DNA of 64,000 nt from Streptomyces formicae. GTDB lineage: Bacteria > Actinomycetota > Actinomycetes > Streptomycetales > Streptomycetaceae. Under the pieces are notes generated by a model. That model was not told where the DNA came from, made no database searches, and worked only from the letters and a program-made list of their open reading frames with translations. The stretch is taken from NCBI RefSeq assembly GCF_002556545.1, contig NZ_CP022685.1, positions 7,790,001 through 7,854,000 on the forward strand, in the 5' to 3' direction. Both the position numbers and the translations under genes were made by a program. This document shows positions 1-64,000 of this stretch, piece after piece; within the stretch, counting starts at the first letter, position 1, and each line of letters starts with the position of its first letter.

Positions 1-1508
1 TCGACCGTGTCGACGACCAGGGCGAGCCTGTGCCCAGCCGGTACGTCGTAGGCCGTGGAGAACAACTCCAGGTCCACGCCGAACGGCTTGCCGGGTGTCT
101 TGCCGTGGAAGGTGTACGGCGCGTTGCTGACCAGCTTGCCGAGGCCGAGCGGGCCCACGTCGTAGAGGTACGCGACGAGGGTGCCGCTCTCCTTGGTGCT
201 GGAGAGCGTCGTGTGCAGCTTCGCCGTCCCGCGGACCCGCTGGGCCGACGCGTACCTCTCCGACTGCCAGACGCCCGTGTAGCGGCGCGGGAGCAGCGGT
301 ACCGAGGCCATCGGCGGGAGCTTGAAGAACTGGTCCAGGGCGTTGGACAGGATGGCGATGCCGCCGTTGGCGCCCGAGTCGACGTTCGTGCGGATGGTGG
401 TGGCGCCCGCCATCTCGATCTTCTTGCGGGTCGGGCCGACCGACTTCCAGTCCGGGTAGCCCTCGTAGCCGCCCGTCGAGCGGGACTTGAGCTGGACCGG
501 CTGTTCCTTGTCGATGCCGTTGTCCTCGCCCTTGAGGTAGTGGTCGAACCACCGCTGGGTGCTGGTCCAGGTGTCGTTGGGCAGGCCGAGCAGCCCCGTC
601 GCCTCGGCCGTCGCGTGGTCGCCGGGGCGGAACTCCAGGCGCTTGGGGCCCGTGAGGCGCTCGTAGAACTTCGCGTACTGGTTGGGCGGGAAGAGCGTGT
701 CGCCCCAGGCGTTGCCGAGCATGACGGCCGCGCCGTTCTCGTTGATCTGGTCGAGGTAGGTCGCGGGGGAGCGCTTCCTGCCCCACGCGATCATCTCGTC
801 CTCCTTGTCCAGGTGGGACCCGAGGAAGTCCTTCAGGGTCTGCTGGAGTTCGGGGCCAGGGCGTCCCGTGAGGGCGCCCGCGCCGCCGAGCAGGGCCGCC
901 GCCTGGACGTGCTGGGTGCGGCCGCTGTAGATCGAGTCGATGAGGTCGCCCCAGCCGCTCATCGCGGCGACGGCCTTGATCCGCTTGTCGTGCCCCGCCG
1001 CCAGCAGGCTGATGCCCGCGCCGTACGAGACGCCCGCCATGCCGACCTTCGACGGGTCGGCGGGGGTGTTCTTCAGGGTCCAGTCGATGACCTTGGAGGC
1101 GTCGGCGATGTCCTTGGGGCCCGCGGTCTCGATCTCGCCGCCGGACTGCCAGAAGCCGCGGGAGTTGTAACTGACCACGACGTAGCCGGAGTTCGCGAGC
1201 TTCTGGGCCTGTGCGACGTATTCGATCTGGGGCATGGCCCAGCTGGTGGGCAGCACGATCGAGGGGAACCTCGCGCCGGGCTCCGCGCCCTTCGGGGTGA
1301 AGACGTTGGCCTTGAGGACCGTGCCGCCGTCGCCGGGGATGTCGACGAAGCGGACGTCGGAACCTGCGGCGCTCGCGGCCCGCGGCGCTGCGGCGGGGGC
1401 CGCCTGGGCCGCCGGGGCCAGGCCGAAGGCGGCGCCCGCGACGAGGGACGCGGAGACCGCGCCCACGGTGGTCGTGCGCAGGACGCGGTGCGGGTGCGGA
1501 TGGCTCAC
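1..1508 (-). CDS. Secreted CocE/NonD (X-Pro dipeptidyl-peptidase, S15) family hydrolase, 3' end cut by window
   Basis: The reading frame is open from a GTG at 1508 to the window edge, so the C-terminus is missing. A GAGGAAG ribosome site lies just upstream of the GTG. The first ~37 residues form a Sec-type signal peptide (twin-His/Arg start, hydrophobic Ala/Val stretch, AQA-A cleavage site). The catalytic part follows an alpha/beta-hydrolase fold with nucleophile motif GVSYGAG near residue 160 and a VSYNSRGF strand before it. After about residue 380 the sequence looks like the beta-rich C-terminal domain of the S15 family. The enzyme is expected to be exported and to hydrolyse peptide or ester bonds; the substrate cannot be told. 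It lies outside the biosynthetic cluster. Confidence 0.85.
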   Translation of the reverse strand, partial: MSHPHPHRVLRTTTVGAVSASLVAGAAFGLAPAAQAAPAAAPRAASAAGSDVRFVDIPGDGGTVLKANVFTPKGAEPGARFPSIVLPTSWAMPQIEYVAQAQKLANSGYVVVSYNSRGFWQSGGEIETAGPKDIADASKVIDWTLKNTPADPSKVGMAGVSYGAGISLLAAGHDKRIKAVAAMSGWGDLIDSIYSGRTQHVQAAALLGGAGALTGRPGPELQQTLKDFLGSHLDKEDEMIAWGRKRSPATYLDQINENGAAVMLGNAWGDTLFPPNQYAKFYERLTGPKRLEFRPGDHATAEATGLLGLPNDTWTSTQRWFDHYLKGEDNGIDKEQPVQLKSRSTGGYEGYPDWKSVGPTRKKIEMAGATTIRTNVDSGANGGIAILSNALDQFFKLPPMASVPLLPRRYTGVWQSERYASAQRVRGTAKLHTTLSSTKESGTLVAYLYDVGPLGLGKLVSNAPYTFHGKTPGKPFGVDLELFSTAYDVPAGHRLALVVDTV

Positions 1509-1624
1509 GGGTCACTTCCTCACTCGTTGAAAGTGCAAAGTGACCCGACGGTAACCGCGATCCTTTACCGGGGGTAACCCGTCGGTAAGTTACGCCCCGG
1601 TAACGATCTTTGGGGCTCGGGCGC

Positions 1625-2812
1625 CTACTTCAGCGCGCTCTTCGCCTGCCAGTCCGACCAGGAGATGTTCCACTCGCCGTAGCCGTTGCCCGGGTCCGGG
1701 ACGCCCTTCGAGCCACTGCCCGTGACCTCGAAGGGGTCGCCTATCTGGGCCTGGCCGTAGAGCCAGCCCGCGTCGCCGTCGCTCATGCCCACGCAGCCGG
1801 AGCTGTGGTTGGTGTTGCCGAAGTATGAGGCGTTCCACGGGGCCGCGTGCGCGTACATGCCCGACCAGGTCAGGCGCATCGAGTAGTCGACCATCTTGTC
1901 GTAGGCGTCGCCGAGGCCCACGGTCTCGGAGCGCATGTTGATCGTGCCCTCCTTCGACATCAGGACCGAGGTGCCGCCCCAGGACGCCTTGTCGCCGCCC
2001 GGGGTGCCCGCCGACATCGGCAGCGACTTCAGGGTCTTGCCGTCGCGGATCAGGGTCGCCGTCTTGCTGTCCAGGTTCACCTTGACGACCTGGCTCTTGC
2101 CGATGGTGAAGTTCGTCGCGTAGTCGCGCACGAACCAGTCGTCGCCGCCCGAGTCGATGCCGTTCAGGCGGGCGTCCAGCTTCACCTTCGTGCCGGACTT
2201 CCAGTACTCCTTGGGGCGCCAGTCGACGCGGTCCTTGCCGTCGTAGTTCTTGATCCAGCCCCAGGAGCCCTCGGTGTTGTTCGAGGTCGTCACCTTCAGG
2301 TGCTTCTCGACCTCGGCCTTGTTGCGCACCGGGTTGTCGAAGGTGATGGACAGGGGCTGGGCGATGCCGACGGTGGTGTTCTTGCCCGGGGCGAGCGTCA
2401 CCTTGTTGACCTTGTCGGGCTTGGCCGTCCTGAAGGAGTGCTTCGCGCTGCCGCCCTCGTCGGTGGTCGCCTCGACCTGGTAGGCGGTGCCGGGCGCGGC
2501 CTTGCGCTCCGAGGTCCAGCTGGTGCCGTTCGCCGAGAGCTTGCCGGGCAGCTTCGCGCCCTTGGCGTCGGCGACCGTGACGTTCTTCAGCTTGCCGTCG
2601 GCCAGCTTCACCTCGACCGGGCCGCCCGCCTTCGCCTGCTGCCCCGAGAGGTTCACCGAGATCTTCGGTTTCTCGGCGGCCTTGTCGGCGCCGGAGGAGC
2701 CGCTGCCGCCCGAGCAGGCGCTCAGGGCGGCGGCAAGGACGGCGACTCCCGCGGTCGCCACGTGGCGGGTGCGAAGGGGGCGTCGGCGGCTCGAAGAGCT
2801 CTGGGGGGTCAA
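1625..2812 (-). CDS. L,D-transpeptidase lipoprotein (YkuD domain)
   Basis: A 395-aa cell-wall cross-linking enzyme that should form 3-3 bonds in peptidoglycan outside the membrane. I place the start at a TTG at 2812, six to eight bases after a good GGAGG; an ATG at 2926 would add a non-signal-like leader. The N-terminus has an Arg-rich stretch, a hydrophobic helix and a lipobox LSAC, so it should be lipid anchored. Two Ig-like regions precede the C-terminal YkuD domain, whose catalytic motif is visible as HSSGCVGM, with Cys as nucleophile. The architecture matches mycobacterial/streptomycete Ldt proteins with Ig-like domains. It is chromosomal, not part of the cluster. Confidence 0.9.
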   Translation of the reverse strand: MTPQSSSSRRRPLRTRHVATAGVAVLAAALSACSGGSGSSGADKAAEKPKISVNLSGQQAKAGGPVEVKLADGKLKNVTVADAKGAKLPGKLSANGTSWTSERKAAPGTAYQVEATTDEGGSAKHSFRTAKPDKVNKVTLAPGKNTTVGIAQPLSITFDNPVRNKAEVEKHLKVTTSNNTEGSWGWIKNYDGKDRVDWRPKEYWKSGTKVKLDARLNGIDSGGDDWFVRDYATNFTIGKSQVVKVNLDSKTATLIRDGKTLKSLPMSAGTPGGDKASWGGTSVLMSKEGTINMRSETVGLGDAYDKMVDYSMRLTWSGMYAHAAPWNASYFGNTNHSSGCVGMSDGDAGWLYGQAQIGDPFEVTGSGSKGVPDPGNGYGEWNISWSDWQAKSALK

Positions 2813-2947
2813 GGAAACGTACCTCCGTGCGAATGTCGATCTGCACGGAGAGAGTCCTGAAGACGTCTTCAGGTTGCACGATGTCCGGAAATTGCCTGCT
2901 AGATCACAGAAGACGCCGGATGGCATCGACGCGCGGTGATCAAGGCG

Positions 2948-3703
2948 TCACTTGGCGCGATGGGAGGTGCGTGCCGATGGCGTGGGCAGCGGGGTCTGCG
3001 CCGGGCGCGTCACGTCCGCCACGAGCTCGACGACGTCGGGACCGTACGCCTGGGAGTTGACGACCTTCAGGAGCAGCACGAAGGGGTTGTTGCCGTGCTT
3101 GCGGGCGAGCTTCTCGTGGTGGCGGGCCAGATAGCGGGTGGCCGCCTGGCTGGTGACCGCGCGCTGGCCGCAGAAGAGGAAGACGGGTCTCGCGTCCTGG
3201 CCCTGGTCGGCGGTGAGGCGGGCCAGGATGACGTACTCGCAGAGGCCCGACTCCAGGCGGTAGCGCTCGCTGCCGATCTGGAAGGCACCCCGGTCCGGTA
3301 TCGGCTCGGGCTCGGTGTTCACGCGGACGCCGGGCAGGAGCGTGTGCATGTGCGCGGCCATGCGGCGGTTCGCCACCGGGCTGCCCACGCAGAATTCGGT
3401 GCGCTCGCCAAAGCCCTGCTGCGTCGCGTCGTGCGCGACGATCTGCGCGTGCGCCCCGCACTCCTTGATGACCGCGGCGAGCTCGATGAGCGCGGACGCG
3501 TCGTGGCGCACCACGGTGAGCTCGGGCCCGCCCGCGTCGCGGTTGACCACGAGCAGCGACTCGGAGTTCTCGGGCAGCCCGAAGAAGGCCTGCTTGCGGC
3601 GGAGCTTGCGCTTCCACAGGTGGGAGCGGGCTAGCCAGCCAAGGACGGCACTGATGCCGACCGCGATCAGGCCGAGGACGATCGTGCGCACGTCTTCAGT
3701 CAT
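2948..3703 (-). CDS. Conserved membrane-anchored protein of unknown function
   Basis: A 251-aa protein with one N-terminal transmembrane helix (about residues 7-25) followed by a basic KRKLRRK stop-transfer stretch, so the bulk should be cytoplasmic. The soluble part contains alternating hydrophobic strands and a region that reads like a nucleotide- or SIRT/CHAT-like alpha/beta fold, but I recognise no catalytic motif. The C-terminus is Pro/Thr-rich and disordered. Such single-pass proteins are widespread in Streptomyces. Function is not assignable from sequence. The gene is divergent from the gamma-glutamyltransferase gene. Confidence 0.7.
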   Translation of the reverse strand: MTEDVRTIVLGLIAVGISAVLGWLARSHLWKRKLRRKQAFFGLPENSESLLVVNRDAGGPELTVVRHDASALIELAAVIKECGAHAQIVAHDATQQGFGERTEFCVGSPVANRRMAAHMHTLLPGVRVNTEPEPIPDRGAFQIGSERYRLESGLCEYVILARLTADQGQDARPVFLFCGQRAVTSQAATRYLARHHEKLARKHGNNPFVLLLKVVNSQAYGPDVVELVADVTRPAQTPLPTPSARTSHRAK

Positions 3704-3807
3704 GGGGGCGCATGCTAGCGGGCCCCCGGACCGGTGTTCGAAGAGGTCCTGACGCGACGGGCGACTCGAAGTTACGCTGCGCAGACGGTTGTTGACTGGA
3801 GGTACGA

Positions 3808-5613
3808 ATGCGTCGCGCTGTCGTACGGAATCTGACGCTATTGGCGGTCGGAGGGGTATTGGTGTCGGTCGGTGCGGCCGCGCCCCCTTCGCCTACGCGC
3901 TCAGCGGAACCGGCTCCTGAGAAGGTGCCGGTCGCCGTCGGCCACGGAGGCGCTGTCGCCAGCGTCGACGCGGACGCCTCGGCGGCGGGCATCGAGGTCC
4001 TGCGGAAAGGGGGCAACGCCGTGGACGCGGCCGTCGCCACCGCCGCGGCGCTCGGGGTGACCGAGCCCTACTCGGCGGGCGTGGGAGGCGGCGGCTACTT
4101 CGTCCACTACGACGCCAGGACCCACAAAGTCAGCACCATCGACGGGCGCGAGACCGCCCCGCGCACCGCCGACTCCGGGCTCTTCCTGGAGAACGGCAAG
4201 CCCATCCCGTTCGAGTCCGCGGTCACCAGCGGCCTCGGCGTCGGCACCCCCGGCACGCCCGCCACCTGGCAGTCGGCGCTCGACCAGTGGGGCAGCAAGC
4301 GGCTCGGCACGCTCCTGAAGCCCGCCGAGCGCCTGGCCCGCGACGGCTTCACGGTCGATCCGACCTTCCGCTCGCAGACCGAGTCGAACCAGAAACGTTT
4401 CAAGGACTTCCCCGACACGGCGAAGCTGTTCCTGCCGGGCGGGCGGCTCCCGGTGGTCGGCTCGACGTTCAAGAACCCCGACCTCGCGCGTACGTACGAG
4501 CAGCTGGGCCGCGAGGGCATCGCCGCGCTCTACCGGGGCGACATCGGCAAGGACGTCGTCCGCACGGTGAACAAGCCCCCGGTCGACCCGGCGTCCGGCC
4601 GCGTGGCCCGTCCTGGCGACCTCTCCGCCAAGGACCTCAAGGCGTACGCGGTGAAGCGCCAGAAGCCCACGAGGACCGCCTACCGGGGGCTCGACGTCTA
4701 CTCCATGGCGCCCTCGTCCTCCGGCGGCACCACCGTCGGCGAGGCGCTCAACATCCTGGAGCGCACCGACCTCTCGAAGGCGTCCAAGACCCAGTACCTG
4801 CACCGTTACATCGAGGCAAGCCGGATCGCGTTCGCCGATCGCGGGCGCTGGGTGGGCGACCCCGCCTTCGAGGACGTACCGACCAAGCAGCTCCTCACGC
4901 AGCGGTTCGCGGACGCGCGGGAGTGCCTGATCAAGGACGACGCGGTGCTCAAGAGCCCGCTCGCGCCCGGCGACCCGCGCCACCCCGAGGCGTGCGCGGC
5001 GGGCGACAAGGCGGCCCCCACGACGTACGAGGGCGAGAACACCACCCATCTGACGGCCGCCGACAAGTGGGGCAACGTCGTCTCGTACACCCTCACCATC
5101 GAGTCGACGGGCGGCAGCGGCATCACCGTGCCCGGCCGCGGCTTCCTGCTCAACAACGAGCTGACGGACTTCTCCTTCGCGCCCGCCGACCCCGCGGTGC
5201 ACGACCCGAACCTGCCGGGTCCCGGCAAGCGGCCGCGCTCCTCGATCGCCCCGACGATCGTCCTCAAGCACGGCAAGCCCGTGGTGGCGCTCGGCTCGCC
5301 GGGCGGCGCGACCATCGTCACCACCGTCCTGCAGACCCTCACGGGCTTCGTCGACCGGGGCCTGCCGCTGGTCGACGCGATCGCCGCGCCGCGCGCCAGC
5401 CAGCGCAACGCCGCGCAGACCGAGCTCGAACCCGGGCTGTGGGACAGCCCGTTGAGGGGTTCGCTCGAATCCATCGGGCACTCCTTCAAGCAGAACCCGG
5501 AGATCGGCGCCGCCACCGGTGTGCAGCGGCTGCCGAACGGCCAGTGGCTCGCGGCCGCGGAGAAGGTCCGCAGGGGCGGCGGCTCCGCGATGGTGGTGCA
5601 CCCCGCCCGGTGA
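3808..5613 (+). CDS. ggt: Gamma-glutamyltransferase, secreted
   Basis: A 601-aa Ntn-hydrolase that should self-cleave and then transfer or hydrolyse gamma-glutamyl groups (glutathione-type substrates) outside the cell. The start at 3808 follows a GGAGG. A signal peptide covers residues 1-~32. The large-subunit signature GGNAVDAAVATA is near residue 70, and GVGGGGYFV follows. The autoprocessing Thr lies in the NTTHLT segment near residue 412, followed by the typical small-subunit SGITVPGRGFLLNNE and GSPGGATI oxyanion region. All expected motifs are present. It converges with the next gene, leaving 17 bases. Confidence 0.92.
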   Translation: MRRAVVRNLTLLAVGGVLVSVGAAAPPSPTRSAEPAPEKVPVAVGHGGAVASVDADASAAGIEVLRKGGNAVDAAVATAAALGVTEPYSAGVGGGGYFVHYDARTHKVSTIDGRETAPRTADSGLFLENGKPIPFESAVTSGLGVGTPGTPATWQSALDQWGSKRLGTLLKPAERLARDGFTVDPTFRSQTESNQKRFKDFPDTAKLFLPGGRLPVVGSTFKNPDLARTYEQLGREGIAALYRGDIGKDVVRTVNKPPVDPASGRVARPGDLSAKDLKAYAVKRQKPTRTAYRGLDVYSMAPSSSGGTTVGEALNILERTDLSKASKTQYLHRYIEASRIAFADRGRWVGDPAFEDVPTKQLLTQRFADARECLIKDDAVLKSPLAPGDPRHPEACAAGDKAAPTTYEGENTTHLTAADKWGNVVSYTLTIESTGGSGITVPGRGFLLNNELTDFSFAPADPAVHDPNLPGPGKRPRSSIAPTIVLKHGKPVVALGSPGGATIVTTVLQTLTGFVDRGLPLVDAIAAPRASQRNAAQTELEPGLWDSPLRGSLESIGHSFKQNPEIGAATGVQRLPNGQWLAAAEKVRRGGGSAMVVHPAR

Positions 5614-5630
5614 TGTCGTACGGACAGGCC

Positions 5631-7505
5631 CTAGGAAGCGGGTGACGCCGCGCAGTTCTGCTCCAGCTCGTTCGCGGCCCAGCGGATCGACGACTCCGGG
5701 TCGTCGTGCAGGTACCGCAGCACGGGCAGTGCCTCGCGGACCGCGGCGAGCTGGGCGTCGCCGCGGCCGCCGCGCGCCTGACGGACGTCGGCGAGGTCCG
5801 CGATGAGCAGGAGCAGCGTGCTGCGGGCCTGGTTGTCCGGGTCCGTCATCAGCTCGACGAGGAAGGGGATCGCGGGGACGGCGGCGGTCGACGCCGCCTC
5901 CTTGGAGACGAGCATCCTGTACAGGTCGTGGACCGCGTCCATGGCGGTCTTCTTGTCGTCGGACGCGACCTTGCCGATCAGCTCGGGGATCCGGTGGCCG
6001 GGCCCGCGCGCGGTCCACAGGGAGCCCCAGTCGACGCCGTCCAGGCGCAGTGAGAGGTCGCGGTGCGGCCAGAGCTTCGCCGGGTCGAGGCGGAGCGCGG
6101 CCGTACCGCCCCCGTCGGTGACGCTCAGGGTGCCGTCCGCGTCGAGGCCGAGGAACCTGATGCCGGTGCCGAGGCGCAGCCCCGCCACCGCGTCGGAGGA
6201 GAGGTCCCAGACGCGGACCAAGCCGTCGTCCCAGGCGGCGGCGAGCGCGGGCCCGGTCGCCAACCGGGCCGCCGCCAGGGCCCGTACGGGGGCGCGGCGG
6301 CGGGCGAAGGGGGAGCGCAGCGGCTTGCGGCGGGTGCTCCAGTAGCGGATCACGCCGTTCTCGTCGCCGCTGAGCACGAGGCGCTTCCCGCTGTCCAGCT
6401 TGACGCAGGCGAGCGCGGTGACCGGGGCGCGGTGCAGGGTCAGGGTGATCGTCTCGGGGCACTCGTCGTCGGTCTCCAGGACGTGCACCTGGCCCTCCGC
6501 GTCGCCCGCCGCGAGCGTCGTCGCGTCCTGGTCGGCGGCCACCGACCGTACGGATCCCGGGGGTTGGACGAGCGCGGCGGCGGCGCCCGGCACCGAGGGC
6601 GGTGCGACGTGACCCCGGGAGAGGACGCTCCAGCGCCCCCTGGGGTCGGCGTCGCCCTCGGCGAGGGAGAGCGGGCCGAGGTTCTCCAGGGGCGCGGGCA
6701 CCTCGGCGGGCCCCTGGATCGCCTTGTCGCCCGACCAGTCGACCCCGAGGGTCTCGGCGACCGCGATCAGGGCCTCGCGGGTGCGGGCGTTGACGACGAT
6801 CCTGAAGTCGGCGCCGGGGCCGCGCCCATGGCGGACGACCGCGTCCGGCGCGCCGTACGAGAGCGCGTCGGTGCCCATCTCCTGCCAGGGCAGCAGGCCC
6901 AGTTCGCGGTACGAGGCGGTGAGCCGCTCGACGATGCCCGGGTCGGCGTCGACCGTGGCGGCGCGCACCCGCAGCGTCCAGCCGTAGTGCGCGGGCAGCC
7001 GCTCGAAGGCGAGTTGCGTCAGGAACTCCGACAGCGAGCGGCTCTGCACGACCCACGCGCCGTCGACGCTCACGACGACGCGGGGGTCGGGCAGTTCGGC
7101 CTCGGCGGCGAGATAGCCCCACGCGTGGCTGTAGTGGTACTCGGACATGAAGACGCAGACCCGGCGGTCGCCGCGGGGGTCCACCAGGCCGCTGTCCGGG
7201 GCGGCTTCGAGCTCGGAGACCGTCGGCGGCCACTGCGTGTGGACCCAGTACAGGCGCGGGTCGAAGGCGAAGGAGTTGAGCGGCGAGTCCCACCACTCGT
7301 TGAGGGCCTGCGGGACGGGCAGGTTCCAGTCGATGCCGTCCCGCCGGTTCTCGCCGCCCCACCGGGAGTGTCCTGGCTCGCCGCCGGGGTCCTCGTAACC
7401 CCACTCGCGCTGCACCGCGTCGAGCAAGTCCCAGCGGGAGCTGCCCTGTTGCCACTGCCGGAGCCGGTCCGCGAACCGTCCGTAGTCGATGATCTCTGCT
7501 GTCAC
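5631..7505 (-). CDS. WD40/HEAT-repeat hypothetical protein
   Basis: A 624-aa protein with no signal peptide. Residues 1-~290 are Trp-rich and unassigned, with a faint resemblance to SMI1/KNR4-type folds. Residues ~310-480 hold several degenerate WD40 repeats (for example ...VIRYWS and VRVWDLSS repeat ends), and residues ~510-620 look like HEAT-type helical repeats. These are protein-interaction scaffolds; no catalytic residues are visible. It may be a scaffold or a polymorphic-toxin immunity-like protein, but that is a guess. Neighbours give no clue. Confidence 0.7.
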   Translation of the reverse strand: MTAEIIDYGRFADRLRQWQQGSSRWDLLDAVQREWGYEDPGGEPGHSRWGGENRRDGIDWNLPVPQALNEWWDSPLNSFAFDPRLYWVHTQWPPTVSELEAAPDSGLVDPRGDRRVCVFMSEYHYSHAWGYLAAEAELPDPRVVVSVDGAWVVQSRSLSEFLTQLAFERLPAHYGWTLRVRAATVDADPGIVERLTASYRELGLLPWQEMGTDALSYGAPDAVVRHGRGPGADFRIVVNARTREALIAVAETLGVDWSGDKAIQGPAEVPAPLENLGPLSLAEGDADPRGRWSVLSRGHVAPPSVPGAAAALVQPPGSVRSVAADQDATTLAAGDAEGQVHVLETDDECPETITLTLHRAPVTALACVKLDSGKRLVLSGDENGVIRYWSTRRKPLRSPFARRRAPVRALAAARLATGPALAAAWDDGLVRVWDLSSDAVAGLRLGTGIRFLGLDADGTLSVTDGGGTAALRLDPAKLWPHRDLSLRLDGVDWGSLWTARGPGHRIPELIGKVASDDKKTAMDAVHDLYRMLVSKEAASTAAVPAIPFLVELMTDPDNQARSTLLLLIADLADVRQARGGRGDAQLAAVREALPVLRYLHDDPESSIRWAANELEQNCAASPAS

Positions 7506-7551
7506 CGGTGAATCGTACGGATGATCTACCTCGGGGGATGTCCCCGTGGGG

Positions 7552-8319
7552 TCACAGTGCCGTGAGGATCCTGGGACCGTCCTCGGTGATCGCCACCGTG
7601 TGCTCGGCGTGGGCGGCGCGGCTGCCGTCGTTGGTGCACAGGGTCCAGCCGTCCGGCGCCGCGTGGTAGCCGTCGCCGCCGCCCGCGATCAGCATCGGCT
7701 CGATGGCGAAGACCATGCCGGGGCGCAGGGGCATGCCCCGGCCGGGGCGGCCCTCGTTCGGCACGGCCGGGTCCTCGTGCATGCTGCGGCCGACGCCGTG
7801 GCCCCCGTAGTCCTCCATGATGCCGAAGCCGCCCTTGCGGCAGACGGTGCCGATGGCGTGCGAGATGTCGCCGATGCGGTTGCCGACGACCGCCGCCTCG
7901 ATGCCCGCCGCCAGGGACTGCTCCGCCGTCTCGACGAGGCGTACGTCCTCGGGGCGCGGGGTGCCCACGATGAAGCTCAGCGCCGAGTCGCCGACCCAGC
8001 CGTCCAGCTCGGCGCCGAAGTCGATGGAGACCAGGTCGCCGTCGCGCAGCCGGTAGTCGGTCGGGATGCCGTGCACGATCGCGTCGTTCACCGAGACGCA
8101 CAGGACGGCGGGGAAGGGGGTCGAGGCGAAGTGCGGCCGGTAGCCGAGGAAGGGGGAGGAGGCGCCTGCTGCGCGGAGCGCGGCGTGCGCGGCCTCGTCC
8201 AGGTCGAGCAGGGAGACGCCCACCGCGGCCGCCTCGCGGGCCGCGGTCAGTCCTTGCGCCACGACGCGGCCCGCTTCGCGCATCGCGTCGATCGATTGTG
8301 CTGTCTTGAGTTCCACCAT
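7552..8319 (-). CDS. map: Type I methionine aminopeptidase
   Basis: A 255-aa enzyme that removes the initiator methionine from new proteins. The start at 8319 (MVELKTAQ) matches the family N-terminus; an upstream ATG would add an unrelated leader. Metal ligands and surroundings are present: VSIDFGAELDGWVGD (first two Asp ligands), YGGHGVGRSMHEDP (His), FAIEPM (Glu) and AEHTVAITEDG (Glu). This is not in a ribosomal-protein operon, so it is probably a second, paralogous Map. It is divergent from an XRE regulator gene, and a palindrome lies between them. Confidence 0.93.
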   Translation of the reverse strand: MVELKTAQSIDAMREAGRVVAQGLTAAREAAAVGVSLLDLDEAAHAALRAAGASSPFLGYRPHFASTPFPAVLCVSVNDAIVHGIPTDYRLRDGDLVSIDFGAELDGWVGDSALSFIVGTPRPEDVRLVETAEQSLAAGIEAAVVGNRIGDISHAIGTVCRKGGFGIMEDYGGHGVGRSMHEDPAVPNEGRPGRGMPLRPGMVFAIEPMLIAGGGDGYHAAPDGWTLCTNDGSRAAHAEHTVAITEDGPRILTAL

Positions 8320-8329
8320 GCCAATTACT

Positions 8330-8339
8330 ATACCGGTAT
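8330..8339. promoter_or_regulatory. Perfect 10-bp palindrome between map and the XRE regulator gene
   Basis: ATACCGGTAT is a perfect inverted repeat 11 bases upstream of the map start and 28 bases before the regulator start. Its place in a short divergent promoter beside a helix-turn-helix gene suggests an operator or overlapping -10 elements. This is inference from position and symmetry only. Confidence 0.45.
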
Positions 8340-8367
8340 TTGAATGGGGGTCCGCTACGATGGCCCC

Positions 8368-8619
8368 ATGGTGCGAAATCCCTTGACCCCTGAGGAGCAC
8401 GAGCGCGGCGAGCGGCTCGGGCAGCTGCTGCGGGACGCCCGGGGGGCGCGGAGCATGGTGTCGGTGGCGGCGGAGGCCGGCGTCTCGGCGGAGACCCTCC
8501 GCAAGATCGAGACGGGCCGCGCGCCCACGCCCGCGCTCTTCACCGTGGCCGCGCTCGCGTCCGTGCTCGGGCTCTCGCTCGACGAGATCGTCCTGCGGTG
8601 CGAGCTCGTGCCCGTGTGA
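8368..8619 (+). CDS. XRE-family helix-turn-helix regulator
   Basis: An 83-aa DNA-binding protein that is little more than one HTH_3 domain: the segment SVAAEAGVSAETLRKIETG is a typical Cro/C1 helix-turn-helix. The start at 8368 is chosen because it removes a non-conserved leader; an in-frame ATG at 8344 is possible, and there is no clear ribosome site before either, so the transcript could be leaderless. It probably controls itself and the divergent map gene through the palindrome between them. Confidence 0.85.
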   Translation: MVRNPLTPEEHERGERLGQLLRDARGARSMVSVAAEAGVSAETLRKIETGRAPTPALFTVAALASVLGLSLDEIVLRCELVPV

Positions 8620-8722
8620 CTCTTGCGCGGACCCCGGAAAACTGCGTGTAGTCGTCCCGTAACACGACTGGTGTTATCTTCCGGACCGGAAGACTCCAGG
8701 CTCCACGGGGCGGTGCTGGTCG

Positions 8723-10300
8723 ATGGCAGTGGGACAACTCCCGGATCAGGTAAGGGAGTTCGCGAAGTACATGAGGGAGCTGCTGGCGCGGCTCGATCAG
8801 GGCGCCGGCTGGTGCGGCGTGTTCTGGCAACGGGATCCGGACGGCATGCGCGCCTGTCTGGACGGCGCGGAGGTGCCTCCCTGGGACGTGGTGCAGGCGC
8901 TGCTCCACGACCTCGCGGCGGACCGGGGCGTGGCGGAGGCCGAGCGCGAGACCGGGCACGCCCGCGTCCTGCACCGCGCCTCGCTCACCGCCTACGACGC
9001 CAGGACCGGCGGCCGCGAGCTGCTCGGCGAGCGGCTCGACATGATGCTCAGGGAGCAGCGCTACGCGACCGAGCGCCAGGCCGAACTCACCCGGCAGCTG
9101 GCCGAGGCGACGGACGCCGACGAGGCGGACCGGGTCAACCTCGACCTGGCCTGGGTCCGCGACGACCACGAACGGGCCACCGCGCGCTGCGTGGAGCTCC
9201 AGGAGCGCCTGGACCGCCTGGACGCGGCGCGGCGGCCGTCCTGGGTGGACCTGAGCAGGACGGCCGGGGGCGGTTTCGGCGGGGCGGGCGCGGGGTCCGG
9301 TGCGGACGCCTTCGGCGGTCGGTCCGGCCCGTCCCGCGCGGACGGCCCCGGCGGCGCGTCCGGCATGGACGGCGCGTCCGGCCCGGATGGCTTCGGCGAC
9401 CTGCCGGGCGCTTCCGATGTGTCCGCCGCCGCTGTCGCGGACGACTTCGGGAGCCCGTTCGCCACGGCCACGGCCACCGCCACCGGTGACTTCGGCGAGC
9501 CCGAAGGCGCCGAGCACCGCGTGCCGCCGCAGGCGCCCGCCCCCGAGGCCCGCGCCCCCGAGGCCCGGTCCCGCAGGCGTGCCAGGGGTGGCGCCCGGTT
9601 CGCGGGGTTCGGGGGGAGCGGCGGCTCGTCCGATGCCCCCGCGGCCACCCCTGAGGGGAGCGCGGCGAACGCTCCCGAGGCTCCCCGCGGTGCCCGGTTC
9701 GCGCATGCGGGCCCGGAGCCGGGGCCCGTCGCGGCGCCGGACCGCGAGGGCGATTCCGGCGGCTTCGCGGACGACGACGAACGGATCACGGCCACCGCCG
9801 TGCAAGAGCTCGTGCGGCTGCGCGGCGAGGGCCGCAGCGGCGAGGCGCACGGCGTGCTCGTCGAGGCCGCGGGCTGGCCCGCGGCGCGGCTGCCCGAGCT
9901 CGCCGGTGAGCTGCACCGCGCGGGGCTCGGCGCCGACTGGGCCACCCTGCTCTGGGAGGTCGCGTCGCTGCCGCCCGACCGCCTGGTCGCCGTGGCCGAC
10001 GCGCTGGCCGGGGCGGGCCGCGCCGACGACTGCAGGAAGCTGCTGCGGCAGGGGGTCTCGCGCCCCGCGCCCGAGATGGCGGAGGCGATGCTCGGGCTGA
10101 TCGACGCGGGCCGCGAGCGTGAGGCCCGCGCGCTCCTCGACTCGTATCTGCGCGTGCGCACGCCCGAGGACGCGGCGCGCTGCGCGCACACCGATCCGGG
10201 CCGCCTCATACCCCTGCTCCTGGAGACGGCGAAGGCGGTCTCCGACGAGCACCACTGGGACCTGGTGCACGCACTGCGCGTCGCGGGGTTCAGCGCCTGA
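8723..10300 (+). CDS. Hypothetical protein with coiled coil, low-complexity middle and helical-repeat C-terminus
   Basis: A 525-aa protein of unknown function. Residues 1-~175 are helical, with a likely coiled coil around residues 110-165 (ERQAEL, LQERLDRLDAA). Residues ~180-340 are Gly/Ala/Pro/Ser-rich and disordered. Residues ~355-525 form TPR/pentatricopeptide-like helical pairs (EGRSGEAHGVLVEAAGW, AGREREARALL). The layout resembles streptomycete proteins of unknown role that carry similar C-terminal repeats. No catalytic motif is seen. A weak hairpin follows the gene. Confidence 0.72.
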   Translation: MAVGQLPDQVREFAKYMRELLARLDQGAGWCGVFWQRDPDGMRACLDGAEVPPWDVVQALLHDLAADRGVAEAERETGHARVLHRASLTAYDARTGGRELLGERLDMMLREQRYATERQAELTRQLAEATDADEADRVNLDLAWVRDDHERATARCVELQERLDRLDAARRPSWVDLSRTAGGGFGGAGAGSGADAFGGRSGPSRADGPGGASGMDGASGPDGFGDLPGASDVSAAAVADDFGSPFATATATATGDFGEPEGAEHRVPPQAPAPEARAPEARSRRRARGGARFAGFGGSGGSSDAPAATPEGSAANAPEAPRGARFAHAGPEPGPVAAPDREGDSGGFADDDERITATAVQELVRLRGEGRSGEAHGVLVEAAGWPAARLPELAGELHRAGLGADWATLLWEVASLPPDRLVAVADALAGAGRADDCRKLLRQGVSRPAPEMAEAMLGLIDAGREREARALLDSYLRVRTPEDAARCAHTDPGRLIPLLLETAKAVSDEHHWDLVHALRVAGFSA

Positions 10301-10318
10301 CCCGGTCCGTTCTCCCCA

Positions 10319-10346
10319 CCGAGCGGTCCGCTTCTCGCCCGCTCGG
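10319..10346 (+). terminator. Possible factor-independent terminator
   Basis: An 8-bp inverted repeat (CCGAGCGG ... CCGCTCGG) 18 bases after the stop of the preceding gene. There is no T-run, as is usual in Streptomyces, so terminator activity is inferred from position. Confidence 0.4.
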
Positions 10347-10492
10347 GTGCGAAACGTGATCGACTCAGCCGGTTCACGACGATGGTCTTGCTCAGCCCGT
10401 CGGCGGAGGCTTACGTTCTCCTATCTACGCATCAAGTCTACGTGCGTAGAAGCTCTCTGACGTCCTCTCAAGGGCATGTGAAGGAGCAGCTC

Positions 10493-11335
10493 ATGGTCAA
10501 CGTCGTACGCGCCGCACTGGTCCAGGCGACCTGGACGGGCGACACGGAATCGATGATCGCCAAGCACGAGGAGCACGCTCGCGAGGCGGCCCGACAGGGT
10601 GCGAAGGTCATCGGCTTCCAGGAAGTCTTCAACGCCCCCTACTTCTGCCAGGTCCAGGAACCCGAGCACTACCGCTGGGCCGAGCCCGTGCCGGACGGGC
10701 CCACCGTGACCAGGATGCGGGAACTCGCCCGCGAGACCGGCATGGTGATCGTCGTCCCCGTCTTCGAGGTCGAGCAGTCCGGCTTCTACTACAACACCGC
10801 GGCCGTGATCGACGCCGACGGCTCCTACCTCGGCAAGTACCGCAAGCACCACATCCCGCAGGTCAAGGGCTTCTGGGAGAAGTACTACTTCAAGCCGGGG
10901 AACGCGGGCTGGCCGGTCTTCGACACGGCGGTCGGCAAGGTCGGCGTCTACATCTGCTACGACCGCCACTTCCCGGAAGGCTGGCGGCAGTTGGGCCTGG
11001 GCGGCGCGCAGATCGTCTACAACCCCTCCGCCACCTCACGCGGCCTCTCCGCCTACCTGTGGCAGTTGGAACAGCCCGCGGCGGCCGTCGCCAACGAGTA
11101 CTTCGTCGCCGCGATCAACCGCGTCGGCCAGGAGGAGTACGGCGACAACGACTTCTACGGAACGTCGTACTTCGTCGACCCGCGCGGCCAGTTCGTCGGC
11201 GAGCCCGCGAGCGACAAGGCCGAGGAACTCCTCGTCAGGGACCTCGACTTCGGCCTCATCGAGGAAGTACGCCAGCAGTGGGCGTTCTACCGGGACCGCC
11301 GACCCGACGCCTACCAGGGGCTGGTGGAGCCGTGA
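10493..11335 (+). CDS. Beta-ureidopropionase / N-carbamoyl amidase (nitrilase superfamily)
   Basis: A 280-aa nitrilase-superfamily enzyme expected to hydrolyse N-carbamoyl-beta-alanine to beta-alanine, CO2 and ammonia, the last step of reductive pyrimidine breakdown. The start at 10493 follows AAGGAG. The Glu-Lys-Cys triad is visible: GFQEVF (Glu near 44), YRKHHIP (Lys near 116) and ICYDRHFPEG (Cys near 150). The gene overlaps the next start by GTGA and shares an operon with an aminotransferase and dihydropyrimidinase, which supports the substrate assignment. Confidence 0.9.
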   Translation: MVNVVRAALVQATWTGDTESMIAKHEEHAREAARQGAKVIGFQEVFNAPYFCQVQEPEHYRWAEPVPDGPTVTRMRELARETGMVIVVPVFEVEQSGFYYNTAAVIDADGSYLGKYRKHHIPQVKGFWEKYYFKPGNAGWPVFDTAVGKVGVYICYDRHFPEGWRQLGLGGAQIVYNPSATSRGLSAYLWQLEQPAAAVANEYFVAAINRVGQEEYGDNDFYGTSYFVDPRGQFVGEPASDKAEELLVRDLDFGLIEEVRQQWAFYRDRRPDAYQGLVEP

Positions 11336-12621
11336 CCGATCTGTACGACCGCCACCGGGCGGTGCTGCCCGACTGGCTCGCGCTGTACTACAGCCGTCCG
11401 CTCGAACTCACCCACGGCGAGGGCCGGCACGTCTGGGACGCCGAGGGCAACCGGTACCTCGACTTCTTCGGCGGCATCCTCTCCACCCTCACCGCGCACG
11501 CCCTGCCCGAGGTCACCAAGGCCGTCGCGGACCAGGCAGGGCGGATCATCCACACCTCGACGCTGTACCTCAACCGCCCGATGGTGGACCTCGCCGAACG
11601 GGTCGCCGCGCTCTCCGGGATCCCCGACGCCCGGGTCTTCTTCACCACGTCGGGCACCGAGGCCAACGACACCGCCCTGATGCTCGCCACCGCGTACCGG
11701 GGCTCCAACCAGGTCCTGGCGATGCGCAACAGCTACCACGGCCGCTCCTTCACGGCCGTCGGCATCACCGGCAACCGCGCCTGGTCGCCGACCAGCCTCT
11801 CGCCCCTCCAGACGCTGTACGTGCACGGGGGCGTGCGCAGCCGGGGCCCGTACGCCGCCCTGAGCGACGCCGAGTTCATCGAAGCGTGCGTCGCCGACCT
11901 GCGGGACGTGCTCGGGCAGGCGCGAGGGGGAGTGGCGGCCCTGATCGCCGAGCCCATCCAGGGCGTGGGCGGCTTCACCTCGCCGCCCGACGGTCTGTAC
12001 GCCGCGTTCCGCGAGGTCCTCGACGAGCAGGGCATCCTGTGGATCTCCGACGAGGTGCAGACCGGACTCGGGCGTACGGGCGAGCACTTCTGGGGCTGGC
12101 AGGCGCACGCCCGGAGCGGCCCGCCGGACGTCCTCACCTTCGCCAAGGGCATCGGCAACGGCATGTCGATCGGCGGCGTCGTGGCCCGCGCCGAGCTCAT
12201 GAACTGCCTCGACGCCAACTCCATCTCGACGTTCGGCGGCTCGCCGGTCACCATGGCGGCGGGCCTCGCGAACCTCACGCACCTCCTGGAACACGACCTC
12301 CAGGGCAACGCACGGCGCGTCGGCGGACTGCTCATCGAGCGGCTGCGGGCGATCTGCGCCCAACTGCCCGGCGTGCGCGAGGTGCGCGGGCGCGGCCTGA
12401 TGATCGGCATCGAGCTGGTGCGGCCGGGCACGGACGAGCCGGACCAGGATGCGGCGGCCGCCGTCCAGGAGGCGGCCCGCGACGGCGGACTGCTCATCGG
12501 CAAGGGAGGCGGCCACCACACCAGCGTGCTGCGCGTGGCGCCGCCGCTCTCGCTGACCGTCGCGGAGGCGGAGGAAGGCGCAGCCATCCTCGAACGGGCC
12601 CTGCGGAGCGTCCAGTCGTAG
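11332..12621 (+). CDS. Class III (omega) aminotransferase, probable beta-alanine/pyrimidine-pathway transaminase
   Basis: A 429-aa PLP enzyme of the acetylornithine/4-aminobutyrate aminotransferase family. The GTG at 11332 overlaps the upstream stop. Motifs: TSGTEANDTALMLA (PLP phosphate), SDEVQTGLGRTG (Asp that pairs with the pyridine N), and the Schiff-base Lys in TFAKGIGNGMSIGG. Because it sits between beta-ureidopropionase and dihydropyrimidinase, the natural substrate is likely beta-alanine or a related omega-amino acid. Family members annotated as alanine-glyoxylate transaminase 2 look similar, so the precise acceptor is uncertain. Confidence 0.85.
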   Translation: MTDLYDRHRAVLPDWLALYYSRPLELTHGEGRHVWDAEGNRYLDFFGGILSTLTAHALPEVTKAVADQAGRIIHTSTLYLNRPMVDLAERVAALSGIPDARVFFTTSGTEANDTALMLATAYRGSNQVLAMRNSYHGRSFTAVGITGNRAWSPTSLSPLQTLYVHGGVRSRGPYAALSDAEFIEACVADLRDVLGQARGGVAALIAEPIQGVGGFTSPPDGLYAAFREVLDEQGILWISDEVQTGLGRTGEHFWGWQAHARSGPPDVLTFAKGIGNGMSIGGVVARAELMNCLDANSISTFGGSPVTMAAGLANLTHLLEHDLQGNARRVGGLLIERLRAICAQLPGVREVRGRGLMIGIELVRPGTDEPDQDAAAAVQEAARDGGLLIGKGGGHHTSVLRVAPPLSLTVAEAEEGAAILERALRSVQS

Positions 12622-12649
12622 GAAGGACCTACAGGAAAGGGAGTGCCCC

Positions 12650-14044
12650 ATGAGCACCCGTACGCTGATCACCGGCGGTCTCGTCATCACGGCCGCCGAG
12701 GAGATCCACGCCGACGTCCTGATCGAGGACGGCCGCATCGCGGCGCTCGCCTCGGCGGGCACCCAGGAGTGGGGCGCGGACCGGGTCGTGGACGCCACGG
12801 GGAAGTACGTGATCCCGGGCGGCGTCGACGCCCACACGCACATGGAGTTCCCGTTCGGCGGCACCGCCTCGTCGGACACCTTCGAGACCGGCACCAGGGC
12901 GGCGGCCTGGGGCGGCACCACGACGATCATCGACTTCGCGGTGCAGGCGGTGGGGCACTCCCTGCGCGAGGGGCTCGACGCCTACTACGCCAAGGCGGAC
13001 GGCACGTGCGCGATCGACTACGGCTTCCACATGATCGTCTCGGACGTCGACGAGTCGTCGCTCAAGGAGATGGACGGCCTGGTCGGGGAGGGCGTGACGT
13101 CGTTCAAGCTCTTCACCGCCTATCCCGGCGTCTTCTACAGCGACGACGGGCAGATCCTGCGCGCGATGCAGAAGGGCGCGGCCAACGGCGCCCTGATCAT
13201 GATGCACGCGGAGAACGGCATCGCCATCGACGTCCTGGTGCGGCAGGCGCTCGCGCGCGGCGAGACGGATCCGCGCTACCACGGCGAGGTGCGCAGGGCC
13301 CTCCTGGAGGCCGAGGCGACGCACCGGGTGATCCAGCTCGCCCGGGTCGCCGAGGCGCCGCTCTACGTCGTACACGTCTCGGCGGAGGAGGCCCTCGCGG
13401 AGCTGGTGGCCGCGCGGGACAAGGGACTTCCGGTCTTCGGCGAGACCTGTCCGCAGTACCTGTTCCTGTCCACGGACAACCTCGCGGAGCCGGACTTCGA
13501 GGGCGCCAAGTACGTGTGCTCGACCCCGCTGCGCCCCAGGGAGCACCAGGCGGCGCTCTGGCGCGGGCTGCGCACCGACGACCTCCAGGTGGTCTCCACG
13601 GACCACTGCCCGTTCTGCTTCACGGGCCAAAAAGAGCTGGGCCGGGGCGACTTCTCGAAGATCCCGAACGGCATGCCGGGCGTCGAGAACCGTATGGACC
13701 TGCTCCACCAGGCCGTCGTGGACGGCCACATCACGCGCCGCCGCTGGATCGAGATCGCCTGCGCCGCCCCGGCCAGGATGTTCGGCATGTACGGCAAGAA
13801 GGGCACGATCGCACCGGGCGCGGACGCGGACGTGGTCATCTACGACCCGGCGGCCGAGCAGGTGATGTCCGCCGCGACGCACCACATGAACGTGGACTAC
13901 TCGGCGTACGAGGGGAAGCGGGTCACGGGGCGGGTCGAGACGGTGCTCTCGCGCGGCGAATTCGTCATCGACGGGCGGGAGTTCACGGGCCGGGCCGGGC
14001 ACGGGTCGTACGTCGCGCGCGGTACGACCCAGTACCCGGGCTGA
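12650..14044 (+). CDS. hydA: Dihydropyrimidinase (D-hydantoinase)
   Basis: A 464-aa zinc amidohydrolase that opens dihydrouracil/dihydrothymine or hydantoins. It follows AGGAAAGG. Key residues are visible: VDAHTHMEFPFGG (two His ligands), SFKLFTAYPG (the Lys carboxylated to bridge two metals, near residue 150), MMHAENG and VVHVSAEEA (His ligands), and STDHCPF (Asp). Length matches the family. It is the third gene of the pyrimidine-degradation operon and marks the left limit before the biosynthetic cluster. Confidence 0.94.
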   Translation: MSTRTLITGGLVITAAEEIHADVLIEDGRIAALASAGTQEWGADRVVDATGKYVIPGGVDAHTHMEFPFGGTASSDTFETGTRAAAWGGTTTIIDFAVQAVGHSLREGLDAYYAKADGTCAIDYGFHMIVSDVDESSLKEMDGLVGEGVTSFKLFTAYPGVFYSDDGQILRAMQKGAANGALIMMHAENGIAIDVLVRQALARGETDPRYHGEVRRALLEAEATHRVIQLARVAEAPLYVVHVSAEEALAELVAARDKGLPVFGETCPQYLFLSTDNLAEPDFEGAKYVCSTPLRPREHQAALWRGLRTDDLQVVSTDHCPFCFTGQKELGRGDFSKIPNGMPGVENRMDLLHQAVVDGHITRRRWIEIACAAPARMFGMYGKKGTIAPGADADVVIYDPAAEQVMSAATHHMNVDYSAYEGKRVTGRVETVLSRGEFVIDGREFTGRAGHGSYVARGTTQYPG

Positions 14045-14057
14045 CCCGGTACCCCGG

Positions 14058-15572
14058 CTAGGCCAGGAGCCCCTGCTCCCACCGCGCCGCCATGTGATTG
14101 CGGGCGGGTTTCCCGCTCGCGGTCCTGGCGATCGCGCTGCGCGTGACCTCGACGACGGACCGAGGGGCGAGTCCGAAGTCGGCCGCCACCCGGTTGGCGA
14201 TCTCGGTGGTGTCGATCTGCCGGGACCGCTCGGCCACGACGACGAGGGCGAACGACTCGTCGTACGGCAGTGCCACGCACTCGGCGACGCCCGGCAGTTC
14301 CGTCGCCACCTGCTCGACGTCGGCGGCGAAGACGTTCACGCCGCTGACGCTGATGCGGTCGCTCCTGCGGCCGCTCAGATAGAGCCTGCCGGAGCGCAGA
14401 CAGCCCACGTCGCCCGTGTCGAACCAGGTGGTGCGGTGGTCGGTGGTGCCGTCGTACCCGTTGAACAGCGTGGCGCCGCGCAGTTGTACGGCGCCCACCT
14501 GCGCCTGCGCGCACTCCTTGCCCGACTCGTCGACGATCCGCAGGTCGAGGTCGGGCATGGTGGTGCCCAGGCACGCGGTGGTGACGGGGCCTTCGGTGCG
14601 AAAGCTCGTCCCGGCGTCCGTGTAGCGGTGCGAGGTGGCCATCAGCGCGGCCTCGGCGAGGCCGTAGCAGAACACGAGCGCCGTCGGGTCGAAGCCCCAG
14701 CGGCGGGTCGCGGCCACGAAGGTGTCGACGGAGGGCTTGCGGATGGGTTCGGCCCCGCAGAAGACCGTGCGCCAGGCACCGAACAGGCTGGGGTCGAGCG
14801 ACCCCTGCTCCGCCGCCTCGCCGATCCGCGCCGCCAGGTAGCGCAGCATGAAGTCGGGGAAGGCGCTGTGCACCGACTCCGCGTCGCGGACCATGCGCAG
14901 GGCGGCCAGCGGTCTGCGCAGGAACGTGCCGGGCTCCTCGACGACCAGGTCGATGCCCTGGACGAGCGAGGTGAGCACTCCGATCAGCCCCATGTCGTGG
15001 TGGAGCGGCAGGGCGATGAGTCCGGCGTCGCCCGGCTTCATGCCCGCGACGTCGCGGATCGCCGCGATGTTGCCGAGGACGGCCCGGTGGCTGAGCGGGA
15101 TGGGCCTCGGCATGCCGGTGGAGCCGCTCGTGTACTGGATGAAGGCGAGGTCCTCCGGGCCGCCGGGGGCGGGCCCCGGCGCGTCCTGCGGGCGCAGCAC
15201 GAGCTGGAGTTCGGTCAGTCCGTGTCCTGAGACGCGGAAGCCGTGGCGCGCGTCCTGCTGCCGCATCACCGTGGCGAAGTACTGCGTGATGATCGCCCCG
15301 GGGACGTGCGGCTTGACGGAGACGGGGACCGCGCCCAGGTGGATCAGGCCGAGCAGGGCGAGCACGCCCTCCCGCGAGCTGCCGATGCGCAGCATCACGC
15401 GGTCCCCGCGGCGTACGCCCTGTGCGGCGAAGCCACCGGCCGCCGCGGCGATCTGCGCGGCGAACTCGGGGTACGTCAGGCGCTCGCGCCGGGCGGAGGT
15501 GCCGAAGGTGACGGCGGCCTCCGCCCGGTGGGCCTGCCCCGCGATGGCCTCCTGCAAGGTGGTCGCGATCAT
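14058..15572 (-). CDS. Fatty-acyl-AMP ligase-like AMP-dependent synthetase
   Basis: A 504-aa member of the ANL superfamily that should activate an acyl group as adenylate and load it on a carrier protein. Motifs: YTSGSTGMPRPI (P-loop, ~residue 148), LPLHHDMGLIG (typical of FAAL proteins), FCYGLAEAAL, WFDTGDVG and a C-terminal TASGKPARN with the catalytic Lys. The ATG at 15572 overlaps the thioesterase stop by ATGA. It is the last gene of a leftward cassette with ACP, diiron desaturase, AcpS and thioesterase, so the partner ACP is probably the one at 17340. It is shorter than the second FAAL in the window (589 aa). Confidence 0.85.
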   Translation of the reverse strand: MIATTLQEAIAGQAHRAEAAVTFGTSARRERLTYPEFAAQIAAAAGGFAAQGVRRGDRVMLRIGSSREGVLALLGLIHLGAVPVSVKPHVPGAIITQYFATVMRQQDARHGFRVSGHGLTELQLVLRPQDAPGPAPGGPEDLAFIQYTSGSTGMPRPIPLSHRAVLGNIAAIRDVAGMKPGDAGLIALPLHHDMGLIGVLTSLVQGIDLVVEEPGTFLRRPLAALRMVRDAESVHSAFPDFMLRYLAARIGEAAEQGSLDPSLFGAWRTVFCGAEPIRKPSVDTFVAATRRWGFDPTALVFCYGLAEAALMATSHRYTDAGTSFRTEGPVTTACLGTTMPDLDLRIVDESGKECAQAQVGAVQLRGATLFNGYDGTTDHRTTWFDTGDVGCLRSGRLYLSGRRSDRISVSGVNVFAADVEQVATELPGVAECVALPYDESFALVVVAERSRQIDTTEIANRVAADFGLAPRSVVEVTRSAIARTASGKPARNHMAARWEQGLLA

Positions 15573-15997
15573 CGGTCCCCCTCCGGGAGGTTGAGCAGCG
15601 CGTGGAGGTCGGCCCGCCGGATCCGCTTGGTGTCGCGGTCCACGAGCCCGAGCCTGACCCGGCCCCTGGCCACCGCGGTGCCGTCGGCCCGCTCGACGTC
15701 CTGGGCGAGCGTGAAGCTGTACGCGGTCTGCTCCACCAGGGAGGTGCGGACCACGAGGCGGCCGACGGGGTCCCAGTCGACCGCCTTGAGGTAGTCCAGC
15801 TGGAGCTGGAGCACCACGGCGACCGGCGTGCCCTCGCTCAGGTCGCCGCCGTGGGCCCGGCCCCACTCCCAGCGGCCGGTCTCCAACAGCTGGACGTACA
15901 CGCTGTTGTTGAGGTGCCCGGCCCAGTCGAAGTCGTTGGGGCGCAGGGCGACCTCGCAGGCGTGCTCCAGGCGCGGCGGTGCGGCGGTGGTGGTCAT
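15569..15997 (-). CDS. Hot-dog acyl-CoA/acyl-ACP thioesterase (4HBT type)
   Basis: A 142-aa hot-dog protein. The RPNDFDWAGHLNNSVYVQLLE segment is the 4-hydroxybenzoyl-CoA-thioesterase signature with the catalytic Asp/Asn region, then a WEWG helix. It should hydrolyse a thioester, either to release the acyl chain made by the neighbouring cassette or to edit wrongly loaded ACP. It overlaps both neighbours by 4 bases (ATGA). Confidence 0.85.
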   Translation of the reverse strand: MTTTAAPPRLEHACEVALRPNDFDWAGHLNNSVYVQLLETGRWEWGRAHGGDLSEGTPVAVVLQLQLDYLKAVDWDPVGRLVVRTSLVEQTAYSFTLAQDVERADGTAVARGRVRLGLVDRDTKRIRRADLHALLNLPEGDR

Positions 15998-16410
15998 GGC
16001 GTGTCCCTTCGGTCGCGCGCGGACCCGGCGGGTCCGTCGTCCGCGGGCCTGGCGAGGAGCACCACCACCGCGCCCGCCAGATCCCCGGTGTGGCTGATCG
16101 AGAGCTCGACATCGATCCGGTGTTCCCTGCGCCACGCGGCGAGCTCGCCGTGCAGCCGCAGCCGGGGCTGGCCCGCGGGACCGTGCACCACCTCGACCTC
16201 GGGAAAGGTGTGCGCGGGCCCGCCGCCCAGCGAGCTGAGCGCCTTCACGAACGCCTCCTTGGCCGCGAAGAGACCGGCCAGGGAGGCGTCGGGGCCGGGG
16301 CGGGAGCGGCAGTGCGCGCGCTCGCCCTCGGTGAACAGGGCGCCGCTAGCGAGCAAGTGCCGCTTCTCGCGCAGCTCCGTCACGGACTGCAGATCGAATC
16401 CGGTCGACAT
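15994..16410 (-). CDS. acpS: Holo-[acyl-carrier-protein] synthase (AcpS type)
   Basis: A 138-aa AcpS-type phosphopantetheinyl transferase that converts apo-ACP to holo-ACP. Magnesium-binding motif GFDLQSV is at residues 4-10 and the AAKEAFVKAL motif near residue 55; ISHTGDLAGAVVV is the usual C-terminal strand. The start cannot be moved downstream because the GFDL motif is needed, so this gene overlaps the upstream desaturase gene by 65 bases. Its place in a cassette with an ACP suggests a dedicated activator. A separate Sfp-type enzyme lies at 24.3-25.0 kb. Confidence 0.88.
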   Translation of the reverse strand: MSTGFDLQSVTELREKRHLLASGALFTEGERAHCRSRPGPDASLAGLFAAKEAFVKALSSLGGGPAHTFPEVEVVHGPAGQPRLRLHGELAAWRREHRIDVELSISHTGDLAGAVVVLLARPADDGPAGSARDRRDTP

Positions 16411-17320
16411 CGTTCGTCCGCAGGCTGGCGAAGTAGGCACGCTTGAGGTCCTCGTACGACTGGGTGTGGATGCCGGTCACCTCGCGGACCAGGGCGAACA
16501 CGCTGGTCAGCTTCTTCATGTGCACCGAGCCCTCGTGCAGCGCGTCGTCGCCGAGCCCGAACTCCTCCTCGGCCGTGCGGGTCCTCTCCCACCAGTTGAC
16601 GAAGCCCTCGCGCTCGGTCTGCGCGTCGCGCGCCGAGCCGAAGGTCTCGCCGCCGTCGGGCCGCACCCAGGTGTACGCCATCGAGAGGACGTCCTTGATG
16701 GGGTAGACCCCGGACTCGACGAGCGCCTTGGCGAAGGAGGCGAAGTACTGCCGGTGCTGCACCTCGTCCTTCATGATCGTGTGGAAGACGTCGCGCACCA
16801 GGCCGTCCTCGGTGGTGCGGGACTGCCAGCCGTACGAGACGCAGGCCTCGATCTCGACGCACGCCTGGAGGATGCAGACCCGGGCGTAGTTGTCGGTCGG
16901 GAAGGCGCCCCGGTGCTCGATCACCTCGTCCTCGTCGATCGGGTCGACGCCGGCCATCTCCATCAGGCGGCCGAAGGCGACCTCGTGGTGCGCCTCCTCC
17001 TCCAGCCAGTACCGCGCCGACCAGGCCGCGGCGATGTGCAGGACGTTGGCGCCGAGCGGGTTGGACTCGCGTATCTCGTTGGCGAGCTTGACGCCGTCCA
17101 CGGCGAGCCGGATGCCGGCGGGCTGGGTGGTGAGTTCGGCGCGCGAGGCGTGCCAGAGCGCGGCCTTGTCGCCCGGGGCGGGCTGCGTGAGCCTGCGGCC
17201 GTCGAAGAGGTTGTCGGTGCCCCAGCGGCGCTGCTCGTGGTAGCTCTGCTGGACGCGCAGCACATCGCTGACGGTGGCTCCCGCGCGGAGCTCCTTGACG
17301 ATGTCGGTCATGATCAGCAT
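16346..17320 (-). CDS. Ferritin-like diiron oxygenase, acyl-ACP desaturase family
   Basis: A 324-aa all-helical protein with the two ligand motifs of the acyl-ACP desaturase family: EEEAHHEVAF near residue 110 (ExxH) and MKDEVQHRQYF near 185 (ExxH), with an upstream VEIEACVSYGW helix. It should use a diiron centre, oxygen and reduced ferredoxin to desaturate or hydroxylate a carrier-bound chain. An ACP gene is immediately upstream, a thioesterase and FAAL downstream. A GGAAGG precedes the start. It is only distantly like the second diiron protein at 37665. An N-oxygenase role is possible but less likely. Confidence 0.78.
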   Translation of the reverse strand: MLIMTDIVKELRAGATVSDVLRVQQSYHEQRRWGTDNLFDGRRLTQPAPGDKAALWHASRAELTTQPAGIRLAVDGVKLANEIRESNPLGANVLHIAAAWSARYWLEEEAHHEVAFGRLMEMAGVDPIDEDEVIEHRGAFPTDNYARVCILQACVEIEACVSYGWQSRTTEDGLVRDVFHTIMKDEVQHRQYFASFAKALVESGVYPIKDVLSMAYTWVRPDGGETFGSARDAQTEREGFVNWWERTRTAEEEFGLGDDALHEGSVHMKKLTSVFALVREVTGIHTQSYEDLKRAYFASLRTNDVDRIRSAVRDGAAREAALAR

Positions 17321-17339
17321 GGGTCGGGACGCCTTCCGG

Positions 17340-17600
17340 TCAGGAGGAGGTGGTGGCGAGCTGCTTGCCGAGGGCCGACACGACGTCCTCGGCGGTGTGG
17401 TCGAGGGTCATCGTCGGCAGCTCCACGTCGTCGTCGACGCCGACGTCGGCGAGTGCGCCCGCGAACGCGTCGAGCAGGTCGATGGAGTTGATGGCGTCCG
17501 GCGAGGCGACCAGGACGGCGGAGAGCGGCCGTCCGTCGAAGACCTCCTCCTGCGGCAGGCCGAGGCGGCGTGCGACGTGGGTCCTGAGTTCGGCGAGCAT
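17340..17600 (-). CDS. Acyl carrier protein
   Basis: An 86-aa carrier protein. The phosphopantetheine Ser is read as the Ser of AINSIDLLDAF (residue ~39), a variant of the usual DSL motif, with an acidic helix II/III region after it (DVGVDDDVELP). It sits just upstream of the diiron desaturase, AcpS, thioesterase and FAAL genes and is the probable substrate carrier for that set. Confidence 0.82.
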   Translation of the reverse strand: MLAELRTHVARRLGLPQEEVFDGRPLSAVLVASPDAINSIDLLDAFAGALADVGVDDDVELPTMTLDHTAEDVVSALGKQLATTSS

Positions 17601-17617
17601 GGGTGTCTCCTTGTGGG

Positions 17618-18238
17618 TCAGTGCTGCGGTGAGGTCGCGGGCGTCGCGGGGGCGGTCCAGCCGGGCGTGCGCCCGAGTGCCGCGAGGGCCAGGTCGAGCG
17701 TGGCGGCGCCGCGGGCCGGGGGCAGGGCGGGGTCGAACTGCGCCCCGGGGCCGAGCCTGCGGTCGTCGTCGGGCACCCGCAGGGCGAAGACGAGCGCGGC
17801 CTCGGCGACGTCGTCGCCGAAGCGCGGGTCGATGCCGAGGGCCCGCGCCACGTCCCAGCCGTGCACGACGTAGTCGAGGAAGTGGAACCCGATCGCGACC
17901 GAGGCCGGGAAGGTGGTCGTGGTGCTGATCTCCGGGATGGCGAACTCGCTGGTGAGTACGCCGGGTCGGGCGAAGGCTTCGAGGACGTCGTCGGCGGCGG
18001 CGCGGTAGGTCTTCACCGGGTCGTCGCCGAGGTCGGCGGGCCGCCAGGCGGAGAGGTCCGCGCCGCCGCCCGAGGCGGCCGCCGCGAAGCCGATGTGCTG
18101 GCCCGCCATGTGGGCCACCAGTTCGCGGAGGTTCCAGTTCGCACACGGGGTGGGGGCCGCCCAGTCCTCGGGCGACGCCTGTTCCAGGATGCGTACGGTC
18201 TCCAGCACTGCCGTCCGGTCGAGCTTCCGGATGTCCAT
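17618..18238 (-). CDS. DinB-like metal-binding protein, mycothiol-dependent maleylpyruvate isomerase family (TIGR03086-like)
   Basis: A 206-aa four-helix protein. NWNLRELVAHMAGQH near residue 40 and FHLDYVVHGWDVA-like residues (HFLDYVVHGWD) near 125 supply the His metal ligands of the family. Members bind a divalent metal and often use mycothiol; exact reactions are mostly unknown. It is the first gene of the leftward acyl cassette and lies directly after a copy of the shared operator motif, so it is co-regulated with the cluster. Its job is unclear, perhaps thiol adduct handling or self-protection. Confidence 0.78.
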   Translation of the reverse strand: MDIRKLDRTAVLETVRILEQASPEDWAAPTPCANWNLRELVAHMAGQHIGFAAAASGGGADLSAWRPADLGDDPVKTYRAAADDVLEAFARPGVLTSEFAIPEISTTTTFPASVAIGFHFLDYVVHGWDVARALGIDPRFGDDVAEAALVFALRVPDDDRRLGPGAQFDPALPPARGAATLDLALAALGRTPGWTAPATPATSPQH

Positions 18239-18274
18239 GCGGATCCTTTCGGCGGGGAGCGCGGCCAGAAAAAC

Positions 18275-18302
18275 AATAGCACGACCGTACGTTTAGTTAT
18301 TG
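18275..18302 (-). promoter_or_regulatory. Cluster operator motif, copy A
   Basis: The segment contains AGCACGACCGTACGTTTAGTT, which matches the motif found upstream of the other transcription units (21.44-21.50, 36.05 and 63.82-63.89 kb). It lies 37 bases upstream of the 18238 start, where the promoter of the leftward acyl cassette should be. The TetR protein encoded nearby is the likely binder (inference). Confidence 0.65.
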
Positions 18303-18313
18303 GGGAAAAAGAG

Positions 18314-18353
18314 GGCCGAGGGGCCGGGACCAGCAGGTCCCGGCCCCTCGGCC
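18314..18353 (-). terminator. Strong intrinsic terminator after the aminotransferase gene
   Basis: A perfect 18-bp stem (GGCCGAGGGGCCGGGACC and its complement) with the 4-base loop AGCA, followed on the minus strand by CTCTTTTTCCCC. It ends the tetR-esterase-aminotransferase transcript just before the promoter of the acyl cassette. Confidence 0.88.
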
Positions 18354-18382
18354 TGTTGCTTCGCGGCGCCTTCCGTGAGGCG

Positions 18383-19726
18383 CTATCCGGCCGCCTCCGC
18401 GGCCTGATCGGTGATGAACGCGGCCAGCCTGCCGATCCCCTCGGTGATCTCGTCCATGCTCAGCGAGGAGCAGGAGAGCCGGAGTTGACGGTCGCCGCCG
18501 CCGTCCAGGTAGAAGTCGCCCATCGGCGTCCAGAGCACGCCGTAGGCGCGGGCGGAGCATTCGAGGGCCTTGGTGTCGGCCACGAACGGGACGCGTACGA
18601 CGAGGAAGAAGCCGCCGTCGGGACGGTTCCACTCGACCCCGAGCTCCTGCCTGCGCTCGGCGGGGAAGTGCCGTTCCAGCTCCGCGAGGAGGGCGTTGAG
18701 GTTGCCGCGGTAGTAGTCGATGGCTGCCGCGTTGGCCTCGCGGAGCCGGTAGCCCGACTCGACGAGGAGCCCGCCGATGACGGCCTGGCTGATGGCCGAC
18801 GTGTTCACCGTCGTCATGCTCTTGATCTTGGACAGCTGGTCGGCGAGCAGCGTGCGCTCGCCCGTCGGGCCCACCACCTCCTGGTCGGCCACCACATAGC
18901 CGACGCGCGCGCCGGGCAGCGCGGTCTTGGAGAACGACCCCAGGTGCAGGACGCGGCGCTCGCGGTCCAGGGCCTTGAGGGTGGGCCGCGCGGACCCCTC
19001 GCGCACGAAGAACCCGTACGGATCGTCCTCGAGGACCAGCAGGTCCTCCTGGGCGGCGATCTCCAGGAGCCGTTCGCGGGCCGCGACGGTCATGCTCGCG
19101 CCGGACGGGTTGGCGAAGTCCGGCACCACGTACAGGGCGCGCGGCCGTCCGCCCTCGGCCCTGATCTCGCGCACGGCGGCGAGGATCGCGTCGGGGTCGG
19201 GGCCCGCGGCGCCCTCCGTCACCGGACGCACCGCGATGTCGAGCAGCCGCGCGGCGCCGGTCACCCCGACGTAGCAGGGCGAGCTGACGAGCAGCGTGTC
19301 CTCGGGCCGTGCGAACAGCGCGCGCAGGGAGAGCAGCATCGCCTCCTGGCAGCCGGTGGTCACCACCACCGACTCCGGACTCACGTGGATGTCCTCGTCG
19401 TTGGCGAGGGTGCGGGCGATGAGGTCGTGGATGACGCCGTTGGTGCGTCCGTACTGGAAGAGCTGGGTGCGCACCTGGTCGCGGGACCAGCCGCGCTCCT
19501 GCTCCAAGTGGTCGGAGTAGGACCGCAGGTGGCGCGCGAGGTCCTCCGGCTCGAACGTGCCCTCGGACGGCCTGCCCGGTGCGAAGGAGATGGCCTCGGG
19601 GAAGCGGGCGACGACCTCGTTGAGGAAGTTCATCGCGTCCAGCACCGGATCGGTGAGCGAGCCGTGCAGCTCGCCGAGGTCGAGCGCCCCCGACGCGGTG
19701 TGCGCGGGAGTGGTGGTGTCTGCCAT
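18383..19726 (-). CDS. hpgT: HpgT-type PLP aminotransferase (4-hydroxyphenylglycine formation)
   Basis: A 447-aa fold-type I (MocR/2-aminoadipate-like) aminotransferase. Motifs: GELHGSLTDPVLDAMNFLNE at the N-terminus, which I associate with HpgT proteins, then SFAPGRPSEGTF, FQYGRTNG, VVTTGCQEA, EDDPYGFF, and the Schiff-base Lys in LGSFSKTALPGARVGY near residue 260. HpgT converts 4-hydroxyphenylglyoxylate to 4-hydroxyphenylglycine. The HmaS, Hmo and prephenate dehydrogenase genes needed for the rest of that route are all in this window, which supports the assignment. It is downstream of, and probably co-transcribed with, the esterase and tetR genes. Confidence 0.82.
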   Translation of the reverse strand: MADTTTPAHTASGALDLGELHGSLTDPVLDAMNFLNEVVARFPEAISFAPGRPSEGTFEPEDLARHLRSYSDHLEQERGWSRDQVRTQLFQYGRTNGVIHDLIARTLANDEDIHVSPESVVVTTGCQEAMLLSLRALFARPEDTLLVSSPCYVGVTGAARLLDIAVRPVTEGAAGPDPDAILAAVREIRAEGGRPRALYVVPDFANPSGASMTVAARERLLEIAAQEDLLVLEDDPYGFFVREGSARPTLKALDRERRVLHLGSFSKTALPGARVGYVVADQEVVGPTGERTLLADQLSKIKSMTTVNTSAISQAVIGGLLVESGYRLREANAAAIDYYRGNLNALLAELERHFPAERRQELGVEWNRPDGGFFLVVRVPFVADTKALECSARAYGVLWTPMGDFYLDGGGDRQLRLSCSSLSMDEITEGIGRLAAFITDQAAEAAG

Positions 19727-19730
19727 GGGA

Positions 19731-20681
19731 TCAGCCTTCCGTGGTGGCACCGGCGAAGGCGGTACGCAGATAGGTGGCGGCCTGCTCGATCGCGCGGCGG
19801 CCCGCGTCCAGGGTCCCCGCCATGGCGAAGAAGCCGTGCGCCACGCCCGGGTAGCGGGTCGCCTCGACGCGCACGCCGCTCGCCCGCAGGCGCTCGGCGT
19901 ACTGCTCGCCCTCGTCACGCAGTGGATCGTACTCCGCGGTGATCACCAGGGCCGGGGGGAGGCCGGTGTGGTCGGGGGCCCGCAGCGGGGAGACGCGGGG
20001 GTCGGCGCCGTCGTCGGGCGAGGCCAGGTAGTTGTCCCAGTACCACTGCACGGACTTGTCGTTGAAGAGCAGCGGATCGGTGTTCTCGCGGCGCGACGCG
20101 GTGTCGGCGAGGTAGTCCGTGTTGGGGTAGACGAGCAGCTGGGCCAGGATGTCGGGCCCCTTGGCGTCGCGCGCCATGAGCGAGACCACCGCGGCGAGGT
20201 TGCCGCCCGCGCTGTCGCCGCCGACCGCCACCCGCGCGCCGTCACCGCCGAACCGCCCCGCGTGCTCGACCGCCCAGCGCACGCCCGCGAGGCAGTCCTG
20301 CGGCGCGGCGGGGAACTTGTGCTCGGGCGCGAGGCGGTAGCCCACGGCGATGGTGAGGCACCCCGCGGCGTTGGCCAGGCTGCGGCAGATCGCGTCACTG
20401 GTCGCGATGGAGCCGAGCGTCCAGCCGCCGCCGAAGAAGTAGACGAGCACCGGCAGCGGGCCCTCGCCCGCGGGCCGGTAGACGCGCACGGGCAGCGGCC
20501 CCGCCGGTCCGGGTATCGACTCGTCGGTCACCTCCGCCACCTGCTCGGGAGTGCCCGAATCGGCCTGGATGGCGGCGAGATCGGCTGCCCGCGCCTCCTC
20601 CAGGGTCATCGTGTAGAGGGGGCGGGCCCCCTGCTCCGCGCGCTGGTCGTACAGCGCCTGGAGTTGTGGATCGAATGCCAT
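19731..20681 (-). CDS. Alpha/beta hydrolase, hormone-sensitive-lipase (esterase) family
   Basis: A 316-aa esterase-like protein. Motifs: VYFFGGGWTLGS (oxyanion loop; the first residue of the usual HGGG is Phe here), GGDSAGGNLAA (nucleophile Ser near 160), EYDPLRDEG (Asp) and HGFFAM (His near 287). The catalytic triad is complete. It lies 4 bases before the aminotransferase gene. Possible roles are release or deacylation of a pathway intermediate or resistance; the substrate is unknown. Confidence 0.85.
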   Translation of the reverse strand: MAFDPQLQALYDQRAEQGARPLYTMTLEEARAADLAAIQADSGTPEQVAEVTDESIPGPAGPLPVRVYRPAGEGPLPVLVYFFGGGWTLGSIATSDAICRSLANAAGCLTIAVGYRLAPEHKFPAAPQDCLAGVRWAVEHAGRFGGDGARVAVGGDSAGGNLAAVVSLMARDAKGPDILAQLLVYPNTDYLADTASRRENTDPLLFNDKSVQWYWDNYLASPDDGADPRVSPLRAPDHTGLPPALVITAEYDPLRDEGEQYAERLRASGVRVEATRYPGVAHGFFAMAGTLDAGRRAIEQAATYLRTAFAGATTEG

Positions 20682-20726
20682 GGTGCCTCCGGACCAGGGC
20701 CGCGGTCCGGCGGACCGCGGTGGGGT

Positions 20727-21371
20727 TCAAGGTGTGTCGGGCAGCAGGGACGGTTCCGTCGAGACGTCGCGGAGACGGTTCAGGATGCCCTCGGCCGCTC
20801 TGGCGTAGCAGGTGAAGTTGGAGTGCAGTACGGATTCGGAGTTGGCCATCTCGAGCAGAGCGACCAGCTCGAAGGCGAGTTGGGGGATGTCGGTGTCGTC
20901 GCGTACCTCGCCCGCCTTCCTCGCCTCCTCGATCGTCTGCTCAAGATATTTGAACCAGCTGCCGTGTGCGCCGGCGACCGTGTCGTGCACCTTGCCCTCG
21001 CGTGCGTCGTACTCGGCGGAGACCGAGTAGAAGAAGCAGCCGCCGGGGAAGACCCGCTGCTCGGAGTAGGTGAGCCAGCTGGTGGTCAGGCTCCACAACC
21101 GGCGGATTCCGGCGGGCAGTTCGCGGTTCGGCTGGACGACGTACTCGATGTAGATCTTGATGGCGGCGCGCACGGTCGCCAGTTGCAGCTCTTCCTTCGA
21201 GCCGAAGAGGGCGAAGACTCCGCTCTTGCTGAGCTTGAGTTCACCTGCCAGACGCCCCAGTGACAGCCCTTCGAGGCCTTCCACCGATGCGATCTCCACG
21301 GCGCGCCGCAGAATCAACTGCCGGGTCTGGTTTCCGCGTGCGATCCGCCCATCGGTGCGGGTCGTGGTCAC
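20727..21371 (-). CDS. TetR-family transcriptional regulator
   Basis: A 214-aa regulator. The N-terminal helix-turn-helix is at about residues 28-50 (EGLSLGRLAGELKLSKSGVF followed by ALFGSKEEL). The C-terminal ligand domain contains PGGCFFYSVSAEYD and an all-helical remainder. The GTG start at 21371 follows AGGAGG. It is the only clear regulator gene inside the cluster and is divergent from the oxidase gene, with two copies of the shared operator motif between them. It should repress itself and the other transcription units that carry the motif. Confidence 0.88.
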   Translation of the reverse strand: MTTTRTDGRIARGNQTRQLILRRAVEIASVEGLEGLSLGRLAGELKLSKSGVFALFGSKEELQLATVRAAIKIYIEYVVQPNRELPAGIRRLWSLTTSWLTYSEQRVFPGGCFFYSVSAEYDAREGKVHDTVAGAHGSWFKYLEQTIEEARKAGEVRDDTDIPQLAFELVALLEMANSESVLHSNFTCYARAAEGILNRLRDVSTEPSLLPDTP

Positions 21372-21436
21372 GCACCACCTCCTCAATCTCCCTGCTCGGG
21401 GGGTCGGTGTCCCAGCGGCCGAGATGCACACCCTAC

Positions 21437-21460
21437 TAAGTGGACGACCGTGCGGACATT
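21437..21460. promoter_or_regulatory. Weaker copy (B1) of the cluster operator motif
   Basis: TGGACGACCGTGCGGACATT shares the ACGACCGTGCG core with the better copy 35 bases away but lacks the TTTAGTT part. It lies in the divergent tetR/oxidase promoter region. Confidence 0.4.
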
Positions 21461-21476
21461 GTGCAAGAGTACAGTT

Positions 21477-21502
21477 ACTGTACGGCCGTGCGTTTAGTTT
21501 GG
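21477..21502. promoter_or_regulatory. Cluster operator motif, copy B2
   Basis: ACTGTACGGCCGTGCGTTTA followed by GTTTG matches the motif ACGACCGTNCGTTTAGTT at nearly all positions. It is in the 165-base divergent region between tetR and the alpha-hydroxyacid oxidase gene, the expected site of autoregulation. Confidence 0.65.
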
Positions 21503-21536
21503 TGCGCGGGTTGAGTGAGTACGGGGGAGACGAAGA

Positions 21537-22616
21537 GTGGCGGCGCTGACGTTGCGCGAGTACCGGGCCGAGGCCGAGGGGCGGCTTCCCGCTCCCGTGT
21601 GGGACTTCCTCGAAGGGGGCAGCGGCACCGAGTCGATGCTCTCGGCGGGACGGGCCGCGCTCGACCGGATCAGGCTCCGCCCCCGCTGTCTCGTGGACGT
21701 CTCCGTGTGCGACCCCGGCGTCACCCTGCTCGGCTCGCGCCTCGCCGCGCCGCTGGGCATCGCGCCCATGGCGTACCACCAACTGGCGCACCCCGAGGGC
21801 GAGGTGGCGACCGCGCGGGCGGCCGGTGCGGCGGGTGCGCTGCTCACGGTCAGCATCTTCGCGAGCCGCACCCTGGAGGACATCGCCGCTGCGGCGAGCG
21901 GTCCCCTGTGGCTCCAGCTGTACTGGCTCAGACGGCGGGAGACGCTCGTCGAGCTGGTGCGGCGGGCGGAGGACGCCGGTTACCAGGCGCTGGTCCTGAC
22001 CGTCGACGCGCCGCGTGTGGCGTACCGGCCGAGGGACGCGCGCAACGGTTTCGCCGTCCCCGGGGGCATCCGCGCGGTGAATGTCGACGCCGCCGTCATG
22101 TCCGCGTCCCACGGGGGAGCGGCGGGCGAGTCGGCCATTGCGCGGCATTCCAAGGAGCAATTTGACGCCTCCATTACCTGGAGGGACCTTGCCTGGCTCC
22201 GCGAGCGCACTTCGCTGCCGCTCGTATTGAAGGGCGTCCTCGCGCCCGAGGATGCCGAGCTGGCCGTCGAATACGGCGTCGACGCGCTTGTCGTCTCCAA
22301 TCACGGGGGCCGTCAGCTCGATTTCGCGATCCCGGCGGCCGATGCGCTTCCGGAGATCGTCGATGCGGTGGGCGGACGGTGCCGTCTGATCCTCGACGGG
22401 TCCATCCGGTACGGCGCGGATATCGCGAAGGCGCTCTGTCTGGGCGCCGACGCGGTATTCGTGGGGCGCCCCGCGCTATGGGGACTCGCGCACTCCGGAA
22501 GCGCCGGCGTCGCCGACGTGCTCCGGGTGCTGCTGGATGAGTTCGAAGAAGTGATGGCGCTCATGGGGGCGCCGCGAGTGGGGGACTTCGGGAATTCAGG
22601 AATTGTTCATCATTGA
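21537..22616 (+). CDS. hmo: FMN-dependent alpha-hydroxyacid oxidase, probable 4-hydroxymandelate oxidase
   Basis: A 359-aa member of the lactate/glycolate/mandelate oxidase family with a TIM-barrel flavin domain. GIAPMAYHQLAHPEGE is the usual FMN strand, LKGVLAPEDAE carries the flavin Lys, and VVSNHGGRQLDF carries the catalytic His and Arg near residue 260. With HmaS and HpgT in the same cluster it should oxidise 4-hydroxymandelate to 4-hydroxyphenylglyoxylate. The start is a GTG at 21537. The last third of the gene uses more A/T at third positions than its neighbours, as does the spacer that follows. Confidence 0.85.
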   Translation: MAALTLREYRAEAEGRLPAPVWDFLEGGSGTESMLSAGRAALDRIRLRPRCLVDVSVCDPGVTLLGSRLAAPLGIAPMAYHQLAHPEGEVATARAAGAAGALLTVSIFASRTLEDIAAAASGPLWLQLYWLRRRETLVELVRRAEDAGYQALVLTVDAPRVAYRPRDARNGFAVPGGIRAVNVDAAVMSASHGGAAGESAIARHSKEQFDASITWRDLAWLRERTSLPLVLKGVLAPEDAELAVEYGVDALVVSNHGGRQLDFAIPAADALPEIVDAVGGRCRLILDGSIRYGADIAKALCLGADAVFVGRPALWGLAHSGSAGVADVLRVLLDEFEEVMALMGAPRVGDFGNSGIVHH

Positions 22617-22642
22617 ACTGACGATTTGAACGATTCAATCGA

Positions 22643-22677
22643 TTCCCATTCACCGGATTCATCGAGGTGAATGGGAA
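22643..22677 (+). terminator. Long hairpin after the oxidase gene
   Basis: A perfect 12-bp stem (TTCCCATTCACC / GGTGAATGGGAA) with an 11-base loop, 26 bases after the hmo stop. A second, smaller hairpin (AAAACGG / CCGTTTT) lies at 22692-22714 and ends with a short T-run. Together they probably end the hmo transcript. Confidence 0.6.
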
Positions 22678-22721
22678 CATCGGCATGCCGAAAAACGGAA
22701 TGATGAACCGTTTTGGCAGCC

Positions 22722-22735
22722 CTACTTGCAAGTAG
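22722..22735. promoter_or_regulatory. Perfect 14-bp palindrome in AT-rich spacer
   Basis: CTACTTGCAAGTAG is perfectly self-complementary and lies in an unusually AT-rich spacer (about 22617-22906) before the 22907 ligase gene. The spacer holds no convincing gene. The palindrome could be an operator for the ligase promoter; it does not resemble the TetR-associated motif, so another regulator would be involved. Confidence 0.45.
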
Positions 22736-22906
22736 TAATTTAACAGAAATCATCTCTTGATTACTCGATGGTAGTAAGTAACGATGGAGGCGTCGCCGAG
22801 GGAATAACGGTGGATCTGACACCGAGGGGCTGGGGCGACTACCTACCCGACCTGTCTTTGGACAGTGTTGTCAGCAAAGCGTTCGGGTTGTTCGTTGGGG
22901 ATTTAG

Positions 22907-24328
22907 ATGGGTGGGATTCCAATGGGGGAAACGGCACCGAAAAGGTGCACCGAGGGCGCCTGGGTCGATGACATATTGCTCCAGGGCGACGGGAGGGATG
23001 TCGCCCTGCACCTGGGCGAGGCCGTGAGCCGCGCGGAACTCCGCGAGCTCGTCGCCGCCGAACAGGCCCGCTACCAAGCGGCGGGACTCGTCGCGGGAGG
23101 CGTGGTCGCGGTGCGGCTGCCGCCCTCGCTCGGCTGTATCGTCGCGATGCTCGCCGGATGGCGCGCGGGGGCCCAAGTGGCCCTGCTCGACTACCGGTTG
23201 ACCACCCACGAGGTGGGCAAGGCCGTCGCGCGGCTGACACCGCAGCTGGTCGTCGAGCCGGTCGCCGACGTGAGCGGGACGCTCCGCGGCTTCTTCGACG
23301 TCACCACCCGCGTCACCCCCCTGCGCACCGGCCGCCCGGCCGCCTCGCAGCACATCCTGCTCCAGCTCAGCTCGGGCTCCACGGGCCCCTCCAAGGTCAT
23401 CGGCAGGACCGTGGGCAGCCTCCTCGCGGAGATCGACCGGTACGGCCAGCTCGACGGCTTCCCGCACCGGGGCGAACGCACCGTCGTGCTCGCCTCGATC
23501 GTCCACGTGCTCGGCCTGGTCGGCGGCCTCCTCTACGGCCTGGCGAGCGGGACCCAGGTGGTCCTGCCCGCGCGCCAGACGGTCGACGGCATCCTCAAGG
23601 CCGTCGCCGCGGGCGACGAGCCGACGACCGTCCTCGGCGTCCCCTCGCAGGCGGCGGTCCTCGCCGCCGCACAGAACCCGCCCCGGCTGCCCCAGTTGCG
23701 CCGCATGATCACCGGCGGCGAGCTCGTCAGGCCCGACGTCTGGGAGCGGTTCACCCACGGCTACGACGCGGAGCTCGGCGTCATGTACGGCATGACCGAG
23801 GCCGGTGTCATCGCCGCGGACCTCACCGGAGCCACCCGCCCCGGCCTGACCCCCGCCCCCGGCATGCGGGTCCGCGTCGAGGAGGGCGAGATCCTGCTCG
23901 GGCTGCCCGAATCCCCGTACGTGGGCCCCTCCGACCCCACCCGGTTCGTCGACGGCTGGCTGCGCACCAAGGACGCGGGCAGCTTCGACGACGCCACCGG
24001 ACTGCTCACGGTGCTCGGCCGGCTCGACTCGCAGGTGTCCGTCGGCGGGCTCAAGGTGGACCTCTCGGAAGTCGAGGCGTCCATCAGCGCCCTGCCCGGC
24101 ATCACCGGCGCCGTGGTCGTCCAGGGCACCGGCATCGAAGCCTTCGTGATGGTCGAGGAGCGTGCCGTCTTCGACGGCCTCGCCGACTGTCTCGCCGCGC
24201 GCCTCGCCCCCTACAAGCGGCCGCGCACCCTGCACGTGCTGCCCGAACTCCCCCGCACCGCGACCGGCAAGCCCGTGCGCAACGCCGACGTCCTCCGCGC
24301 CGCCGCGCGGTCGGCCGCCGGTGTGTGA
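22907..24328 (+). CDS. AMP-dependent acyl/aryl ligase (short form)
   Basis: A 473-aa ANL-superfamily ligase. P-loop LSSGSTGPSKVIGRT is near residue 155, VMYGMTEAG near 290, and the C-terminal TATGKPVRN carries the catalytic Lys. It is clearly related in length and motifs (SGSTGxxKxIGRT, GGLKVDL-EVE) to the ligase at 49622. Substrate is unknown; loading an aryl or acyl acid on a discrete ACP is likely, and a diazotase role like that reported for CreM-type ligases cannot be excluded. Start 22907 or the ATG 15 bases later are both possible. Confidence 0.8.
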   Translation: MGGIPMGETAPKRCTEGAWVDDILLQGDGRDVALHLGEAVSRAELRELVAAEQARYQAAGLVAGGVVAVRLPPSLGCIVAMLAGWRAGAQVALLDYRLTTHEVGKAVARLTPQLVVEPVADVSGTLRGFFDVTTRVTPLRTGRPAASQHILLQLSSGSTGPSKVIGRTVGSLLAEIDRYGQLDGFPHRGERTVVLASIVHVLGLVGGLLYGLASGTQVVLPARQTVDGILKAVAAGDEPTTVLGVPSQAAVLAAAQNPPRLPQLRRMITGGELVRPDVWERFTHGYDAELGVMYGMTEAGVIAADLTGATRPGLTPAPGMRVRVEEGEILLGLPESPYVGPSDPTRFVDGWLRTKDAGSFDDATGLLTVLGRLDSQVSVGGLKVDLSEVEASISALPGITGAVVVQGTGIEAFVMVEERAVFDGLADCLAARLAPYKRPRTLHVLPELPRTATGKPVRNADVLRAAARSAAGV

Positions 24329-24333
24329 CCGGC

Positions 24334-25038
24334 TCAGCCGAGCTCCGTCGGGGACACCTCGCGTACGTCGAGACGGACATCGCGACGTACACCGAGACGG
24401 ACATCCGGACGCACGTCGTCGGCGCACGAGGCACCCCCGGTGCCCCCGTGCAGCGCGACACCGATGACGTGCCGCCCGCCGCCCACCACGACAGCCGCGG
24501 ACACGACACCCGGATCACCGGGCAGCCGCCGCGGCGCCGACAGAGTGCCGTCCCGAGGCGGCCACTGCCCGGGCAACGGCACCCGGCGGCTCATGCCGCC
24601 CCGCCGCAGGCCCTGGCCGAGCGCCTTGCCGACCGACTCCTTCTGCGTCCACAGCCACAAGAACGCCACTGACTGATCGTCCTCGGGCAGTGCCGTGACC
24701 CACGCCGCCTCGGCGGGGTCCAGCCACGCGCGGGACATCGCCGCGGCGCGCAGTCGCCGCACCACTTCCACATCCACACCCACGGGGGCAAGGCCGGTCA
24801 CCGCGACGGCCAGCGCCCCGCGAGCGTGAGTGACGCTGACGTGCAGCGACTTGCCGGCACCGCCCAGTACCGGGCGGCCCCCGGCCTCGTGCTCCAACCA
24901 GATCTCGGACGGCGCGACACCCATCAGGCCGGCCGCGGCCCGCACCACCAAGGTGTGCGCCTTGCGCCGCTCGTCGCCGTCCGTGGTGCACCACAGCACC
25001 GTCACCGTGTCCGGGGAACCGCCCGGATGCCTGTCCAT
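24334..25038 (-). CDS. Sfp-type 4'-phosphopantetheinyl transferase
   Basis: A 234-aa PPTase that should activate NRPS and PKS carrier proteins. The magnesium motif GVDVEVVR is near residue 93 and the WTQKESVGKALGQG motif near 145. The last ~30 residues are an odd repetitive tail of alternating Asp-Val-Arg (DVRxDVRLxVRRDVRLDVR). The gene is inverted inside a rightward block: it converges with the ligase (5 bases apart) and diverges from the ACP gene with only 18 bases between start codons. Confidence 0.87.
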   Translation of the reverse strand: MDRHPGGSPDTVTVLWCTTDGDERRKAHTLVVRAAAGLMGVAPSEIWLEHEAGGRPVLGGAGKSLHVSVTHARGALAVAVTGLAPVGVDVEVVRRLRAAAMSRAWLDPAEAAWVTALPEDDQSVAFLWLWTQKESVGKALGQGLRRGGMSRRVPLPGQWPPRDGTLSAPRRLPGDPGVVSAAVVVGGGRHVIGVALHGGTGGASCADDVRPDVRLGVRRDVRLDVREVSPTELG

Positions 25039-25056
25039 GAAGAGGGAGTCAATCAA

Positions 25057-25323
25057 ATGTCCGCTGAGGTTGAGAAGTTCATCATCGAGGCCCTCCAGAA
25101 CATGAACTACGACGTTTCCGACGTAACCGGCGAGACCCCGCTCGGCCCGGCGGGTCTCGACCTCGAGTCCCTCTCCGTCGCGGAGATAGCCATCCAGGTC
25201 GAGGACACGTACGGCGTGAAGTTCGAGGAGGACGAGATGGAGACCGTCGCGCTCCTGACCGTCTCCGGCCTGGTCAAGGAGATCGTCGAGCGCGCGTCCG
25301 CCTCCGCGGCGACGGCCGGGTGA
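25057..25323 (+). CDS. Acyl carrier protein
   Basis: An 88-aa ACP. The phosphopantetheine Ser is in GLDLESLSVAEI (residue ~38), and the acidic FEEDEMETV helix is typical of type II FAS/PKS ACPs. A GAGGGAG lies just upstream. It precedes an AMP ligase and a ketosynthase, so these three may act together. Confidence 0.9.
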   Translation: MSAEVEKFIIEALQNMNYDVSDVTGETPLGPAGLDLESLSVAEIAIQVEDTYGVKFEEDEMETVALLTVSGLVKEIVERASASAATAG

Positions 25324-25403
25324 GCCCACGCACCGTCCTGGCACGCCGGGCGATCCCTTCCCGCCCCGGTGCCCACGGCAGCGGGCGGGAGGGAGTGTCC
25401 CGC

Positions 25404-25450
25404 GCCCGGTGAGCGAGGCGGGCCGACGCGCCCGCGCCTCGCTCGCCTCG
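25404..25450 (+). terminator. GC-rich imperfect hairpin between ACP and ligase genes
   Basis: GCGAGGCGGGC pairs with GCCCGCGCCTCGC with a small bulge, in the 192-base gap after the ACP stop. It could be an attenuating or processing hairpin. The rest of the gap holds no gene that I can support. Confidence 0.35.
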
Positions 25451-25515
25451 CCCACCTCGCTCACCCAGCGTCCGTACGCCAAGAGCACGATCCAGATGAG
25501 TGGAGACACCGGGGA

Positions 25516-27162
25516 ATGAATCCCAAGAACGAGCGCGCAGAGCTCGCCGGCGACCAAGGTCTCGGCGTCGGCAACGTGCTGACCACGCTGCTCGAGCGGG
25601 GCACCGGCCTCGACGCGCCGAGCATCACCTTCGACACCGAGGTCGACGGGCACCCCGCCTGGCAGGCCCACACCCTCGCCCAGCTCGGCGAGCGGGTCGC
25701 GGCGCGGGCCGCGGCGCTGCACGCCCTCGGCGTCCGGCCCCGCGACGTGGTCGCCGTCTACGTGACCGCGGGTGCCGACCAGGTGCTCAGCTACCTCTCC
25801 CTGACGCGCGTCGGCGCGATCCCCGCCCTGGTCAACGGGCGGGTCCCGGCCGAGCAGGCGGGCGAGTACATCAAGCGGCTGCGCGCCGTCGGCGTCATCG
25901 CCGACACCGCGCACTGGGACTCCCTCAAGGACCGGGCCATCGAGACGCCGCTCCTCGCGGACCCGGCGGACCTCGGCAAGGGCGACCCGGCGGCCGCCCC
26001 CAAGCCCTACCGCCACCACGGCAACGAGCCCGCGGTCATCACCCACTCCTCGGGCACCACGGGCCTGCCCAAGGCCGTGACGCACTCGCACCACAGCCTC
26101 TTCGCGGCCATCCGCCACCGGCTCTCGCTGCCCAAGGGCCAGGGCATCGAACGGATGCTGGGCGCGCTGCCCTCGGCCCACGCGGCCACCGTCATCGCGG
26201 TCAACCTCGCGCTGACCAACCGTACGCAACTCGCCGTGCTCTCCCAGCAGTCCGGCGGCCCGGTGCTCGACGCCATCGAGTCCTGGCGGCCGCACGCCGT
26301 CCTCGGCTTCGCCACCACCTGGTCCGAGCTCGCGGGCGAGGACCTCGGCGCGCGCGACCTGGAATCCGTGCGCACCTGGTGGAACACCGGGGACTGCGCG
26401 CACGAGGCGCACATCCGCAAGCTGATCGCCGTCGGCATGCGGGAGTCCGTCACCGCCGAGGGCCGGGTGCGTACGCGGGGTTCGTTCTTCGTCGACGGCC
26501 TGGGCTCGTCGGAGATGGGGCACTCCCAGTTCCACATCACCCACACGCCCGAGACCTCGCGCTACGGCCGCTGCATCGGCAAGCCGCACGCCTTCTCCGA
26601 CGTGGCCGTCGTCGACGACGACGGCGAGAAGCTCGACAGCGGGCAGGTGGGGCAGCTCGCCATCAACGCGCCCACGCTGTCGCTCGGTTACTGGAACGAC
26701 TCGGTGACCACCTACCGCACGCGCAGGGACGGCTACTTCCTCACCGGCGACCTCGTCTTCCGTGACGAGGCCGGGTACTACTACCACGTCGACCGCATGG
26801 TCGACTCGGTCGAACTCGCCGACGGCAAGCGGCTCTTCACGATGCTGTGCGAGGAGCAGGTGCTCGCGGACTGCGCCGACGTCCTGGAGTGCACCGTCGT
26901 CGCCGTCAAGAAGGACGACCAGGTCGTGACCTCCGTCCTGCTCTTCCTCGACCCCAAGGCCGACCAGGAGGCCGACCGCACCGCGGAGGTGCTCGCCGCC
27001 CTGGAGCCCCACGTGGCCGCCACCGTCGACCGCGTGGTCGTCGTCAGCCCCGACAGCATCCCGCTCGGCGCGACCGGCAAGGTCCGCAAGATCCTGCTGC
27101 GCCAGCGCTTCCTGGACGGCGAACTGCTCTCCGCCAAGGGCACCGCGGGGGTGGCGGCATGA
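25516..27162 (+). CDS. AMP-dependent synthetase/ligase (long form)
   Basis: A 548-aa acyl-CoA-synthetase-like protein. P-loop THSSGTTGLPKAVTHSHHS is near residue 178, the FVDGLGSSEMGHS adenylate motif near 330, YFLTGDLV near 415, and GATGKVRK with catalytic Lys near 520. It lies between an ACP gene and a ketosynthase gene (ATGA overlap with the latter). It may load a starter acid onto the adjacent ACP. Because a nitrous-acid pair is encoded downstream in the same direction, it is also a candidate for a CreM/CmaA6-like diazotase; sequence alone does not decide. Confidence 0.8.
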   Translation: MNPKNERAELAGDQGLGVGNVLTTLLERGTGLDAPSITFDTEVDGHPAWQAHTLAQLGERVAARAAALHALGVRPRDVVAVYVTAGADQVLSYLSLTRVGAIPALVNGRVPAEQAGEYIKRLRAVGVIADTAHWDSLKDRAIETPLLADPADLGKGDPAAAPKPYRHHGNEPAVITHSSGTTGLPKAVTHSHHSLFAAIRHRLSLPKGQGIERMLGALPSAHAATVIAVNLALTNRTQLAVLSQQSGGPVLDAIESWRPHAVLGFATTWSELAGEDLGARDLESVRTWWNTGDCAHEAHIRKLIAVGMRESVTAEGRVRTRGSFFVDGLGSSEMGHSQFHITHTPETSRYGRCIGKPHAFSDVAVVDDDGEKLDSGQVGQLAINAPTLSLGYWNDSVTTYRTRRDGYFLTGDLVFRDEAGYYYHVDRMVDSVELADGKRLFTMLCEEQVLADCADVLECTVVAVKKDDQVVTSVLLFLDPKADQEADRTAEVLAALEPHVAATVDRVVVVSPDSIPLGATGKVRKILLRQRFLDGELLSAKGTAGVAA

Positions 27163-28427
27163 CGTACCCCACCGCGGGATCCGGCGCCGTCGTCACGGGA
27201 CTCGGCACGTTCACCCCGCTCGGCCGGGGCGCCGCGGCGAACTTCGACGCGCTGTGCCACGGCAAGTCGGGGCTTCGCAGGCCGCCCGAGGACCACCTCC
27301 TCGCGGGCAGCGTCGACGTCGCGGGCATCGCCCCCGAGATCGAGGCGCGCGAGGTGCTGCCGCCCAGCGAGGGCCGCCTCGTCGACCGCTACGCCCTGAT
27401 GGCGCTCGCCGCCGCCGACGACGCGCTCGCCGACGCGGGCCTGGTCGTGGGCCGCGACGTCGACCCGCACCGGGTCGCCGTGATCGTCTCCAGCGGCGCG
27501 GGCGGACTCTCGACCTACGAGGCACAGGCGCAGGCCAGGGCCGAGCGCGGCCCGACCGCGGTCAGCCCCTACCTGCTGCCCGGCATGCTGCCGAACATGG
27601 CGGCCGCCCGCATCGCCATCAAGCACGGGATACGCGGCTGGAGTTCGGCGATCGCCACCGCCTGCGCCGCCGGTGCCCACGCCGTCGCCGAGGCCGCCCG
27701 CCTCATCCGCTACGGCGAGGCCGACGTGGTGGTCTGCGGCGGCGCGGAGGCCCCGCTCAACCCGACGTCCGCCCTCGCCTTCGCGCACGCCAGGGCCCTG
27801 GCCCACGGCTGGGGCGAGGACCCGGAGGCGGCCAGCCGCCCCTTCGACCGGCGCCGCAACGGCTTCGTGCTCGCCGAGGGTTCGGGCGTGCTCGTCGTCG
27901 AGCGCGTGGAGCACGCGGACGCCAGGGGCGCCGCGGGCTACGCCGACCTGCTCGGCTGGGGCGCCACCACCGACGCCCACCGGCCCACCGCGCCGCGCCC
28001 CGACGGCGACGGAGCCGCGCACAGCATGCGCGGCGCGCTCGCCACGGCCGGGCTCGCGCCCGAGGACGTCGGCTACATCAACGCGCACGGCACGGCCACC
28101 AAGCTCGGCGACGTCGCGGAGACGAAGGCCGTCAGGGCCGTGTTCGGCGAGAACGCCCCCGCCATCAGCAGCACGAAGTCGATGACGGGACACCTCCTGG
28201 GCGGATCAGGCGCGGTGGAGGCGGCCTTCAGCGCCCTGGCGATCTCCCGGGGCGTCCTGCCGCCGACCCACAACCTCGACGAGGTGGACCCCCACTGCGA
28301 CCTCGACCACGTGCGGGGCGAGGCACGGCAGCAGCGCGTCCAGGCCGCCATCTCCAACTCGTTCGCCTTCGGCGGCCACAACGTCAGCCTGCTGCTCGGC
28401 ACGGCCAGCAGCCGCAAGAAGCGCTAG
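27159..28427 (+). CDS. Beta-ketoacyl-ACP synthase (KAS II / type II PKS KS)
   Basis: A 422-aa thiolase-fold condensing enzyme. The Cys-His-His triad is complete: ATACAAGAHAV (Cys near 168), NAHGTATKLGD (His near 308) and KSMTGHLLGGSG (His near 345). It begins in an ATGA overlap with the ligase. It should extend a carrier-bound chain with malonyl-ACP. A second full ketosynthase and a half-size one lie at 52.6-54.5 kb, so it may have its own chain or step. Confidence 0.9.
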   Translation: MTYPTAGSGAVVTGLGTFTPLGRGAAANFDALCHGKSGLRRPPEDHLLAGSVDVAGIAPEIEAREVLPPSEGRLVDRYALMALAAADDALADAGLVVGRDVDPHRVAVIVSSGAGGLSTYEAQAQARAERGPTAVSPYLLPGMLPNMAAARIAIKHGIRGWSSAIATACAAGAHAVAEAARLIRYGEADVVVCGGAEAPLNPTSALAFAHARALAHGWGEDPEAASRPFDRRRNGFVLAEGSGVLVVERVEHADARGAAGYADLLGWGATTDAHRPTAPRPDGDGAAHSMRGALATAGLAPEDVGYINAHGTATKLGDVAETKAVRAVFGENAPAISSTKSMTGHLLGGSGAVEAAFSALAISRGVLPPTHNLDEVDPHCDLDHVRGEARQQRVQAAISNSFAFGGHNVSLLLGTASSRKKR

Positions 28428-28449
28428 CGGAACCAGAGGAAAGGCAATC

Positions 28450-29514
28450 GTGAACATCGGAGCTGTAGACCACATCGAGTTCTACGTCGGGGACGCCCAG
28501 CAGTCGGCGTTCTTCCTGTGCACGGCGTTCGGGTTCCGCGTGTGCGGTCAGGCGGGCCCCGAGACCGGGCAGGCCGACCGGCGCTCGCTGCTCCTGCGCC
28601 AGGGCGGCATCGAGGTCGTGCTCACCTCCGCGCTGACCCCCGAGCACCCCGCGGCCGCCTACGTGACCCAGCACGGCGACGGCGTGGCCAACATCGCCTT
28701 CGAGGTCACCGACGCGGCCAAGGCGTTCGCCCTCGCCGTCGAGCGCGGCGCCACCGCCGTGGAGGAGCCCCGGACGCACACCAAGGACGGCACCGAGGTG
28801 GTCACCGCCTCCGTGCTCGGCTTCGGCGACGTCGCCCACCGCTTCGTGCAGCGCACCGGCGACCGGGACGAGTTCCTGCCCGGCGTGATGGACATCTTCG
28901 CCGACGACCCCGACGAGGGCCCGCACCTCCTGAACACCGTGGACCACGCGGCGATCTGCCTGCCCGCGGGCCAGCTGCGCCCCACGGTCGCCTTCTACGA
29001 GAAGGTCTTCGGGTTCACGCAGATCTTCGAGGAGTTCATCGAGGTCGGCGAGCAGGCCATGGACTCCAAGGTGGTGCAGAGCCCCTCCGGCAAGGTGACG
29101 TTCACCCTCATCGAGCCGGTGACGGACCGCAAGCCGGGCCAGATCGACGGCTTCCTCGCGCGGCACGGCGGCGCGGGCGTGCAGCACCTGGCGCTCCTCG
29201 CGGACGACATCGTCGCCGCGGTGCCCGCCCTGGAGTCGCGCGGCGTGCGATTCCTGGAGACCCCCGACGCGTACTACGAGGAGCTGGAGGAGCGCCTCGG
29301 CCGCCCGGACCTGAAGATCGAGGACCTGCGACGCACCAACGTGCTGGTCGACCAGGACCACTGGGGCCAGGTCTTCCAGATCTTCACCCAGTCCCTGCAC
29401 GTCAGGAAGACCTTCTTCTGGGAGGTCATCGACCGCCACGGCGCCAGGACGTTCGGCAGCGGCAACATCAAGGCCCTCTACGAGGCCGTGGCGCGCGAGA
29501 AGGCGACCGCCTGA
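28450..29514 (+). CDS. hmaS: 4-Hydroxymandelate synthase
   Basis: A 354-aa non-heme iron dioxygenase of the HPPD/HmaS family, converting 4-hydroxyphenylpyruvate. Iron ligands are seen as VDHAAI (His ~165), GVQHLAL (His ~243) and FFWEVID (Glu ~322). I call it hydroxymandelate synthase rather than HPPD because the strand read as FTLIEP near residue 217 has the HmaS form, where HPPDs have FPINEP, and because Hmo and HpgT genes are in the cluster. The GTG at 28450 follows AGGAAAGG. Confidence 0.83.
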   Translation: MNIGAVDHIEFYVGDAQQSAFFLCTAFGFRVCGQAGPETGQADRRSLLLRQGGIEVVLTSALTPEHPAAAYVTQHGDGVANIAFEVTDAAKAFALAVERGATAVEEPRTHTKDGTEVVTASVLGFGDVAHRFVQRTGDRDEFLPGVMDIFADDPDEGPHLLNTVDHAAICLPAGQLRPTVAFYEKVFGFTQIFEEFIEVGEQAMDSKVVQSPSGKVTFTLIEPVTDRKPGQIDGFLARHGGAGVQHLALLADDIVAAVPALESRGVRFLETPDAYYEELEERLGRPDLKIEDLRRTNVLVDQDHWGQVFQIFTQSLHVRKTFFWEVIDRHGARTFGSGNIKALYEAVAREKATA

Positions 29515-29568
29515 CACCCGCCTGACCCGCACTTTCCGCATCGCAGCACTCGCACCGAAGGAAGACCC

Positions 29569-30486
29569 GTGACCGTTCACGATGCCACGCTGTTCGAACT
29601 GACGGAGGACGAGCGCGAACTCCTCCCCACCGACGAGGACGTCCTCTTCTACGCCCAGCACGGCTGGTACCTGTCCAAGAAGCTCTTCACGGACGAGGAG
29701 ATCGACCTCCTGGAGTCGGCGAGCGAGAACTTCTACGCGGGGCACCGCGACCGCACCCTGCCGGTCCGCCCGCCCAAGCTCGCCTACTGGGAGCCCGAGC
29801 ACGGCCCGGTCCAGCGCCACAACGACTACATCCACTACGAGGACGACACGATCGGCCGCATCCTGCGCAAGCCGCTGCTCGGCGCGGTGGCCGCCAGGAT
29901 CGCCGAGGCCGAGCGGATACGGGTGTTCCAGTCCACCCTGATCTTCAAGCCGCCGGTCGCCGAGGAGCAGTCGAACATCGTGCCCTGGCACTTCGACCGC
30001 CACTACTGGGCCACCTCCACCTCCGAGCGGATGCTGACCGCGTTCATCCCCTTCCACGACTGCGGCGAGGAGATGGGCACGATCACCATGGTGGACGGCA
30101 GCCACCTGTGGAAGGAGATCGCGGAGAAGGACACCACGTCGCTGCACTTCGCCGAGCGCGACCGCAGCGAACTCGACGAGATGCTGGAGGAGAACGCCAG
30201 TTACAACGGCGTCGAGGTCGTCAAGATCCCCGTCCACATCCCCAAGGGCCACGTCAACTTCCACCACTGCCGCACCTACCACGGCAGCGGTGCGAACGTC
30301 AGTGACCGCCCGCGCCGCGCCATCTCCTTCCACCTCCAGGACGGCGAGAACCGCTACCGCGAGTTCCGCCGCTCGGACGGCACCCGGGTCGCCTACAACC
30401 ACGACGTTCTGGTGCGCAAGACCGCCGCGGGCACGCCCGACTACAGCGACCCCGAGTACCTGCCCCTGCTGTGGAGCAGCCGCTGA
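29569..30486 (+). CDS. Phytanoyl-CoA dioxygenase (PhyH) family Fe(II)/2-oxoglutarate oxygenase
   Basis: A 305-aa oxygenase. The metal motif WHFDRHYW (HxD, near residue 140) and a distal His/Arg in HHCRTYHGSGAN near 230 fit the PhyH fold. It should hydroxylate or further oxidise a small or carrier-bound substrate. The stop overlaps the prephenate dehydrogenase start (TGATG). Beta-hydroxylation of an amino acid or a late oxidation are reasonable guesses; no substrate is visible. Confidence 0.83.
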   Translation: MTVHDATLFELTEDERELLPTDEDVLFYAQHGWYLSKKLFTDEEIDLLESASENFYAGHRDRTLPVRPPKLAYWEPEHGPVQRHNDYIHYEDDTIGRILRKPLLGAVAARIAEAERIRVFQSTLIFKPPVAEEQSNIVPWHFDRHYWATSTSERMLTAFIPFHDCGEEMGTITMVDGSHLWKEIAEKDTTSLHFAERDRSELDEMLEENASYNGVEVVKIPVHIPKGHVNFHHCRTYHGSGANVSDRPRRAISFHLQDGENRYREFRRSDGTRVAYNHDVLVRKTAAGTPDYSDPEYLPLLWSSR

Positions 30487-31394
30487 TGCGCAGTGCCGCG
30501 GTGGTCGGGACCGGCCTGATCGGTACCTCCATCGCCCTGGCCCTGCGGGGCCGGGGCGTGCCCGTCCACCTCATCGACCGCGACCCCGAGGTGGCGCGGA
30601 CCGCGGCCGACCTCGGGGCCGGTGTGGCCGGATTCCCGCGCACGCCGGTGGACGTCGCCGTCATCGCCGTACCCCCGCAGCACGTGGCGGCGACGCTGCA
30701 CGAATACCAACTGCGGGAACTGGCCGAGGACTTCACCGATGTGGCCAGTGTCAAGGTGCGGCCGCAGGAGGAGGCGGCCGAGCTCGGCTGCGACCTGACC
30801 CGCTATCTGGGCGGCCATCCCATGGCGGGCCGGGAGCAGTCGGGGCCGCTCGCGGCGCGGGGCGACCTGTTCCGCGGCAGGCCCTGGGTGCTCACCCCGG
30901 CGGCGGAGACCGGCGCGGCGACCGTGCGGCGGGTGCGGGAACTCGCCGCGCTCTGCGGGGCGAAGCCGCTGGTGATGGCGCACGCCGCGCACGACAGGGC
31001 GGTGGCCCTCACCTCGCACGCCCCGCACGTGGTGGCGAGCCTGGTGGCGGCCCGGCTCCTGGAGGGGGAGGACGCCCAACTCCAGCTCGCCGGGCAGGGG
31101 TTGCGCGACGTCACGCGGATCGCCGGGGGCGACGCGGAGCTGTGGACCGACATCCTCGGCTCGAACGCCACGGCGGTGGCCGAGGTCCTCGCCGAGGTCG
31201 CCGCCGAGCTCGGCACGCTCGTGGACGCGCTGCGGGACATGGGCGCGGCCTCGCCCGCCGTGCCGCCCGAGCGGTACGGCAGCAGCAGGGCGCACCTCAC
31301 ATCGGCCCTGGTGCGCGGGGTGCGGGGGCGCGGCAGGATCCCCGGGCTCGCACCCGGCGGACTGCGCCTGACCGGTGTGGCGGCCGGTACCTGA
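30486..31394 (+). CDS. Prephenate dehydrogenase
   Basis: A 302-aa NAD(P)-dependent enzyme giving 4-hydroxyphenylpyruvate from prephenate. Rossmann motif VVGTGLIGTSIA is at residues 4-15, the catalytic His is in GGHPMAGREQSG near residue 118, and TSHAPHVVA near 175 completes the site. As in glycopeptide clusters, it should feed HmaS with precursor. The start overlaps the PhyH stop. Confidence 0.88.
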   Translation: MRSAAVVGTGLIGTSIALALRGRGVPVHLIDRDPEVARTAADLGAGVAGFPRTPVDVAVIAVPPQHVAATLHEYQLRELAEDFTDVASVKVRPQEEAAELGCDLTRYLGGHPMAGREQSGPLAARGDLFRGRPWVLTPAAETGAATVRRVRELAALCGAKPLVMAHAAHDRAVALTSHAPHVVASLVAARLLEGEDAQLQLAGQGLRDVTRIAGGDAELWTDILGSNATAVAEVLAEVAAELGTLVDALRDMGAASPAVPPERYGSSRAHLTSALVRGVRGRGRIPGLAPGGLRLTGVAAGT

Positions 31395-31463
31395 GCCCGG
31401 TGCGGCGCCACCCCGGGCCGTACGCGACGGACAACGACTTCCGATTCAGTGGAGAGACTGACT

Positions 31464-33455
31464 ATGACCAGCCGACGGCTCGACGTCTGCCTCATCGGTG
31501 CCGGGCCCCGCGGGCTCTCGGTCCTTGAACGGCTGTGTGCGAACGCCGCGTCGGCACCGGCACCCGCGGCGATCACCGTGCACGTGGTCGACCCGTTCCC
31601 GCCGGGGGCCGGCCAGGTGTGGCGTAGCGACCAGTCCGAACACCTCCTGATGAACACGGTGGCCTCCCAGGTCACGATGTTCACCGACGAGAGCGTGGAG
31701 GTCCGCGGTGAGCTCGCGCCGGGGCCGAGCCTGTACGAATGGGCGCGCTTCCTGGTCCTGATGGGGCCGATGGACGACCGGCACTACGACGAGCGCGTGC
31801 TCGCCGAGGCCCGCGCGCTGGGCCCCGACTCCTACCCCTCGCGCGCCTTCTACGGCTGCTACCTGGAGTGGGTCTTCCAGCGGGTCGTGAAGACGGCACC
31901 GAACCGGCTGACCACCGTCGTCCACAAGGCCCGTGCGGTGGCCCTGGACGACGAGCCCGGCACGGCCGGAGCAGCCGACGGCGGCGCCTCCCAGAGCGTC
32001 CTGCTCGACGACGGCACGCTGATCGAGGGGCTCGACGCCGTCGTCCTCGCCCAGGGGCACCTGCCGGTGCGCCGCTCGCCGCGCCAGCGCGAACTCGGCG
32101 GCTTCGCGCACGCGCACGGCCTCGGCTATGTGGTGCCCGCCAACCCCGCCGACGTGGACCTCTCGCCCGTACAGCCGGGCGAGACGGTCGCGCTGCTCGG
32201 GCTCGGCCTGAACTTCTTCGACTACATGGCGCTCCTGACGCTCGGCAGGGGCGGCAGGTTCGAGCGGCGCGGCGAAGGGGGCAGGGGCGGCCTCGTCTAC
32301 CGGGCGTCGGGCCGCGAGCCGCGCCTGGTCGCCGGGTCCCGGCGGGGCCTTCCCTTCCACTCGCGCGGCGAGAACCAGAAGGGCGCGCACGGCCGTCACG
32401 AGCCCGCCGTGCTGACCCCCGAGGTGATCAAGGACCTGTGCGAGCGGTCCCTGCGCCAGGGCGGCATCGACTTCCGCGGCACCCTGTGGCCGCTGGTCTC
32501 CAAGGAGGTCGAGACGGTCTACTACACCGCGCTGCTCACCGGCGCGGGCCGCCCCGTCCACGCCGAGCTGCTGCGCGCCCGCTATCTGGCGGCCGCGCCG
32601 GGCGGCGCGCGGGAGCAGGAGATCCTCGACGAGTACGGCATCGCGGCGGCGGACCGCTGGGACTGGGACCGGGTCGCCCGCCCTTACGCGGGACGGGAGT
32701 TCGCCGCTCCGGACGAGTTCACCGACTGGCTCCTCGGCCATCTGCACGACGACCTCAGGGCGGCGCGCGCGGGCAACGTGGCGGGGCCGGTCAAGTCGGC
32801 GCTCGACGTCCTGCGCGATCTGCGCAACGAACTCCGGATGGTCATCGACCACGGCGGCCTGACGGGCGGTTCGCACCGCGCGGACCTGGACGCCTGGTAC
32901 ACGCCGCTGAACGCCTTCCTCTCCATCGGCCCGCCCGCCCGGCGCATCGAGGAGGCCATCGCGCTGATCGAGGCCGGTGTGCTGCGGGTGCTCGGCCCCG
33001 ACGTGCGGGCGGCGACGGACGAGTCCGCGCGGGCATTCACCATCGAGTCCGCAGCGGTGCCGGGATCGCTGACCTGGGCGACCACCCTGATCGAGGCCCG
33101 CCTGCCGGAGATCGACCTGCGCGTCACCGCCGACCCGCTGCTGCTGCGGCTCCTCCAGGACCGGCAGTGCCGCTCGTACGAGGTGAGCGACCCCGACGGC
33201 TCCGTGTACGAGACGGGTGGACTCGCCGTCACCGGCGCGCCGTTCCACCTGATCGACGCGTCGGGCAGGCCGCATCCGCGGCGCTTCGCCTTCGGCGTGC
33301 CCACCGAGTCCGTGCACTGGGCGACCGCGGCGGGCATCAGGCCCGGCGTGAACTCCGTGACGCTGCAGGACTCCGACGCCATCTCCCTCGCCGTACTCGG
33401 CCTGGGCGTGGGCGTCCGCCAGGACAGCGAGATGATCGGAGAGCTGACAAGGTGA
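31464..33455 (+). CDS. creE: CreE-like FAD-dependent aspartate N-oxygenase (nitrosuccinate formation)
   Basis: A 663-aa FAD/NAD(P)-binding protein. FAD motif LIGAGPRGLSVLERL is at the N-terminus, a second nucleotide motif LLGLGLNFFDYMALL near residue 240, and FAFGVPTESVHW near the C-terminus. CreE of cremeomycin biosynthesis is this kind of flavoprotein and oxidises L-aspartate to nitrosuccinate. The call rests mainly on the coupled CreD-like lyase immediately downstream (GTGA overlap). GGAGAG precedes the chosen ATG at 31464. Another N-hydroxylation role is possible. Confidence 0.82.
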   Translation: MTSRRLDVCLIGAGPRGLSVLERLCANAASAPAPAAITVHVVDPFPPGAGQVWRSDQSEHLLMNTVASQVTMFTDESVEVRGELAPGPSLYEWARFLVLMGPMDDRHYDERVLAEARALGPDSYPSRAFYGCYLEWVFQRVVKTAPNRLTTVVHKARAVALDDEPGTAGAADGGASQSVLLDDGTLIEGLDAVVLAQGHLPVRRSPRQRELGGFAHAHGLGYVVPANPADVDLSPVQPGETVALLGLGLNFFDYMALLTLGRGGRFERRGEGGRGGLVYRASGREPRLVAGSRRGLPFHSRGENQKGAHGRHEPAVLTPEVIKDLCERSLRQGGIDFRGTLWPLVSKEVETVYYTALLTGAGRPVHAELLRARYLAAAPGGAREQEILDEYGIAAADRWDWDRVARPYAGREFAAPDEFTDWLLGHLHDDLRAARAGNVAGPVKSALDVLRDLRNELRMVIDHGGLTGGSHRADLDAWYTPLNAFLSIGPPARRIEEAIALIEAGVLRVLGPDVRAATDESARAFTIESAAVPGSLTWATTLIEARLPEIDLRVTADPLLLRLLQDRQCRSYEVSDPDGSVYETGGLAVTGAPFHLIDASGRPHPRRFAFGVPTESVHWATAAGIRPGVNSVTLQDSDAISLAVLGLGVGVRQDSEMIGELTR

Positions 33456-34882
33456 CCGGCACCCTTCCCTCCCTCGACGCCGGGCTGCTCAGCCCCGTCC
33501 GCGCGGGCACGCCCGCCGAGGCCGCGACGTCCGACGGCGCCTGGCTGCAGGCCATGCTCGACGCCGAGGCGGCCCTCGTCCGGGCCCAGGCCGCACTCGG
33601 CAACGTCCCCGCTGGGGCCGCCGCGACCATCACCGAGCTGGCCCGCGCCGACCTCCTCGACCTGCGCGAACTCGCCCTGCTCAGCAGGGGCGCGGCCAAC
33701 CCGGTGGTCTCCCTGGTGCAGGCGTTCACCCGGCTCGTGGCCGACAAGGACCCGGCGGCCGCCGACTACGTGCACCGCGGCTCCACCAGCCAGGACATCT
33801 TCGACACCGCGCTGATGCTGGTCGCCGGGCGCGCCCTCGCCCTCCTGGCGGCGGACCTGGAGCACATCGCGGGCTCGCTGCGGGTCCTTGCCGAGGAGCA
33901 CACAGATGCGCTGATGGCGGGTCGTACGCTCGCGCTGCACGCGGTGCCGACGACGTTCGGTCTCAAGGCGGCGGGCTGGCTGACCGCGGTGACCGAGGCG
34001 GCGGACCGGTTGCGGGTGCTGCGGGAGGGCGGCCTCGTCGTCCAACTAGGCGGTGCGGCAGGCACGTTGGCGGGATACGTCGAGTACGAGAAGCTGCACG
34101 GCGGCGGGGCGTCGACGGGCGGCTACGCGCGGCGGTTGACCGAACGGTTCGCGGCGGAGACGGGCCTGAGCGCGCCGACGCTGCCGTGGCACAGCAACCG
34201 GCTGCCGATCGCGGCCCTCGCCGCCGAACTCGCCCTGGTGACCGGGGTGCTCGGGAAGATCGCGGTGGACGTGCAGTCCCTGGCCCGTACGGAGGTCGCC
34301 GAGGTGGCCGAGCCCGCCGCGGTGGGCCGGGGCGTCTCGTCGGCGATGCCGCAGAAGCGGAACCCCGCGCTGGCCACGCTGATCCGCTCGGCAGCCCTCC
34401 AAGTGCCGGCCTACGCCAGTGTGCTGACGCAGACGATGCTGTCGGAGGACGAGCGCTCGGCCGGTGCCTGGCACGCCGAGTGGCAGCCGTTGCGCGAGTG
34501 CCTGCGCCTGGCGGGAGGCGCCGCGCACACCGCGCGCGAGCTGGTGGCGGGCCTGGAGGTGCGGCCCGCGCGGATGCGGGAGAACCTGGGCCTCACCGGC
34601 GGCCTGATCGTCTCGGAACGCCTCGCGGCGGTCCTCGCGCCCGCCCTCGGCAAGGCGGCGGCGAAGGAGGTCATGAGCCGGGCGGCCCACGAGTCCGCGA
34701 CCTCGGGCCGCCCGCTGGCAACGGTACTGGCGGACGAGCCACAGCTAGCCGACCGCTTCACTCCCGAAGCTCTCGCGGAACTCCTGGACCCGGCCGGATA
34801 CACGGGCGCGGCGGCGGAGTTGACGGCCGGAGCGCTGCGGAGGCATCCGGCGGGGGTCGTGCGCTCGGAGGGGGAGGCATGA
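33452..34882 (+). CDS. creD: CreD-like nitrosuccinate lyase (aspartase/fumarase superfamily)
   Basis: A 476-aa lyase. The superfamily signature SSAMPQKRNPA is near residue 295, with HRGSTSQDIFD near 110. CreD releases nitrous acid from nitrosuccinate. General annotation would call this adenylosuccinate lyase or 3-carboxy-cis,cis-muconate cycloisomerase; translational coupling to a CreE-like flavoprotein makes the nitrous-acid role far more likely. The stop overlaps the start of a micro-ORF in a tandem repeat. Confidence 0.82.
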   Translation: MTGTLPSLDAGLLSPVRAGTPAEAATSDGAWLQAMLDAEAALVRAQAALGNVPAGAAATITELARADLLDLRELALLSRGAANPVVSLVQAFTRLVADKDPAAADYVHRGSTSQDIFDTALMLVAGRALALLAADLEHIAGSLRVLAEEHTDALMAGRTLALHAVPTTFGLKAAGWLTAVTEAADRLRVLREGGLVVQLGGAAGTLAGYVEYEKLHGGGASTGGYARRLTERFAAETGLSAPTLPWHSNRLPIAALAAELALVTGVLGKIAVDVQSLARTEVAEVAEPAAVGRGVSSAMPQKRNPALATLIRSAALQVPAYASVLTQTMLSEDERSAGAWHAEWQPLRECLRLAGGAAHTARELVAGLEVRPARMRENLGLTGGLIVSERLAAVLAPALGKAAAKEVMSRAAHESATSGRPLATVLADEPQLADRFTPEALAELLDPAGYTGAAAELTAGALRRHPAGVVRSEGEA

Positions 34883-35013
34883 GGGGCGTGGAGCTGGTCG
34901 GGTCCGGGGCGCTGTGGGGGTTTTCGGGGGCGGTCGGGGGTGCGTGCGCGGGTGGCGAGTTGAGGTATGGCGTCGTGCGGCAGCGTCTGGTGCGGGCGGA
35001 GGGGGAGGGATGA
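34879..35013 (+). CDS. Micro-ORF 1 (44 aa) in tandem repeat
   Basis: Starts in an ATGA overlap with the creD-like stop and ends in an ATGA overlap with micro-ORF 2. The peptide is Gly/Val-rich with a central ALWGFSGAVGG and one Cys. It may be translated by coupling, but composition is extreme and it may simply be repeat filler. Confidence 0.35.
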   Translation: MRGVELVGSGALWGFSGAVGGACAGGELRYGVVRQRLVRAEGEG

Positions 35014-35165
35014 GTCGCGTGGAGCTGTTCCGGTCCCGGGTGTGGTGGGGGTTCTCGGGGGCGGCCGGGTGTGTCTGCGTGGGTGGCGAGTCGGGGTGTG
35101 GCGTGGTGCGGCGTGGTGCGGCGCGGGTGGCGGTCGCGGTCGTGCGGGCGGGGGTCGGCGCGTGA
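35010..35165 (+). CDS. Micro-ORF 2 (51 aa) in tandem repeat
   Basis: Starts at ATG 35010 and ends in a GTGA overlap with the hydrolase start. It shares VEL, WGFSGA, GGE and GVVR blocks with micro-ORF 1 and has three Cys. Its opening residues MSRVEL resemble the hydrolase opening (MSRAEL), suggesting that the repeat came from duplication of the hydrolase 5' end. Confidence 0.35.
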   Translation: MSRVELFRSRVWWGFSGAAGCVCVGGESGCGVVRRGAARVAVAVVRAGVGA

Positions 35166-36007
35166 GTCGCGCGGAGTTGGTCGTCGGTGGGCTGTTGAAC
35201 GCCGTGGCGCGACCCGCTCCCGTTCTCGCGGGGCGCCTCGCCTTCGGGCTCTTCTGTCATCCGGTGCGGCGCGGCAAGGTGCTGCCCGCTGAGCGCGCCG
35301 CCCACGAGCGCGCCGTCACCGAGGAGCTCTCCGTCAACGGCAAGCTGGTGCGCGTGTACCGCTGGGGCACCGGCGAGCGCCCCGTCCTGATGCTGCACGG
35401 CTGGCAGTCGAGGGCCTCGCGGTACGCCGCCTTCGTGCCGCACCTGGAGGCGCTCGGCCTCTCCCCGGTCTCCTTCGACGCCCCGGGGCACGGGAGTTCG
35501 GGCGGCCGGTCCACGACGATCCTCGAGTACCGCGAGATCATCGGCGGGCTCCAGCGGCGGTACGGCGCCTTCCACTCGGTCGTCGCCCACTCCCTCGGCG
35601 CCACCAGCATGCTCCTCGCGCTCCGCGGCGACGTCCGGGCCGGACGCCTGGTCACCGTCGCGGCCGTGAAGGACTTCGGGCACTTCCCCGACGAGTTCGC
35701 CCGGATCCTGGGTCTCCGCAACGGCCTGCGCGAGGACCTGCGCGACCGCATCGAGCACCGGCTCTTCGCCGAAGTCGCCGACCCCTGGGCGCTGTTCGAC
35801 GCCACGCGCGGACCGGAGGAGATCGACGTACCGATGCGGATCATCCACGACACGGACGACGACATGGTGCCGGTGGCACAGGCGCACGCGCTGAAGGATG
35901 CCTACGGGGAACAGGCGGAGCTGGTGATCACCGCGGGGCTCGGACGCCGGAAGATCCTCGGCGAGCCGGAGATCGTCGCATCGGCCATGGAGTTCATCGC
36001 TCGTTAG
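35162..36007 (+). CDS. Alpha/beta hydrolase, probably lacking the catalytic His
   Basis: A 281-aa hydrolase-fold protein. LMLHGWQSRASR is the oxyanion loop, VVAHSLGATS holds the nucleophile Ser near residue 143, and HDTDDDMVPV the acid. Where homologues have GLGHxxIL the sequence reads GLGRRKIL, so the catalytic His appears to be Arg. It may be inactive as a hydrolase, or use another residue. The start is a GTG at 35162 inside the third partial copy of the tandem repeat. Confidence 0.8.
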   Translation: MSRAELVVGGLLNAVARPAPVLAGRLAFGLFCHPVRRGKVLPAERAAHERAVTEELSVNGKLVRVYRWGTGERPVLMLHGWQSRASRYAAFVPHLEALGLSPVSFDAPGHGSSGGRSTTILEYREIIGGLQRRYGAFHSVVAHSLGATSMLLALRGDVRAGRLVTVAAVKDFGHFPDEFARILGLRNGLREDLRDRIEHRLFAEVADPWALFDATRGPEEIDVPMRIIHDTDDDMVPVAQAHALKDAYGEQAELVITAGLGRRKILGEPEIVASAMEFIAR

Positions 36008-36046
36008 TACGGTCGACCGCCGCCCGAGCCGGTCCTCCCTTTTAAA

Positions 36047-36070
36047 AGAACGACCGGTCGTTTAGTTTTA
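36047..36070 (+). promoter_or_regulatory. Cluster operator motif, copy C (perfect palindrome)
   Basis: AACGACCGGTCGTT at 36049-36062 is a perfect 14-bp palindrome and continues into TAGTTTTA, matching the motif at the other cluster promoters. It lies 58 bases upstream of the MFS start and is the best-formed copy, so it defines the dyad of the operator. Confidence 0.72.
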
Positions 36071-36120
36071 TCTGGCATCCGATGCCGGCTGCGGTACCGA
36101 CCACGAAGGGACCACCACCC

Positions 36121-37566
36121 ATGACCACCAGTTCACCTCCCTCACCCGGAGCGGGCCCGAGGGACGTCGCAGGTGTAGATGGAGAGCAGGCGCACCAGAG
36201 CCCCCCGGCGGGCTCGTCGGCGGCCTCCAAGCTCGCGCTGTTCGTCGCGTCGGGGGCCACCTTCCTCGCCGTGCTCGACACCACGGTCGTCAACATCGCC
36301 TTCTCCGACCTGCGCAGCGACTTCACCGACGCCTCGCTGTCCCAGCTGACCTGGGTCGTCACGGCGTACACCGTCGTGTTCGCCGCGCTGCTCGCGGTCG
36401 CGGGCCGCGTCGCCGACGTGATCGGGCGCAAGCGGCTGTTCCTCTGGTCGACGGTCCTGTTCACCGTCGCCTCGGTGCTCAGCGGCTTCGCCACCGGAGT
36501 GCCGATGCTGGTCGGGGCCCGCGCGCTCCAGGGCGTCGGCGCGGCCGGGATGATCCCCTCGGCGCTCGGCCTCGTCCTCCAGCACACCCCGCCCGCCCGC
36601 CGCCAGGTCGCCGTCGGCGTCTGGGGCGCGGTCGGCTCCATGGCCGCGGCCGTCGGGCCGAGCCTCGGCGGACTGCTCGTCGACGTCTGGGGCTGGCGCA
36701 GCGTCTTCCTGATCAACCTGCCGATCGGCCTCGCCATCGTGGCGATCTCCGCCCGCCTGGTCGGTGACACGCCGAGCGGACGCAAGCTGCCCGACCCGGT
36801 CGGCACCCTCGCCCTCGCCCTGGGCATCGGCGGTGTCGTGTTCGGCGTGACGCAGGGCACGGACTGGGGCTGGGGCAGCGGCTCGGTGCTCGCGCTGCTC
36901 GGCGGCGGTCTCGTGCTCGTCGTCGTGGCGCTGCTGCTCTCCACGCGGCGGACCGCGCCCGCCATCGAGCTCGACCTGTGGCGCAACCGCACCTTCGCCG
37001 CCACCAACGTCTCCTCGCTGCTCTTCGGCGCGGCCATGTACTCCTACCTGCTCAGCTCGCTGCTCTTCCTCAACGCCATCTGGGGCTACTCCGAGCTGAA
37101 GGCGGGCCTCGCGGTCACGCCGGGCGCCTTCAGTGCCGCGCTCGGCGCGATCGTGGTCGGCCGCAGGGTCGGCCCGAGCAAGCAGTGGGCCGCGGTGGCC
37201 GCGGGATCCGTGCTCTTCGGCGCGTCCTGCGCCGCGATGTTCCTGCTCCTTGGCACCGAGCGGCAGTACGTCGCCGTCTGGCTGCCCATCGGCATCCTGG
37301 GCGGACTCGGCATCGGCGCCGCGCTGACCGCCATCTCCAACGCCGCCACCGCCGCGCTCGCGCCCCAGCGCTTCGCGTCCGGCACCGGCCTGCTCATGAC
37401 GACACGTCAGATCGGTGGCGCGCTCGGCATCGCGGCGCTCGCCGCGATCCTCGAACGCCACAACGTCCTCGACGACACCGGCTACTTGCAGGTGTTCCTG
37501 GCCTGCGCCATCGGCTCCGTCGCGGCCGCCGCGGCGACTCCGTGGATCCGCGCACGTACGCAGTAG
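36121..37566 (+). CDS. MFS drug exporter, DHA2 (14-TMS, EmrB/QacA) family
   Basis: A 481-aa membrane transporter. Residues 1-~35 are a disordered Pro/Ser/Gly N-tail, then about 14 membrane segments. Motif VLDTTVVNIAFSDL in the first helix is typical for DHA2, and the GRVADVIGRKRLF loop carries motif A. It should export the cluster product using the proton gradient. TetR-type control is indicated by the operator palindrome just upstream, the usual pairing of TetR and exporter. Confidence 0.92.
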   Translation: MTTSSPPSPGAGPRDVAGVDGEQAHQSPPAGSSAASKLALFVASGATFLAVLDTTVVNIAFSDLRSDFTDASLSQLTWVVTAYTVVFAALLAVAGRVADVIGRKRLFLWSTVLFTVASVLSGFATGVPMLVGARALQGVGAAGMIPSALGLVLQHTPPARRQVAVGVWGAVGSMAAAVGPSLGGLLVDVWGWRSVFLINLPIGLAIVAISARLVGDTPSGRKLPDPVGTLALALGIGGVVFGVTQGTDWGWGSGSVLALLGGGLVLVVVALLLSTRRTAPAIELDLWRNRTFAATNVSSLLFGAAMYSYLLSSLLFLNAIWGYSELKAGLAVTPGAFSAALGAIVVGRRVGPSKQWAAVAAGSVLFGASCAAMFLLLGTERQYVAVWLPIGILGGLGIGAALTAISNAATAALAPQRFASGTGLLMTTRQIGGALGIAALAAILERHNVLDDTGYLQVFLACAIGSVAAAAATPWIRARTQ

Positions 37567-37578
37567 CACCGGAGGTAC

Positions 37579-37608
37579 GGGTGACCGGTCCGCCGGGACC
37601 GGTCACCC
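37579..37608 (+). terminator. Hairpin between MFS and desaturase genes
   Basis: A perfect 13-bp stem (GGGTGACCGGTCC and its complement) with loop GCCG, 12 bases after the MFS stop. No T-run follows, so it may be a partial terminator or mRNA-stabilising element. Confidence 0.6.
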
Positions 37609-37664
37609 GCCCCCACCCCGACCACACGGCGAAGAGCCCGACCACACAGCGAAGAGAGAGCGCA

Positions 37665-38639
37665 ATGCCACCCATCGACCGTTCCGACCGAGACGCCGCG
37701 CGCGCGGAGCACTCCCTCCTGGCCGAGCTGCAGCCGGTCGTGGAGGAGAACCTCCACCGCCATCACGAGGTCGCCAAGGAGTGGTTCCCGCACGAGTACA
37801 TCCCCTGGAGCCAGGGCCGGGACTTCGAGGGTCCGCTCGACGGCGCGGCCTGGGAACCCGCGGAGGCGACGCTCCCCGAGGTCGCCCGCACCTCGCTCGT
37901 GGTGAACCTGCTGACCGAGGACAACCTGCCCGGCTACCACTTCGCGGTGGCCGAGTTCGGCAGGGACGGGGCCTGGGGCAACTGGGTCAACCGCTGGACG
38001 GCCGAGGAGGCCAGGCACGGCACCGCGCTGCGCGACTACCTCCTGGTCACCCGGGCCGTCGACCCGCGCGCCCTGGAGCGGGCCAGGATGGCGCACATGG
38101 AAGGCGGCTACGACCGCCCCGACGGCTTCAGCGCCGTGCACGCGATCGCGTACGCGGCCTTCCAGGAGCTCGCCACCCGCATCTCGCACCGCAACACGGG
38201 ACTGGCGAGCACCGACCCGGTCTGCGACGCCCTGCTCGCGCGGATCGCGGCCGACGAGAACCTCCACATGGTCTTCTACCGCAACCTCGTCGAGGCCGCC
38301 TTCGAGCTGGCGCCCGACACCGCCATGGAGGTGGTCAGGGACGTCGTGACCGGGTTCGAGATGCCCGGTTCGACGATCAAGGACTTCGGGCGCAAGTCCG
38401 CGGAGATCGCCCTCGCGGGCATCTACGACCTGCGGCTGCACCACGACAGCGTCGTCATGCCGATCCTGCGCAAGCTGCGCGTCTTCGAGCGCGAGGGGCT
38501 CGGTCCCGCGGGCGAGGCGGCTCGCGAGGAGCTCGCGGGCTTCCTGTCGAAGCTGGACTCCCAGGCGACCTCGTTCACCGACCGGCGTGAGGGCATCAGG
38601 GCGTCCCGTGCCAAGCGAGCGGCCGCCATGGCTTCTTGA
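37665..38639 (+). CDS. Acyl-ACP desaturase (DesA/FAB2 diiron family)
   Basis: A 324-aa soluble diiron desaturase. Ligand motifs are NRWTAEEARHGTALRDYL near residue 115 (ExxH) and ADENLHMVFYRN near 205 (ExxH). It closely follows the mycobacterial/streptomycete acyl-ACP desaturase pattern, with an ERARMAHMEGGY segment. It should introduce a double bond in a carrier-bound acyl chain, with electrons from a ferredoxin; one is encoded at 62.3 kb. Its stop overlaps a TTG that could start the NRPS gene. Confidence 0.88.
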   Translation: MPPIDRSDRDAARAEHSLLAELQPVVEENLHRHHEVAKEWFPHEYIPWSQGRDFEGPLDGAAWEPAEATLPEVARTSLVVNLLTEDNLPGYHFAVAEFGRDGAWGNWVNRWTAEEARHGTALRDYLLVTRAVDPRALERARMAHMEGGYDRPDGFSAVHAIAYAAFQELATRISHRNTGLASTDPVCDALLARIAADENLHMVFYRNLVEAAFELAPDTAMEVVRDVVTGFEMPGSTIKDFGRKSAEIALAGIYDLRLHHDSVVMPILRKLRVFEREGLGPAGEAAREELAGFLSKLDSQATSFTDRREGIRASRAKRAAAMAS

Positions 38640-41600
38640 CGACCCCGGGCCCGTCCGGCCCGGCCCGCTCCGTAACGGCACCTACCAGAGAACAGGACAA
38701 GCTCATCAGTACCGACAAAGTTCAGCTGTCGCCGTACCAGCGAGACATCTGGTTCGCGGAATCCCGGGCGCCCGGCAGCCCGCAGTTCAACGGTGCCGTC
38801 TACGAGCGGTTCACCGGAGCCGTCGACGCGGAGCTCCTGCGCGCGTGCTTCACCCGCGCCCTCGAACGGCACGACACCTTCCGGCTCCGGTTCGACGACG
38901 CCGACGGCATGCCGTGCCAGTGGCTTGCCGACACCCTCAGGGACGACGGCGAACCCGTCGTCGACCTCGTCGACCTCTCCGCGGAACCCGACCCGGAGGC
39001 GGCCTGCCGGGCCTGGCGCGAGAGGGCCATGGCCACCCCCTTCGCGCTGCGCGACCGGCGGCTCTTCCGGGCGACGCTGCTGCGCGAGGGCGACGACGCG
39101 GTCCAGCTCTTCCTGAAGGGGCACCACCTCCTGCTCGACGGGCGGGGCGCCGAGGTCCTGCACACCGAGTTGATGGAGGACTACGCGCGCCGCGCCCGGG
39201 GGCAGGAGCCCCGCGACCGGGGCCCCGCGCCGTCCGTGCTGGCCGCCGTCACCGGCCGCGACGACTACTTCGCCGCCCAGGAGTACGCGGACGACCGCGC
39301 CCACCACCGCCGTGAACTCGCCCTGATGGAGCCGAACTTCTTCCCCCGGCGCCCACCGGCCTCCGGCTCCGCCTTCGGCCTGCACGCCTTCACGCTGCCC
39401 GGCGCCGTGGTCGAGAGCATCAAGGAGAGCGGCACCACCCCCTTCGCGTACATCGCGGCAGCGCTCGGCACCTGGCTCGCCCGCGTGCACCGCTCCAACC
39501 AGGCCGTGATCGGCGTCCCCCTGCTCAACCGGCGCACCCGGGCCGAGCTGACCGCCGTCGCGCAGTACGCCAACACCCTTCCCCTGCGCGTCGAGGTGCC
39601 CGAGGGCAAGCCGCTCGCGGGCATCGCCGCCGACGTCCAGGACGCGGTGGGCGACCTCCAGCAGCACCAGCGGCTGCCCATCGGGGACCTGCTGCGGGAC
39701 CTGCCCGCCGACGGGTCCAAGGAGCGCAGGCTCTTCGACGTCACCCTCTCCTATCTGACCCTGCGCACCCCGCTGCCACTGGACGGCGTGGAGCGCGGGG
39801 GAGTGTCGTTCACGGCGCCGCCGCACGAGCAGGAGGCCCTCGCGGTCGCCGTCGTCGGCGCCAGGGGCAGCTCGGACCTGCGCGTCGAAGTGCGCTACGC
39901 CACCGACGTGTTCGACGGCGACCTGACCGTCACCTCGCTCGTGGAGCACCTGACGTCGCTGATCGCGCACGGGCTCGACAAACCCGAACTGCCCGCGGGC
40001 GAGCTGTACATGCTCTCCGCGCGGGAACAGGAGGACCTCCAGCGCTTCGCCCGGGGCCCCCGCGTCCCGTTCGCCGACGACACGACCCTGCACGCCCTGT
40101 TCGAGGAGCGGGTGGCCCGCTTCCCCGACCGGACCGCCGTGCTCGGCGACGACGAGCAGGAGCACATCAGCTACGCCGAACTCGACGCCCTCGCCAACCA
40201 GGTGGCCCGGTCCCTGCGCTCGCTCCGGGTGGGCCGTGACGACCGCGTCGCCGTCCTGATGGAGCGCGGCCCGAGGATGCTCGCGGCCGTGCTCGGCGTG
40301 CTCAAGTCCGGTGGAGCGTACGTCCCCGTCGACCCCGGCTACCCGGCGGCGCGCATCGGCCACATCCTCCAGGACAGCGGGGCCAAGGTCGTCGTCACCG
40401 ACACGGAGGCCCCCGACCTGCCCGTACCCGACGGGACACCGGTCTGCCCCGTCGACGACCTGATGCAGGGCTCGGCGGCCACGCCGGAACCCGTGGCGGG
40501 CCCCCGCGACCTGGCCTACGTCATCTACACCTCCGGGTCGACGGGCCGCCCCAAGGGCGTGATGGTCGAGCACCGCTCGGTCGTCAACCGCCTCGCCTGG
40601 ATGCAGCGCGCCCTGCCGATCGGCGAGGACGACGTACTCCTGCAGAAGACCCCCATCTCCTTCGACGTCTCCGTGTGGGAGCTGTTCTGGTGGGCGATCG
40701 AGGGCGCGTCCGTGGCGCTGCCGCCGACCGGCGCCGAGAAGGACCCGCGCCGCCTCCTGGACGCCGTCGCCCAACACCGCGTCAGCGTCGTCCACTTCGT
40801 GCCCTCCATGCTCGGTCCCTTCCTCGACCTCCTGGAGGAATCGCCGCGCCACCGCGCGCTGGCGGGCTCGCTGCGCCACGTGGTGTGCAGCGGCGAGGCG
40901 CTGCCCCCGGGCCGCGTCGACCAGTTCAACCGCGTCTTCGCCGGTGTCGCGGGGGCACCGGCGCTGACCAATCTGTACGGGCCGACCGAGGCGACCGTGG
41001 ACGTCTGCGCCCACACCTGCTCAGCCGACCCCGAGCGGCCCGTCACCCGGGTCCCCATCGGACGTCCCATCGACAACACCGAGCTGTACGTCGTGGGTCC
41101 CGACGGCACGCCCCAGCCCATCGGCGTACCCGGTGAGCTGTGCGTCGGCGGTGTCGCGCTCGCCCGCGGCTACCTCAAAAGACCCGGGCTGACCCGGGAG
41201 AAGTTCGTGCCCGCGCCCTTCGTCGAGGGCGGCAGGCTCTACCGCACGGGCGACCTCGCCCGCTGGCTCGCGGACGGCACCCTGGAGTACCTCGGCCGCA
41301 TCGACGGCCAGGTGAAGATCCGCGGCAACCGCGTCGAACCCGGCGAGGTGAGGGACGCCCTGACCCGCATACCCGGCGTACGCGACGCCGCCGTCGTGGA
41401 CCGCACGTCACCGGCGCGCGGCACCCACCTCGTCGGCTACTGGACGGGCGAGCGCGACCTCGACCCGCGATGGCTGCGCGAGCAACTCGCCGCCGAACTA
41501 CCCGAGTTCATGATCCCCGCCCACCTCCCGCGCATCGACGCGATACCTCTGACCCCCAACGGCAAGCTGGACCGGCGCGCGCTGCCCGACCCGGACACGA

Positions 41601-44600
41601 GCCGCGGCGAGCCGGGCGCCCCGCCCCGCACCGAGACCGAACGGGTGCTCGCCGGCATCTGGGCGGACGTGCTCGGCGCGGCACGGGTCGGCATCCACGA
41701 CGACTACTACGCGCTCGGCGGCGACTCGCTCCTGATGCTGCGCCTGCGCGCCCTCGCGGAGCGGCAGGGCATCCACTTCTCGCTGAACGACCTCGTGTGG
41801 CACCCGACGGTCGCCGAGCTCGCCGCGCACGCCACCACCGGGGTGGCGGACCCCACCGCCGACCTCGCGCCCTTCGCCCTCGTCTCCCGCGTGGACCGGG
41901 CCCGCATCACGGACGCCGTCGACGCCTTCCCGCTGACCCGCCTCCAGCTCGGCCTCGTCTACCACAGCCTCCAGAGCGAGCGTTCCGCCGTCTACCACGA
42001 CGTGTTCCGCTACCGGCTCGCGATGGCCTGGGACGAGAAGCACTTCCGTGCCGCCTTCGCCCGGCTCGCCGACCGGCACCCCGCGCTGCGCTCCTCCTTC
42101 GACCTCGGCGGCTTCACCGAGCCGCTGCAACTCGTGCACGCGGACGCGGTGGGCGGCCTCGACGTGGTCGATCTGCGCGGCCGCCCGGCGCGGGACGCCG
42201 AGGACGAGATCCACGCGCACATCGAGCAACGCCGCTACCACCGCTACCGGTTCGAGCAGGCACCGCTGTACCTGTTCCGGGCCCACGTCCGCGACGACGG
42301 CGTCGACCTGGTGCTCGGCTTCCACCACGCGCTGCTCGACGGCGGCAGCGTCGCCAACCTCCTCACCGAACTCCTCCAGGACTACCTGCACGCCCTGGGC
42401 GCGGACATCGGCCCCGTCACGGACGACGCGCCGCCCGCCGCCGCCCACCACGTGGGGGGCGAGCGCGTGGCCCTTGCCGACCCGGCGGCGCGCGAGCACT
42501 GGAAGACGGTGACGGCCGGAGCCGAGGCGCTGCGGCTCGACGGCTTCGCGGCCGCCGGACCCCCGCGCGGCGACGACCTGGTGGTGCGGCTCGTCGAGCT
42601 GCCCGACGACCTCGTGCGCGGCGCCCGCGAACTGGCCAGGGAGCAGGCGCTGCCGGTCAAGTCCCTGCTGTTCGCCGCGTACGCCCTGACGCTGCGTCTG
42701 TTCTGCGGGGGCTCGGGCGGTGCCGAGGCCCCTGACGTCACCACCGGGCTCATCACTCACGGCAGACCCGAACGCGAGGGCGCGGAGCGGATGGTGGGGC
42801 TCTTCCTCAACACCGTGCCCGTGCGCGTCACCGGTACCGAAGGCAGTTGGCTCGACGTCGTACGGGAGCTGTTCCGGCAGGAGCGCGCGGGCCGCCCCCA
42901 CCAGCGCTACCCGCTGAGCGCGATCCAGGAGGACCATGGCGCCCCGGTGCTGCACACCGCCTTCAACTACGTGCACTTCCACGTGCTCTCCGAGGTGCTG
43001 CGCCTGCCCGACGTACGCCTGGAGGAGTTCACGACCTGGGAGGAGACCGACTTCCAGCTCCTGGTCAACGCGTTCACGCACCCCGTCGACGGCGGAGTGA
43101 CGCTGCGCATCGACGGCGAGGGCCGCAGCATCACCCCGGCCCAGGCCGAGCTCTTCGGGGCCACCTACACCGACGTGCTGCGCCGCATCGTCGAGGAGCC
43201 GGACGAGGCACCCGACTTCGCCTTCCTGGCCGAGGCCGAGGGGGAGAGGTCGGGCGCGGGCGCCCCCTTCGACGAGGACGTGGTGAGCCTCTTCCGGCGC
43301 CAGGCCGACCGCACCCCCGACGCGATCGCCGTGTCCAGCAGCGAACACGCGTGGACCTACCGGGAGTTGGCGGACCGCGCCGAGCGGGCGGCGGGGCGGC
43401 TGATCGCCCTCGGTGCCGAGCCCGGCGCCCGCGTCGGCATCGCCATGGACCGCTCGCCGGAGACGATCGCCGCGATCCTCGGCACCGCCATGGCCGGTGC
43501 CGCGTGCGTGCCGTTGGACACCGGCTATCCGGCGGCCAGGATCGCCGCGATGGTGGCCGATGCCGAGCCCTTCCGGATCATCGCCCGCGCGGCGGACGCC
43601 GGTGCGCTCGCCGGTTCGCTCGGGGAGGGGGCGCCGCTGCTCACGGCGGAGTCGCTGTTCGCCGACGAGACGCCGCGGCCGCCCGTGCCCGCGGCCCCGA
43701 TCTCTTTGGAGAGCACCGCCTACATCCTCTTCACCTCCGGCTCCACCGGACGCCCCAAGGGCGTCGTGATGCCGCACCGCTCGCTCGCCAACCTGATCGG
43801 CTGGCAGATCGGTGCCGCGAGCGCGGCCGGGGGCGCGCCCACCGCGCAGTACGCGCCGCTCAGCTTCGACGTCTCCTTCCAGGAGATCTACTCCACGCTC
43901 TGCTCGGGCGGCACCCTGCGCCTGGTCGCCGAGGCCGAACGGCGGGACATGCCCGCGCTCCTGAGGATGCTCGACCGCGAGGGCGTGGCACGGATCTTCC
44001 TGCCCTACGTCGCCCTGCAACAGCTCGCGGAGGCGTCGGCCGCCCTCGGCGTCGTGCCGCGCGCGCTGCGGGTGATCTGCTCCTCGGGGGAGCAACTGCG
44101 GGTCACCGACGAGATCAGGGCGCTGCTCGCCGCGCTGCCCGGAGCGATCCTGGAGAACCAGTACGGCCCGACCGAGTCCCACGTGGTGGCCGCCCACACC
44201 CTGACAGGGGACCCGGCGGCCTTCCCCGCCATCGTCCCGATCGGCACCCCCCTCACCGGCACGGGCGTCCTCGTGCTCGACCCGAAGGGCCGCCCCGTGC
44301 CCACCGGCGTGCAGGGCGAGCTGTTCCTCACCGGCGCCGCGCTCGCCGACGGCTACCTCGGCGACCCGGCGCTGACCGAGGAGCGCTTCGTACGCCTCGC
44401 GCTGCCCGGCGGAACCCGCACCGCCTACCGGACGGGGGATCTGGGCCGGGTCCTGCCCGACGGCGCCCTCGTCTACGCGGGCCGGGCCGACACCCAGGTG
44501 AAGGTCCGCGGCTACCGCGTCGAACCGGCCGAGGCCGAGGTCGCCCTCGTGCGCCTCGCGTCGGGCCCCGCGGGCGGCGGCATCAAGGAGGCGGCCGTGG

Positions 44601-45976
44601 TCGCCCGCGCGGCGGCGGACGGGTCCACCGGACTCGTCGCCTTCCTGGTCGGTGATCCCGACTCCACCGACCTGGCGGCGCTCCTCGGTGAACTGCGCAC
44701 GCATCTGCCGGAGTTCATGGTGCCGGGCCGCTTCGCGTGGCTGCCCGAGCTGCCGCTGACACCCAGCGGGAAGAGGGACGACGCGGCACTGCGGACCCTG
44801 CCGATCGGCGGGACGGAGGCGGCGCGGGGGCAGGCCCCCAGGGACGCGTACGAGCGGACGCTGGTGGAGCTGCTCGGCGGGCTCCTCGGCGTCGACGGCG
44901 TCGGCGTCCACGACGACATCTTCGCGCTCGGCGCCACCTCGCTCACCACCATGCGGCTCGTCGTCCTGATCGAGCAGCGGTACGGCGTCACCATCCCCAT
45001 CTCCGGGTTCATCGCGGCGCCGACGGTCGCCGCGCTCGCGGAACTCCTCCGCTCCGGCGGCGCCACGCTCTCCTTCGACCCGCTGGTGCCGATCCGCGCC
45101 GAGGGCGACAGGGTGCCGCTGTTCCTCGCCCACCCGATGGGCGGCAACGTGCTCTGCTACGTGCCGCTGGCCCGCCATCTCCCCGACGGGCAGCCGCTGT
45201 TCGCCTTCCAGGCGTCCGGCGGCGACCTCGGCACCGAGCCGCTGCGCACCGTCCCCGACATCGCCGCGAGCTACATCGAAGCGATGCGCGGGGTGCGGCC
45301 CCAGGGCCCGTACGTCGTCGGCGGCTGGTCCTTCGGCGGCTTCGTGGCCTTCGAGATGGCACGCCAACTGCGCGCCGGGGGACACGAGGTGGCCGAGGTG
45401 ATCCTCCTGGACACGGTCGCCCTCGGCCCGGCGGAGGAACGTCAGGGCTACACCGACGAGGCGCTGCTCGGCTGGTTCTTCTGGGAGCTGCTCCTGCTCG
45501 GCCGGGGCGGCGACTCGCCCCTTGAGGCCATCCCCGCCGAACTCACCACGCTGGACGAGAAGTTCGCCTTCATCGCGAGGACCGCCGCCGAGGAGGGCAT
45601 CCTGCCCGCGGACAGCGACGGCTCGCTCGTCGGCAGGCTCTTCGGGGTGTACGAGGCCAACTGGCGTGCCACGCAGCACTATCAGCCCGAACCCGGCGCC
45701 GACGACATCACCCTGATCCGCGCGTCCGAGCCGCTGCCCGGTGTCCTGCGGGCGATGCACGGCGCCGGCGGCACCCAGCACACCGACCCGGCCAACGGGT
45801 GGCACACCATGACCACCGGCCACGTGAAGGTCGTCCACGTACCCGGCGACCACCTTTCGATCATGGAGGAGCCGCACGTGGCCGACGTCGCCGCCGCGGT
45901 CGCCGAACTGGCCGAGTCGAGCACCGCAGAGAGCACTGCCGAGAGCACCGCCGAGAAGGGACAGCGACGTGCCTGA
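38636..45976 (+). CDS. Bimodular nonribosomal peptide synthetase (C-A-T-C-A-T-TE)
   Basis: A ~2,446-aa NRPS. Domains by residue: C1 ~28-455 (HHLLLDG at 162), A1 ~480-985, T1 ~1000-1065 (GGDSLLML), C2 ~1085-1530 (HHALLDG), A2 ~1545-2035, T2 ~2045-2115 (GATSLTTM), TE ~2130-2420 (GWSFGG). A1 pocket reads D-V-W-H-V-S-L-V-D-K, the serine code. A2 reads about D-V-Q-F-C-S-Q-V-V-K, like proline-type DVQ codes at the ends but unassigned. No epimerase. C1 leads the protein, so an acyl or aryl group from a separate carrier should cap Ser. The only canonical start is a TTG at 38636; an ATC at 38705, after AGGAC, gives a more natural N-terminus (ISTDKVQLSPYQ). Confidence 0.93.
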   Translation: MTTPGPSGPARSVTAPTREQDKLISTDKVQLSPYQRDIWFAESRAPGSPQFNGAVYERFTGAVDAELLRACFTRALERHDTFRLRFDDADGMPCQWLADTLRDDGEPVVDLVDLSAEPDPEAACRAWRERAMATPFALRDRRLFRATLLREGDDAVQLFLKGHHLLLDGRGAEVLHTELMEDYARRARGQEPRDRGPAPSVLAAVTGRDDYFAAQEYADDRAHHRRELALMEPNFFPRRPPASGSAFGLHAFTLPGAVVESIKESGTTPFAYIAAALGTWLARVHRSNQAVIGVPLLNRRTRAELTAVAQYANTLPLRVEVPEGKPLAGIAADVQDAVGDLQQHQRLPIGDLLRDLPADGSKERRLFDVTLSYLTLRTPLPLDGVERGGVSFTAPPHEQEALAVAVVGARGSSDLRVEVRYATDVFDGDLTVTSLVEHLTSLIAHGLDKPELPAGELYMLSAREQEDLQRFARGPRVPFADDTTLHALFEERVARFPDRTAVLGDDEQEHISYAELDALANQVARSLRSLRVGRDDRVAVLMERGPRMLAAVLGVLKSGGAYVPVDPGYPAARIGHILQDSGAKVVVTDTEAPDLPVPDGTPVCPVDDLMQGSAATPEPVAGPRDLAYVIYTSGSTGRPKGVMVEHRSVVNRLAWMQRALPIGEDDVLLQKTPISFDVSVWELFWWAIEGASVALPPTGAEKDPRRLLDAVAQHRVSVVHFVPSMLGPFLDLLEESPRHRALAGSLRHVVCSGEALPPGRVDQFNRVFAGVAGAPALTNLYGPTEATVDVCAHTCSADPERPVTRVPIGRPIDNTELYVVGPDGTPQPIGVPGELCVGGVALARGYLKRPGLTREKFVPAPFVEGGRLYRTGDLARWLADGTLEYLGRIDGQVKIRGNRVEPGEVRDALTRIPGVRDAAVVDRTSPARGTHLVGYWTGERDLDPRWLREQLAAELPEFMIPAHLPRIDAIPLTPNGKLDRRALPDPDTSRGEPGAPPRTETERVLAGIWADVLGAARVGIHDDYYALGGDSLLMLRLRALAERQGIHFSLNDLVWHPTVAELAAHATTGVADPTADLAPFALVSRVDRARITDAVDAFPLTRLQLGLVYHSLQSERSAVYHDVFRYRLAMAWDEKHFRAAFARLADRHPALRSSFDLGGFTEPLQLVHADAVGGLDVVDLRGRPARDAEDEIHAHIEQRRYHRYRFEQAPLYLFRAHVRDDGVDLVLGFHHALLDGGSVANLLTELLQDYLHALGADIGPVTDDAPPAAAHHVGGERVALADPAAREHWKTVTAGAEALRLDGFAAAGPPRGDDLVVRLVELPDDLVRGARELAREQALPVKSLLFAAYALTLRLFCGGSGGAEAPDVTTGLITHGRPEREGAERMVGLFLNTVPVRVTGTEGSWLDVVRELFRQERAGRPHQRYPLSAIQEDHGAPVLHTAFNYVHFHVLSEVLRLPDVRLEEFTTWEETDFQLLVNAFTHPVDGGVTLRIDGEGRSITPAQAELFGATYTDVLRRIVEEPDEAPDFAFLAEAEGERSGAGAPFDEDVVSLFRRQADRTPDAIAVSSSEHAWTYRELADRAERAAGRLIALGAEPGARVGIAMDRSPETIAAILGTAMAGAACVPLDTGYPAARIAAMVADAEPFRIIARAADAGALAGSLGEGAPLLTAESLFADETPRPPVPAAPISLESTAYILFTSGSTGRPKGVVMPHRSLANLIGWQIGAASAAGGAPTAQYAPLSFDVSFQEIYSTLCSGGTLRLVAEAERRDMPALLRMLDREGVARIFLPYVALQQLAEASAALGVVPRALRVICSSGEQLRVTDEIRALLAALPGAILENQYGPTESHVVAAHTLTGDPAAFPAIVPIGTPLTGTGVLVLDPKGRPVPTGVQGELFLTGAALADGYLGDPALTEERFVRLALPGGTRTAYRTGDLGRVLPDGALVYAGRADTQVKVRGYRVEPAEAEVALVRLASGPAGGGIKEAAVVARAAADGSTGLVAFLVGDPDSTDLAALLGELRTHLPEFMVPGRFAWLPELPLTPSGKRDDAALRTLPIGGTEAARGQAPRDAYERTLVELLGGLLGVDGVGVHDDIFALGATSLTTMRLVVLIEQRYGVTIPISGFIAAPTVAALAELLRSGGATLSFDPLVPIRAEGDRVPLFLAHPMGGNVLCYVPLARHLPDGQPLFAFQASGGDLGTEPLRTVPDIAASYIEAMRGVRPQGPYVVGGWSFGGFVAFEMARQLRAGGHEVAEVILLDTVALGPAEERQGYTDEALLGWFFWELLLLGRGGDSPLEAIPAELTTLDEKFAFIARTAAEEGILPADSDGSLVGRLFGVYEANWRATQHYQPEPGADDITLIRASEPLPGVLRAMHGAGGTQHTDPANGWHTMTTGHVKVVHVPGDHLSIMEEPHVADVAAAVAELAESSTAESTAESTAEKGQRRA

Positions 45977-47141
45977 GCGCACCAACCCCCGAGCCATCGT
46001 GATCGGAGCCGGCATCGGAGGTCTGGCGACCGCCGTGGCCCTGCGCCGCGTGGGCGTGGAGGTGGAGATCTACGAGCGGGCACCCGACCTGCGCCCCGCG
46101 GGCTTCGGCATCTCCGTGATGAGCAACGCGGTGGCCGCCCTGCGCGCCCTGGACATCGACCTCGGTCTGGAGAAGCGCGGCCAGACGATCCTGCACACCG
46201 AGATCATGACCGACAAGGGCCGCACCCTGCGCTCGCTGCCCCTGGAGAGCGCGGGCGACCGGCTCGGCGCCCCCAGCGTCGCGATGTACCGGGGCGACCT
46301 CCAGGCGGCGCTGCTCGACGCGCTCGGCGGACTGCCCGTCTCGCTGGGCGCCGTCGCCACCGGCTACGACACCACGGGCGACGGCGTCCGCGTCACGTTC
46401 GAGGACGGCAGGGAGGCCACCGGCGACATCCTGATCGGCGCCGACGGCATCAACTCCGCGATCCGGCGGGCCGTCACCGGCGACACGAGGGGCCCGCGCT
46501 ACGGCGGCTTCCTGTGCTGGCTCTCCGTCACCCCCTTCACCCACCCGAAGATCACCAAGGGGTTCAACGCGCACTACTGGGGCCTCGGCAGCCGGTTCGG
46601 CCTGCACGACGTGGGCAAGGGCCGCGCCTACTGGTGGGGCACCGTGAACATGCCCGCCGACGCCGCCCGCGACTGGGACGGCGACAAGGACCAGATCGTG
46701 CGCGCCTACGCGGGCTGGGCGGACGAGGTGCGCGAGGCGATCAGGACCACGCCGGTCGAGGACATCGTCGCCGTACCGGCGCAGGACAGGCCGTTCCTGG
46801 AGAACTGGGGCGACGGACCCGTCACCCTCCTCGGCGACGCCGCCCACCCCATGCTGCCCAGCCTCGGCCAGGGCGGCAGCACCGCCATCGAGGACGCCGT
46901 GGTGCTCGCGCAGTGCCTGGCGTCGCGCAAGGACCCCGTGGCGGCCCTGCGCGCATACGAGAAGCTGCGGCGCGCGCGCACCAGGGAAATGGTGGAGGTC
47001 TCCCGCAAGTTCGGCGGCTTCGAGCAGCTGGAGAACCCCGTGCTGCGCGCCGTGCGCGACGTCTATCTGCGCCACGCCCCCCAGTCCGTGCTCTTCAAGC
47101 CGTTCCAGCGGGCCCTGACGCCCCAACTGCTCGACGAATGA
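45969..47141 (+). CDS. Group A FAD-dependent aromatic monooxygenase
   Basis: A 390-aa flavoprotein hydroxylase of the salicylate/4-hydroxybenzoate type. FAD motif VIGAGIGGLATAVALRR at residues ~10-26, DILIGADGINSAIR near 155, and GDAAHPMLPSLGQGG near 285. It is followed by 3-amino-4-hydroxybenzoate genes, so hydroxylation of that acid, as CreL does in cremeomycin biosynthesis, is a fair guess. The GTG start overlaps the NRPS stop by 8 bases. Confidence 0.87.
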   Translation: MPERTNPRAIVIGAGIGGLATAVALRRVGVEVEIYERAPDLRPAGFGISVMSNAVAALRALDIDLGLEKRGQTILHTEIMTDKGRTLRSLPLESAGDRLGAPSVAMYRGDLQAALLDALGGLPVSLGAVATGYDTTGDGVRVTFEDGREATGDILIGADGINSAIRRAVTGDTRGPRYGGFLCWLSVTPFTHPKITKGFNAHYWGLGSRFGLHDVGKGRAYWWGTVNMPADAARDWDGDKDQIVRAYAGWADEVREAIRTTPVEDIVAVPAQDRPFLENWGDGPVTLLGDAAHPMLPSLGQGGSTAIEDAVVLAQCLASRKDPVAALRAYEKLRRARTREMVEVSRKFGGFEQLENPVLRAVRDVYLRHAPQSVLFKPFQRALTPQLLDE

Positions 47142-47164
47142 CCCATCGACCTACGGGAGCAGCC

Positions 47165-47587
47165 ATGAACCACCCCGATTCCGGCGCCGAGGCCAAAAGC
47201 GTCGTGCACCGTTACCTCAAGGCCCTGCGCGAACGCGATGCCGCGGCCATCCCGCAGCTCATCGCCGCCGACGCCGTCTACCGCATACCCGGCGACCACC
47301 CGGTGGCGGGCACCTGGAAGGGGCTCGCGGAGATCGCCGAGAACTTCCTGCTGCCCATGGGGGAGCGCTTCGACCCGACGGCCGACTACGCGGTCGAGGT
47401 CCTGCACGTCATCGCCGAGGGCCCCGAGGTGTCGGTCGAGTGCGTCACCCGGGCCACGACCCGGGACGGCGCGCCCTACGAGCTGGACATCAGCGCCCAG
47501 TTCACCGTCGAGGACGGGCGGATCACCAGCATGCGGGAGTACTTCGACACCCAGTACTTCGCCCGTACGCTCTTCGGCCAGGGCTGA
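47165..47587 (+). CDS. SnoaL-like small alpha+beta-barrel protein
   Basis: A 140-aa protein of the SnoaL/NTF2-like fold (VVHRYLKALRERDAAAIPQL at the start; AQFTVEDGRITSMREYFDTQYF at the end). Members are isomerases, cyclases or dehydratases of polyketide and aromatic pathways, and some are hydroxylation partners. It lies between an FAD monooxygenase and a GriI-type aldolase; it may act on the product of either. Confidence 0.82.
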   Translation: MNHPDSGAEAKSVVHRYLKALRERDAAAIPQLIAADAVYRIPGDHPVAGTWKGLAEIAENFLLPMGERFDPTADYAVEVLHVIAEGPEVSVECVTRATTRDGAPYELDISAQFTVEDGRITSMREYFDTQYFARTLFGQG

Positions 47588-47590
47588 CGG

Positions 47591-48424
47591 GTGACCGCCG
47601 CCCGCACCCGCTTCGGCGGGAAAGAGCTCCGTATGAGCAGGCTCTCGCGAAGGGCCGACGAACGCTATCTGTTCATTCCGCTTGACCACTCCGTCTCCGA
47701 CGGGCCGGTCGCCGACGCCGTCGAGTTCGACCGGCTGCTCGGCCGGATCGTGGCGGGCGGCGCGGACGCCGTGATCGTGCACAAGGGCCGTGCCCCCAGG
47801 ATCGACCCGCGCCATCTGCGCTCCTGCGCGCTGATCGTGCACCTCAGCGCGGGCACGGTGCACGCCGCCGACGAGAACGCCAAGGTGCTCGTCGGCGGCG
47901 TGGAGGACGCGGTGCGGCTCGGCGCCGACGCGGTCAGCGTGCACGTCAACGTGGGATCGGAGACCGAGGCGGCGCAGCTCGCCGACCTCGGCCGCATCGC
48001 CACCGAGTGCCAGCACTGGAACCTGCCACTGCTCGCGATGATCTACCCCAGGGGCCCCAGGATCGCCGACGCCTGCGACCCCGGCCTGCTCTCGCACGTG
48101 GTGAACATCGCCGTCGACCTGGGCGCCGACCTGGTCAAGACCTCGGCCGCCGCGCCGCTGCACCGGATGGCGGAGGTCGTGGCGAGCTGCCCGGTCCCTG
48201 TCCTGGTGGCGGGCGGGCCCGAGAACGGCGCGGACCTGAGCGGCTACGCGCGAGCCGTGCTCGACGCCGGATGCGCCGGACTGGCCGTCGGGCGGCGGGT
48301 GTTCACCAGCGCGGACCCCGAACGTCTGGTCCGCGACCTCGCCGAGACCGTGCACGCGCCGCGCGACCTCACGGACCTGCCGTCGCCCGTCGCCGGGCTG
48401 TACGACACGGTCGCCACGCTCTGA
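47591..48424 (+). CDS. griI: GriI-like class I aldolase (3-amino-4-hydroxybenzoate, first step)
   Basis: A 277-aa TIM-barrel DhnA/ADH-synthase family aldolase. PLDHSVSDGP near residue 30 and the Schiff-base Lys in ADLVKTSAAAP near 180 are present. GriI condenses aspartate semialdehyde with dihydroxyacetone phosphate, giving the C7N precursor of 3-amino-4-hydroxybenzoate. The adjacent DHQ-synthase-II homologue supports this over a role in aromatic amino acid synthesis. Start is GTG 47591; an ATG at 47633 is possible. Confidence 0.88.
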   Translation: MTAARTRFGGKELRMSRLSRRADERYLFIPLDHSVSDGPVADAVEFDRLLGRIVAGGADAVIVHKGRAPRIDPRHLRSCALIVHLSAGTVHAADENAKVLVGGVEDAVRLGADAVSVHVNVGSETEAAQLADLGRIATECQHWNLPLLAMIYPRGPRIADACDPGLLSHVVNIAVDLGADLVKTSAAAPLHRMAEVVASCPVPVLVAGGPENGADLSGYARAVLDAGCAGLAVGRRVFTSADPERLVRDLAETVHAPRDLTDLPSPVAGLYDTVATL

Positions 48425-48493
48425 CGCACGCGGGGCGCCCCGCCGCACCTCGCCCATGACTCTTCCCTGCCTCTTCCATCCCGAGGGACTCAC

Positions 48494-49612
48494 GTGAAAT
48501 TCGCCTGGATCGACATCCGTTCCGTCGCCCCCGAGCAGGTCGCCGCCGTCGTCGACGCGGCCGTGCACGCCCGGCTCGACGGCATCGTGGACTCCCACTC
48601 CGAGGTGCTCTCCACGCTGCCGCCCACGGTGCGCAAGGTGCTCCTGCCCCAGGGCGCCGCGCCCGAGGACGCGGCGGAGGGCGAGGGCCCCGACCTCGTC
48701 GCCGTGACCGTCACCGACGAGCAGGAACTCAACGCGCTGCGCCTGCGGTTCCTCGCGGGCGAGAAGTCGGCGACCGCGTACGTCGAGGTGACCGACCAGC
48801 GCACCCTCGACCTCGCCTGCGGAGCCGCCGCCGACCTGCCGTACACCGTGGTGCGCTTCCGCGACCCGACCAAGATCCCGCTGGAGATCGTCATCGCGGC
48901 CGCGGACCGCTCCGACGGCAGGCTGATCTGCGAGGTCGGCTCGGTCGAGGAGGCCGAGATCGTCGTCGGCGTCCTGGAGAAGGGCTCCGAGGGCCTGCTG
49001 ATGGCACCCTCCGGCGTCGACGACGTCTTCAAGCTCGCCGAACTCCTCGCCACCAAGACCGAACCGCTCGACCTCACCTCGCTGACCGTCGAGTCGATCG
49101 AGCACTCGGGCATGGGCGACCGCGTGTGCGTCGACACCTGCACGCACTTCGAGAAGGACGAGGGCATCCTGGTGGGCTCGTACGCCCACGGGTTCGTGCT
49201 CTGCGTCAGTGAGACGCACCCGCTGCCGTACATGCCGACCCGCCCGTTCCGCGTCAACGCCGGTGCCCTGCACTCCTACACCTACGGCGCCGACAACCGC
49301 ACCAACTACCTGAGCGAACTCCAGGCGGGCGCCACGGTGCTCGGCGTGGGCGCCGACGGCCGTACGCGCCGCATCGCGGTGGGCCGCGTCAAGCTGGAGT
49401 CCCGTCCGCTCCTGACCATCAAGGCGAAGTCCCCCGAGGGCGTCGAGGTCAGCCTGACCGTCCAGGACGACTGGCACGTGCGGGTCCTCGGCCCCGGCGC
49501 CGCCGTCCTCAACGTCACCGAACTCAAGGCGGGTGACCAGCTGTTGGGCTACACGCCGACCGACAAGCGGCACGTCGGCTGGCCCGTCGCCGAGTTCTGC
49601 ATCGAGAAGTGA
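48494..49612 (+). CDS. griH: GriH-like 3-dehydroquinate synthase II family protein
   Basis: A 372-aa enzyme of the archaeal-type DHQ synthase II family. Features: FAWIDIRS at the start, CVDTCTHFEKDEGILVGSY near residue 215, and NAGALHSYTYGADN near 255. In grixazone and related pathways GriH turns the GriI product into 3-amino-4-hydroxybenzoate. The GTG at 48494 is a firm start by family alignment. Actinobacteria make DHQ with the unrelated AroB, so this is a secondary-metabolism gene. Confidence 0.9.
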   Translation: MKFAWIDIRSVAPEQVAAVVDAAVHARLDGIVDSHSEVLSTLPPTVRKVLLPQGAAPEDAAEGEGPDLVAVTVTDEQELNALRLRFLAGEKSATAYVEVTDQRTLDLACGAAADLPYTVVRFRDPTKIPLEIVIAAADRSDGRLICEVGSVEEAEIVVGVLEKGSEGLLMAPSGVDDVFKLAELLATKTEPLDLTSLTVESIEHSGMGDRVCVDTCTHFEKDEGILVGSYAHGFVLCVSETHPLPYMPTRPFRVNAGALHSYTYGADNRTNYLSELQAGATVLGVGADGRTRRIAVGRVKLESRPLLTIKAKSPEGVEVSLTVQDDWHVRVLGPGAAVLNVTELKAGDQLLGYTPTDKRHVGWPVAEFCIEK

Positions 49613-49621
49613 GCGGGCCCC

Positions 49622-51043
49622 GTGGAGAGCGAAACCGACAACGAACCCCTCGCCGAGGAACTCGCGCGGGCGCTGGCCGCCCCGGCCGCCGAAACGGTCT
49701 GGGCGCGGGCCGGGACCGAGGTGACCTGGGACCGCCTTCGCGCTGAAGTCGCCGCGCTGGAAGAGGACTTCGCGGCGCGCGGCATCGGCCCCGGATCGGC
49801 CGTGGCCGTGCGGATGACACCGAGCTTCAGCTATCTGTGGACCGTCCTGGCGCTCTGGTCGCGCGGCGCACAGGTCGTCCTCGTCGACCCGCGCTCGACC
49901 CGGGCCGAGGTGGACAGGATGCTCGCCCTGTGCGCGCCGGGCCACCTGATCGACTCGGGCGACGCGGGGGCGGTCCGCGTCGAGTTCCGCGACACCTGCG
50001 CATCACGGATCACCGCGCGTCCCGAGGGGCGCGCGGCCCGCACCGCGCACGCGCTGATCCAGTTCACCTCGGGCTCCACGGGACACCCGAAGGCGATCGG
50101 CCGCACGGCGGCGTCCCTGCTCGCCGAACTCGACCGGTTCGCCGCCCTGCCCGAGATGCCCCGCGCCGGTGAACGGGTGCTGCTCGGCAACTCGCTGACG
50201 CACTCCTTCGGTCTGCTCGGCGGCGTGCTGCACGCGCTCCGCGCGAGCGCCACCCTGCTGTTCGCACCGGACGCCAGGCCCCGCACGCTCCTGACCACCC
50301 TCGCGGAACAGCGGGCGCACGTCCTGTTCGGCGTGCCCTTCCACTTCGAGCTGCTCACCCGCGTGTCCGCCCCGGTCCCCCTGCCCGACCTGCGCCTCGC
50401 CGTCTCCGGCGGCGAGGCGCTGCGCGTCGAGGTGTACGAACGGTTCGAGGAGCGGTACGGGGTCCGGATCGGCCAGGCGTACGGCATGACCGAGACCGGC
50501 ATCGCCGCCGTCGACCTGGCGGGGGCGCACCGGCCCCCGGTGGTGGGCCTCCCGGCCCCGGGCATGGAACTCGACGTACGGGCGGGCGAGTTGTACATCC
50601 GCACGGACGCCTCCCCGTACGCGTACGCGGAGGGCGGCGCGGCGGATCGGTACGCCGACGGCTGGCTGCGCACGCACGACCGCTGCCGCATCGACGCGAA
50701 CGGCGTGCTCTCGCTGCACGGCAGGACCGACGCCCTGGTGGTGGTCGGCGGGCTCAAGGTCGACCTCAGGGAGGTCGAACTGGCCCTGGCCGCGCACCCC
50801 GACGTCACCGAGGTGGTGGTGCTCTTCGAGAACGCCATCGAGGCGTTCGTGGGCGTGCGGGGCGGCACGGCGGCCCGCGACCTCCAGGACTGGTGCCGCG
50901 AGCGGCTCAGCCTCTACAAGGTCCCGCGCCGGTTCGAGGTCGCCCCCGCGATCCCGCGCACGAGCAACGGAAAGCTCCTGCGCGACCGCGACGCGCTCGT
51001 CGCCCGCATGGGCGCGGCCGTCCCGAGCGGGGCCACGGCATGA
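49622..51043 (+). CDS. AMP-dependent aryl/acyl ligase (short form)
   Basis: A 473-aa ANL ligase. P-loop FTSGSTGHPKAIGRT near residue 150, AYGMTETGIA near 285, and SNGKLLRDRD with catalytic Lys near 455. It is a paralogue of the ligase at 22907 by length and shared motifs (KxIGRTxxSLLAE, GGLKVDLxEVE). Placed directly after GriI/GriH and coupled to FabV and an ACP gene, it probably loads 3-amino-4-hydroxybenzoate or a derivative onto that ACP. A diazotase role is an alternative. Confidence 0.82.
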   Translation: MESETDNEPLAEELARALAAPAAETVWARAGTEVTWDRLRAEVAALEEDFAARGIGPGSAVAVRMTPSFSYLWTVLALWSRGAQVVLVDPRSTRAEVDRMLALCAPGHLIDSGDAGAVRVEFRDTCASRITARPEGRAARTAHALIQFTSGSTGHPKAIGRTAASLLAELDRFAALPEMPRAGERVLLGNSLTHSFGLLGGVLHALRASATLLFAPDARPRTLLTTLAEQRAHVLFGVPFHFELLTRVSAPVPLPDLRLAVSGGEALRVEVYERFEERYGVRIGQAYGMTETGIAAVDLAGAHRPPVVGLPAPGMELDVRAGELYIRTDASPYAYAEGGAADRYADGWLRTHDRCRIDANGVLSLHGRTDALVVVGGLKVDLREVELALAAHPDVTEVVVLFENAIEAFVGVRGGTAARDLQDWCRERLSLYKVPRRFEVAPAIPRTSNGKLLRDRDALVARMGAAVPSGATA

Positions 51044-52323
51044 TCATCCAGCCGATGACGCACGGCTCCCTCTGCGTCAACGCCCATCCGGACGGCTGCG
51101 CCCGGCGCGTGCGCGACGACATCGCGTACGTACGGGAGCGGCCGCTGCCACCCGGCGCGGCCCGGCCCCGCGCGGTCCTCGTCATCGGGGGCTCCGCGGG
51201 CCTGGGCCTCGCCACCCGGCTCGTCGCCGCCGTCGGCCTGGGCGCCGCCACGCTGAACGTGTGCCGCGAGAGCCCTGGCCTGCCCGGGCGCACCGGCACC
51301 CCCGGCTGGTACAACACGGCCGCCCTCGAAGGGGAGTTGGCCCGCATCGGGCGCTACGGCCGCACGGTCGTCGGCGACGCGTTCAGCGACGAGGTCAAAC
51401 ACCGCACGGCGCGCGCCGTCCGCGACGACCTCGGGCAGGTGGACCTGGTCCTCCACAGCCTGGCCGCGCCGCGCCGCACCCACCCGGAGACCGGCCGCAC
51501 GCACCGCTCGGCGATCAAGCCGCTCGGCGCCCCGTTCACGGCGAAGACCTACGACAGCGCCACCCGCGAGGTCGCCGCGGCGACCCTGGAACCCGCGTCC
51601 GACGAGGAGATCGGGGACACGGTCGCCGTCATGGGCGGCGACGACTGGCGGCGCTGGATGGACGTGCTCGGCGACGCCGGTGTGCTGGCGCCCGACGTCA
51701 CCACGCTCGCCTTCAGCTATCAGGGCAATGCCGCGCTCGCCCCCACCTACCGGGCGGGCACCCTCGGCCGCGCCAAGGAACACCTGGAGGCCACGGCCCA
51801 CGCGCTGCACGACCGGCTCGCCCCTACCGGCGGCCGTGCCGTCACCGCCGTGATGCGGGCGATGGTCACCCAGGCGAGCCGCGTCATCCCCGCCCAGACG
51901 CTCTACACCGTGATCCTCAGCCGGGTGATGCGCGAACGGGGCCTGGAGGAGGGCCCCGTCGCCCAGGCCCACCGGCTGCTCGGCGAGCACCTCTACCCGG
52001 GCTCCCCGGCGAACAGGTCGTTCCCCGGCGCGGACGAGCGCGGGCGGCTGCGCCTCGACGACAGGGAGCTGCGCCCCGACGTACAGGCCGAGGTCGACCG
52101 CAGGCTCGCGGAGGTCGACACCGGGAACATCGGACGGCTCGGCGACCCCGACGGGTACCACGCGCAGTGCCTGGCCCTCAACGGCTTCGGCCTGCCCGGC
52201 GTCGACTACGCGGCCCCGACGGACCCCGTCCGCGACCTCGGCGACCCGATCCACGTGGCGCCGCCGGCGCCCGACAGAGCCAGGAGAACCGCCGTGCGGC
52301 ACGAGCACGAGGCGGCCACGTGA
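51040..52323 (+). CDS. fabV: FabV-type trans-2-enoyl-ACP/CoA reductase
   Basis: A 427-aa single-domain enoyl reductase. The start IIQPMTHGSLCVNAHPDGC is the FabV signature, VIGGSAGLGLATR binds NAD(P)H, and the Y-x8-K catalytic pair is intact in TYRAGTLGRAK near residue 240. It should saturate a carrier-bound enoyl chain. It lies between a ligase and an ACP gene with ATGA/GTGA overlaps. No ketoreductase or dehydratase gene is nearby, so earlier steps may use primary FAS enzymes. Confidence 0.92.
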   Translation: MIIQPMTHGSLCVNAHPDGCARRVRDDIAYVRERPLPPGAARPRAVLVIGGSAGLGLATRLVAAVGLGAATLNVCRESPGLPGRTGTPGWYNTAALEGELARIGRYGRTVVGDAFSDEVKHRTARAVRDDLGQVDLVLHSLAAPRRTHPETGRTHRSAIKPLGAPFTAKTYDSATREVAAATLEPASDEEIGDTVAVMGGDDWRRWMDVLGDAGVLAPDVTTLAFSYQGNAALAPTYRAGTLGRAKEHLEATAHALHDRLAPTGGRAVTAVMRAMVTQASRVIPAQTLYTVILSRVMRERGLEEGPVAQAHRLLGEHLYPGSPANRSFPGADERGRLRLDDRELRPDVQAEVDRRLAEVDTGNIGRLGDPDGYHAQCLALNGFGLPGVDYAAPTDPVRDLGDPIHVAPPAPDRARRTAVRHEHEAAT

Positions 52324-52568
52324 TCACGACCTATGAGATCCGCAGGCTGCTCACCCAGTACTCCATCGTCCCGCTCACCCTGGAGGAACTCGACGAGGAC
52401 ACCCCGCTCACCCTCGACTCGCTGGCCCTGGTCTGGTTCCAGCACGCCATGGACGAGGAGCACGGGATCAGCGTCGACCCCTACGGCGCCGACCTCGAAC
52501 TCTTCACCTCGGTACGCGGGATCCACACCTACCTCGCGGCCCTCGGGGCGGGCACCGATGCCCGCTGA
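52320..52568 (+). CDS. Acyl carrier protein
   Basis: An 82-aa carrier protein. The phosphopantetheine Ser is in TLDSLALVWF (residue ~34). The GTG start overlaps the FabV stop, and the 3' end overlaps the ketosynthase start by 11 bases. It is the obvious carrier for the ligase, FabV and the ketosynthase next to it. Confidence 0.87.
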   Translation: MITTYEIRRLLTQYSIVPLTLEELDEDTPLTLDSLALVWFQHAMDEEHGISVDPYGADLELFTSVRGIHTYLAALGAGTDAR

Positions 52569-53766
52569 GAGGAGCGCGGCGCGCACACCGGGCGGGGGCA
52601 CGGACGTCTGGATCACCGGGTACGACACCTTCACCGCCTTCGGGCACGGCGCGGACGCGCTGCGCGAGCACGTGTTCGCCGGGCGGCACGCCTTCGCCCC
52701 GGTCGAGCGCTTCGACACCCGGCCCTTCCGCAACCGGTACGCCGCCGCCCACGGCACGGACCCCGCACCCGCGCTGACCGAGACCGCCATCGACTGCGCG
52801 CGCGGGGCCCTGGCCGCGGCGAAGCTCGATCCCGCGACGGTCGACGCGCACCGCGCCGCCGTACTCCTGGGCACCCAGGGCGACTTCACCGGCATCCACC
52901 GCTTCTGGCAGGACACCGCGGCGGGCCGGGCGACGGATCAGCGCGACGCGCACCGCAGCTTCGCGGGCGGAGTGCCCGCCGCGGTCGCCGACGACCTCGG
53001 GTTCGCCGGGCCCCGGCTCGCGTTCATCAACGCGTGCGTGGCCTCGCCCAGCGCGGTCGCCCACGCCTGTCGGCTCATCGAGGCGGGGCGGGTGGACGTC
53101 GCCGTGGTCGGCGGCGGCTATCTCGTGGAGGAGGAGCAGTTCGCCAAGTTCGACTCGGGGCGCACCTTCGCCAGGGACGGGCGACTGCGCCCCTTCGCCA
53201 AGGGCCGCAGCGGCATGCTGCTCGGCGACGGCGTGGCGGCCCTCGTCCTGGAGTCCGGCGCGCACCTGCTCGGGCGCGGCGGCCGTCCGCTGGCCAGGGT
53301 CGGCGGATACGGCGCGTCGGCCGACGCCCACCACGTCGTCAAGCCCCACCCCGAAGGGCTCGGCATGGCGCGGGCCGTCGTCCGCGCGCTCGACAGGGCG
53401 CGGCTCGGACCCACCGCGATCGACTACGTCAACGCCCACGGCACCGGCACCGAGCTCAACGACCTGGCGGAGACGGCCGCGCTGCACACCGCGTTCGGTA
53501 CCCACGCGGGGCGGCTCATGGTCAGCTCCACCAAGAGCGTGACGGGGCACATGCTGGAGGCCACCGGCGCGGTCGAACTCGTCGTCTCCGTCATGGCGCT
53601 GGAGTCCGGCGCGGTGCCGCCCACCGCGGGCTTCGACGCGCCCGACCCCCGGTGCGACCTCGACTGGGTACCGAACGAGCCGCGCCGGGCCGACCTGCGC
53701 CGGGTGCTCTCGTTGAACGCGGCCTTCGGGGGCATGAACACCGCGATCATCCTGGAGCAGCCGTGA
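52558..53766 (+). CDS. Beta-ketoacyl-ACP synthase (type II)
   Basis: A 402-aa condensing enzyme with a full Cys-His-His triad: INACVASPSAV (Cys near 160), NAHGTGTELND (His near 297) and TKSVTGHMLEATG (His near 333). It is coupled to the upstream ACP and to a half-size ketosynthase-like protein. The pairing is like the KS plus partner used in aryl-polyene and highly reducing type II systems. Confidence 0.9.
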   Translation: MPAERSAARTPGGGTDVWITGYDTFTAFGHGADALREHVFAGRHAFAPVERFDTRPFRNRYAAAHGTDPAPALTETAIDCARGALAAAKLDPATVDAHRAAVLLGTQGDFTGIHRFWQDTAAGRATDQRDAHRSFAGGVPAAVADDLGFAGPRLAFINACVASPSAVAHACRLIEAGRVDVAVVGGGYLVEEEQFAKFDSGRTFARDGRLRPFAKGRSGMLLGDGVAALVLESGAHLLGRGGRPLARVGGYGASADAHHVVKPHPEGLGMARAVVRALDRARLGPTAIDYVNAHGTGTELNDLAETAALHTAFGTHAGRLMVSSTKSVTGHMLEATGAVELVVSVMALESGAVPPTAGFDAPDPRCDLDWVPNEPRRADLRRVLSLNAAFGGMNTAIILEQP

Positions 53767-54470
53767 CCGTTCCCCTTCTCGCCGGACGGCCGACGCTGGC
53801 CGTGGCCGCCGCCGCACGCGTCGGACCCGGAGCTTCCGGCGCCGAACTGCCCGCCGTGCCCGGCTTCGTCGCCTCCGCCTTCAACCCGCTGGTCCGCGAG
53901 ACCGTCCGGCGCTGCCTCGGCGATCCCGGCGCGGACCATCCCCTCGTCGGTCCGCACCTCGACACGACGGCCATCGTGCTGGCCACCGTCGCCGGGGACG
54001 CCACGACGTCCGACCTGGCGAGCCAGAAACTGGTGAGCGGCCGGGTGCACAACCCGCTCCTCTTCCTCCAGTCGGTCACCACCTCGATCCTGGGCCACCT
54101 CACCATCGAGTACGGCCTGACCGGACCCGTCTCCTGCCTGGCCGCCGACAGCGGCATCGGGACGGAGGCGCTCGACGCGGCGGAACTGCTGCTCCTGGAC
54201 GACGACATCGACCAGGTCCTGCTGATCGCGGTGGAACTCGCGGCGAATCCGCGCACGGGAGCGGCGTTCGCCCACGTGGCGGCGTCGGGCGGCACGGGGG
54301 CGCCGCACGGGGGAGACCTGGCGGTGGCCCTGCTCCTGCGCGAGGCGGATGCCGAGAAGACGACCACCTCGCCCGCCGAGCCTCCCTGCCCGCAGGGCGA
54401 CGCGGGCCACTTCTCCGCCCTCGTCGCGCAGACCGACCACGCACAAAACGCACTGGGAGCGACCCGATGA
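53763..54470 (+). CDS. Half-size ketosynthase-like protein (Ketoacyl-synt_2 type)
   Basis: A 235-aa protein that matches only the N-terminal half of a thiolase fold; TTSILGHLTIEYGLTGPVSCLA precedes the nucleophile region, which reads AADSGIGTEAL with no Cys at the catalytic place. It cannot condense by itself. It probably pairs with the upstream full ketosynthase like a chain-length factor or accessory subunit. GTGA/ATGA overlaps couple it to both neighbours. Confidence 0.78.
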   Translation: MTVPLLAGRPTLAVAAAARVGPGASGAELPAVPGFVASAFNPLVRETVRRCLGDPGADHPLVGPHLDTTAIVLATVAGDATTSDLASQKLVSGRVHNPLLFLQSVTTSILGHLTIEYGLTGPVSCLAADSGIGTEALDAAELLLLDDDIDQVLLIAVELAANPRTGAAFAHVAASGGTGAPHGGDLAVALLLREADAEKTTTSPAEPPCPQGDAGHFSALVAQTDHAQNALGATR

Positions 54471-54898
54471 AGCAGCCGATGGACCGGATCATGGCCGACC
54501 TGCCCGAGGAACTCGCCGCGGAACAACTGGTGAACCGCCTGGGCATCAAGATCACTGAATGGTCCCGCGAACGGGTGGTCGGCACCATGCCGGTGGCGGG
54601 CAACCGCCAGCCGTTCGGCCTGCTGCACGGCGGCGCGAGCGCGGCCCTGGCCGAAACCCTCGGCTCCCTGGCCGCCGCGGCCTACGTGGCCCCCGACGGC
54701 ATGCTGGTGGGCCTGGAACTGAACTGCACCCACCACCGAGCGGCCCGCGACGGCCTGGTCACGGGCGTCTGCGAGCCGCTGCACGAGGGCGCACAGATCG
54801 GCACGTACCAGGTGACGATCACGAACGACCGGGATCAGCTGGTGTGCACGGCGCGTCTGACGTGCTTGCTGCGCAAGGGCAGAAGCGCGGAGCACTGA
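54467..54898 (+). CDS. PaaI-type hot-dog thioesterase
   Basis: A 143-aa thioesterase. The LLHGGASAALAETLGSLAA segment is the PaaI/hotdog-2 signature with the catalytic Asn/Asp/Glu region, and LELNCTHHRAA follows. It may edit or release chains from the adjacent ACP. It is the last gene of the rightward block and is followed by a terminator. Confidence 0.87.
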   Translation: MKQPMDRIMADLPEELAAEQLVNRLGIKITEWSRERVVGTMPVAGNRQPFGLLHGGASAALAETLGSLAAAAYVAPDGMLVGLELNCTHHRAARDGLVTGVCEPLHEGAQIGTYQVTITNDRDQLVCTARLTCLLRKGRSAEH

Positions 54899-54907
54899 GA
54901 GGCGGGG

Positions 54908-54938
54908 GCCTCGACGCAGGGGTGGCCTGCGTCGAGGC
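54908..54938. terminator. Bidirectional terminator between convergent operons
   Basis: A perfect 13-bp stem (GCCTCGACGCAGG / CCTGCGTCGAGGC) with loop GGTGG, 10 bases after the thioesterase stop and 62 bases after the stop of the converging dehydrogenase gene. Confidence 0.85.
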
Positions 54939-54999
54939 AGCCCCGTAAGGGGCGTGGGACTGTGACGTGTGCGGCTCCGCGGCGTGGGCGCGTACGTCC

Positions 55000-57417
55000 C
55001 TACGGCTTGCGCCCCACCACCAGCCGCAACCCCAGCGCCGCGTCCTCCCACGCCGTGCGCACCTGACCGAGCCCGGCCTCCCGTAGCGACTTCTCCGCCG
55101 CCGTGTCGGACGCCAACGCGCCGCCCACGAGGGCGAGTTCGAGGCGTGCCGCCGCTGCGCCCTGCGGGCGCTTGGGCAGGAGGGGGCAGGGGGCCACGAG
55201 CCAGCCGCCAGGCAGCAGCGCCGCCACGGCGTCCGTCACCGCCGCGCGCAGTCCTTCGGGCGTGAGGCCGCCTGCGGGGAGCCAGGCCAGGGCCAAGCGG
55301 TCGTCCGGCGTGAAGCGTGCGCGGTCCCCGGATCGCACCTCGATCCGGTCGGAGAGCTCCCGCTCCTGGGCCAGGTCGCCGGTACGGCCCACCGGGGGCA
55401 CCACCACCTGCTCCGGCTCCAGCGCGAGCACCGGCACGGACGGGATGTGCCGGGCGAGTCGCGCGGCCGTGCGGCCGCCGTCGGCGGCCGCGCAACCCAC
55501 CCGCGTGTCGGGCGCGTCCAACGTCCAGGGCAGTCCTTCGAGTTGCCCGAGGAGACCGTCGACGAGCGCGTCCGCGAGGACCGCCGCCTCCCCGCCGCAG
55601 CCCGGCACCATCGTGCGCCCCAACCCCCGCGTCCCGGCGCGCAGTCGGGCACCCGCGATCACGGTGCGACGCAACCGCGCCGCGAACGCCGCCGCGCGCG
55701 GACCGCCGATGAGGACGCGTTCGAGGCCGGGTTCGACGCGGTGGCGCCCGGCGTCGTCCCCGTGCACCAGCGAGGCGTCGGTCAGGACGCGCAGGAGTCC
55801 GTCGGTCAGCTCCTCGGAGAGGCCGTCGGCCGCCTCCTTGGCCGTCGAGGGCCGTACGAGACGGTTCAGGAGCCCGCTCTCCTGCGCGACCGCGCACGCC
55901 ACGAGCGCCCACGCCCGGTCCGCCAGCTCCGCGAGCCGCCCCTCGAACAGGCCCGCGGGCCCCGGCGGCAGTGCCTGCGGTGCCTGCCCGGACCGCACGG
56001 CGGCGAGCAGCGCGTGGGCGCGGTCGAGCAGCTCCGTCACCGCGTCGAGCCGGGCGGGAGCGATGTCGCCGTCCAGGCCCGAGGCCGTGGTCAGCCGCCC
56101 CACCGCGTCGGCGAAGGCGCCGGGCGCGGCGTGCCGCCGCTCGACGGCGTGCAGCGCCCACCAGGCGTCCGCGCACCGGGCGACCGACCGCTCGGCGGCG
56201 TCCTCGCGGGCCTGGCCGCCCTCCAGGCCGACGATCGCCCGCTGCCCGAGCTGGATGAGGAGCGTCTCCTGGGAGCCCTGCCCGGAGACGAGACCGAGGA
56301 TGTCGCGCATGAACCGCTCCCAGGGGAACGCGGACATGTACGCCTCGCCGCCCTGGAGCCCCATCACGAGCCTGCCCACGCGCAGCGCGCACTCCGCCGC
56401 CTGGTGCTTGGCGACGGTCGCGAACTCGTCGAAGTGCGGGTCGCGGCAGGGGGACCGGGTGCCGTCGAGGGCCCGGTGGATGCCCGCGCGTGCGCTCTGG
56501 AGGAGCATGCGCATCTCGCCGACCGTGCGCTCCACGTTGGTGTAGTCGAGCACGGGACGCCCGCCGCGCCTGCGCGAGGTGAGCGACCGCACGCAGGCGT
56601 CGACGACCCCGTCCAGGGCGCCGAGCACCCCGCAGGCGCTCATGGTGCGGCGGATGCGGGCGTAGGTGTTGAGCTCGCTGAGCGCGTCGGCGCGCCACAC
56701 CAGGCGCCACGCGGGCAGCCGCACGTCGTGCAGGACGACCTGGCCGAGCCCCATGGTGTGCAGCCCCATGGTGTCCATGTGCACGGCGCTCACCCCCGGA
56801 TCGTCCTTCTCCACGGCGAAGGCGAGCATGTCGTTGGACGCCTCGTCGCGCAGGAACAGGACGAACAGGTCGGCGAACCGGGCCCCGGCGAGGAACCGCT
56901 TGGCGCCGTTGACCACCCAGGTGTCGCCCTCCAGGCGCGCCGTGGACCGGTAGTCGTACGGATCCCGGTTCTCATAGGCGCCCTGCACCCCGAAGCGCCG
57001 CCCGGACAGCAGGTCCGGGACGTAGGCGTCGACGAGTTCGGGACTCCCGCTGGAGAGGATCAGCTCGGTGATCTCGACGGTGATGTCGAGCAGGACGGCG
57101 AACCCCGGATCGCGCGAGAGGCGGGCGATCTCCTCGACCACCACGCCCCAGGCGAGCTTGTCGCGGCCGTCGCCGCCCGCCTCGACGGGCAGCGAGAAGC
57201 GCAGCAGACCGAGGTCGCCCGCCTGCTCGAAGAGTCGCTTGTCGAGTGCCCTGCGCTCGTGGTTCAGGAAGTACGAGCCCGGATTGACGTGGTCCAGGAC
57301 GAAGCCCCCGAACCGGTGCCGCGCCTCCAGCCTGATCCGCTCCACCTCGTCGTCGAGCGTGGCGTGGGCCAGGTCCCCGCGGTTCATGACGTCGACGGCG
57401 TGCGCCCGGGGCGTCAT
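55000..57417 (-). CDS. Acyl-CoA dehydrogenase fused to a methyltransferase-like domain
   Basis: An 805-aa protein, about twice the length of a normal acyl-CoA dehydrogenase. Residues ~30-420 have the dehydrogenase fold (FGVQGAYENRDP, VVNGAKRFLAGARFAD, and LVMGLQGGEAYMS near the end). Residues ~420-560 are helical. Residues ~570-805 contain DTRVGCAAADGGRTAARLA, a motif-I-like stretch of SAM-dependent methyltransferases, but much of the rest is degenerate. It is probably an oxidase/desaturase acting on the ACP encoded just upstream. Whether the C-terminal part binds SAM is open. Confidence 0.82.
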   Translation of the reverse strand: MTPRAHAVDVMNRGDLAHATLDDEVERIRLEARHRFGGFVLDHVNPGSYFLNHERRALDKRLFEQAGDLGLLRFSLPVEAGGDGRDKLAWGVVVEEIARLSRDPGFAVLLDITVEITELILSSGSPELVDAYVPDLLSGRRFGVQGAYENRDPYDYRSTARLEGDTWVVNGAKRFLAGARFADLFVLFLRDEASNDMLAFAVEKDDPGVSAVHMDTMGLHTMGLGQVVLHDVRLPAWRLVWRADALSELNTYARIRRTMSACGVLGALDGVVDACVRSLTSRRRGGRPVLDYTNVERTVGEMRMLLQSARAGIHRALDGTRSPCRDPHFDEFATVAKHQAAECALRVGRLVMGLQGGEAYMSAFPWERFMRDILGLVSGQGSQETLLIQLGQRAIVGLEGGQAREDAAERSVARCADAWWALHAVERRHAAPGAFADAVGRLTTASGLDGDIAPARLDAVTELLDRAHALLAAVRSGQAPQALPPGPAGLFEGRLAELADRAWALVACAVAQESGLLNRLVRPSTAKEAADGLSEELTDGLLRVLTDASLVHGDDAGRHRVEPGLERVLIGGPRAAAFAARLRRTVIAGARLRAGTRGLGRTMVPGCGGEAAVLADALVDGLLGQLEGLPWTLDAPDTRVGCAAADGGRTAARLARHIPSVPVLALEPEQVVVPPVGRTGDLAQERELSDRIEVRSGDRARFTPDDRLALAWLPAGGLTPEGLRAAVTDAVAALLPGGWLVAPCPLLPKRPQGAAAARLELALVGGALASDTAAEKSLREAGLGQVRTAWEDAALGLRLVVGRKP

Positions 57418-57701
57418 GCCGCGGCCCCGGGCGCGGCGGCCGGATCCGCGTCGGCGCCCAGGGCGCGCACCAGGTCGTCGAGCGTCTCGTCGCCGAGGAA
57501 CCTGTCGAGGGCGACGGTGGCCCCGGTGCGCTCCTCGACCTCCACGGAGAGCTGGGCCGCGGTGAGCGAGTCGATGCCGAGTTCGCCGAGCGGCCGGTCG
57601 GTCGGGAGCGCTTCGTCGATGCCGAGCAGCTCGCCGATCAGCCGCGAGAGCCAGGCTCCCGCGGACTCGGCGGTGCCGTGCGCGTGGTCGGTGGTGGTGA
57701 T
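57414..57701 (-). CDS. Acyl carrier protein with probable ATC start
   Basis: A 95-aa ACP whose phosphopantetheine Ser is in LGIDSLTAAQL. The open frame has no ATG, GTG or TTG between the stop of the preceding gene and the ACP fold; the only upstream ATG (57821) lies 95 bases inside that gene and would add a non-ACP leader. An ATC at 57701, six bases after GGGAG, gives an N-terminus ITTTDHAHG that is natural if read as Met. It serves the two acyl-CoA dehydrogenases beside it. Confidence 0.82.
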   Translation of the reverse strand: MTTTDHAHGTAESAGAWLSRLIGELLGIDEALPTDRPLGELGIDSLTAAQLSVEVEERTGATVALDRFLGDETLDDLVRALGADADPAAAPGAAA

Positions 57702-57726
57702 GGCGTACTCCCTGAGGTCGGTCGGA

Positions 57727-59442
57727 TCAGCCGCGGTGCTGCGGCGCGAGCCGCAGGGGCACGAGCGAGAACGCCCGGTCCTCGTCGTCCAGTCGGGCGA
57801 GCGCGCGCACCAGCAGGTCATCGGCTTCGGGGTCGGGCGCGACCGGAAGGCCGAGGCGCGCCAGGAGGCGGCGCAGCGCGACCGAGAGCCAGGTCCGCTC
57901 GCTCGCCGGCGTGCCGAGGGCGCCGCCGCGCCGCAGCCAGGTGTGCAGACAGCAGGCGGCCGCGTGCACCAGGCAGTGCGTACGGGCCGCGTCGTACGCG
58001 TCGGTGGTGCGCCGCGTGCCGAGCGCGCGGAACGCCGCCCGGTTCTCGTCGCGGACCTTCACCAACATGCGTACGAGAGGGCCGAGTTCGGCGTCGTCGG
58101 TGAGCGTGTCGGCGGCCTCGTCGAGCCCGTCGACCACCTCGTCCGCGCCGCCGAAGGTCAGCGCGGGCCGCAGCGCGCGCGGCGCCGGTGACGCCACCGG
58201 CTGGCCGAACCCGAAGAGCAGGTCGAGCGGGAGCGGTGCGGCCTGCCCGCGCCGTCGCGCGGCCGCCGCCAACTGGGCGCGCACCGTGTCGAGTTGCACC
58301 AGTTCGGTGCCCTCGAAGACCGGTGTGATGGACACGTCGCGCAGCAGCTTCTGGAAGGCCCCGCCCGCCACGCCCTCGCGCAGGTGGGCCCGCGCGCTGA
58401 GCACGTCGCCGCAGGCGCGCACGGTGTCCACGCAGAGACCGGGCACCACGTACTTGGCGACGGCCGACCACAGCGCCATCCGCTGCCGCGCCACGTCCAG
58501 TCCGCGCGCCGCGGCGAGCTGTACGCACTCGGCGATCAGCAGATCGGCGAAGCCGCCCGCGAGGAGCGAGCGCACCGGGGGCAGCGCCAGCGCGGGCTGC
58601 CCGTACAGGACGCGCTCGCGGGCGTGCCGCAGCGCGATGCGCAGCGCCGTGTCGGCCGCGCCGAGGCTGCTCGCGCCGACCAGGGTCCTGGTGAACTGGA
58701 GCATGCCGGAGACCATTTCGATGCCGCGTCCGGGACGCCCGAGCACGGCGTCGGCGCCGACCCGGCAGCCGTCGAGGACGAAGCCGCTCAGGTCGTGCCC
58801 GCGCAGACCGTGCGTGGGGACCTTCGGCAGCCGCCGCACGCCGTTGCCGCCGATGGCCTCGAAGTCGAGCAGGAACAGGCCGTACGACGGGTCCGACGCG
58901 GCGAGCACGGTGGCGAAGGCGGACCTGCCGCCGTTGCCGACCAGCCACTTCCGGCCGTTGAGCACATGGCCGTCGCCGTCGGGGACCGCTCGCGTGGCGG
59001 TGGCGAGCAGATCGCTGCCCGCCGCCTCCTCGCTGATGCCCGCCGTGCCCCAGGCCCTGCTGAGCACCAACTCCGCGACGCGGGCCCGCTGTTCGTCGTC
59101 GCCCCAGATCCACACCGGTGTCGCGGCCAGCAGCGTCGAGCCGAGCCCCACGGAGACCGCGAGGTCACGGCGCGACACGACGCGTGCCACGGCCGCGAAG
59201 GACTCGAACGAGGCGAGGCCACCGCCCTCGGAGACGGGCACCAGATGCCGGTGCAGACCGGCCGCCCAGGCCGCCTCGTAGGCGGCGGTGGGTTCGCTCT
59301 CGCTCTCGTCCGCGCGCACGCCCCCGGCCAGCGACATGCCGGTCCCTGGGTCGAACGGGCAGCCGAGCGCGCGCTCAAGACGCGCCGCGCCCTCGAAGGC
59401 GGGCGGCGTCCCGACGGCCTCTTCGGTTCCGACGGCGGTCAT
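57727..59442 (-). CDS. Acyl-CoA dehydrogenase family protein
   Basis: A 571-aa flavoprotein. WGTAGISEEAAGSDLLATATRA near residue 130, LNGRKWLVGNGGRS near 160 and VFEGTELVQLD near 400 are family motifs; the last corresponds to the C-terminal flavin-binding region. About 150 extra helical residues follow. It should dehydrogenate a carrier-bound acyl chain at the alpha,beta position. The start overlaps the hot-dog gene stop (ATGA). Confidence 0.87.
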   Translation of the reverse strand: MTAVGTEEAVGTPPAFEGAARLERALGCPFDPGTGMSLAGGVRADESESEPTAAYEAAWAAGLHRHLVPVSEGGGLASFESFAAVARVVSRRDLAVSVGLGSTLLAATPVWIWGDDEQRARVAELVLSRAWGTAGISEEAAGSDLLATATRAVPDGDGHVLNGRKWLVGNGGRSAFATVLAASDPSYGLFLLDFEAIGGNGVRRLPKVPTHGLRGHDLSGFVLDGCRVGADAVLGRPGRGIEMVSGMLQFTRTLVGASSLGAADTALRIALRHARERVLYGQPALALPPVRSLLAGGFADLLIAECVQLAAARGLDVARQRMALWSAVAKYVVPGLCVDTVRACGDVLSARAHLREGVAGGAFQKLLRDVSITPVFEGTELVQLDTVRAQLAAAARRRGQAAPLPLDLLFGFGQPVASPAPRALRPALTFGGADEVVDGLDEAADTLTDDAELGPLVRMLVKVRDENRAAFRALGTRRTTDAYDAARTHCLVHAAACCLHTWLRRGGALGTPASERTWLSVALRRLLARLGLPVAPDPEADDLLVRALARLDDEDRAFSLVPLRLAPQHRG

Positions 59443-60266
59443 ATCCGCTCCACCACGAGTGCGCAGGGACCGCCGTCGTCGTCGGCGAGCCGGATCTCGT
59501 GGACGAAGGCGAGCTCGTCGCCGTGCCGGTACGCCGTGCTGTGGACGTCGAGCAGGTCCCACAGCTGGCCCGTGCGCAGCCAGGTCACATCGACCCGTCG
59601 GACGCCGTCGGCGAGGGCGCGGCGCAGCTCGGGCACGGAACGGCCGTGCCGCAGCACGAGTTCCTCCCTGGCGCCCGCGGCGAACCCCAGGGTCTCGGCC
59701 CAGTACCACTGGTCGGCGACCTCGCAGTGGTGGCGGTGCACGCGCTGGGACGTGGTGCCCGAGGCGAGCGGCTCCCCGTCCCGCTCGAACCGGCCGCGCA
59801 GCGCCCGCACGGCCGAGCGGTGCGGCGAGCGCTCGACCTCGTCGTCCTTGAAGGCGGTCACCAGCGCGTCGGGCAGCGTCGCGGGCGCCCCGGAGAGCGC
59901 CTGGTCGCCGCCGAGCCGCAGCGGCACCGACGCGCCTCGGGTGCGCACCGCGACACCGGCGGGACCGGAGAGCGTCATCTCCACCTCCAGTTGCGAGGAG
60001 GCGGGGCCGCGCAGCCTGGCCCGTACGTCCACCAGTGCCGCGTCGGCGTCGAGGAAGCCGAGCGGCGCGTCGTACTCCACCTGCCACGACCAGAGCACGA
60101 ATCCGACCTGGTGCTCGGTCAGCAGGGCGCGGTGGCTGCACACGTGGTCGCGCAGCCAGCGGGCGCCCGCCTGGAAGGCGAGCCTGCCGACGGCGGTGGT
60201 CTGGAGCTGCGTCGGGGTGAACTGGCCCGCGTCGAGCACGGTCTCGTAGGTCGAGGTGCGGGGCAT
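59439..60266 (-). CDS. Acyl thioesterase/dehydratase-like protein with double hot-dog layout
   Basis: A 275-aa protein that appears to consist of two hot-dog halves: one around residues 25-125 (WQVEYDAPLGFLDADAALVDVRARL) and one around 150-275 (HRHHCEVADQWYWAETLGF, RVDVTWLRTGQLWD). This suggests a thioesterase or dehydratase of the acyl-ACP type, but catalytic residues are not clear. It is coupled to an acyl-CoA dehydrogenase gene and follows a ThiS-like gene. Confidence 0.65.
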   Translation of the reverse strand: MPRTSTYETVLDAGQFTPTQLQTTAVGRLAFQAGARWLRDHVCSHRALLTEHQVGFVLWSWQVEYDAPLGFLDADAALVDVRARLRGPASSQLEVEMTLSGPAGVAVRTRGASVPLRLGGDQALSGAPATLPDALVTAFKDDEVERSPHRSAVRALRGRFERDGEPLASGTTSQRVHRHHCEVADQWYWAETLGFAAGAREELVLRHGRSVPELRRALADGVRRVDVTWLRTGQLWDLLDVHSTAYRHGDELAFVHEIRLADDDGGPCALVVERI

Positions 60267-60269
60267 CTG

Positions 60270-60536
60270 CTAGCCCCCGGAGATCGCGGTGACGATGTCG
60301 ACCCGGTCGTCCTCGGTGGCCTCGCGGTCGAGCTCGCCCTGGGTGAGCCGCTCGCCGTTGAGGGCGATGAGGTGGGTGGGGCGTACGGTGCCGTCCCGGT
60401 CGAGCAGCACCTCGCGCAGCCGCGGGTAGCGCTCGGTGAGGCCGGTGAGACCCGCGCGCACGGTGCCGCCGCCGATCTCGATCTCGTTCTCGTAGTCGGT
60501 GAAGCGGAGCAGGACGCCCCTGACCTTGACGATCAT
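60270..60536 (-). CDS. ThiS/MoaD-like ubiquitin-fold protein with C-terminal Gly-Gly
   Basis: An 88-aa beta-grasp protein that ends in AISGG, the diglycine used by sulfur-carrier proteins (ThiS, MoaD, and those of secondary-metabolite thiolation). It overlaps the FAAL stop (ATGA). No E1-like ThiF/MoeB gene or sulfur-transfer partner is seen in the window, so the activating enzyme would be elsewhere. It may deliver sulfur or be a non-sulfur protein modifier. Confidence 0.85.
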   Translation of the reverse strand: MIVKVRGVLLRFTDYENEIEIGGGTVRAGLTGLTERYPRLREVLLDRDGTVRPTHLIALNGERLTQGELDREATEDDRVDIVTAISGG

Positions 60537-62302
60537 CGCCTGGCCCTTTCGTCGGTGCTTGCGAGTTCCGCCAGCTCGCCGGTGAGGTAGTGCCGACGGG
60601 CCAGCCAGCGCTGGACCTTTCCGCTGGAGGTCTTGGGGATGGTCCTCGGCCGCACCAGGACGACGGCGCCCGGCCGGATGTTCAGCTCCCTCGACACGGC
60701 CCTGCGGATGCCGTCGATGGCCTCGGCGTACCGCTCCTCGTCGGCGACGTCGGCCTCGTACACCACGACGAGCCGCTCGCCGCCGCCCGCCGCGCCCTCG
60801 ACCGCGAACACGGCGCCGCAGTTGCGCCGGATGCCGGGGACCGTGGCCTCGCAGACCCGCTCGACGTCGACCGGATGGAGATTGCGGCCGTTGATGACGA
60901 CGAGGTCCTTGAGCCGTCCCGCGACGAAGAGTTCGTCGTCCAGGACGAATCCGAGGTCGCCGGTGCGCAGGTAGGCACCTTCGCCGGTCGCGGTGCGCGC
61001 GCCGAACGTCTCCGCGGTCTCCTCGGGGCGCCGCCAGTACCCGTCGGTGACGCTCGGCGAGTCGACCCAGATCTCGCCGACGGCCCCGTCGGCGAGGGGC
61101 TCGCGGGTGGCCGGATCGGCGATCAGGAGGCGGGTGTCGGGCCCCGGCCTGCCGCAGCTCACCAGCGACCTCGACGGCTGCCCCGGCCGAGCGGGCCGCG
61201 CCGTGCCGTGTGCCTCGAGAGCCTCGCGGTCCACGGTGATCGTCTGCCAGCCGCCCAGCGGCTTGCCGCCCGTCACGTACAGCGTCGCCTCGGCAAGGCC
61301 GTAACAGGGCAGGAACGAGGCGGCGCGGAACCCGGCGGGCCCGAAGCGCGCCGCGAACCGCTCCATCGTCTCGGCCCGCACGGGCTCCGCGCCGGTGAAG
61401 GCGAGTTCGACCCCGGACAGGTCGAGGGCGTCGACCTCGGCGTCCGTCGCGCGGCGCACGCACAGGTCGTACGCGAAGTTCGGCGCGCCGATGATCGTCG
61501 CGCGGTACCGGGAGACCATGCGGAGCCAGGACAGCGGGCGGCGCAGGAACGTCACCGGTGACATGAGGGTCACCGGGATGCCGGTCGCGAGCGGCGTGAG
61601 GATGCCGCCGACCAGGCCCATGTCGTGGTACGGCGGCAGCCACAGGCCGCCCGAACTGCCGGGGTGGATCCCGAAGCCGCGCGCGATCTCCTCGCAGTTG
61701 GCCCGCAGCCTGGCCTGGTCGAGCACGACGCCGCGCGGCAGCGCCGTCGAACCCGAGGTGTACTGGAGCAGCGCGGGCACACCGGGCCGGGGCGCGGGCG
61801 GTGGCTCCGTGCCGGTGCCCGTCTCCGGAGCGTCGAGCGTGTCGGTGGCGATCAGGCGCGGGGCCCGGCCGCCGAAGGTCCCGGCGAGCCAGTCCGCCAT
61901 GAGCGGCGCGATGTCCGACGTGGTCAGGACGGTGCTCGACCCGGCGTCCTCGATGATGGCGGCGAGCCGGGGCAGGGTGCGCGCGAGCCGGGTGGGGTCC
62001 GGCGGGAACGCGGGCACCGCGGGGACGCCCGCGTAGAAGCAGCCGAACAGGGCGGCGAGGTAGTCGGGTCCCGGCGCGAACAGGAGCAGCACGGGGTCGG
62101 GGCGCCCGTCGGTGGCCGCGAGGACCCCCGCCGCGACGGCGCGCGCCCGGGCGTCGAGCGCGGCGTGGGTGAGTTCCTCGGTGGACTCGTCCTCGTGGAC
62201 GAACCGGTGGGCGACGACGTCGGGGGCGTGGCGCGCCCGCTCGTGCAACAGCCGCGCGAAGCCGAGCCCTTCGAGACCGTCGGGATCACGGACAGCTGAC
62301 AC
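60533..62302 (-). CDS. Fatty-acyl-AMP ligase (FAAL)
   Basis: A 589-aa FAAL, full length for the family. YTSGSTALPRGVV near residue 185, LPPYHDMGLVGG near 235 (FAAL hallmark), CYGLAEATLYV near 330, YLRTGDLGF near 445, and KTSSGKVQRW with catalytic Lys near 560. It should adenylate a fatty acid and pass it to the ACP encoded further along the same operon (57414). The GTG start is 17 bases inside the upstream ferredoxin gene. Confidence 0.92.
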   Translation of the reverse strand: MSAVRDPDGLEGLGFARLLHERARHAPDVVAHRFVHEDESTEELTHAALDARARAVAAGVLAATDGRPDPVLLLFAPGPDYLAALFGCFYAGVPAVPAFPPDPTRLARTLPRLAAIIEDAGSSTVLTTSDIAPLMADWLAGTFGGRAPRLIATDTLDAPETGTGTEPPPAPRPGVPALLQYTSGSTALPRGVVLDQARLRANCEEIARGFGIHPGSSGGLWLPPYHDMGLVGGILTPLATGIPVTLMSPVTFLRRPLSWLRMVSRYRATIIGAPNFAYDLCVRRATDAEVDALDLSGVELAFTGAEPVRAETMERFAARFGPAGFRAASFLPCYGLAEATLYVTGGKPLGGWQTITVDREALEAHGTARPARPGQPSRSLVSCGRPGPDTRLLIADPATREPLADGAVGEIWVDSPSVTDGYWRRPEETAETFGARTATGEGAYLRTGDLGFVLDDELFVAGRLKDLVVINGRNLHPVDVERVCEATVPGIRRNCGAVFAVEGAAGGGERLVVVYEADVADEERYAEAIDGIRRAVSRELNIRPGAVVLVRPRTIPKTSSGKVQRWLARRHYLTGELAELASTDERARR

Positions 62303-62636
62303 GGGGAGCCTGTTCCACGGGGAGGGTGTCCCACTTGCCCGGCCTGCCCTGCCACTGGTCGCCGTCGGGCAGCGGCTCGACGCGGGTGGTGGCCAGGGGG
62401 AGTTCGGTGGCGAGCCGGGCGTTCCACTCGAGCGCGGGCGCGAGTTCGGGCGGCAGCTCGTCCTCGGGGTAGATCGCGTCGGTCGGGCACGCCTCGACGC
62501 AGTTGCCGCAGTCGATGCACTCCTCGGGGTCGATCACCAGGAACGTGCCCGCCTCCCGGAAACAGGCGACGGGGCAGTAGGTGATGCACTCCGCGAACTT
62601 GCAGTGGACGCACTGCTCGGTGACCACGTGTGTCAC
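62286..62636 (-). CDS. 7Fe/8Fe-type ferredoxin
   Basis: A 116-aa ferredoxin. Two cluster motifs are visible: CVHCKFAECITYCP and CIDCGNCVEACP, near residues 9 and 40. The length and Glu/Pro-rich tail fit the actinobacterial FdxA type. It overlaps the patatin-like gene (GTGA). It is a likely electron donor for the two diiron desaturases or another oxygenase in the cluster. Confidence 0.92.
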   Translation of the reverse strand: MTHVVTEQCVHCKFAECITYCPVACFREAGTFLVIDPEECIDCGNCVEACPTDAIYPEDELPPELAPALEWNARLATELPLATTRVEPLPDGDQWQGRPGKWDTLPVEQAPRVSCP

Positions 62637-63583
62637 GCGCTCTCCTCCTGAACTCCGGTTCCTGCACGACCTGGTGCCGAGTCCGCCGCGGCGAGGAGCT
62701 CGCCGTGCGCGTCCACGAACCGGTGGCCCGCCTCGAGGCCGAGCTCGTACGCCTTGACGAGCCCGTCCGCCGTCGCCGACGCGTAGTCGACGCCGAGGTT
62801 CTTGAGGTCGTCCTCCGGCTTGATCACCAGGACGCGGGCCTGCCCGACGACGGAGCCGTCCACGATCTCCTCGGACGCGTACAGGTCGCGGAAGAGCGGG
62901 AAGGGGTCGGAGCCGATCGCGATGAGCACGTCCACGCCCTTGGCGGCGACCTCGCGGGCCGGACACGAGCAGGTGTAGGAGGCGTCGACGTACGCCTCGC
63001 CGTCGATCTCGGCGGGCACCGCCCAGGCGTGCAGCATGCGCGTCGAGGCGTAGGAGACGGCGTCGTAGTTCTCCGGGGTCAGCCGCGGCTCGGCGCTCCC
63101 GGGCTCGGCGCGCGAGGAGAAAACGACGGTGGCGAGGTTCTCCTCGACCCAACTCCGGTCCCCGGTGAAGACGTTGCGCAGCAGGTCCCTGCCCAGCGCC
63201 TTCGCGCCGGAGCCCTGGGTGATCTCGGCGGCGGCCGGATTGGTGACCTTGCCGGTGGCCAGCAGGAACTCGGGGGCGTCCGCCGTGAAGAGCCCCTCGC
63301 GCAGGACGGGTCCGTACTCCTGGATGCTGTCCAGGACGACGGTGCTCATGCCCTTCTCCGCGGCGGCCGCGGTGGCCTTCAGCCAGTAGTCCACGCCGGT
63401 GCGCCGGGCCCTGCCGACCGCGGCGAGGCCGCCGGACAGGACGGAGGACGAGGCGGTGCCGTAGACGTCGGCGCGCAGCCCGCGTTCCTCGAACGCGGAC
63501 AGGACGCCGTGCCCGTAGACCCCTTTGAGCATCCCCGACGCGACGGCGATGCCTATGCGCTCCGTGGCGCCTGCGTCAGTCAT
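62633..63583 (-). CDS. Patatin-like phospholipase/acyl hydrolase
   Basis: A 316-aa protein with patatin features: GMLKGVYGHGVLSAFEERGL at the start and YGTASSSVLSGGLAAVG with the nucleophile Ser near residue 47 (the GxSxG form is not perfect), with an Asp candidate in YVDASYTCSC near 192. It may hydrolyse a lipid to release fatty acid for the adjacent FAAL. The substrate is unknown. Confidence 0.78.
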   Translation of the reverse strand: MTDAGATERIGIAVASGMLKGVYGHGVLSAFEERGLRADVYGTASSSVLSGGLAAVGRARRTGVDYWLKATAAAAEKGMSTVVLDSIQEYGPVLREGLFTADAPEFLLATGKVTNPAAAEITQGSGAKALGRDLLRNVFTGDRSWVEENLATVVFSSRAEPGSAEPRLTPENYDAVSYASTRMLHAWAVPAEIDGEAYVDASYTCSCPAREVAAKGVDVLIAIGSDPFPLFRDLYASEEIVDGSVVGQARVLVIKPEDDLKNLGVDYASATADGLVKAYELGLEAGHRFVDAHGELLAAADSAPGRAGTGVQEESA

Positions 63584-63782
63584 TGCGTCCCTTCCCTGGC
63601 TGGTCGGTGGTGTCGGCGAACTGCTCGGTGCGGCCGGACAGGAGAGTGGCGTCGATCAGGCCGTCCAGGTCGTCCTTGAACGACTGGTTCGGGCCCGGGG
63701 GACGGTCTGCCGTCGCGCCCGGATCCGCGTCGGCGGAGCGCTGGGTCGCGGAGTGCTGCGTCGCGAAGTGCGGGTGCGTCAT
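63576..63782 (-). CDS. Small protein of unknown function (68 aa), first gene of operon
   Basis: A small, polar, probably disordered protein with a Ser/Thr/Ala-rich first half and a more ordered helix-like stretch (SFKDDLDGLIDATLL). A strong TGGAGG lies just upstream of the ATG at 63782. It overlaps the patatin-like gene by 8 bases. It has no match that I know; a regulatory, scaffold or RiPP-like role are all unsupported guesses. Confidence 0.7.
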   Translation of the reverse strand: MTHPHFATQHSATQRSADADPGATADRPPGPNQSFKDDLDGLIDATLLSGRTEQFADTTDQPGKGRND

Positions 63783-63819
63783 GGCGTCCTCCAAGCAGGG
63801 GAGAGCTGACGTCGGGAAC

Positions 63820-63843
63820 GTTAGCACGACCGTCCGTTCACTT
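63820..63843 (-). promoter_or_regulatory. Cluster operator motif, copy D1
   Basis: GTTAGCACGACCGTCCGTTC followed by ACTT matches copies A, B2 and C. It lies 38 bases upstream of the first gene (63782) of the leftward operon. Confidence 0.65.
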
Positions 63844-63869
63844 TTCTGGTCGATGCGGGGAATCAATAT

Positions 63870-63892
63870 GAGCGAACGGTCGTGCTAACATC
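63870..63892 (+). promoter_or_regulatory. Cluster operator motif, copy D2 (inverted)
   Basis: On the minus strand this reads TGTTAGCACGACCGTTCGCT, sharing TTAGCACGACCGTNCG with D1. It faces the rightward gene at 63928, so the two copies serve divergent promoters. Confidence 0.6.
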
Positions 63893-63927
63893 TCGGCATT
63901 CCTGATCATCTGGATGGAGGGCGTGGG

Positions 63928-64000
63928 ATGAATCCCGCTACAGCAGCCGCACACGCTGCCCCGAGCGACCAGGGCGAGGAGATGTTCGACCTCTTCCGCC
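63928..64000 (+). CDS. Start of a rightward gene, cut by window edge
   Basis: A GGAGG 8 bases before ATG 63928 and an open frame of 24 codons to the edge. The 24 residues seen (Ala-rich, then DQGEEMFDLFR) do not allow assignment. It is divergent from the leftward acyl operon and has operator copy D2 upstream, so it belongs to the same regulon. Confidence 0.6.
   Translation, partial: MNPATAAAHAAPSDQGEEMFDLFR

Follow-up and report, generated by a model that had tools for sequence, protein, structure and literature searches.

In the 64,000 nucleotides analysed here (the window), natural-product genes of the Streptomyces formicae chromosome stand in one long run that resembles a single pathway; is it one? 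A first-pass annotation had read a hybrid cluster in which a nitrous-acid pair acts on a 3-amino-4-hydroxybenzoate (3,4-AHBA) product. From the observed gene content, protein families, distribution and synteny we infer that the locus is probably a mosaic in which four modules, each separable from the others and most likely retaining substrates of its own, are stacked at a single site. Module 1 starts with a left arm (14058-18238) and comprises:

14058-15572, minus: FAAL-type ligase, left arm, syntenic in relatives
15569-15997, minus: hotdog thioesterase, left arm, syntenic in relatives
16346-17320, minus: possible diiron protein, left arm, syntenic in relatives
17340-17600, minus: protein ACP-like by sequence, without a Pfam match, left arm
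17618-18238, minus: mycothiol-type protein, left arm
18383-19726, minus: aminotransferase (PF00155), HpgT candidate, conserved in relatives
21537-22616, plus: Hmo, 4-hydroxymandelate oxidase type (5zzp, E 5e-92)
22922-24328, plus: lig22, stand-alone AMP ligase, pocket motifs unlike those of AHBA-type ligases
24340-25038, minus: phosphopantetheinyl transferase (PF01648, 50 bits), overlooked in initial gene calling, exact start uncertain
25057-25323, plus: ACP, AvaA2 type
25516-27162, plus: predicted ATP-dependent diazotase, AvaA6-related (NF058622, 482 bits; best solved relative 8ztz)
27159-28427, plus: FabF-like ketosynthase (KS), Cys/His/His
28450-29514, plus: HmaS, 4-hydroxymandelate synthase (best solved relatives 2r5v and 3zgj)
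29569-30486, plus: PhyH-type oxygenase (PF05721)
30486-31394, plus: prephenate dehydrogenase
31464-33455, plus: CreE, predicted aspartate N-oxygenase (nitrosuccinate synthase; PF13454)
33452-34882, plus: CreD, nitrosuccinate lyase (NF052556, above cut-off)
35177-36007, plus: alpha/beta hydrolase
36271-37566, plus: MFS exporter
37665-38639, plus: acyl-ACP desaturase-type protein
62286-62636, minus: ferredoxin, right end
62633-63583, minus: patatin-like protein, right end, patatin score under its Pfam cut-off

The CreE and CreD frames share a four-base overlap, the GTGA coupling already reported in the first-pass annotation, and CreD scored 716.8 bits against the NCBIfam nitrosuccinate lyase model NF052556, above the curated cut-off of 650, and carries the SS-loop VSSAMPQKRN. 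CreE matched no NCBIfam model; homology places it with the CreE-type aspartate N-oxygenases, at 55% identity across 640 aa to the CreE protein from an ava-type cluster. Their companions in the module 1 core are the diazotase, ligase, ACP, ketosynthase, HmaS, Hmo and PhyH. This core does not always include CreE/CreD, which counts against the mosaic reading: among 15 close relatives, both were present at the core's own site in nine, neither in five and CreE alone in one, and in the flanks read of all 70 diazotase loci (71 minus L144, off-target at 25% identity) CreE occurred in 14 and CreD in nine.

The first-pass annotation had named a ligase-family diazotase as part of known routes; the likely one here, an AvaA6-family ANL ligase, lies outside the block 31464-51043, at 25516-27162. 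It scored 482 bits against NF058622, below the cut-off of 975 and thus below the AvaA6 equivalog level, while three ava-type members (1057-1107 bits) all exceeded it, and its full-length identity to ava-type and spinamycin-cluster enzymes was 44-49%. In a tree from which L131 and further diazotases with gene calls of <=500 aa were excluded, it stands in its own clade (support 0.999), separate from the ava-type clade (0.997). The conserved Mg-binding Glu, E333, putatively equivalent to CreM E352, was invariant across 14 alignment rows. A substrate switch gave no signal, the window enzyme deviating at two of the 274 columns invariant among 14 relatives; as far as its residues tell, the diazotase is without change towards an AHBA-derived substrate. 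Moreover an HmaS match accompanied 65 of the 70 diazotase loci (Streptomyces, Kitasatospora, Actinokineospora and others), and GriI/GriH were found in none of the 70 flanks read; these loci bring out an HmaS-linked diazotase family. The core diazotase probably takes a substrate connected with the HmaS/Hmo/aminotransferase arm and is unlikely to act on a 3,4-AHBA derivative.

The earlier claim of 4-hydroxyphenylglycine (Hpg) supply is backed by HmaS, whose solved relatives 2r5v and 3zgj we take to be Hms enzymes, and by Hmo, for which 5zzp was the top-ranked named 4-hydroxymandelate oxidase, below two entries titled L-lactate oxidase. Such a supply route is that of glycopeptide-type antibiotics: HmaS and Hmo match the solved 2r5v and 5zzp, and a prephenate dehydrogenase and an aminotransferase lie nearby (a search among relatives of the aminotransferase found no close characterised one), whereas no Hpg-coded A domain was recognised by eye. 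The A4 region of lig22 reads VHVLGL, lacking the NRPS-type Asp, and therefore argues, weakly, against direct Hpg loading and against lig22 as an alpha-amino-acid ligase. The phosphopantetheinyl transferase frame at 24340 showed 63-75% identity in the eight listed of 11 matched relatives. More speculatively, and rather improbably on present evidence, HmaS-linked diazotases could act on a benzylic/alpha-amine from the HmaS/Hmo/aminotransferase branch (Hpg or a carrier-bound derivative being the candidate), with nitrous-acid chemistry turning that amine into an aryl alpha-diazo acyl intermediate. A search of open-licence literature found no paper joining hydroxymandelate with nitrous acid and, in the titles and abstract starts of the matches listed, no HmaS-diazotase cluster; the available parts of PMC13061610 and PMC13411527 gave no HmaS link.

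Spinamycin is the product of a Streptomyces albospinus cluster (L136) with a fused SpiED, which the fused CreE-CreD frame carried by L136 fits (PMC11705231). Its likeness to S. formicae lies in the diazotase (49% identical, wider clade), ligase (49%), ACP, KS and CreE/CreD, and the S. albospinus genome is without GriH; on the other hand, its 10 kb flanks lack HmaS, Hmo, PhyH, GriI and GriH, and the S. formicae NRPS has no full-length match in 80 kb.

The 3,4-AHBA genes belong to module 3 (47591-54898):

47591-48424, plus: GriI (PF01791; BagB/FevI model, 277 bits against a cut-off of 500)
48494-49612, plus: GriH (PF01959; BagC/FevH model, 446 bits against a cut-off of 750)
49622-51043, plus: lig49, AvaA1-type ligase, 47-50% identical to ligases of four ava-type clusters, pocket motifs in common
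51040-52323, plus: FabV-type enoyl reductase (NF043048, 421 bits against a cut-off of 400)
52320-52568, plus: ACP, AvaA3/CmaA3 type, with the Trp..His pair named in PMC10777205
52558-53766, plus: ketosynthase, Cys and His motifs retained
53856-54470, plus: short CLF-like protein, KS cysteine motif absent
54467-54898, plus: hotdog thioesterase (PF03061)

The GriI/GriH homologues noted earlier are thus both there, although each falls under the curated "exception" cut-off of its model. Judging from these families, GriI and GriH would make 3,4-AHBA, lig49 is expected to load it onto the ACP at 52320, KS/CLF would lengthen the chain and FabV saturate it, and the hotdog thioesterase would free 3-(3-amino-4-hydroxyphenyl)propanoic acid or a homologue with a longer alkanoic chain, so that a saturated 3-amino-4-hydroxyphenyl acid should be the product. 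The parts of a manumycin/carpatamide-type cassette (3,4-AHBA genes, ligase, ACP, KS, thioesterase) are all found in module 3. When arylamine N-acyltransferase (PF00797) and C5N (ALAS) were looked for, no PF00797 match appeared among the window proteins scanned; C5N genes are not known to be required in every manumycin-type member. G401, which has cassette homologues (40-69% identity) and, over the 55 kb read, no diazotase, carries PF00797 and a protein that we take to be ALAS-like. For the carpatamide ctd cluster, the available text of PMC11595529 gives ctd29-31 for 3,4-AHBA, ctd32 as an enoyl reductase leading to a saturated lower chain, ctd34 as KS and ctd36 as thioesterase-like; this gene order, compared by description, suggests by analogy that the ctd/manumycin lower-chain cassette is of the same kind as module 3, although no chain-length factor is reported there, in contrast to the short CLF-like protein of module 3. 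FabV was rejected as a marker of cassette relatives: its best relatives (43-46%) had no cassette gene at 11 of 11 loci (1.5 kb flanks; at two loci, weak matches to lig49 and the NRPS were set aside as ANL cross-matches).

Between these modules lies module 2, and beyond them module 4:

38636-45976, plus: module 2, NRPS, C-A(Ser)-T-C-A-T-TE by domain reading, true start uncertain
45969-47141, plus: module 2, FAD monooxygenase
47165-47587, plus: module 2, SnoaL-like protein
55000-62302, minus: module 4, including two acyl-CoA-dehydrogenase-type proteins
59439-60266, minus: module 4, protein with no family named
60270-60536, minus: module 4, ThiS-like protein
60533-62302, minus: module 4, FAAL-like protein

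The NRPS, the FAD monooxygenase and the type II ketosynthases (at 27159 and 52558, with the short CLF-like protein at 53856) were correctly recognised at first pass. The first A-domain code, read by eye, is DVWHVSLVDK, which we take to specify serine. The NRPS is 73% identical to that of G313 and 66% to that of G060; a starter swap towards an AHBA acyl group gave no signal, because C1 (77.8% against G313) is conserved to the same degree as A1 (72.0%), C2 (73.5%), A2 (78.5%) and TE (77.9%).

Several lines of evidence on distribution bear on the mosaic reading: i) GriH was missing from 13 of the 15 close-relative genomes and in the other two lay on a different contig or >1 Mb away; ii) the FAAL-to-ACP stretch of the left arm is syntenic in G200, G158, G023, G195 and G277, and in these and G394, six relatives, the ferredoxin/patatin-like end adjoins the desaturase; iii) the module 4 operon also occurs in S. 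flavidovirens (G392) and S. poriferorum (G313), at the same site alone in G392 and together with module 2 in G313, where the NRPS trio accompanies the core without GriH; iv) in G060 the trio stands alone, with neither core nor GriH in the 40 kb read; v) among genomes read, the cassette occupies the module 1 site in S. formicae only. Since these nested present-day states share one site, the gap between desaturase and ferredoxin genes would have taken up module 4 first, then module 2 (Ser-type NRPS, FAD monooxygenase, SnoaL) and last module 3; this order rests on present-day states and on no reconciled tree, and relatives may have lost modules.

The first-pass annotation was right that the combination is unlike described clusters: the whole set (nitrous-acid pair, AvaA6-family ligase, 3,4-AHBA genes, Ser-type NRPS, Hpg supply) was found at no other locus in the genomes searched or the papers examined. 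As a point against the mosaic, the HmaS-type diazotase core of G080 lies ~25 kb from GriI/GriH. For the crx region of Streptomyces sp. CS057, CreE/CreD/CreM and GriH/GriI lie beside an NRPS shown to be uninvolved in AHBA products, and the available text mentions no hydroxymandelate, hydroxyphenylglycine or ketosynthase (PMC11429834). The ava/cma clusters for avenalumic and p-coumaric acid (PMC10777205) share CreE/CreD, GriH/GriI, the AvaA1-type ligase, both ACP types, KS, short CLF and an AvaA6-family diazotase. In S. formicae, however, the same genes are split over two modules, with GriH/GriI, KS-CLF and diazotase ~20 kb apart and other genes between instead of one operon-like block; the diazotase belongs to a different clade (482 against 1057-1107 bits); the window yielded neither AvaA7 nor AvaB; and NRPS, HmaS/Hmo, FabV and module 4 are added.

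All gene groups of the proposed hybrid do share one locus, but the separate occurrence of the modules does not support joint action. A merged pathway, close to the original proposal, would have a 3-amino-4-hydroxyphenyl acid converted to an o-diazoquinone by the diazotase at 25516 with nitrite from CreE/CreD, the ACP at 25057 as malonyl carrier for module 3, and the NRPS joining the acyl group to serine plus one further residue. Counterparts of AvaI, H, A1, A2, A3, A4, A5, A6, E and D are all present when the modules are taken together, and modules 2 and 3, with the greater part of module 1 beyond 21 kb, share one strand with gaps short or absent, which counts against a mosaic. The cassette, moreover, lacks parts that module 1 has: an AvaA2-type ACP, carried by 14 of 15 comparable KS loci, has its sole window match at 25057, which therefore hints that the cassette may borrow it. 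Yet diazotase and C1 are unshifted from relatives without AHBA, module 1, alone or together with module 2, persists in relatives that lack GriH, and module 2 is separate in G060; we therefore consider the merged pathway unlikely, and the claim that the nitrous-acid pair acts on the AHBA product is not supported. KS/CLF/ACP blocks resembling that of the cassette also occur in genomes without a diazotase match; of 31 other genomes carrying a KS like 52558, 21 possess an ava-type diazotase too, which counts against a mosaic.

A chance pile-up, some of it silent or in decay and the AHBA cassette carried along as a passenger, would fit a stack met once among the relatives read and a cassette missing its second ACP, but the eight cassette frames are all open and coding-like in composition, four of their junctions overlap, and the Cys and His motifs of KS 52558 are intact, which makes it very improbable. 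Least credible of all is ava/cma-like deamination to a phloretic-type or p-coumaric-type acid, the "deaminates" of the first reading: diazotase and AHBA cassette are both present, but three queries each for AvaA7 and AvaB, taken from genes at the corresponding positions in ava-type clusters and named by gene order and family, found no homologue among the window genes (best E 0.099 and 0.009), the genome gave two AvaA7 matches of ~30 bits (the best 31 bits, over part of the protein), and 25516 does not reach the AvaA6 cut-off, which three ava-type members pass. Under the mosaic reading, chemical coupling among the modules may nonetheless occur in S. formicae.

Co-location of CreE/CreD with GriI/GriH, a genome-mining signal for diazo chemistry, may thus stem from stacked modules. 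The HmaS-linked diazotase family exposed here would escape the published ava survey, because the stated criteria of that survey demand 3,4-AHBA genes (PMC10777205). If HmaS-linked diazotases did form alpha-diazo acyl intermediates, this would be a new way of making alpha-diazo carbonyl groups, and ANL diazotases would gain a new class of substrate. For direct gene-swap tests, close relatives supply loci in which each module is present or absent.

The first-pass annotation had proposed a single pathway joining the nitrite genes CreE/CreD, the GriI/GriH pair of 3-amino-4-hydroxybenzoate (3,4-AHBA) synthesis, an NRPS and ketosynthases (KS); gene calls and family scans of the window recovered every gene that it named. 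The host genome is a single contig of 9.6 Mb, of which the window covers 7790001-7854000. The CreE and CreD frames overlap by GTGA, CreD exceeds the curated cut-off for nitrosuccinate lyase, and the identities of HmaS and Hmo are backed by solved relatives. The likely diazotase (25516-27162) falls outside the interval of that annotation (31464-51043). Its best curated model was AvaA6, at 482 bits and thus below the cut-off of 975 (three ava-type proteins scored 1057-1107 bits), and its best solved relative was 8ztz. Two further features were located:

24340-25038, minus strand: phosphopantetheinyl transferase, absent from the first gene call and detected by conservation
10478-14044, left of the cluster: carbon-nitrogen hydrolase, class-III aminotransferase and dihydropyrimidinase/hydantoinase, likely a pyrimidine or hydantoin catabolic set

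An acyl-ACP desaturase-type protein is encoded at 37665-38639 (solved match 1za0), and the protein at 16346-17320 had only a very weak match to 1za0 (E 0.026); ferredoxin 62286 may be the partner of both. The NRPS frame contains no plain ATG or GTG near its expected start (38636-38720), where a ATCAGTACC stretch is kept in both the window and S. poriferorum, so that a rare start codon is possible.

Comparison with other genomes of the genus indicated that the locus is probably a mosaic of four separable modules: i) the diazotase core; ii) the NRPS, FAD monooxygenase and SnoaL genes; iii) the AHBA cassette (47591-54898); and iv) an acyl-CoA-dehydrogenase/ThiS/FAAL operon. The ferredoxin/patatin pair directly follows the desaturase in six relatives (G200, G158, G023, G195, G277 and G394). 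In S. flavidovirens (G392), module 4 lies between them, preceded by a different small gene that occupies the site of window modules 2 and 3 and is, by its sequence, presumably a MaoC-like dehydratase. S. poriferorum (G313) carries module 4 plus the NRPS (73% identity across almost the whole protein), FAD monooxygenase (87%) and SnoaL (80%), while none of 47591-54898 was found at the site and no GriH in the genome. The window further carries 47591-54898, which lies between SnoaL and module 4. The NRPS trio also turned up in G060, where the 40 kb examined contained none of the other window modules, and the module 4 operon occurred in part in another genomic context in G011; protein 59439 of this module had matches in 4 of 392 genomes (window genome counted), one at 33%.

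Module 4 (55000-62302), whose operon is shared with S. flavidovirens and S. poriferorum, comprises five genes. Two of them encode acyl-CoA-dehydrogenase-type proteins that are extended considerably at the C-terminus, and the others a protein of unknown family, a ThiS-like protein and a FAAL-like ligase. Thiocarboxylate chemistry is a possible role, given that ThiS and FAAL are paired.

The gene order of the core was common to nine close relatives of the genus, with gaps: the FAAL-to-ACP arm was present in five, hydrolase 35177 was missing at the matching place in G200 and G277, none of 35177-37665 followed CreD in G183, and G031 and G154 were without prephenate dehydrogenase, CreE/CreD and the ferredoxin pair (the contigs of G313 and G183 stop early). 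With six loci from named genomes included, the number of close relatives rose to 15, of which 9 have CreE and CreD adjoining the core; L131 has just CreE there, and neither gene was beside it in G031, G154, G023, G195 or L082 within the stretch examined; CreD-like genes were found somewhere in all 16 genomes searched (window genome counted). By whole-genome search, GriH was absent from all nine genus relatives and from four of the six others (L074, L075, L076 and L082), was on a different contig in L081 and was over 1 Mb away in L131. Among nine more distant HmaS-type genomes it was absent from six and present in three (L083, L092 and L094). GriI/GriH lay ~25 kb from the core in G080 (diazotase 60%).

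At E 1e-100 or better, diazotase matches were found in 36 of 392 genomes of the genus (window genome counted), with identities among the others of 72-83% (nine genomes), 60% (one), 49% (one) and 43-48% (24). A scan of named genomes yielded 71 diazotase loci, or 70 after leaving out L144, with at least 21 kb covered in 56. Within the flanks covered, GriI/GriH had no match at any of the 70, while HmaS (65), PhyH (63), ligase (62), ACP (62), Hmo type (55) and aminotransferase (49) were frequent. CreE was found at 14 and CreD at 9 of the 70; the nitrite genes are therefore a variable neighbour of the family, and since they proved rarer there than first counted, our confidence in the mosaic was lowered slightly. 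In the tree, the window diazotase fell within a clade of 15 (support 0.999), separate from nine ava-type sequences (0.997), and the spinamycin-cluster enzyme fell inside its wider clade.

Many of the 70 loci, mostly of Kitasatospora and Actinokineospora, had a second ACP, KS and short chain-length factor (CLF) between ACP and diazotase, some with E1 dehydrogenase subunits and a DUF3050 protein. The diazotase-KS-HmaS-PhyH cassettes of these genera and their relatives (L083-L143), in many cases accompanied by E1 dehydrogenase and by a DUF3050 protein resembling haem oxygenase, occurred twice in some genomes (e.g., K. mediocidica L094/L119 and A. globicatena L083/L103). In A. globicatena, a divergent diazotase-like ANL protein (L172:13607-15310; 33% to the window enzyme) adjoins GriI/GriH.

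KS 52558 of module 3 had its closest relatives among the ava-type KS, with identities of up to 59% across almost the whole protein. Pocket motifs of ava-type ligases were common to lig49 but not lig22, and the Trp..His pair, named for the starter ACP in the p-coumaric acid paper (PMC10777205), was present in ACP 52320 but missing from ACP 25057. A manumycin-like cluster of Kitasatospora mediocidica carries relatives of GriH (69-71%), the ligase (55%), CLF (52%) and thioesterase (59%), as well as an N-acyltransferase gene, with no diazotase within the 55 kb examined. With FabV and a hotdog thioesterase, module 3 should yield a saturated amino-hydroxyphenyl acid. As far as the available text of PMC11595529 goes, the stretch ctd29-36 of the carpatamide cluster combines 3,4-AHBA genes with those for an enoyl reductase, a KS and a thioesterase-like protein, and a saturated amino-hydroxyphenyl chain is part of carpatamides I-K and M; from the described ctd gene order we infer that module 3 is a cassette of this kind, although that text reports no CLF, in contrast to the short CLF here.

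Joint action of the modules in one pathway, as first proposed, appears unlikely. It is favored by the ACPs: 14 of 15 comparable loci contain an AvaA2-type ACP, which is missing from module 3, and ACP 25057 of module 1 is the sole such match within the window. A KS similar to 52558 was found in 31 other genomes; the 21 of these with an ava-type diazotase also speak for joint action, and the 10 with no diazotase match at E 1e-100 speak against it. Furthermore, diazotase 25516 is unshifted, departing from its 14 relatives at 2 of the 274 columns invariant among them (range for relatives 0-15); the NRPS C1 domain is conserved to the same degree as the other NRPS domains; and, according to PMC11429834, another Streptomyces has a crx region whose NRPS, beside CreE/CreD and GriH/GriI, proved to play no part in making the AHBA products. 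A chance pile-up of modules was judged highly improbable, though after the recount slightly less so than before.

Every enzyme kind at the locus is already known; what is new, among the loci examined here, is the combination of the four modules. No description of HmaS-linked diazotase clusters without 3,4-AHBA was found in searches of the open-licence literature, though one may exist. The ava-type survey criteria, as printed in PMC10777205, were AvaH/AvaI homologues, KS-CLF and diazotase; because AvaH/AvaI homologues were required, such clusters would escape that survey. The HmaS-diazotase family is a more interesting lead than the four-module locus itself.
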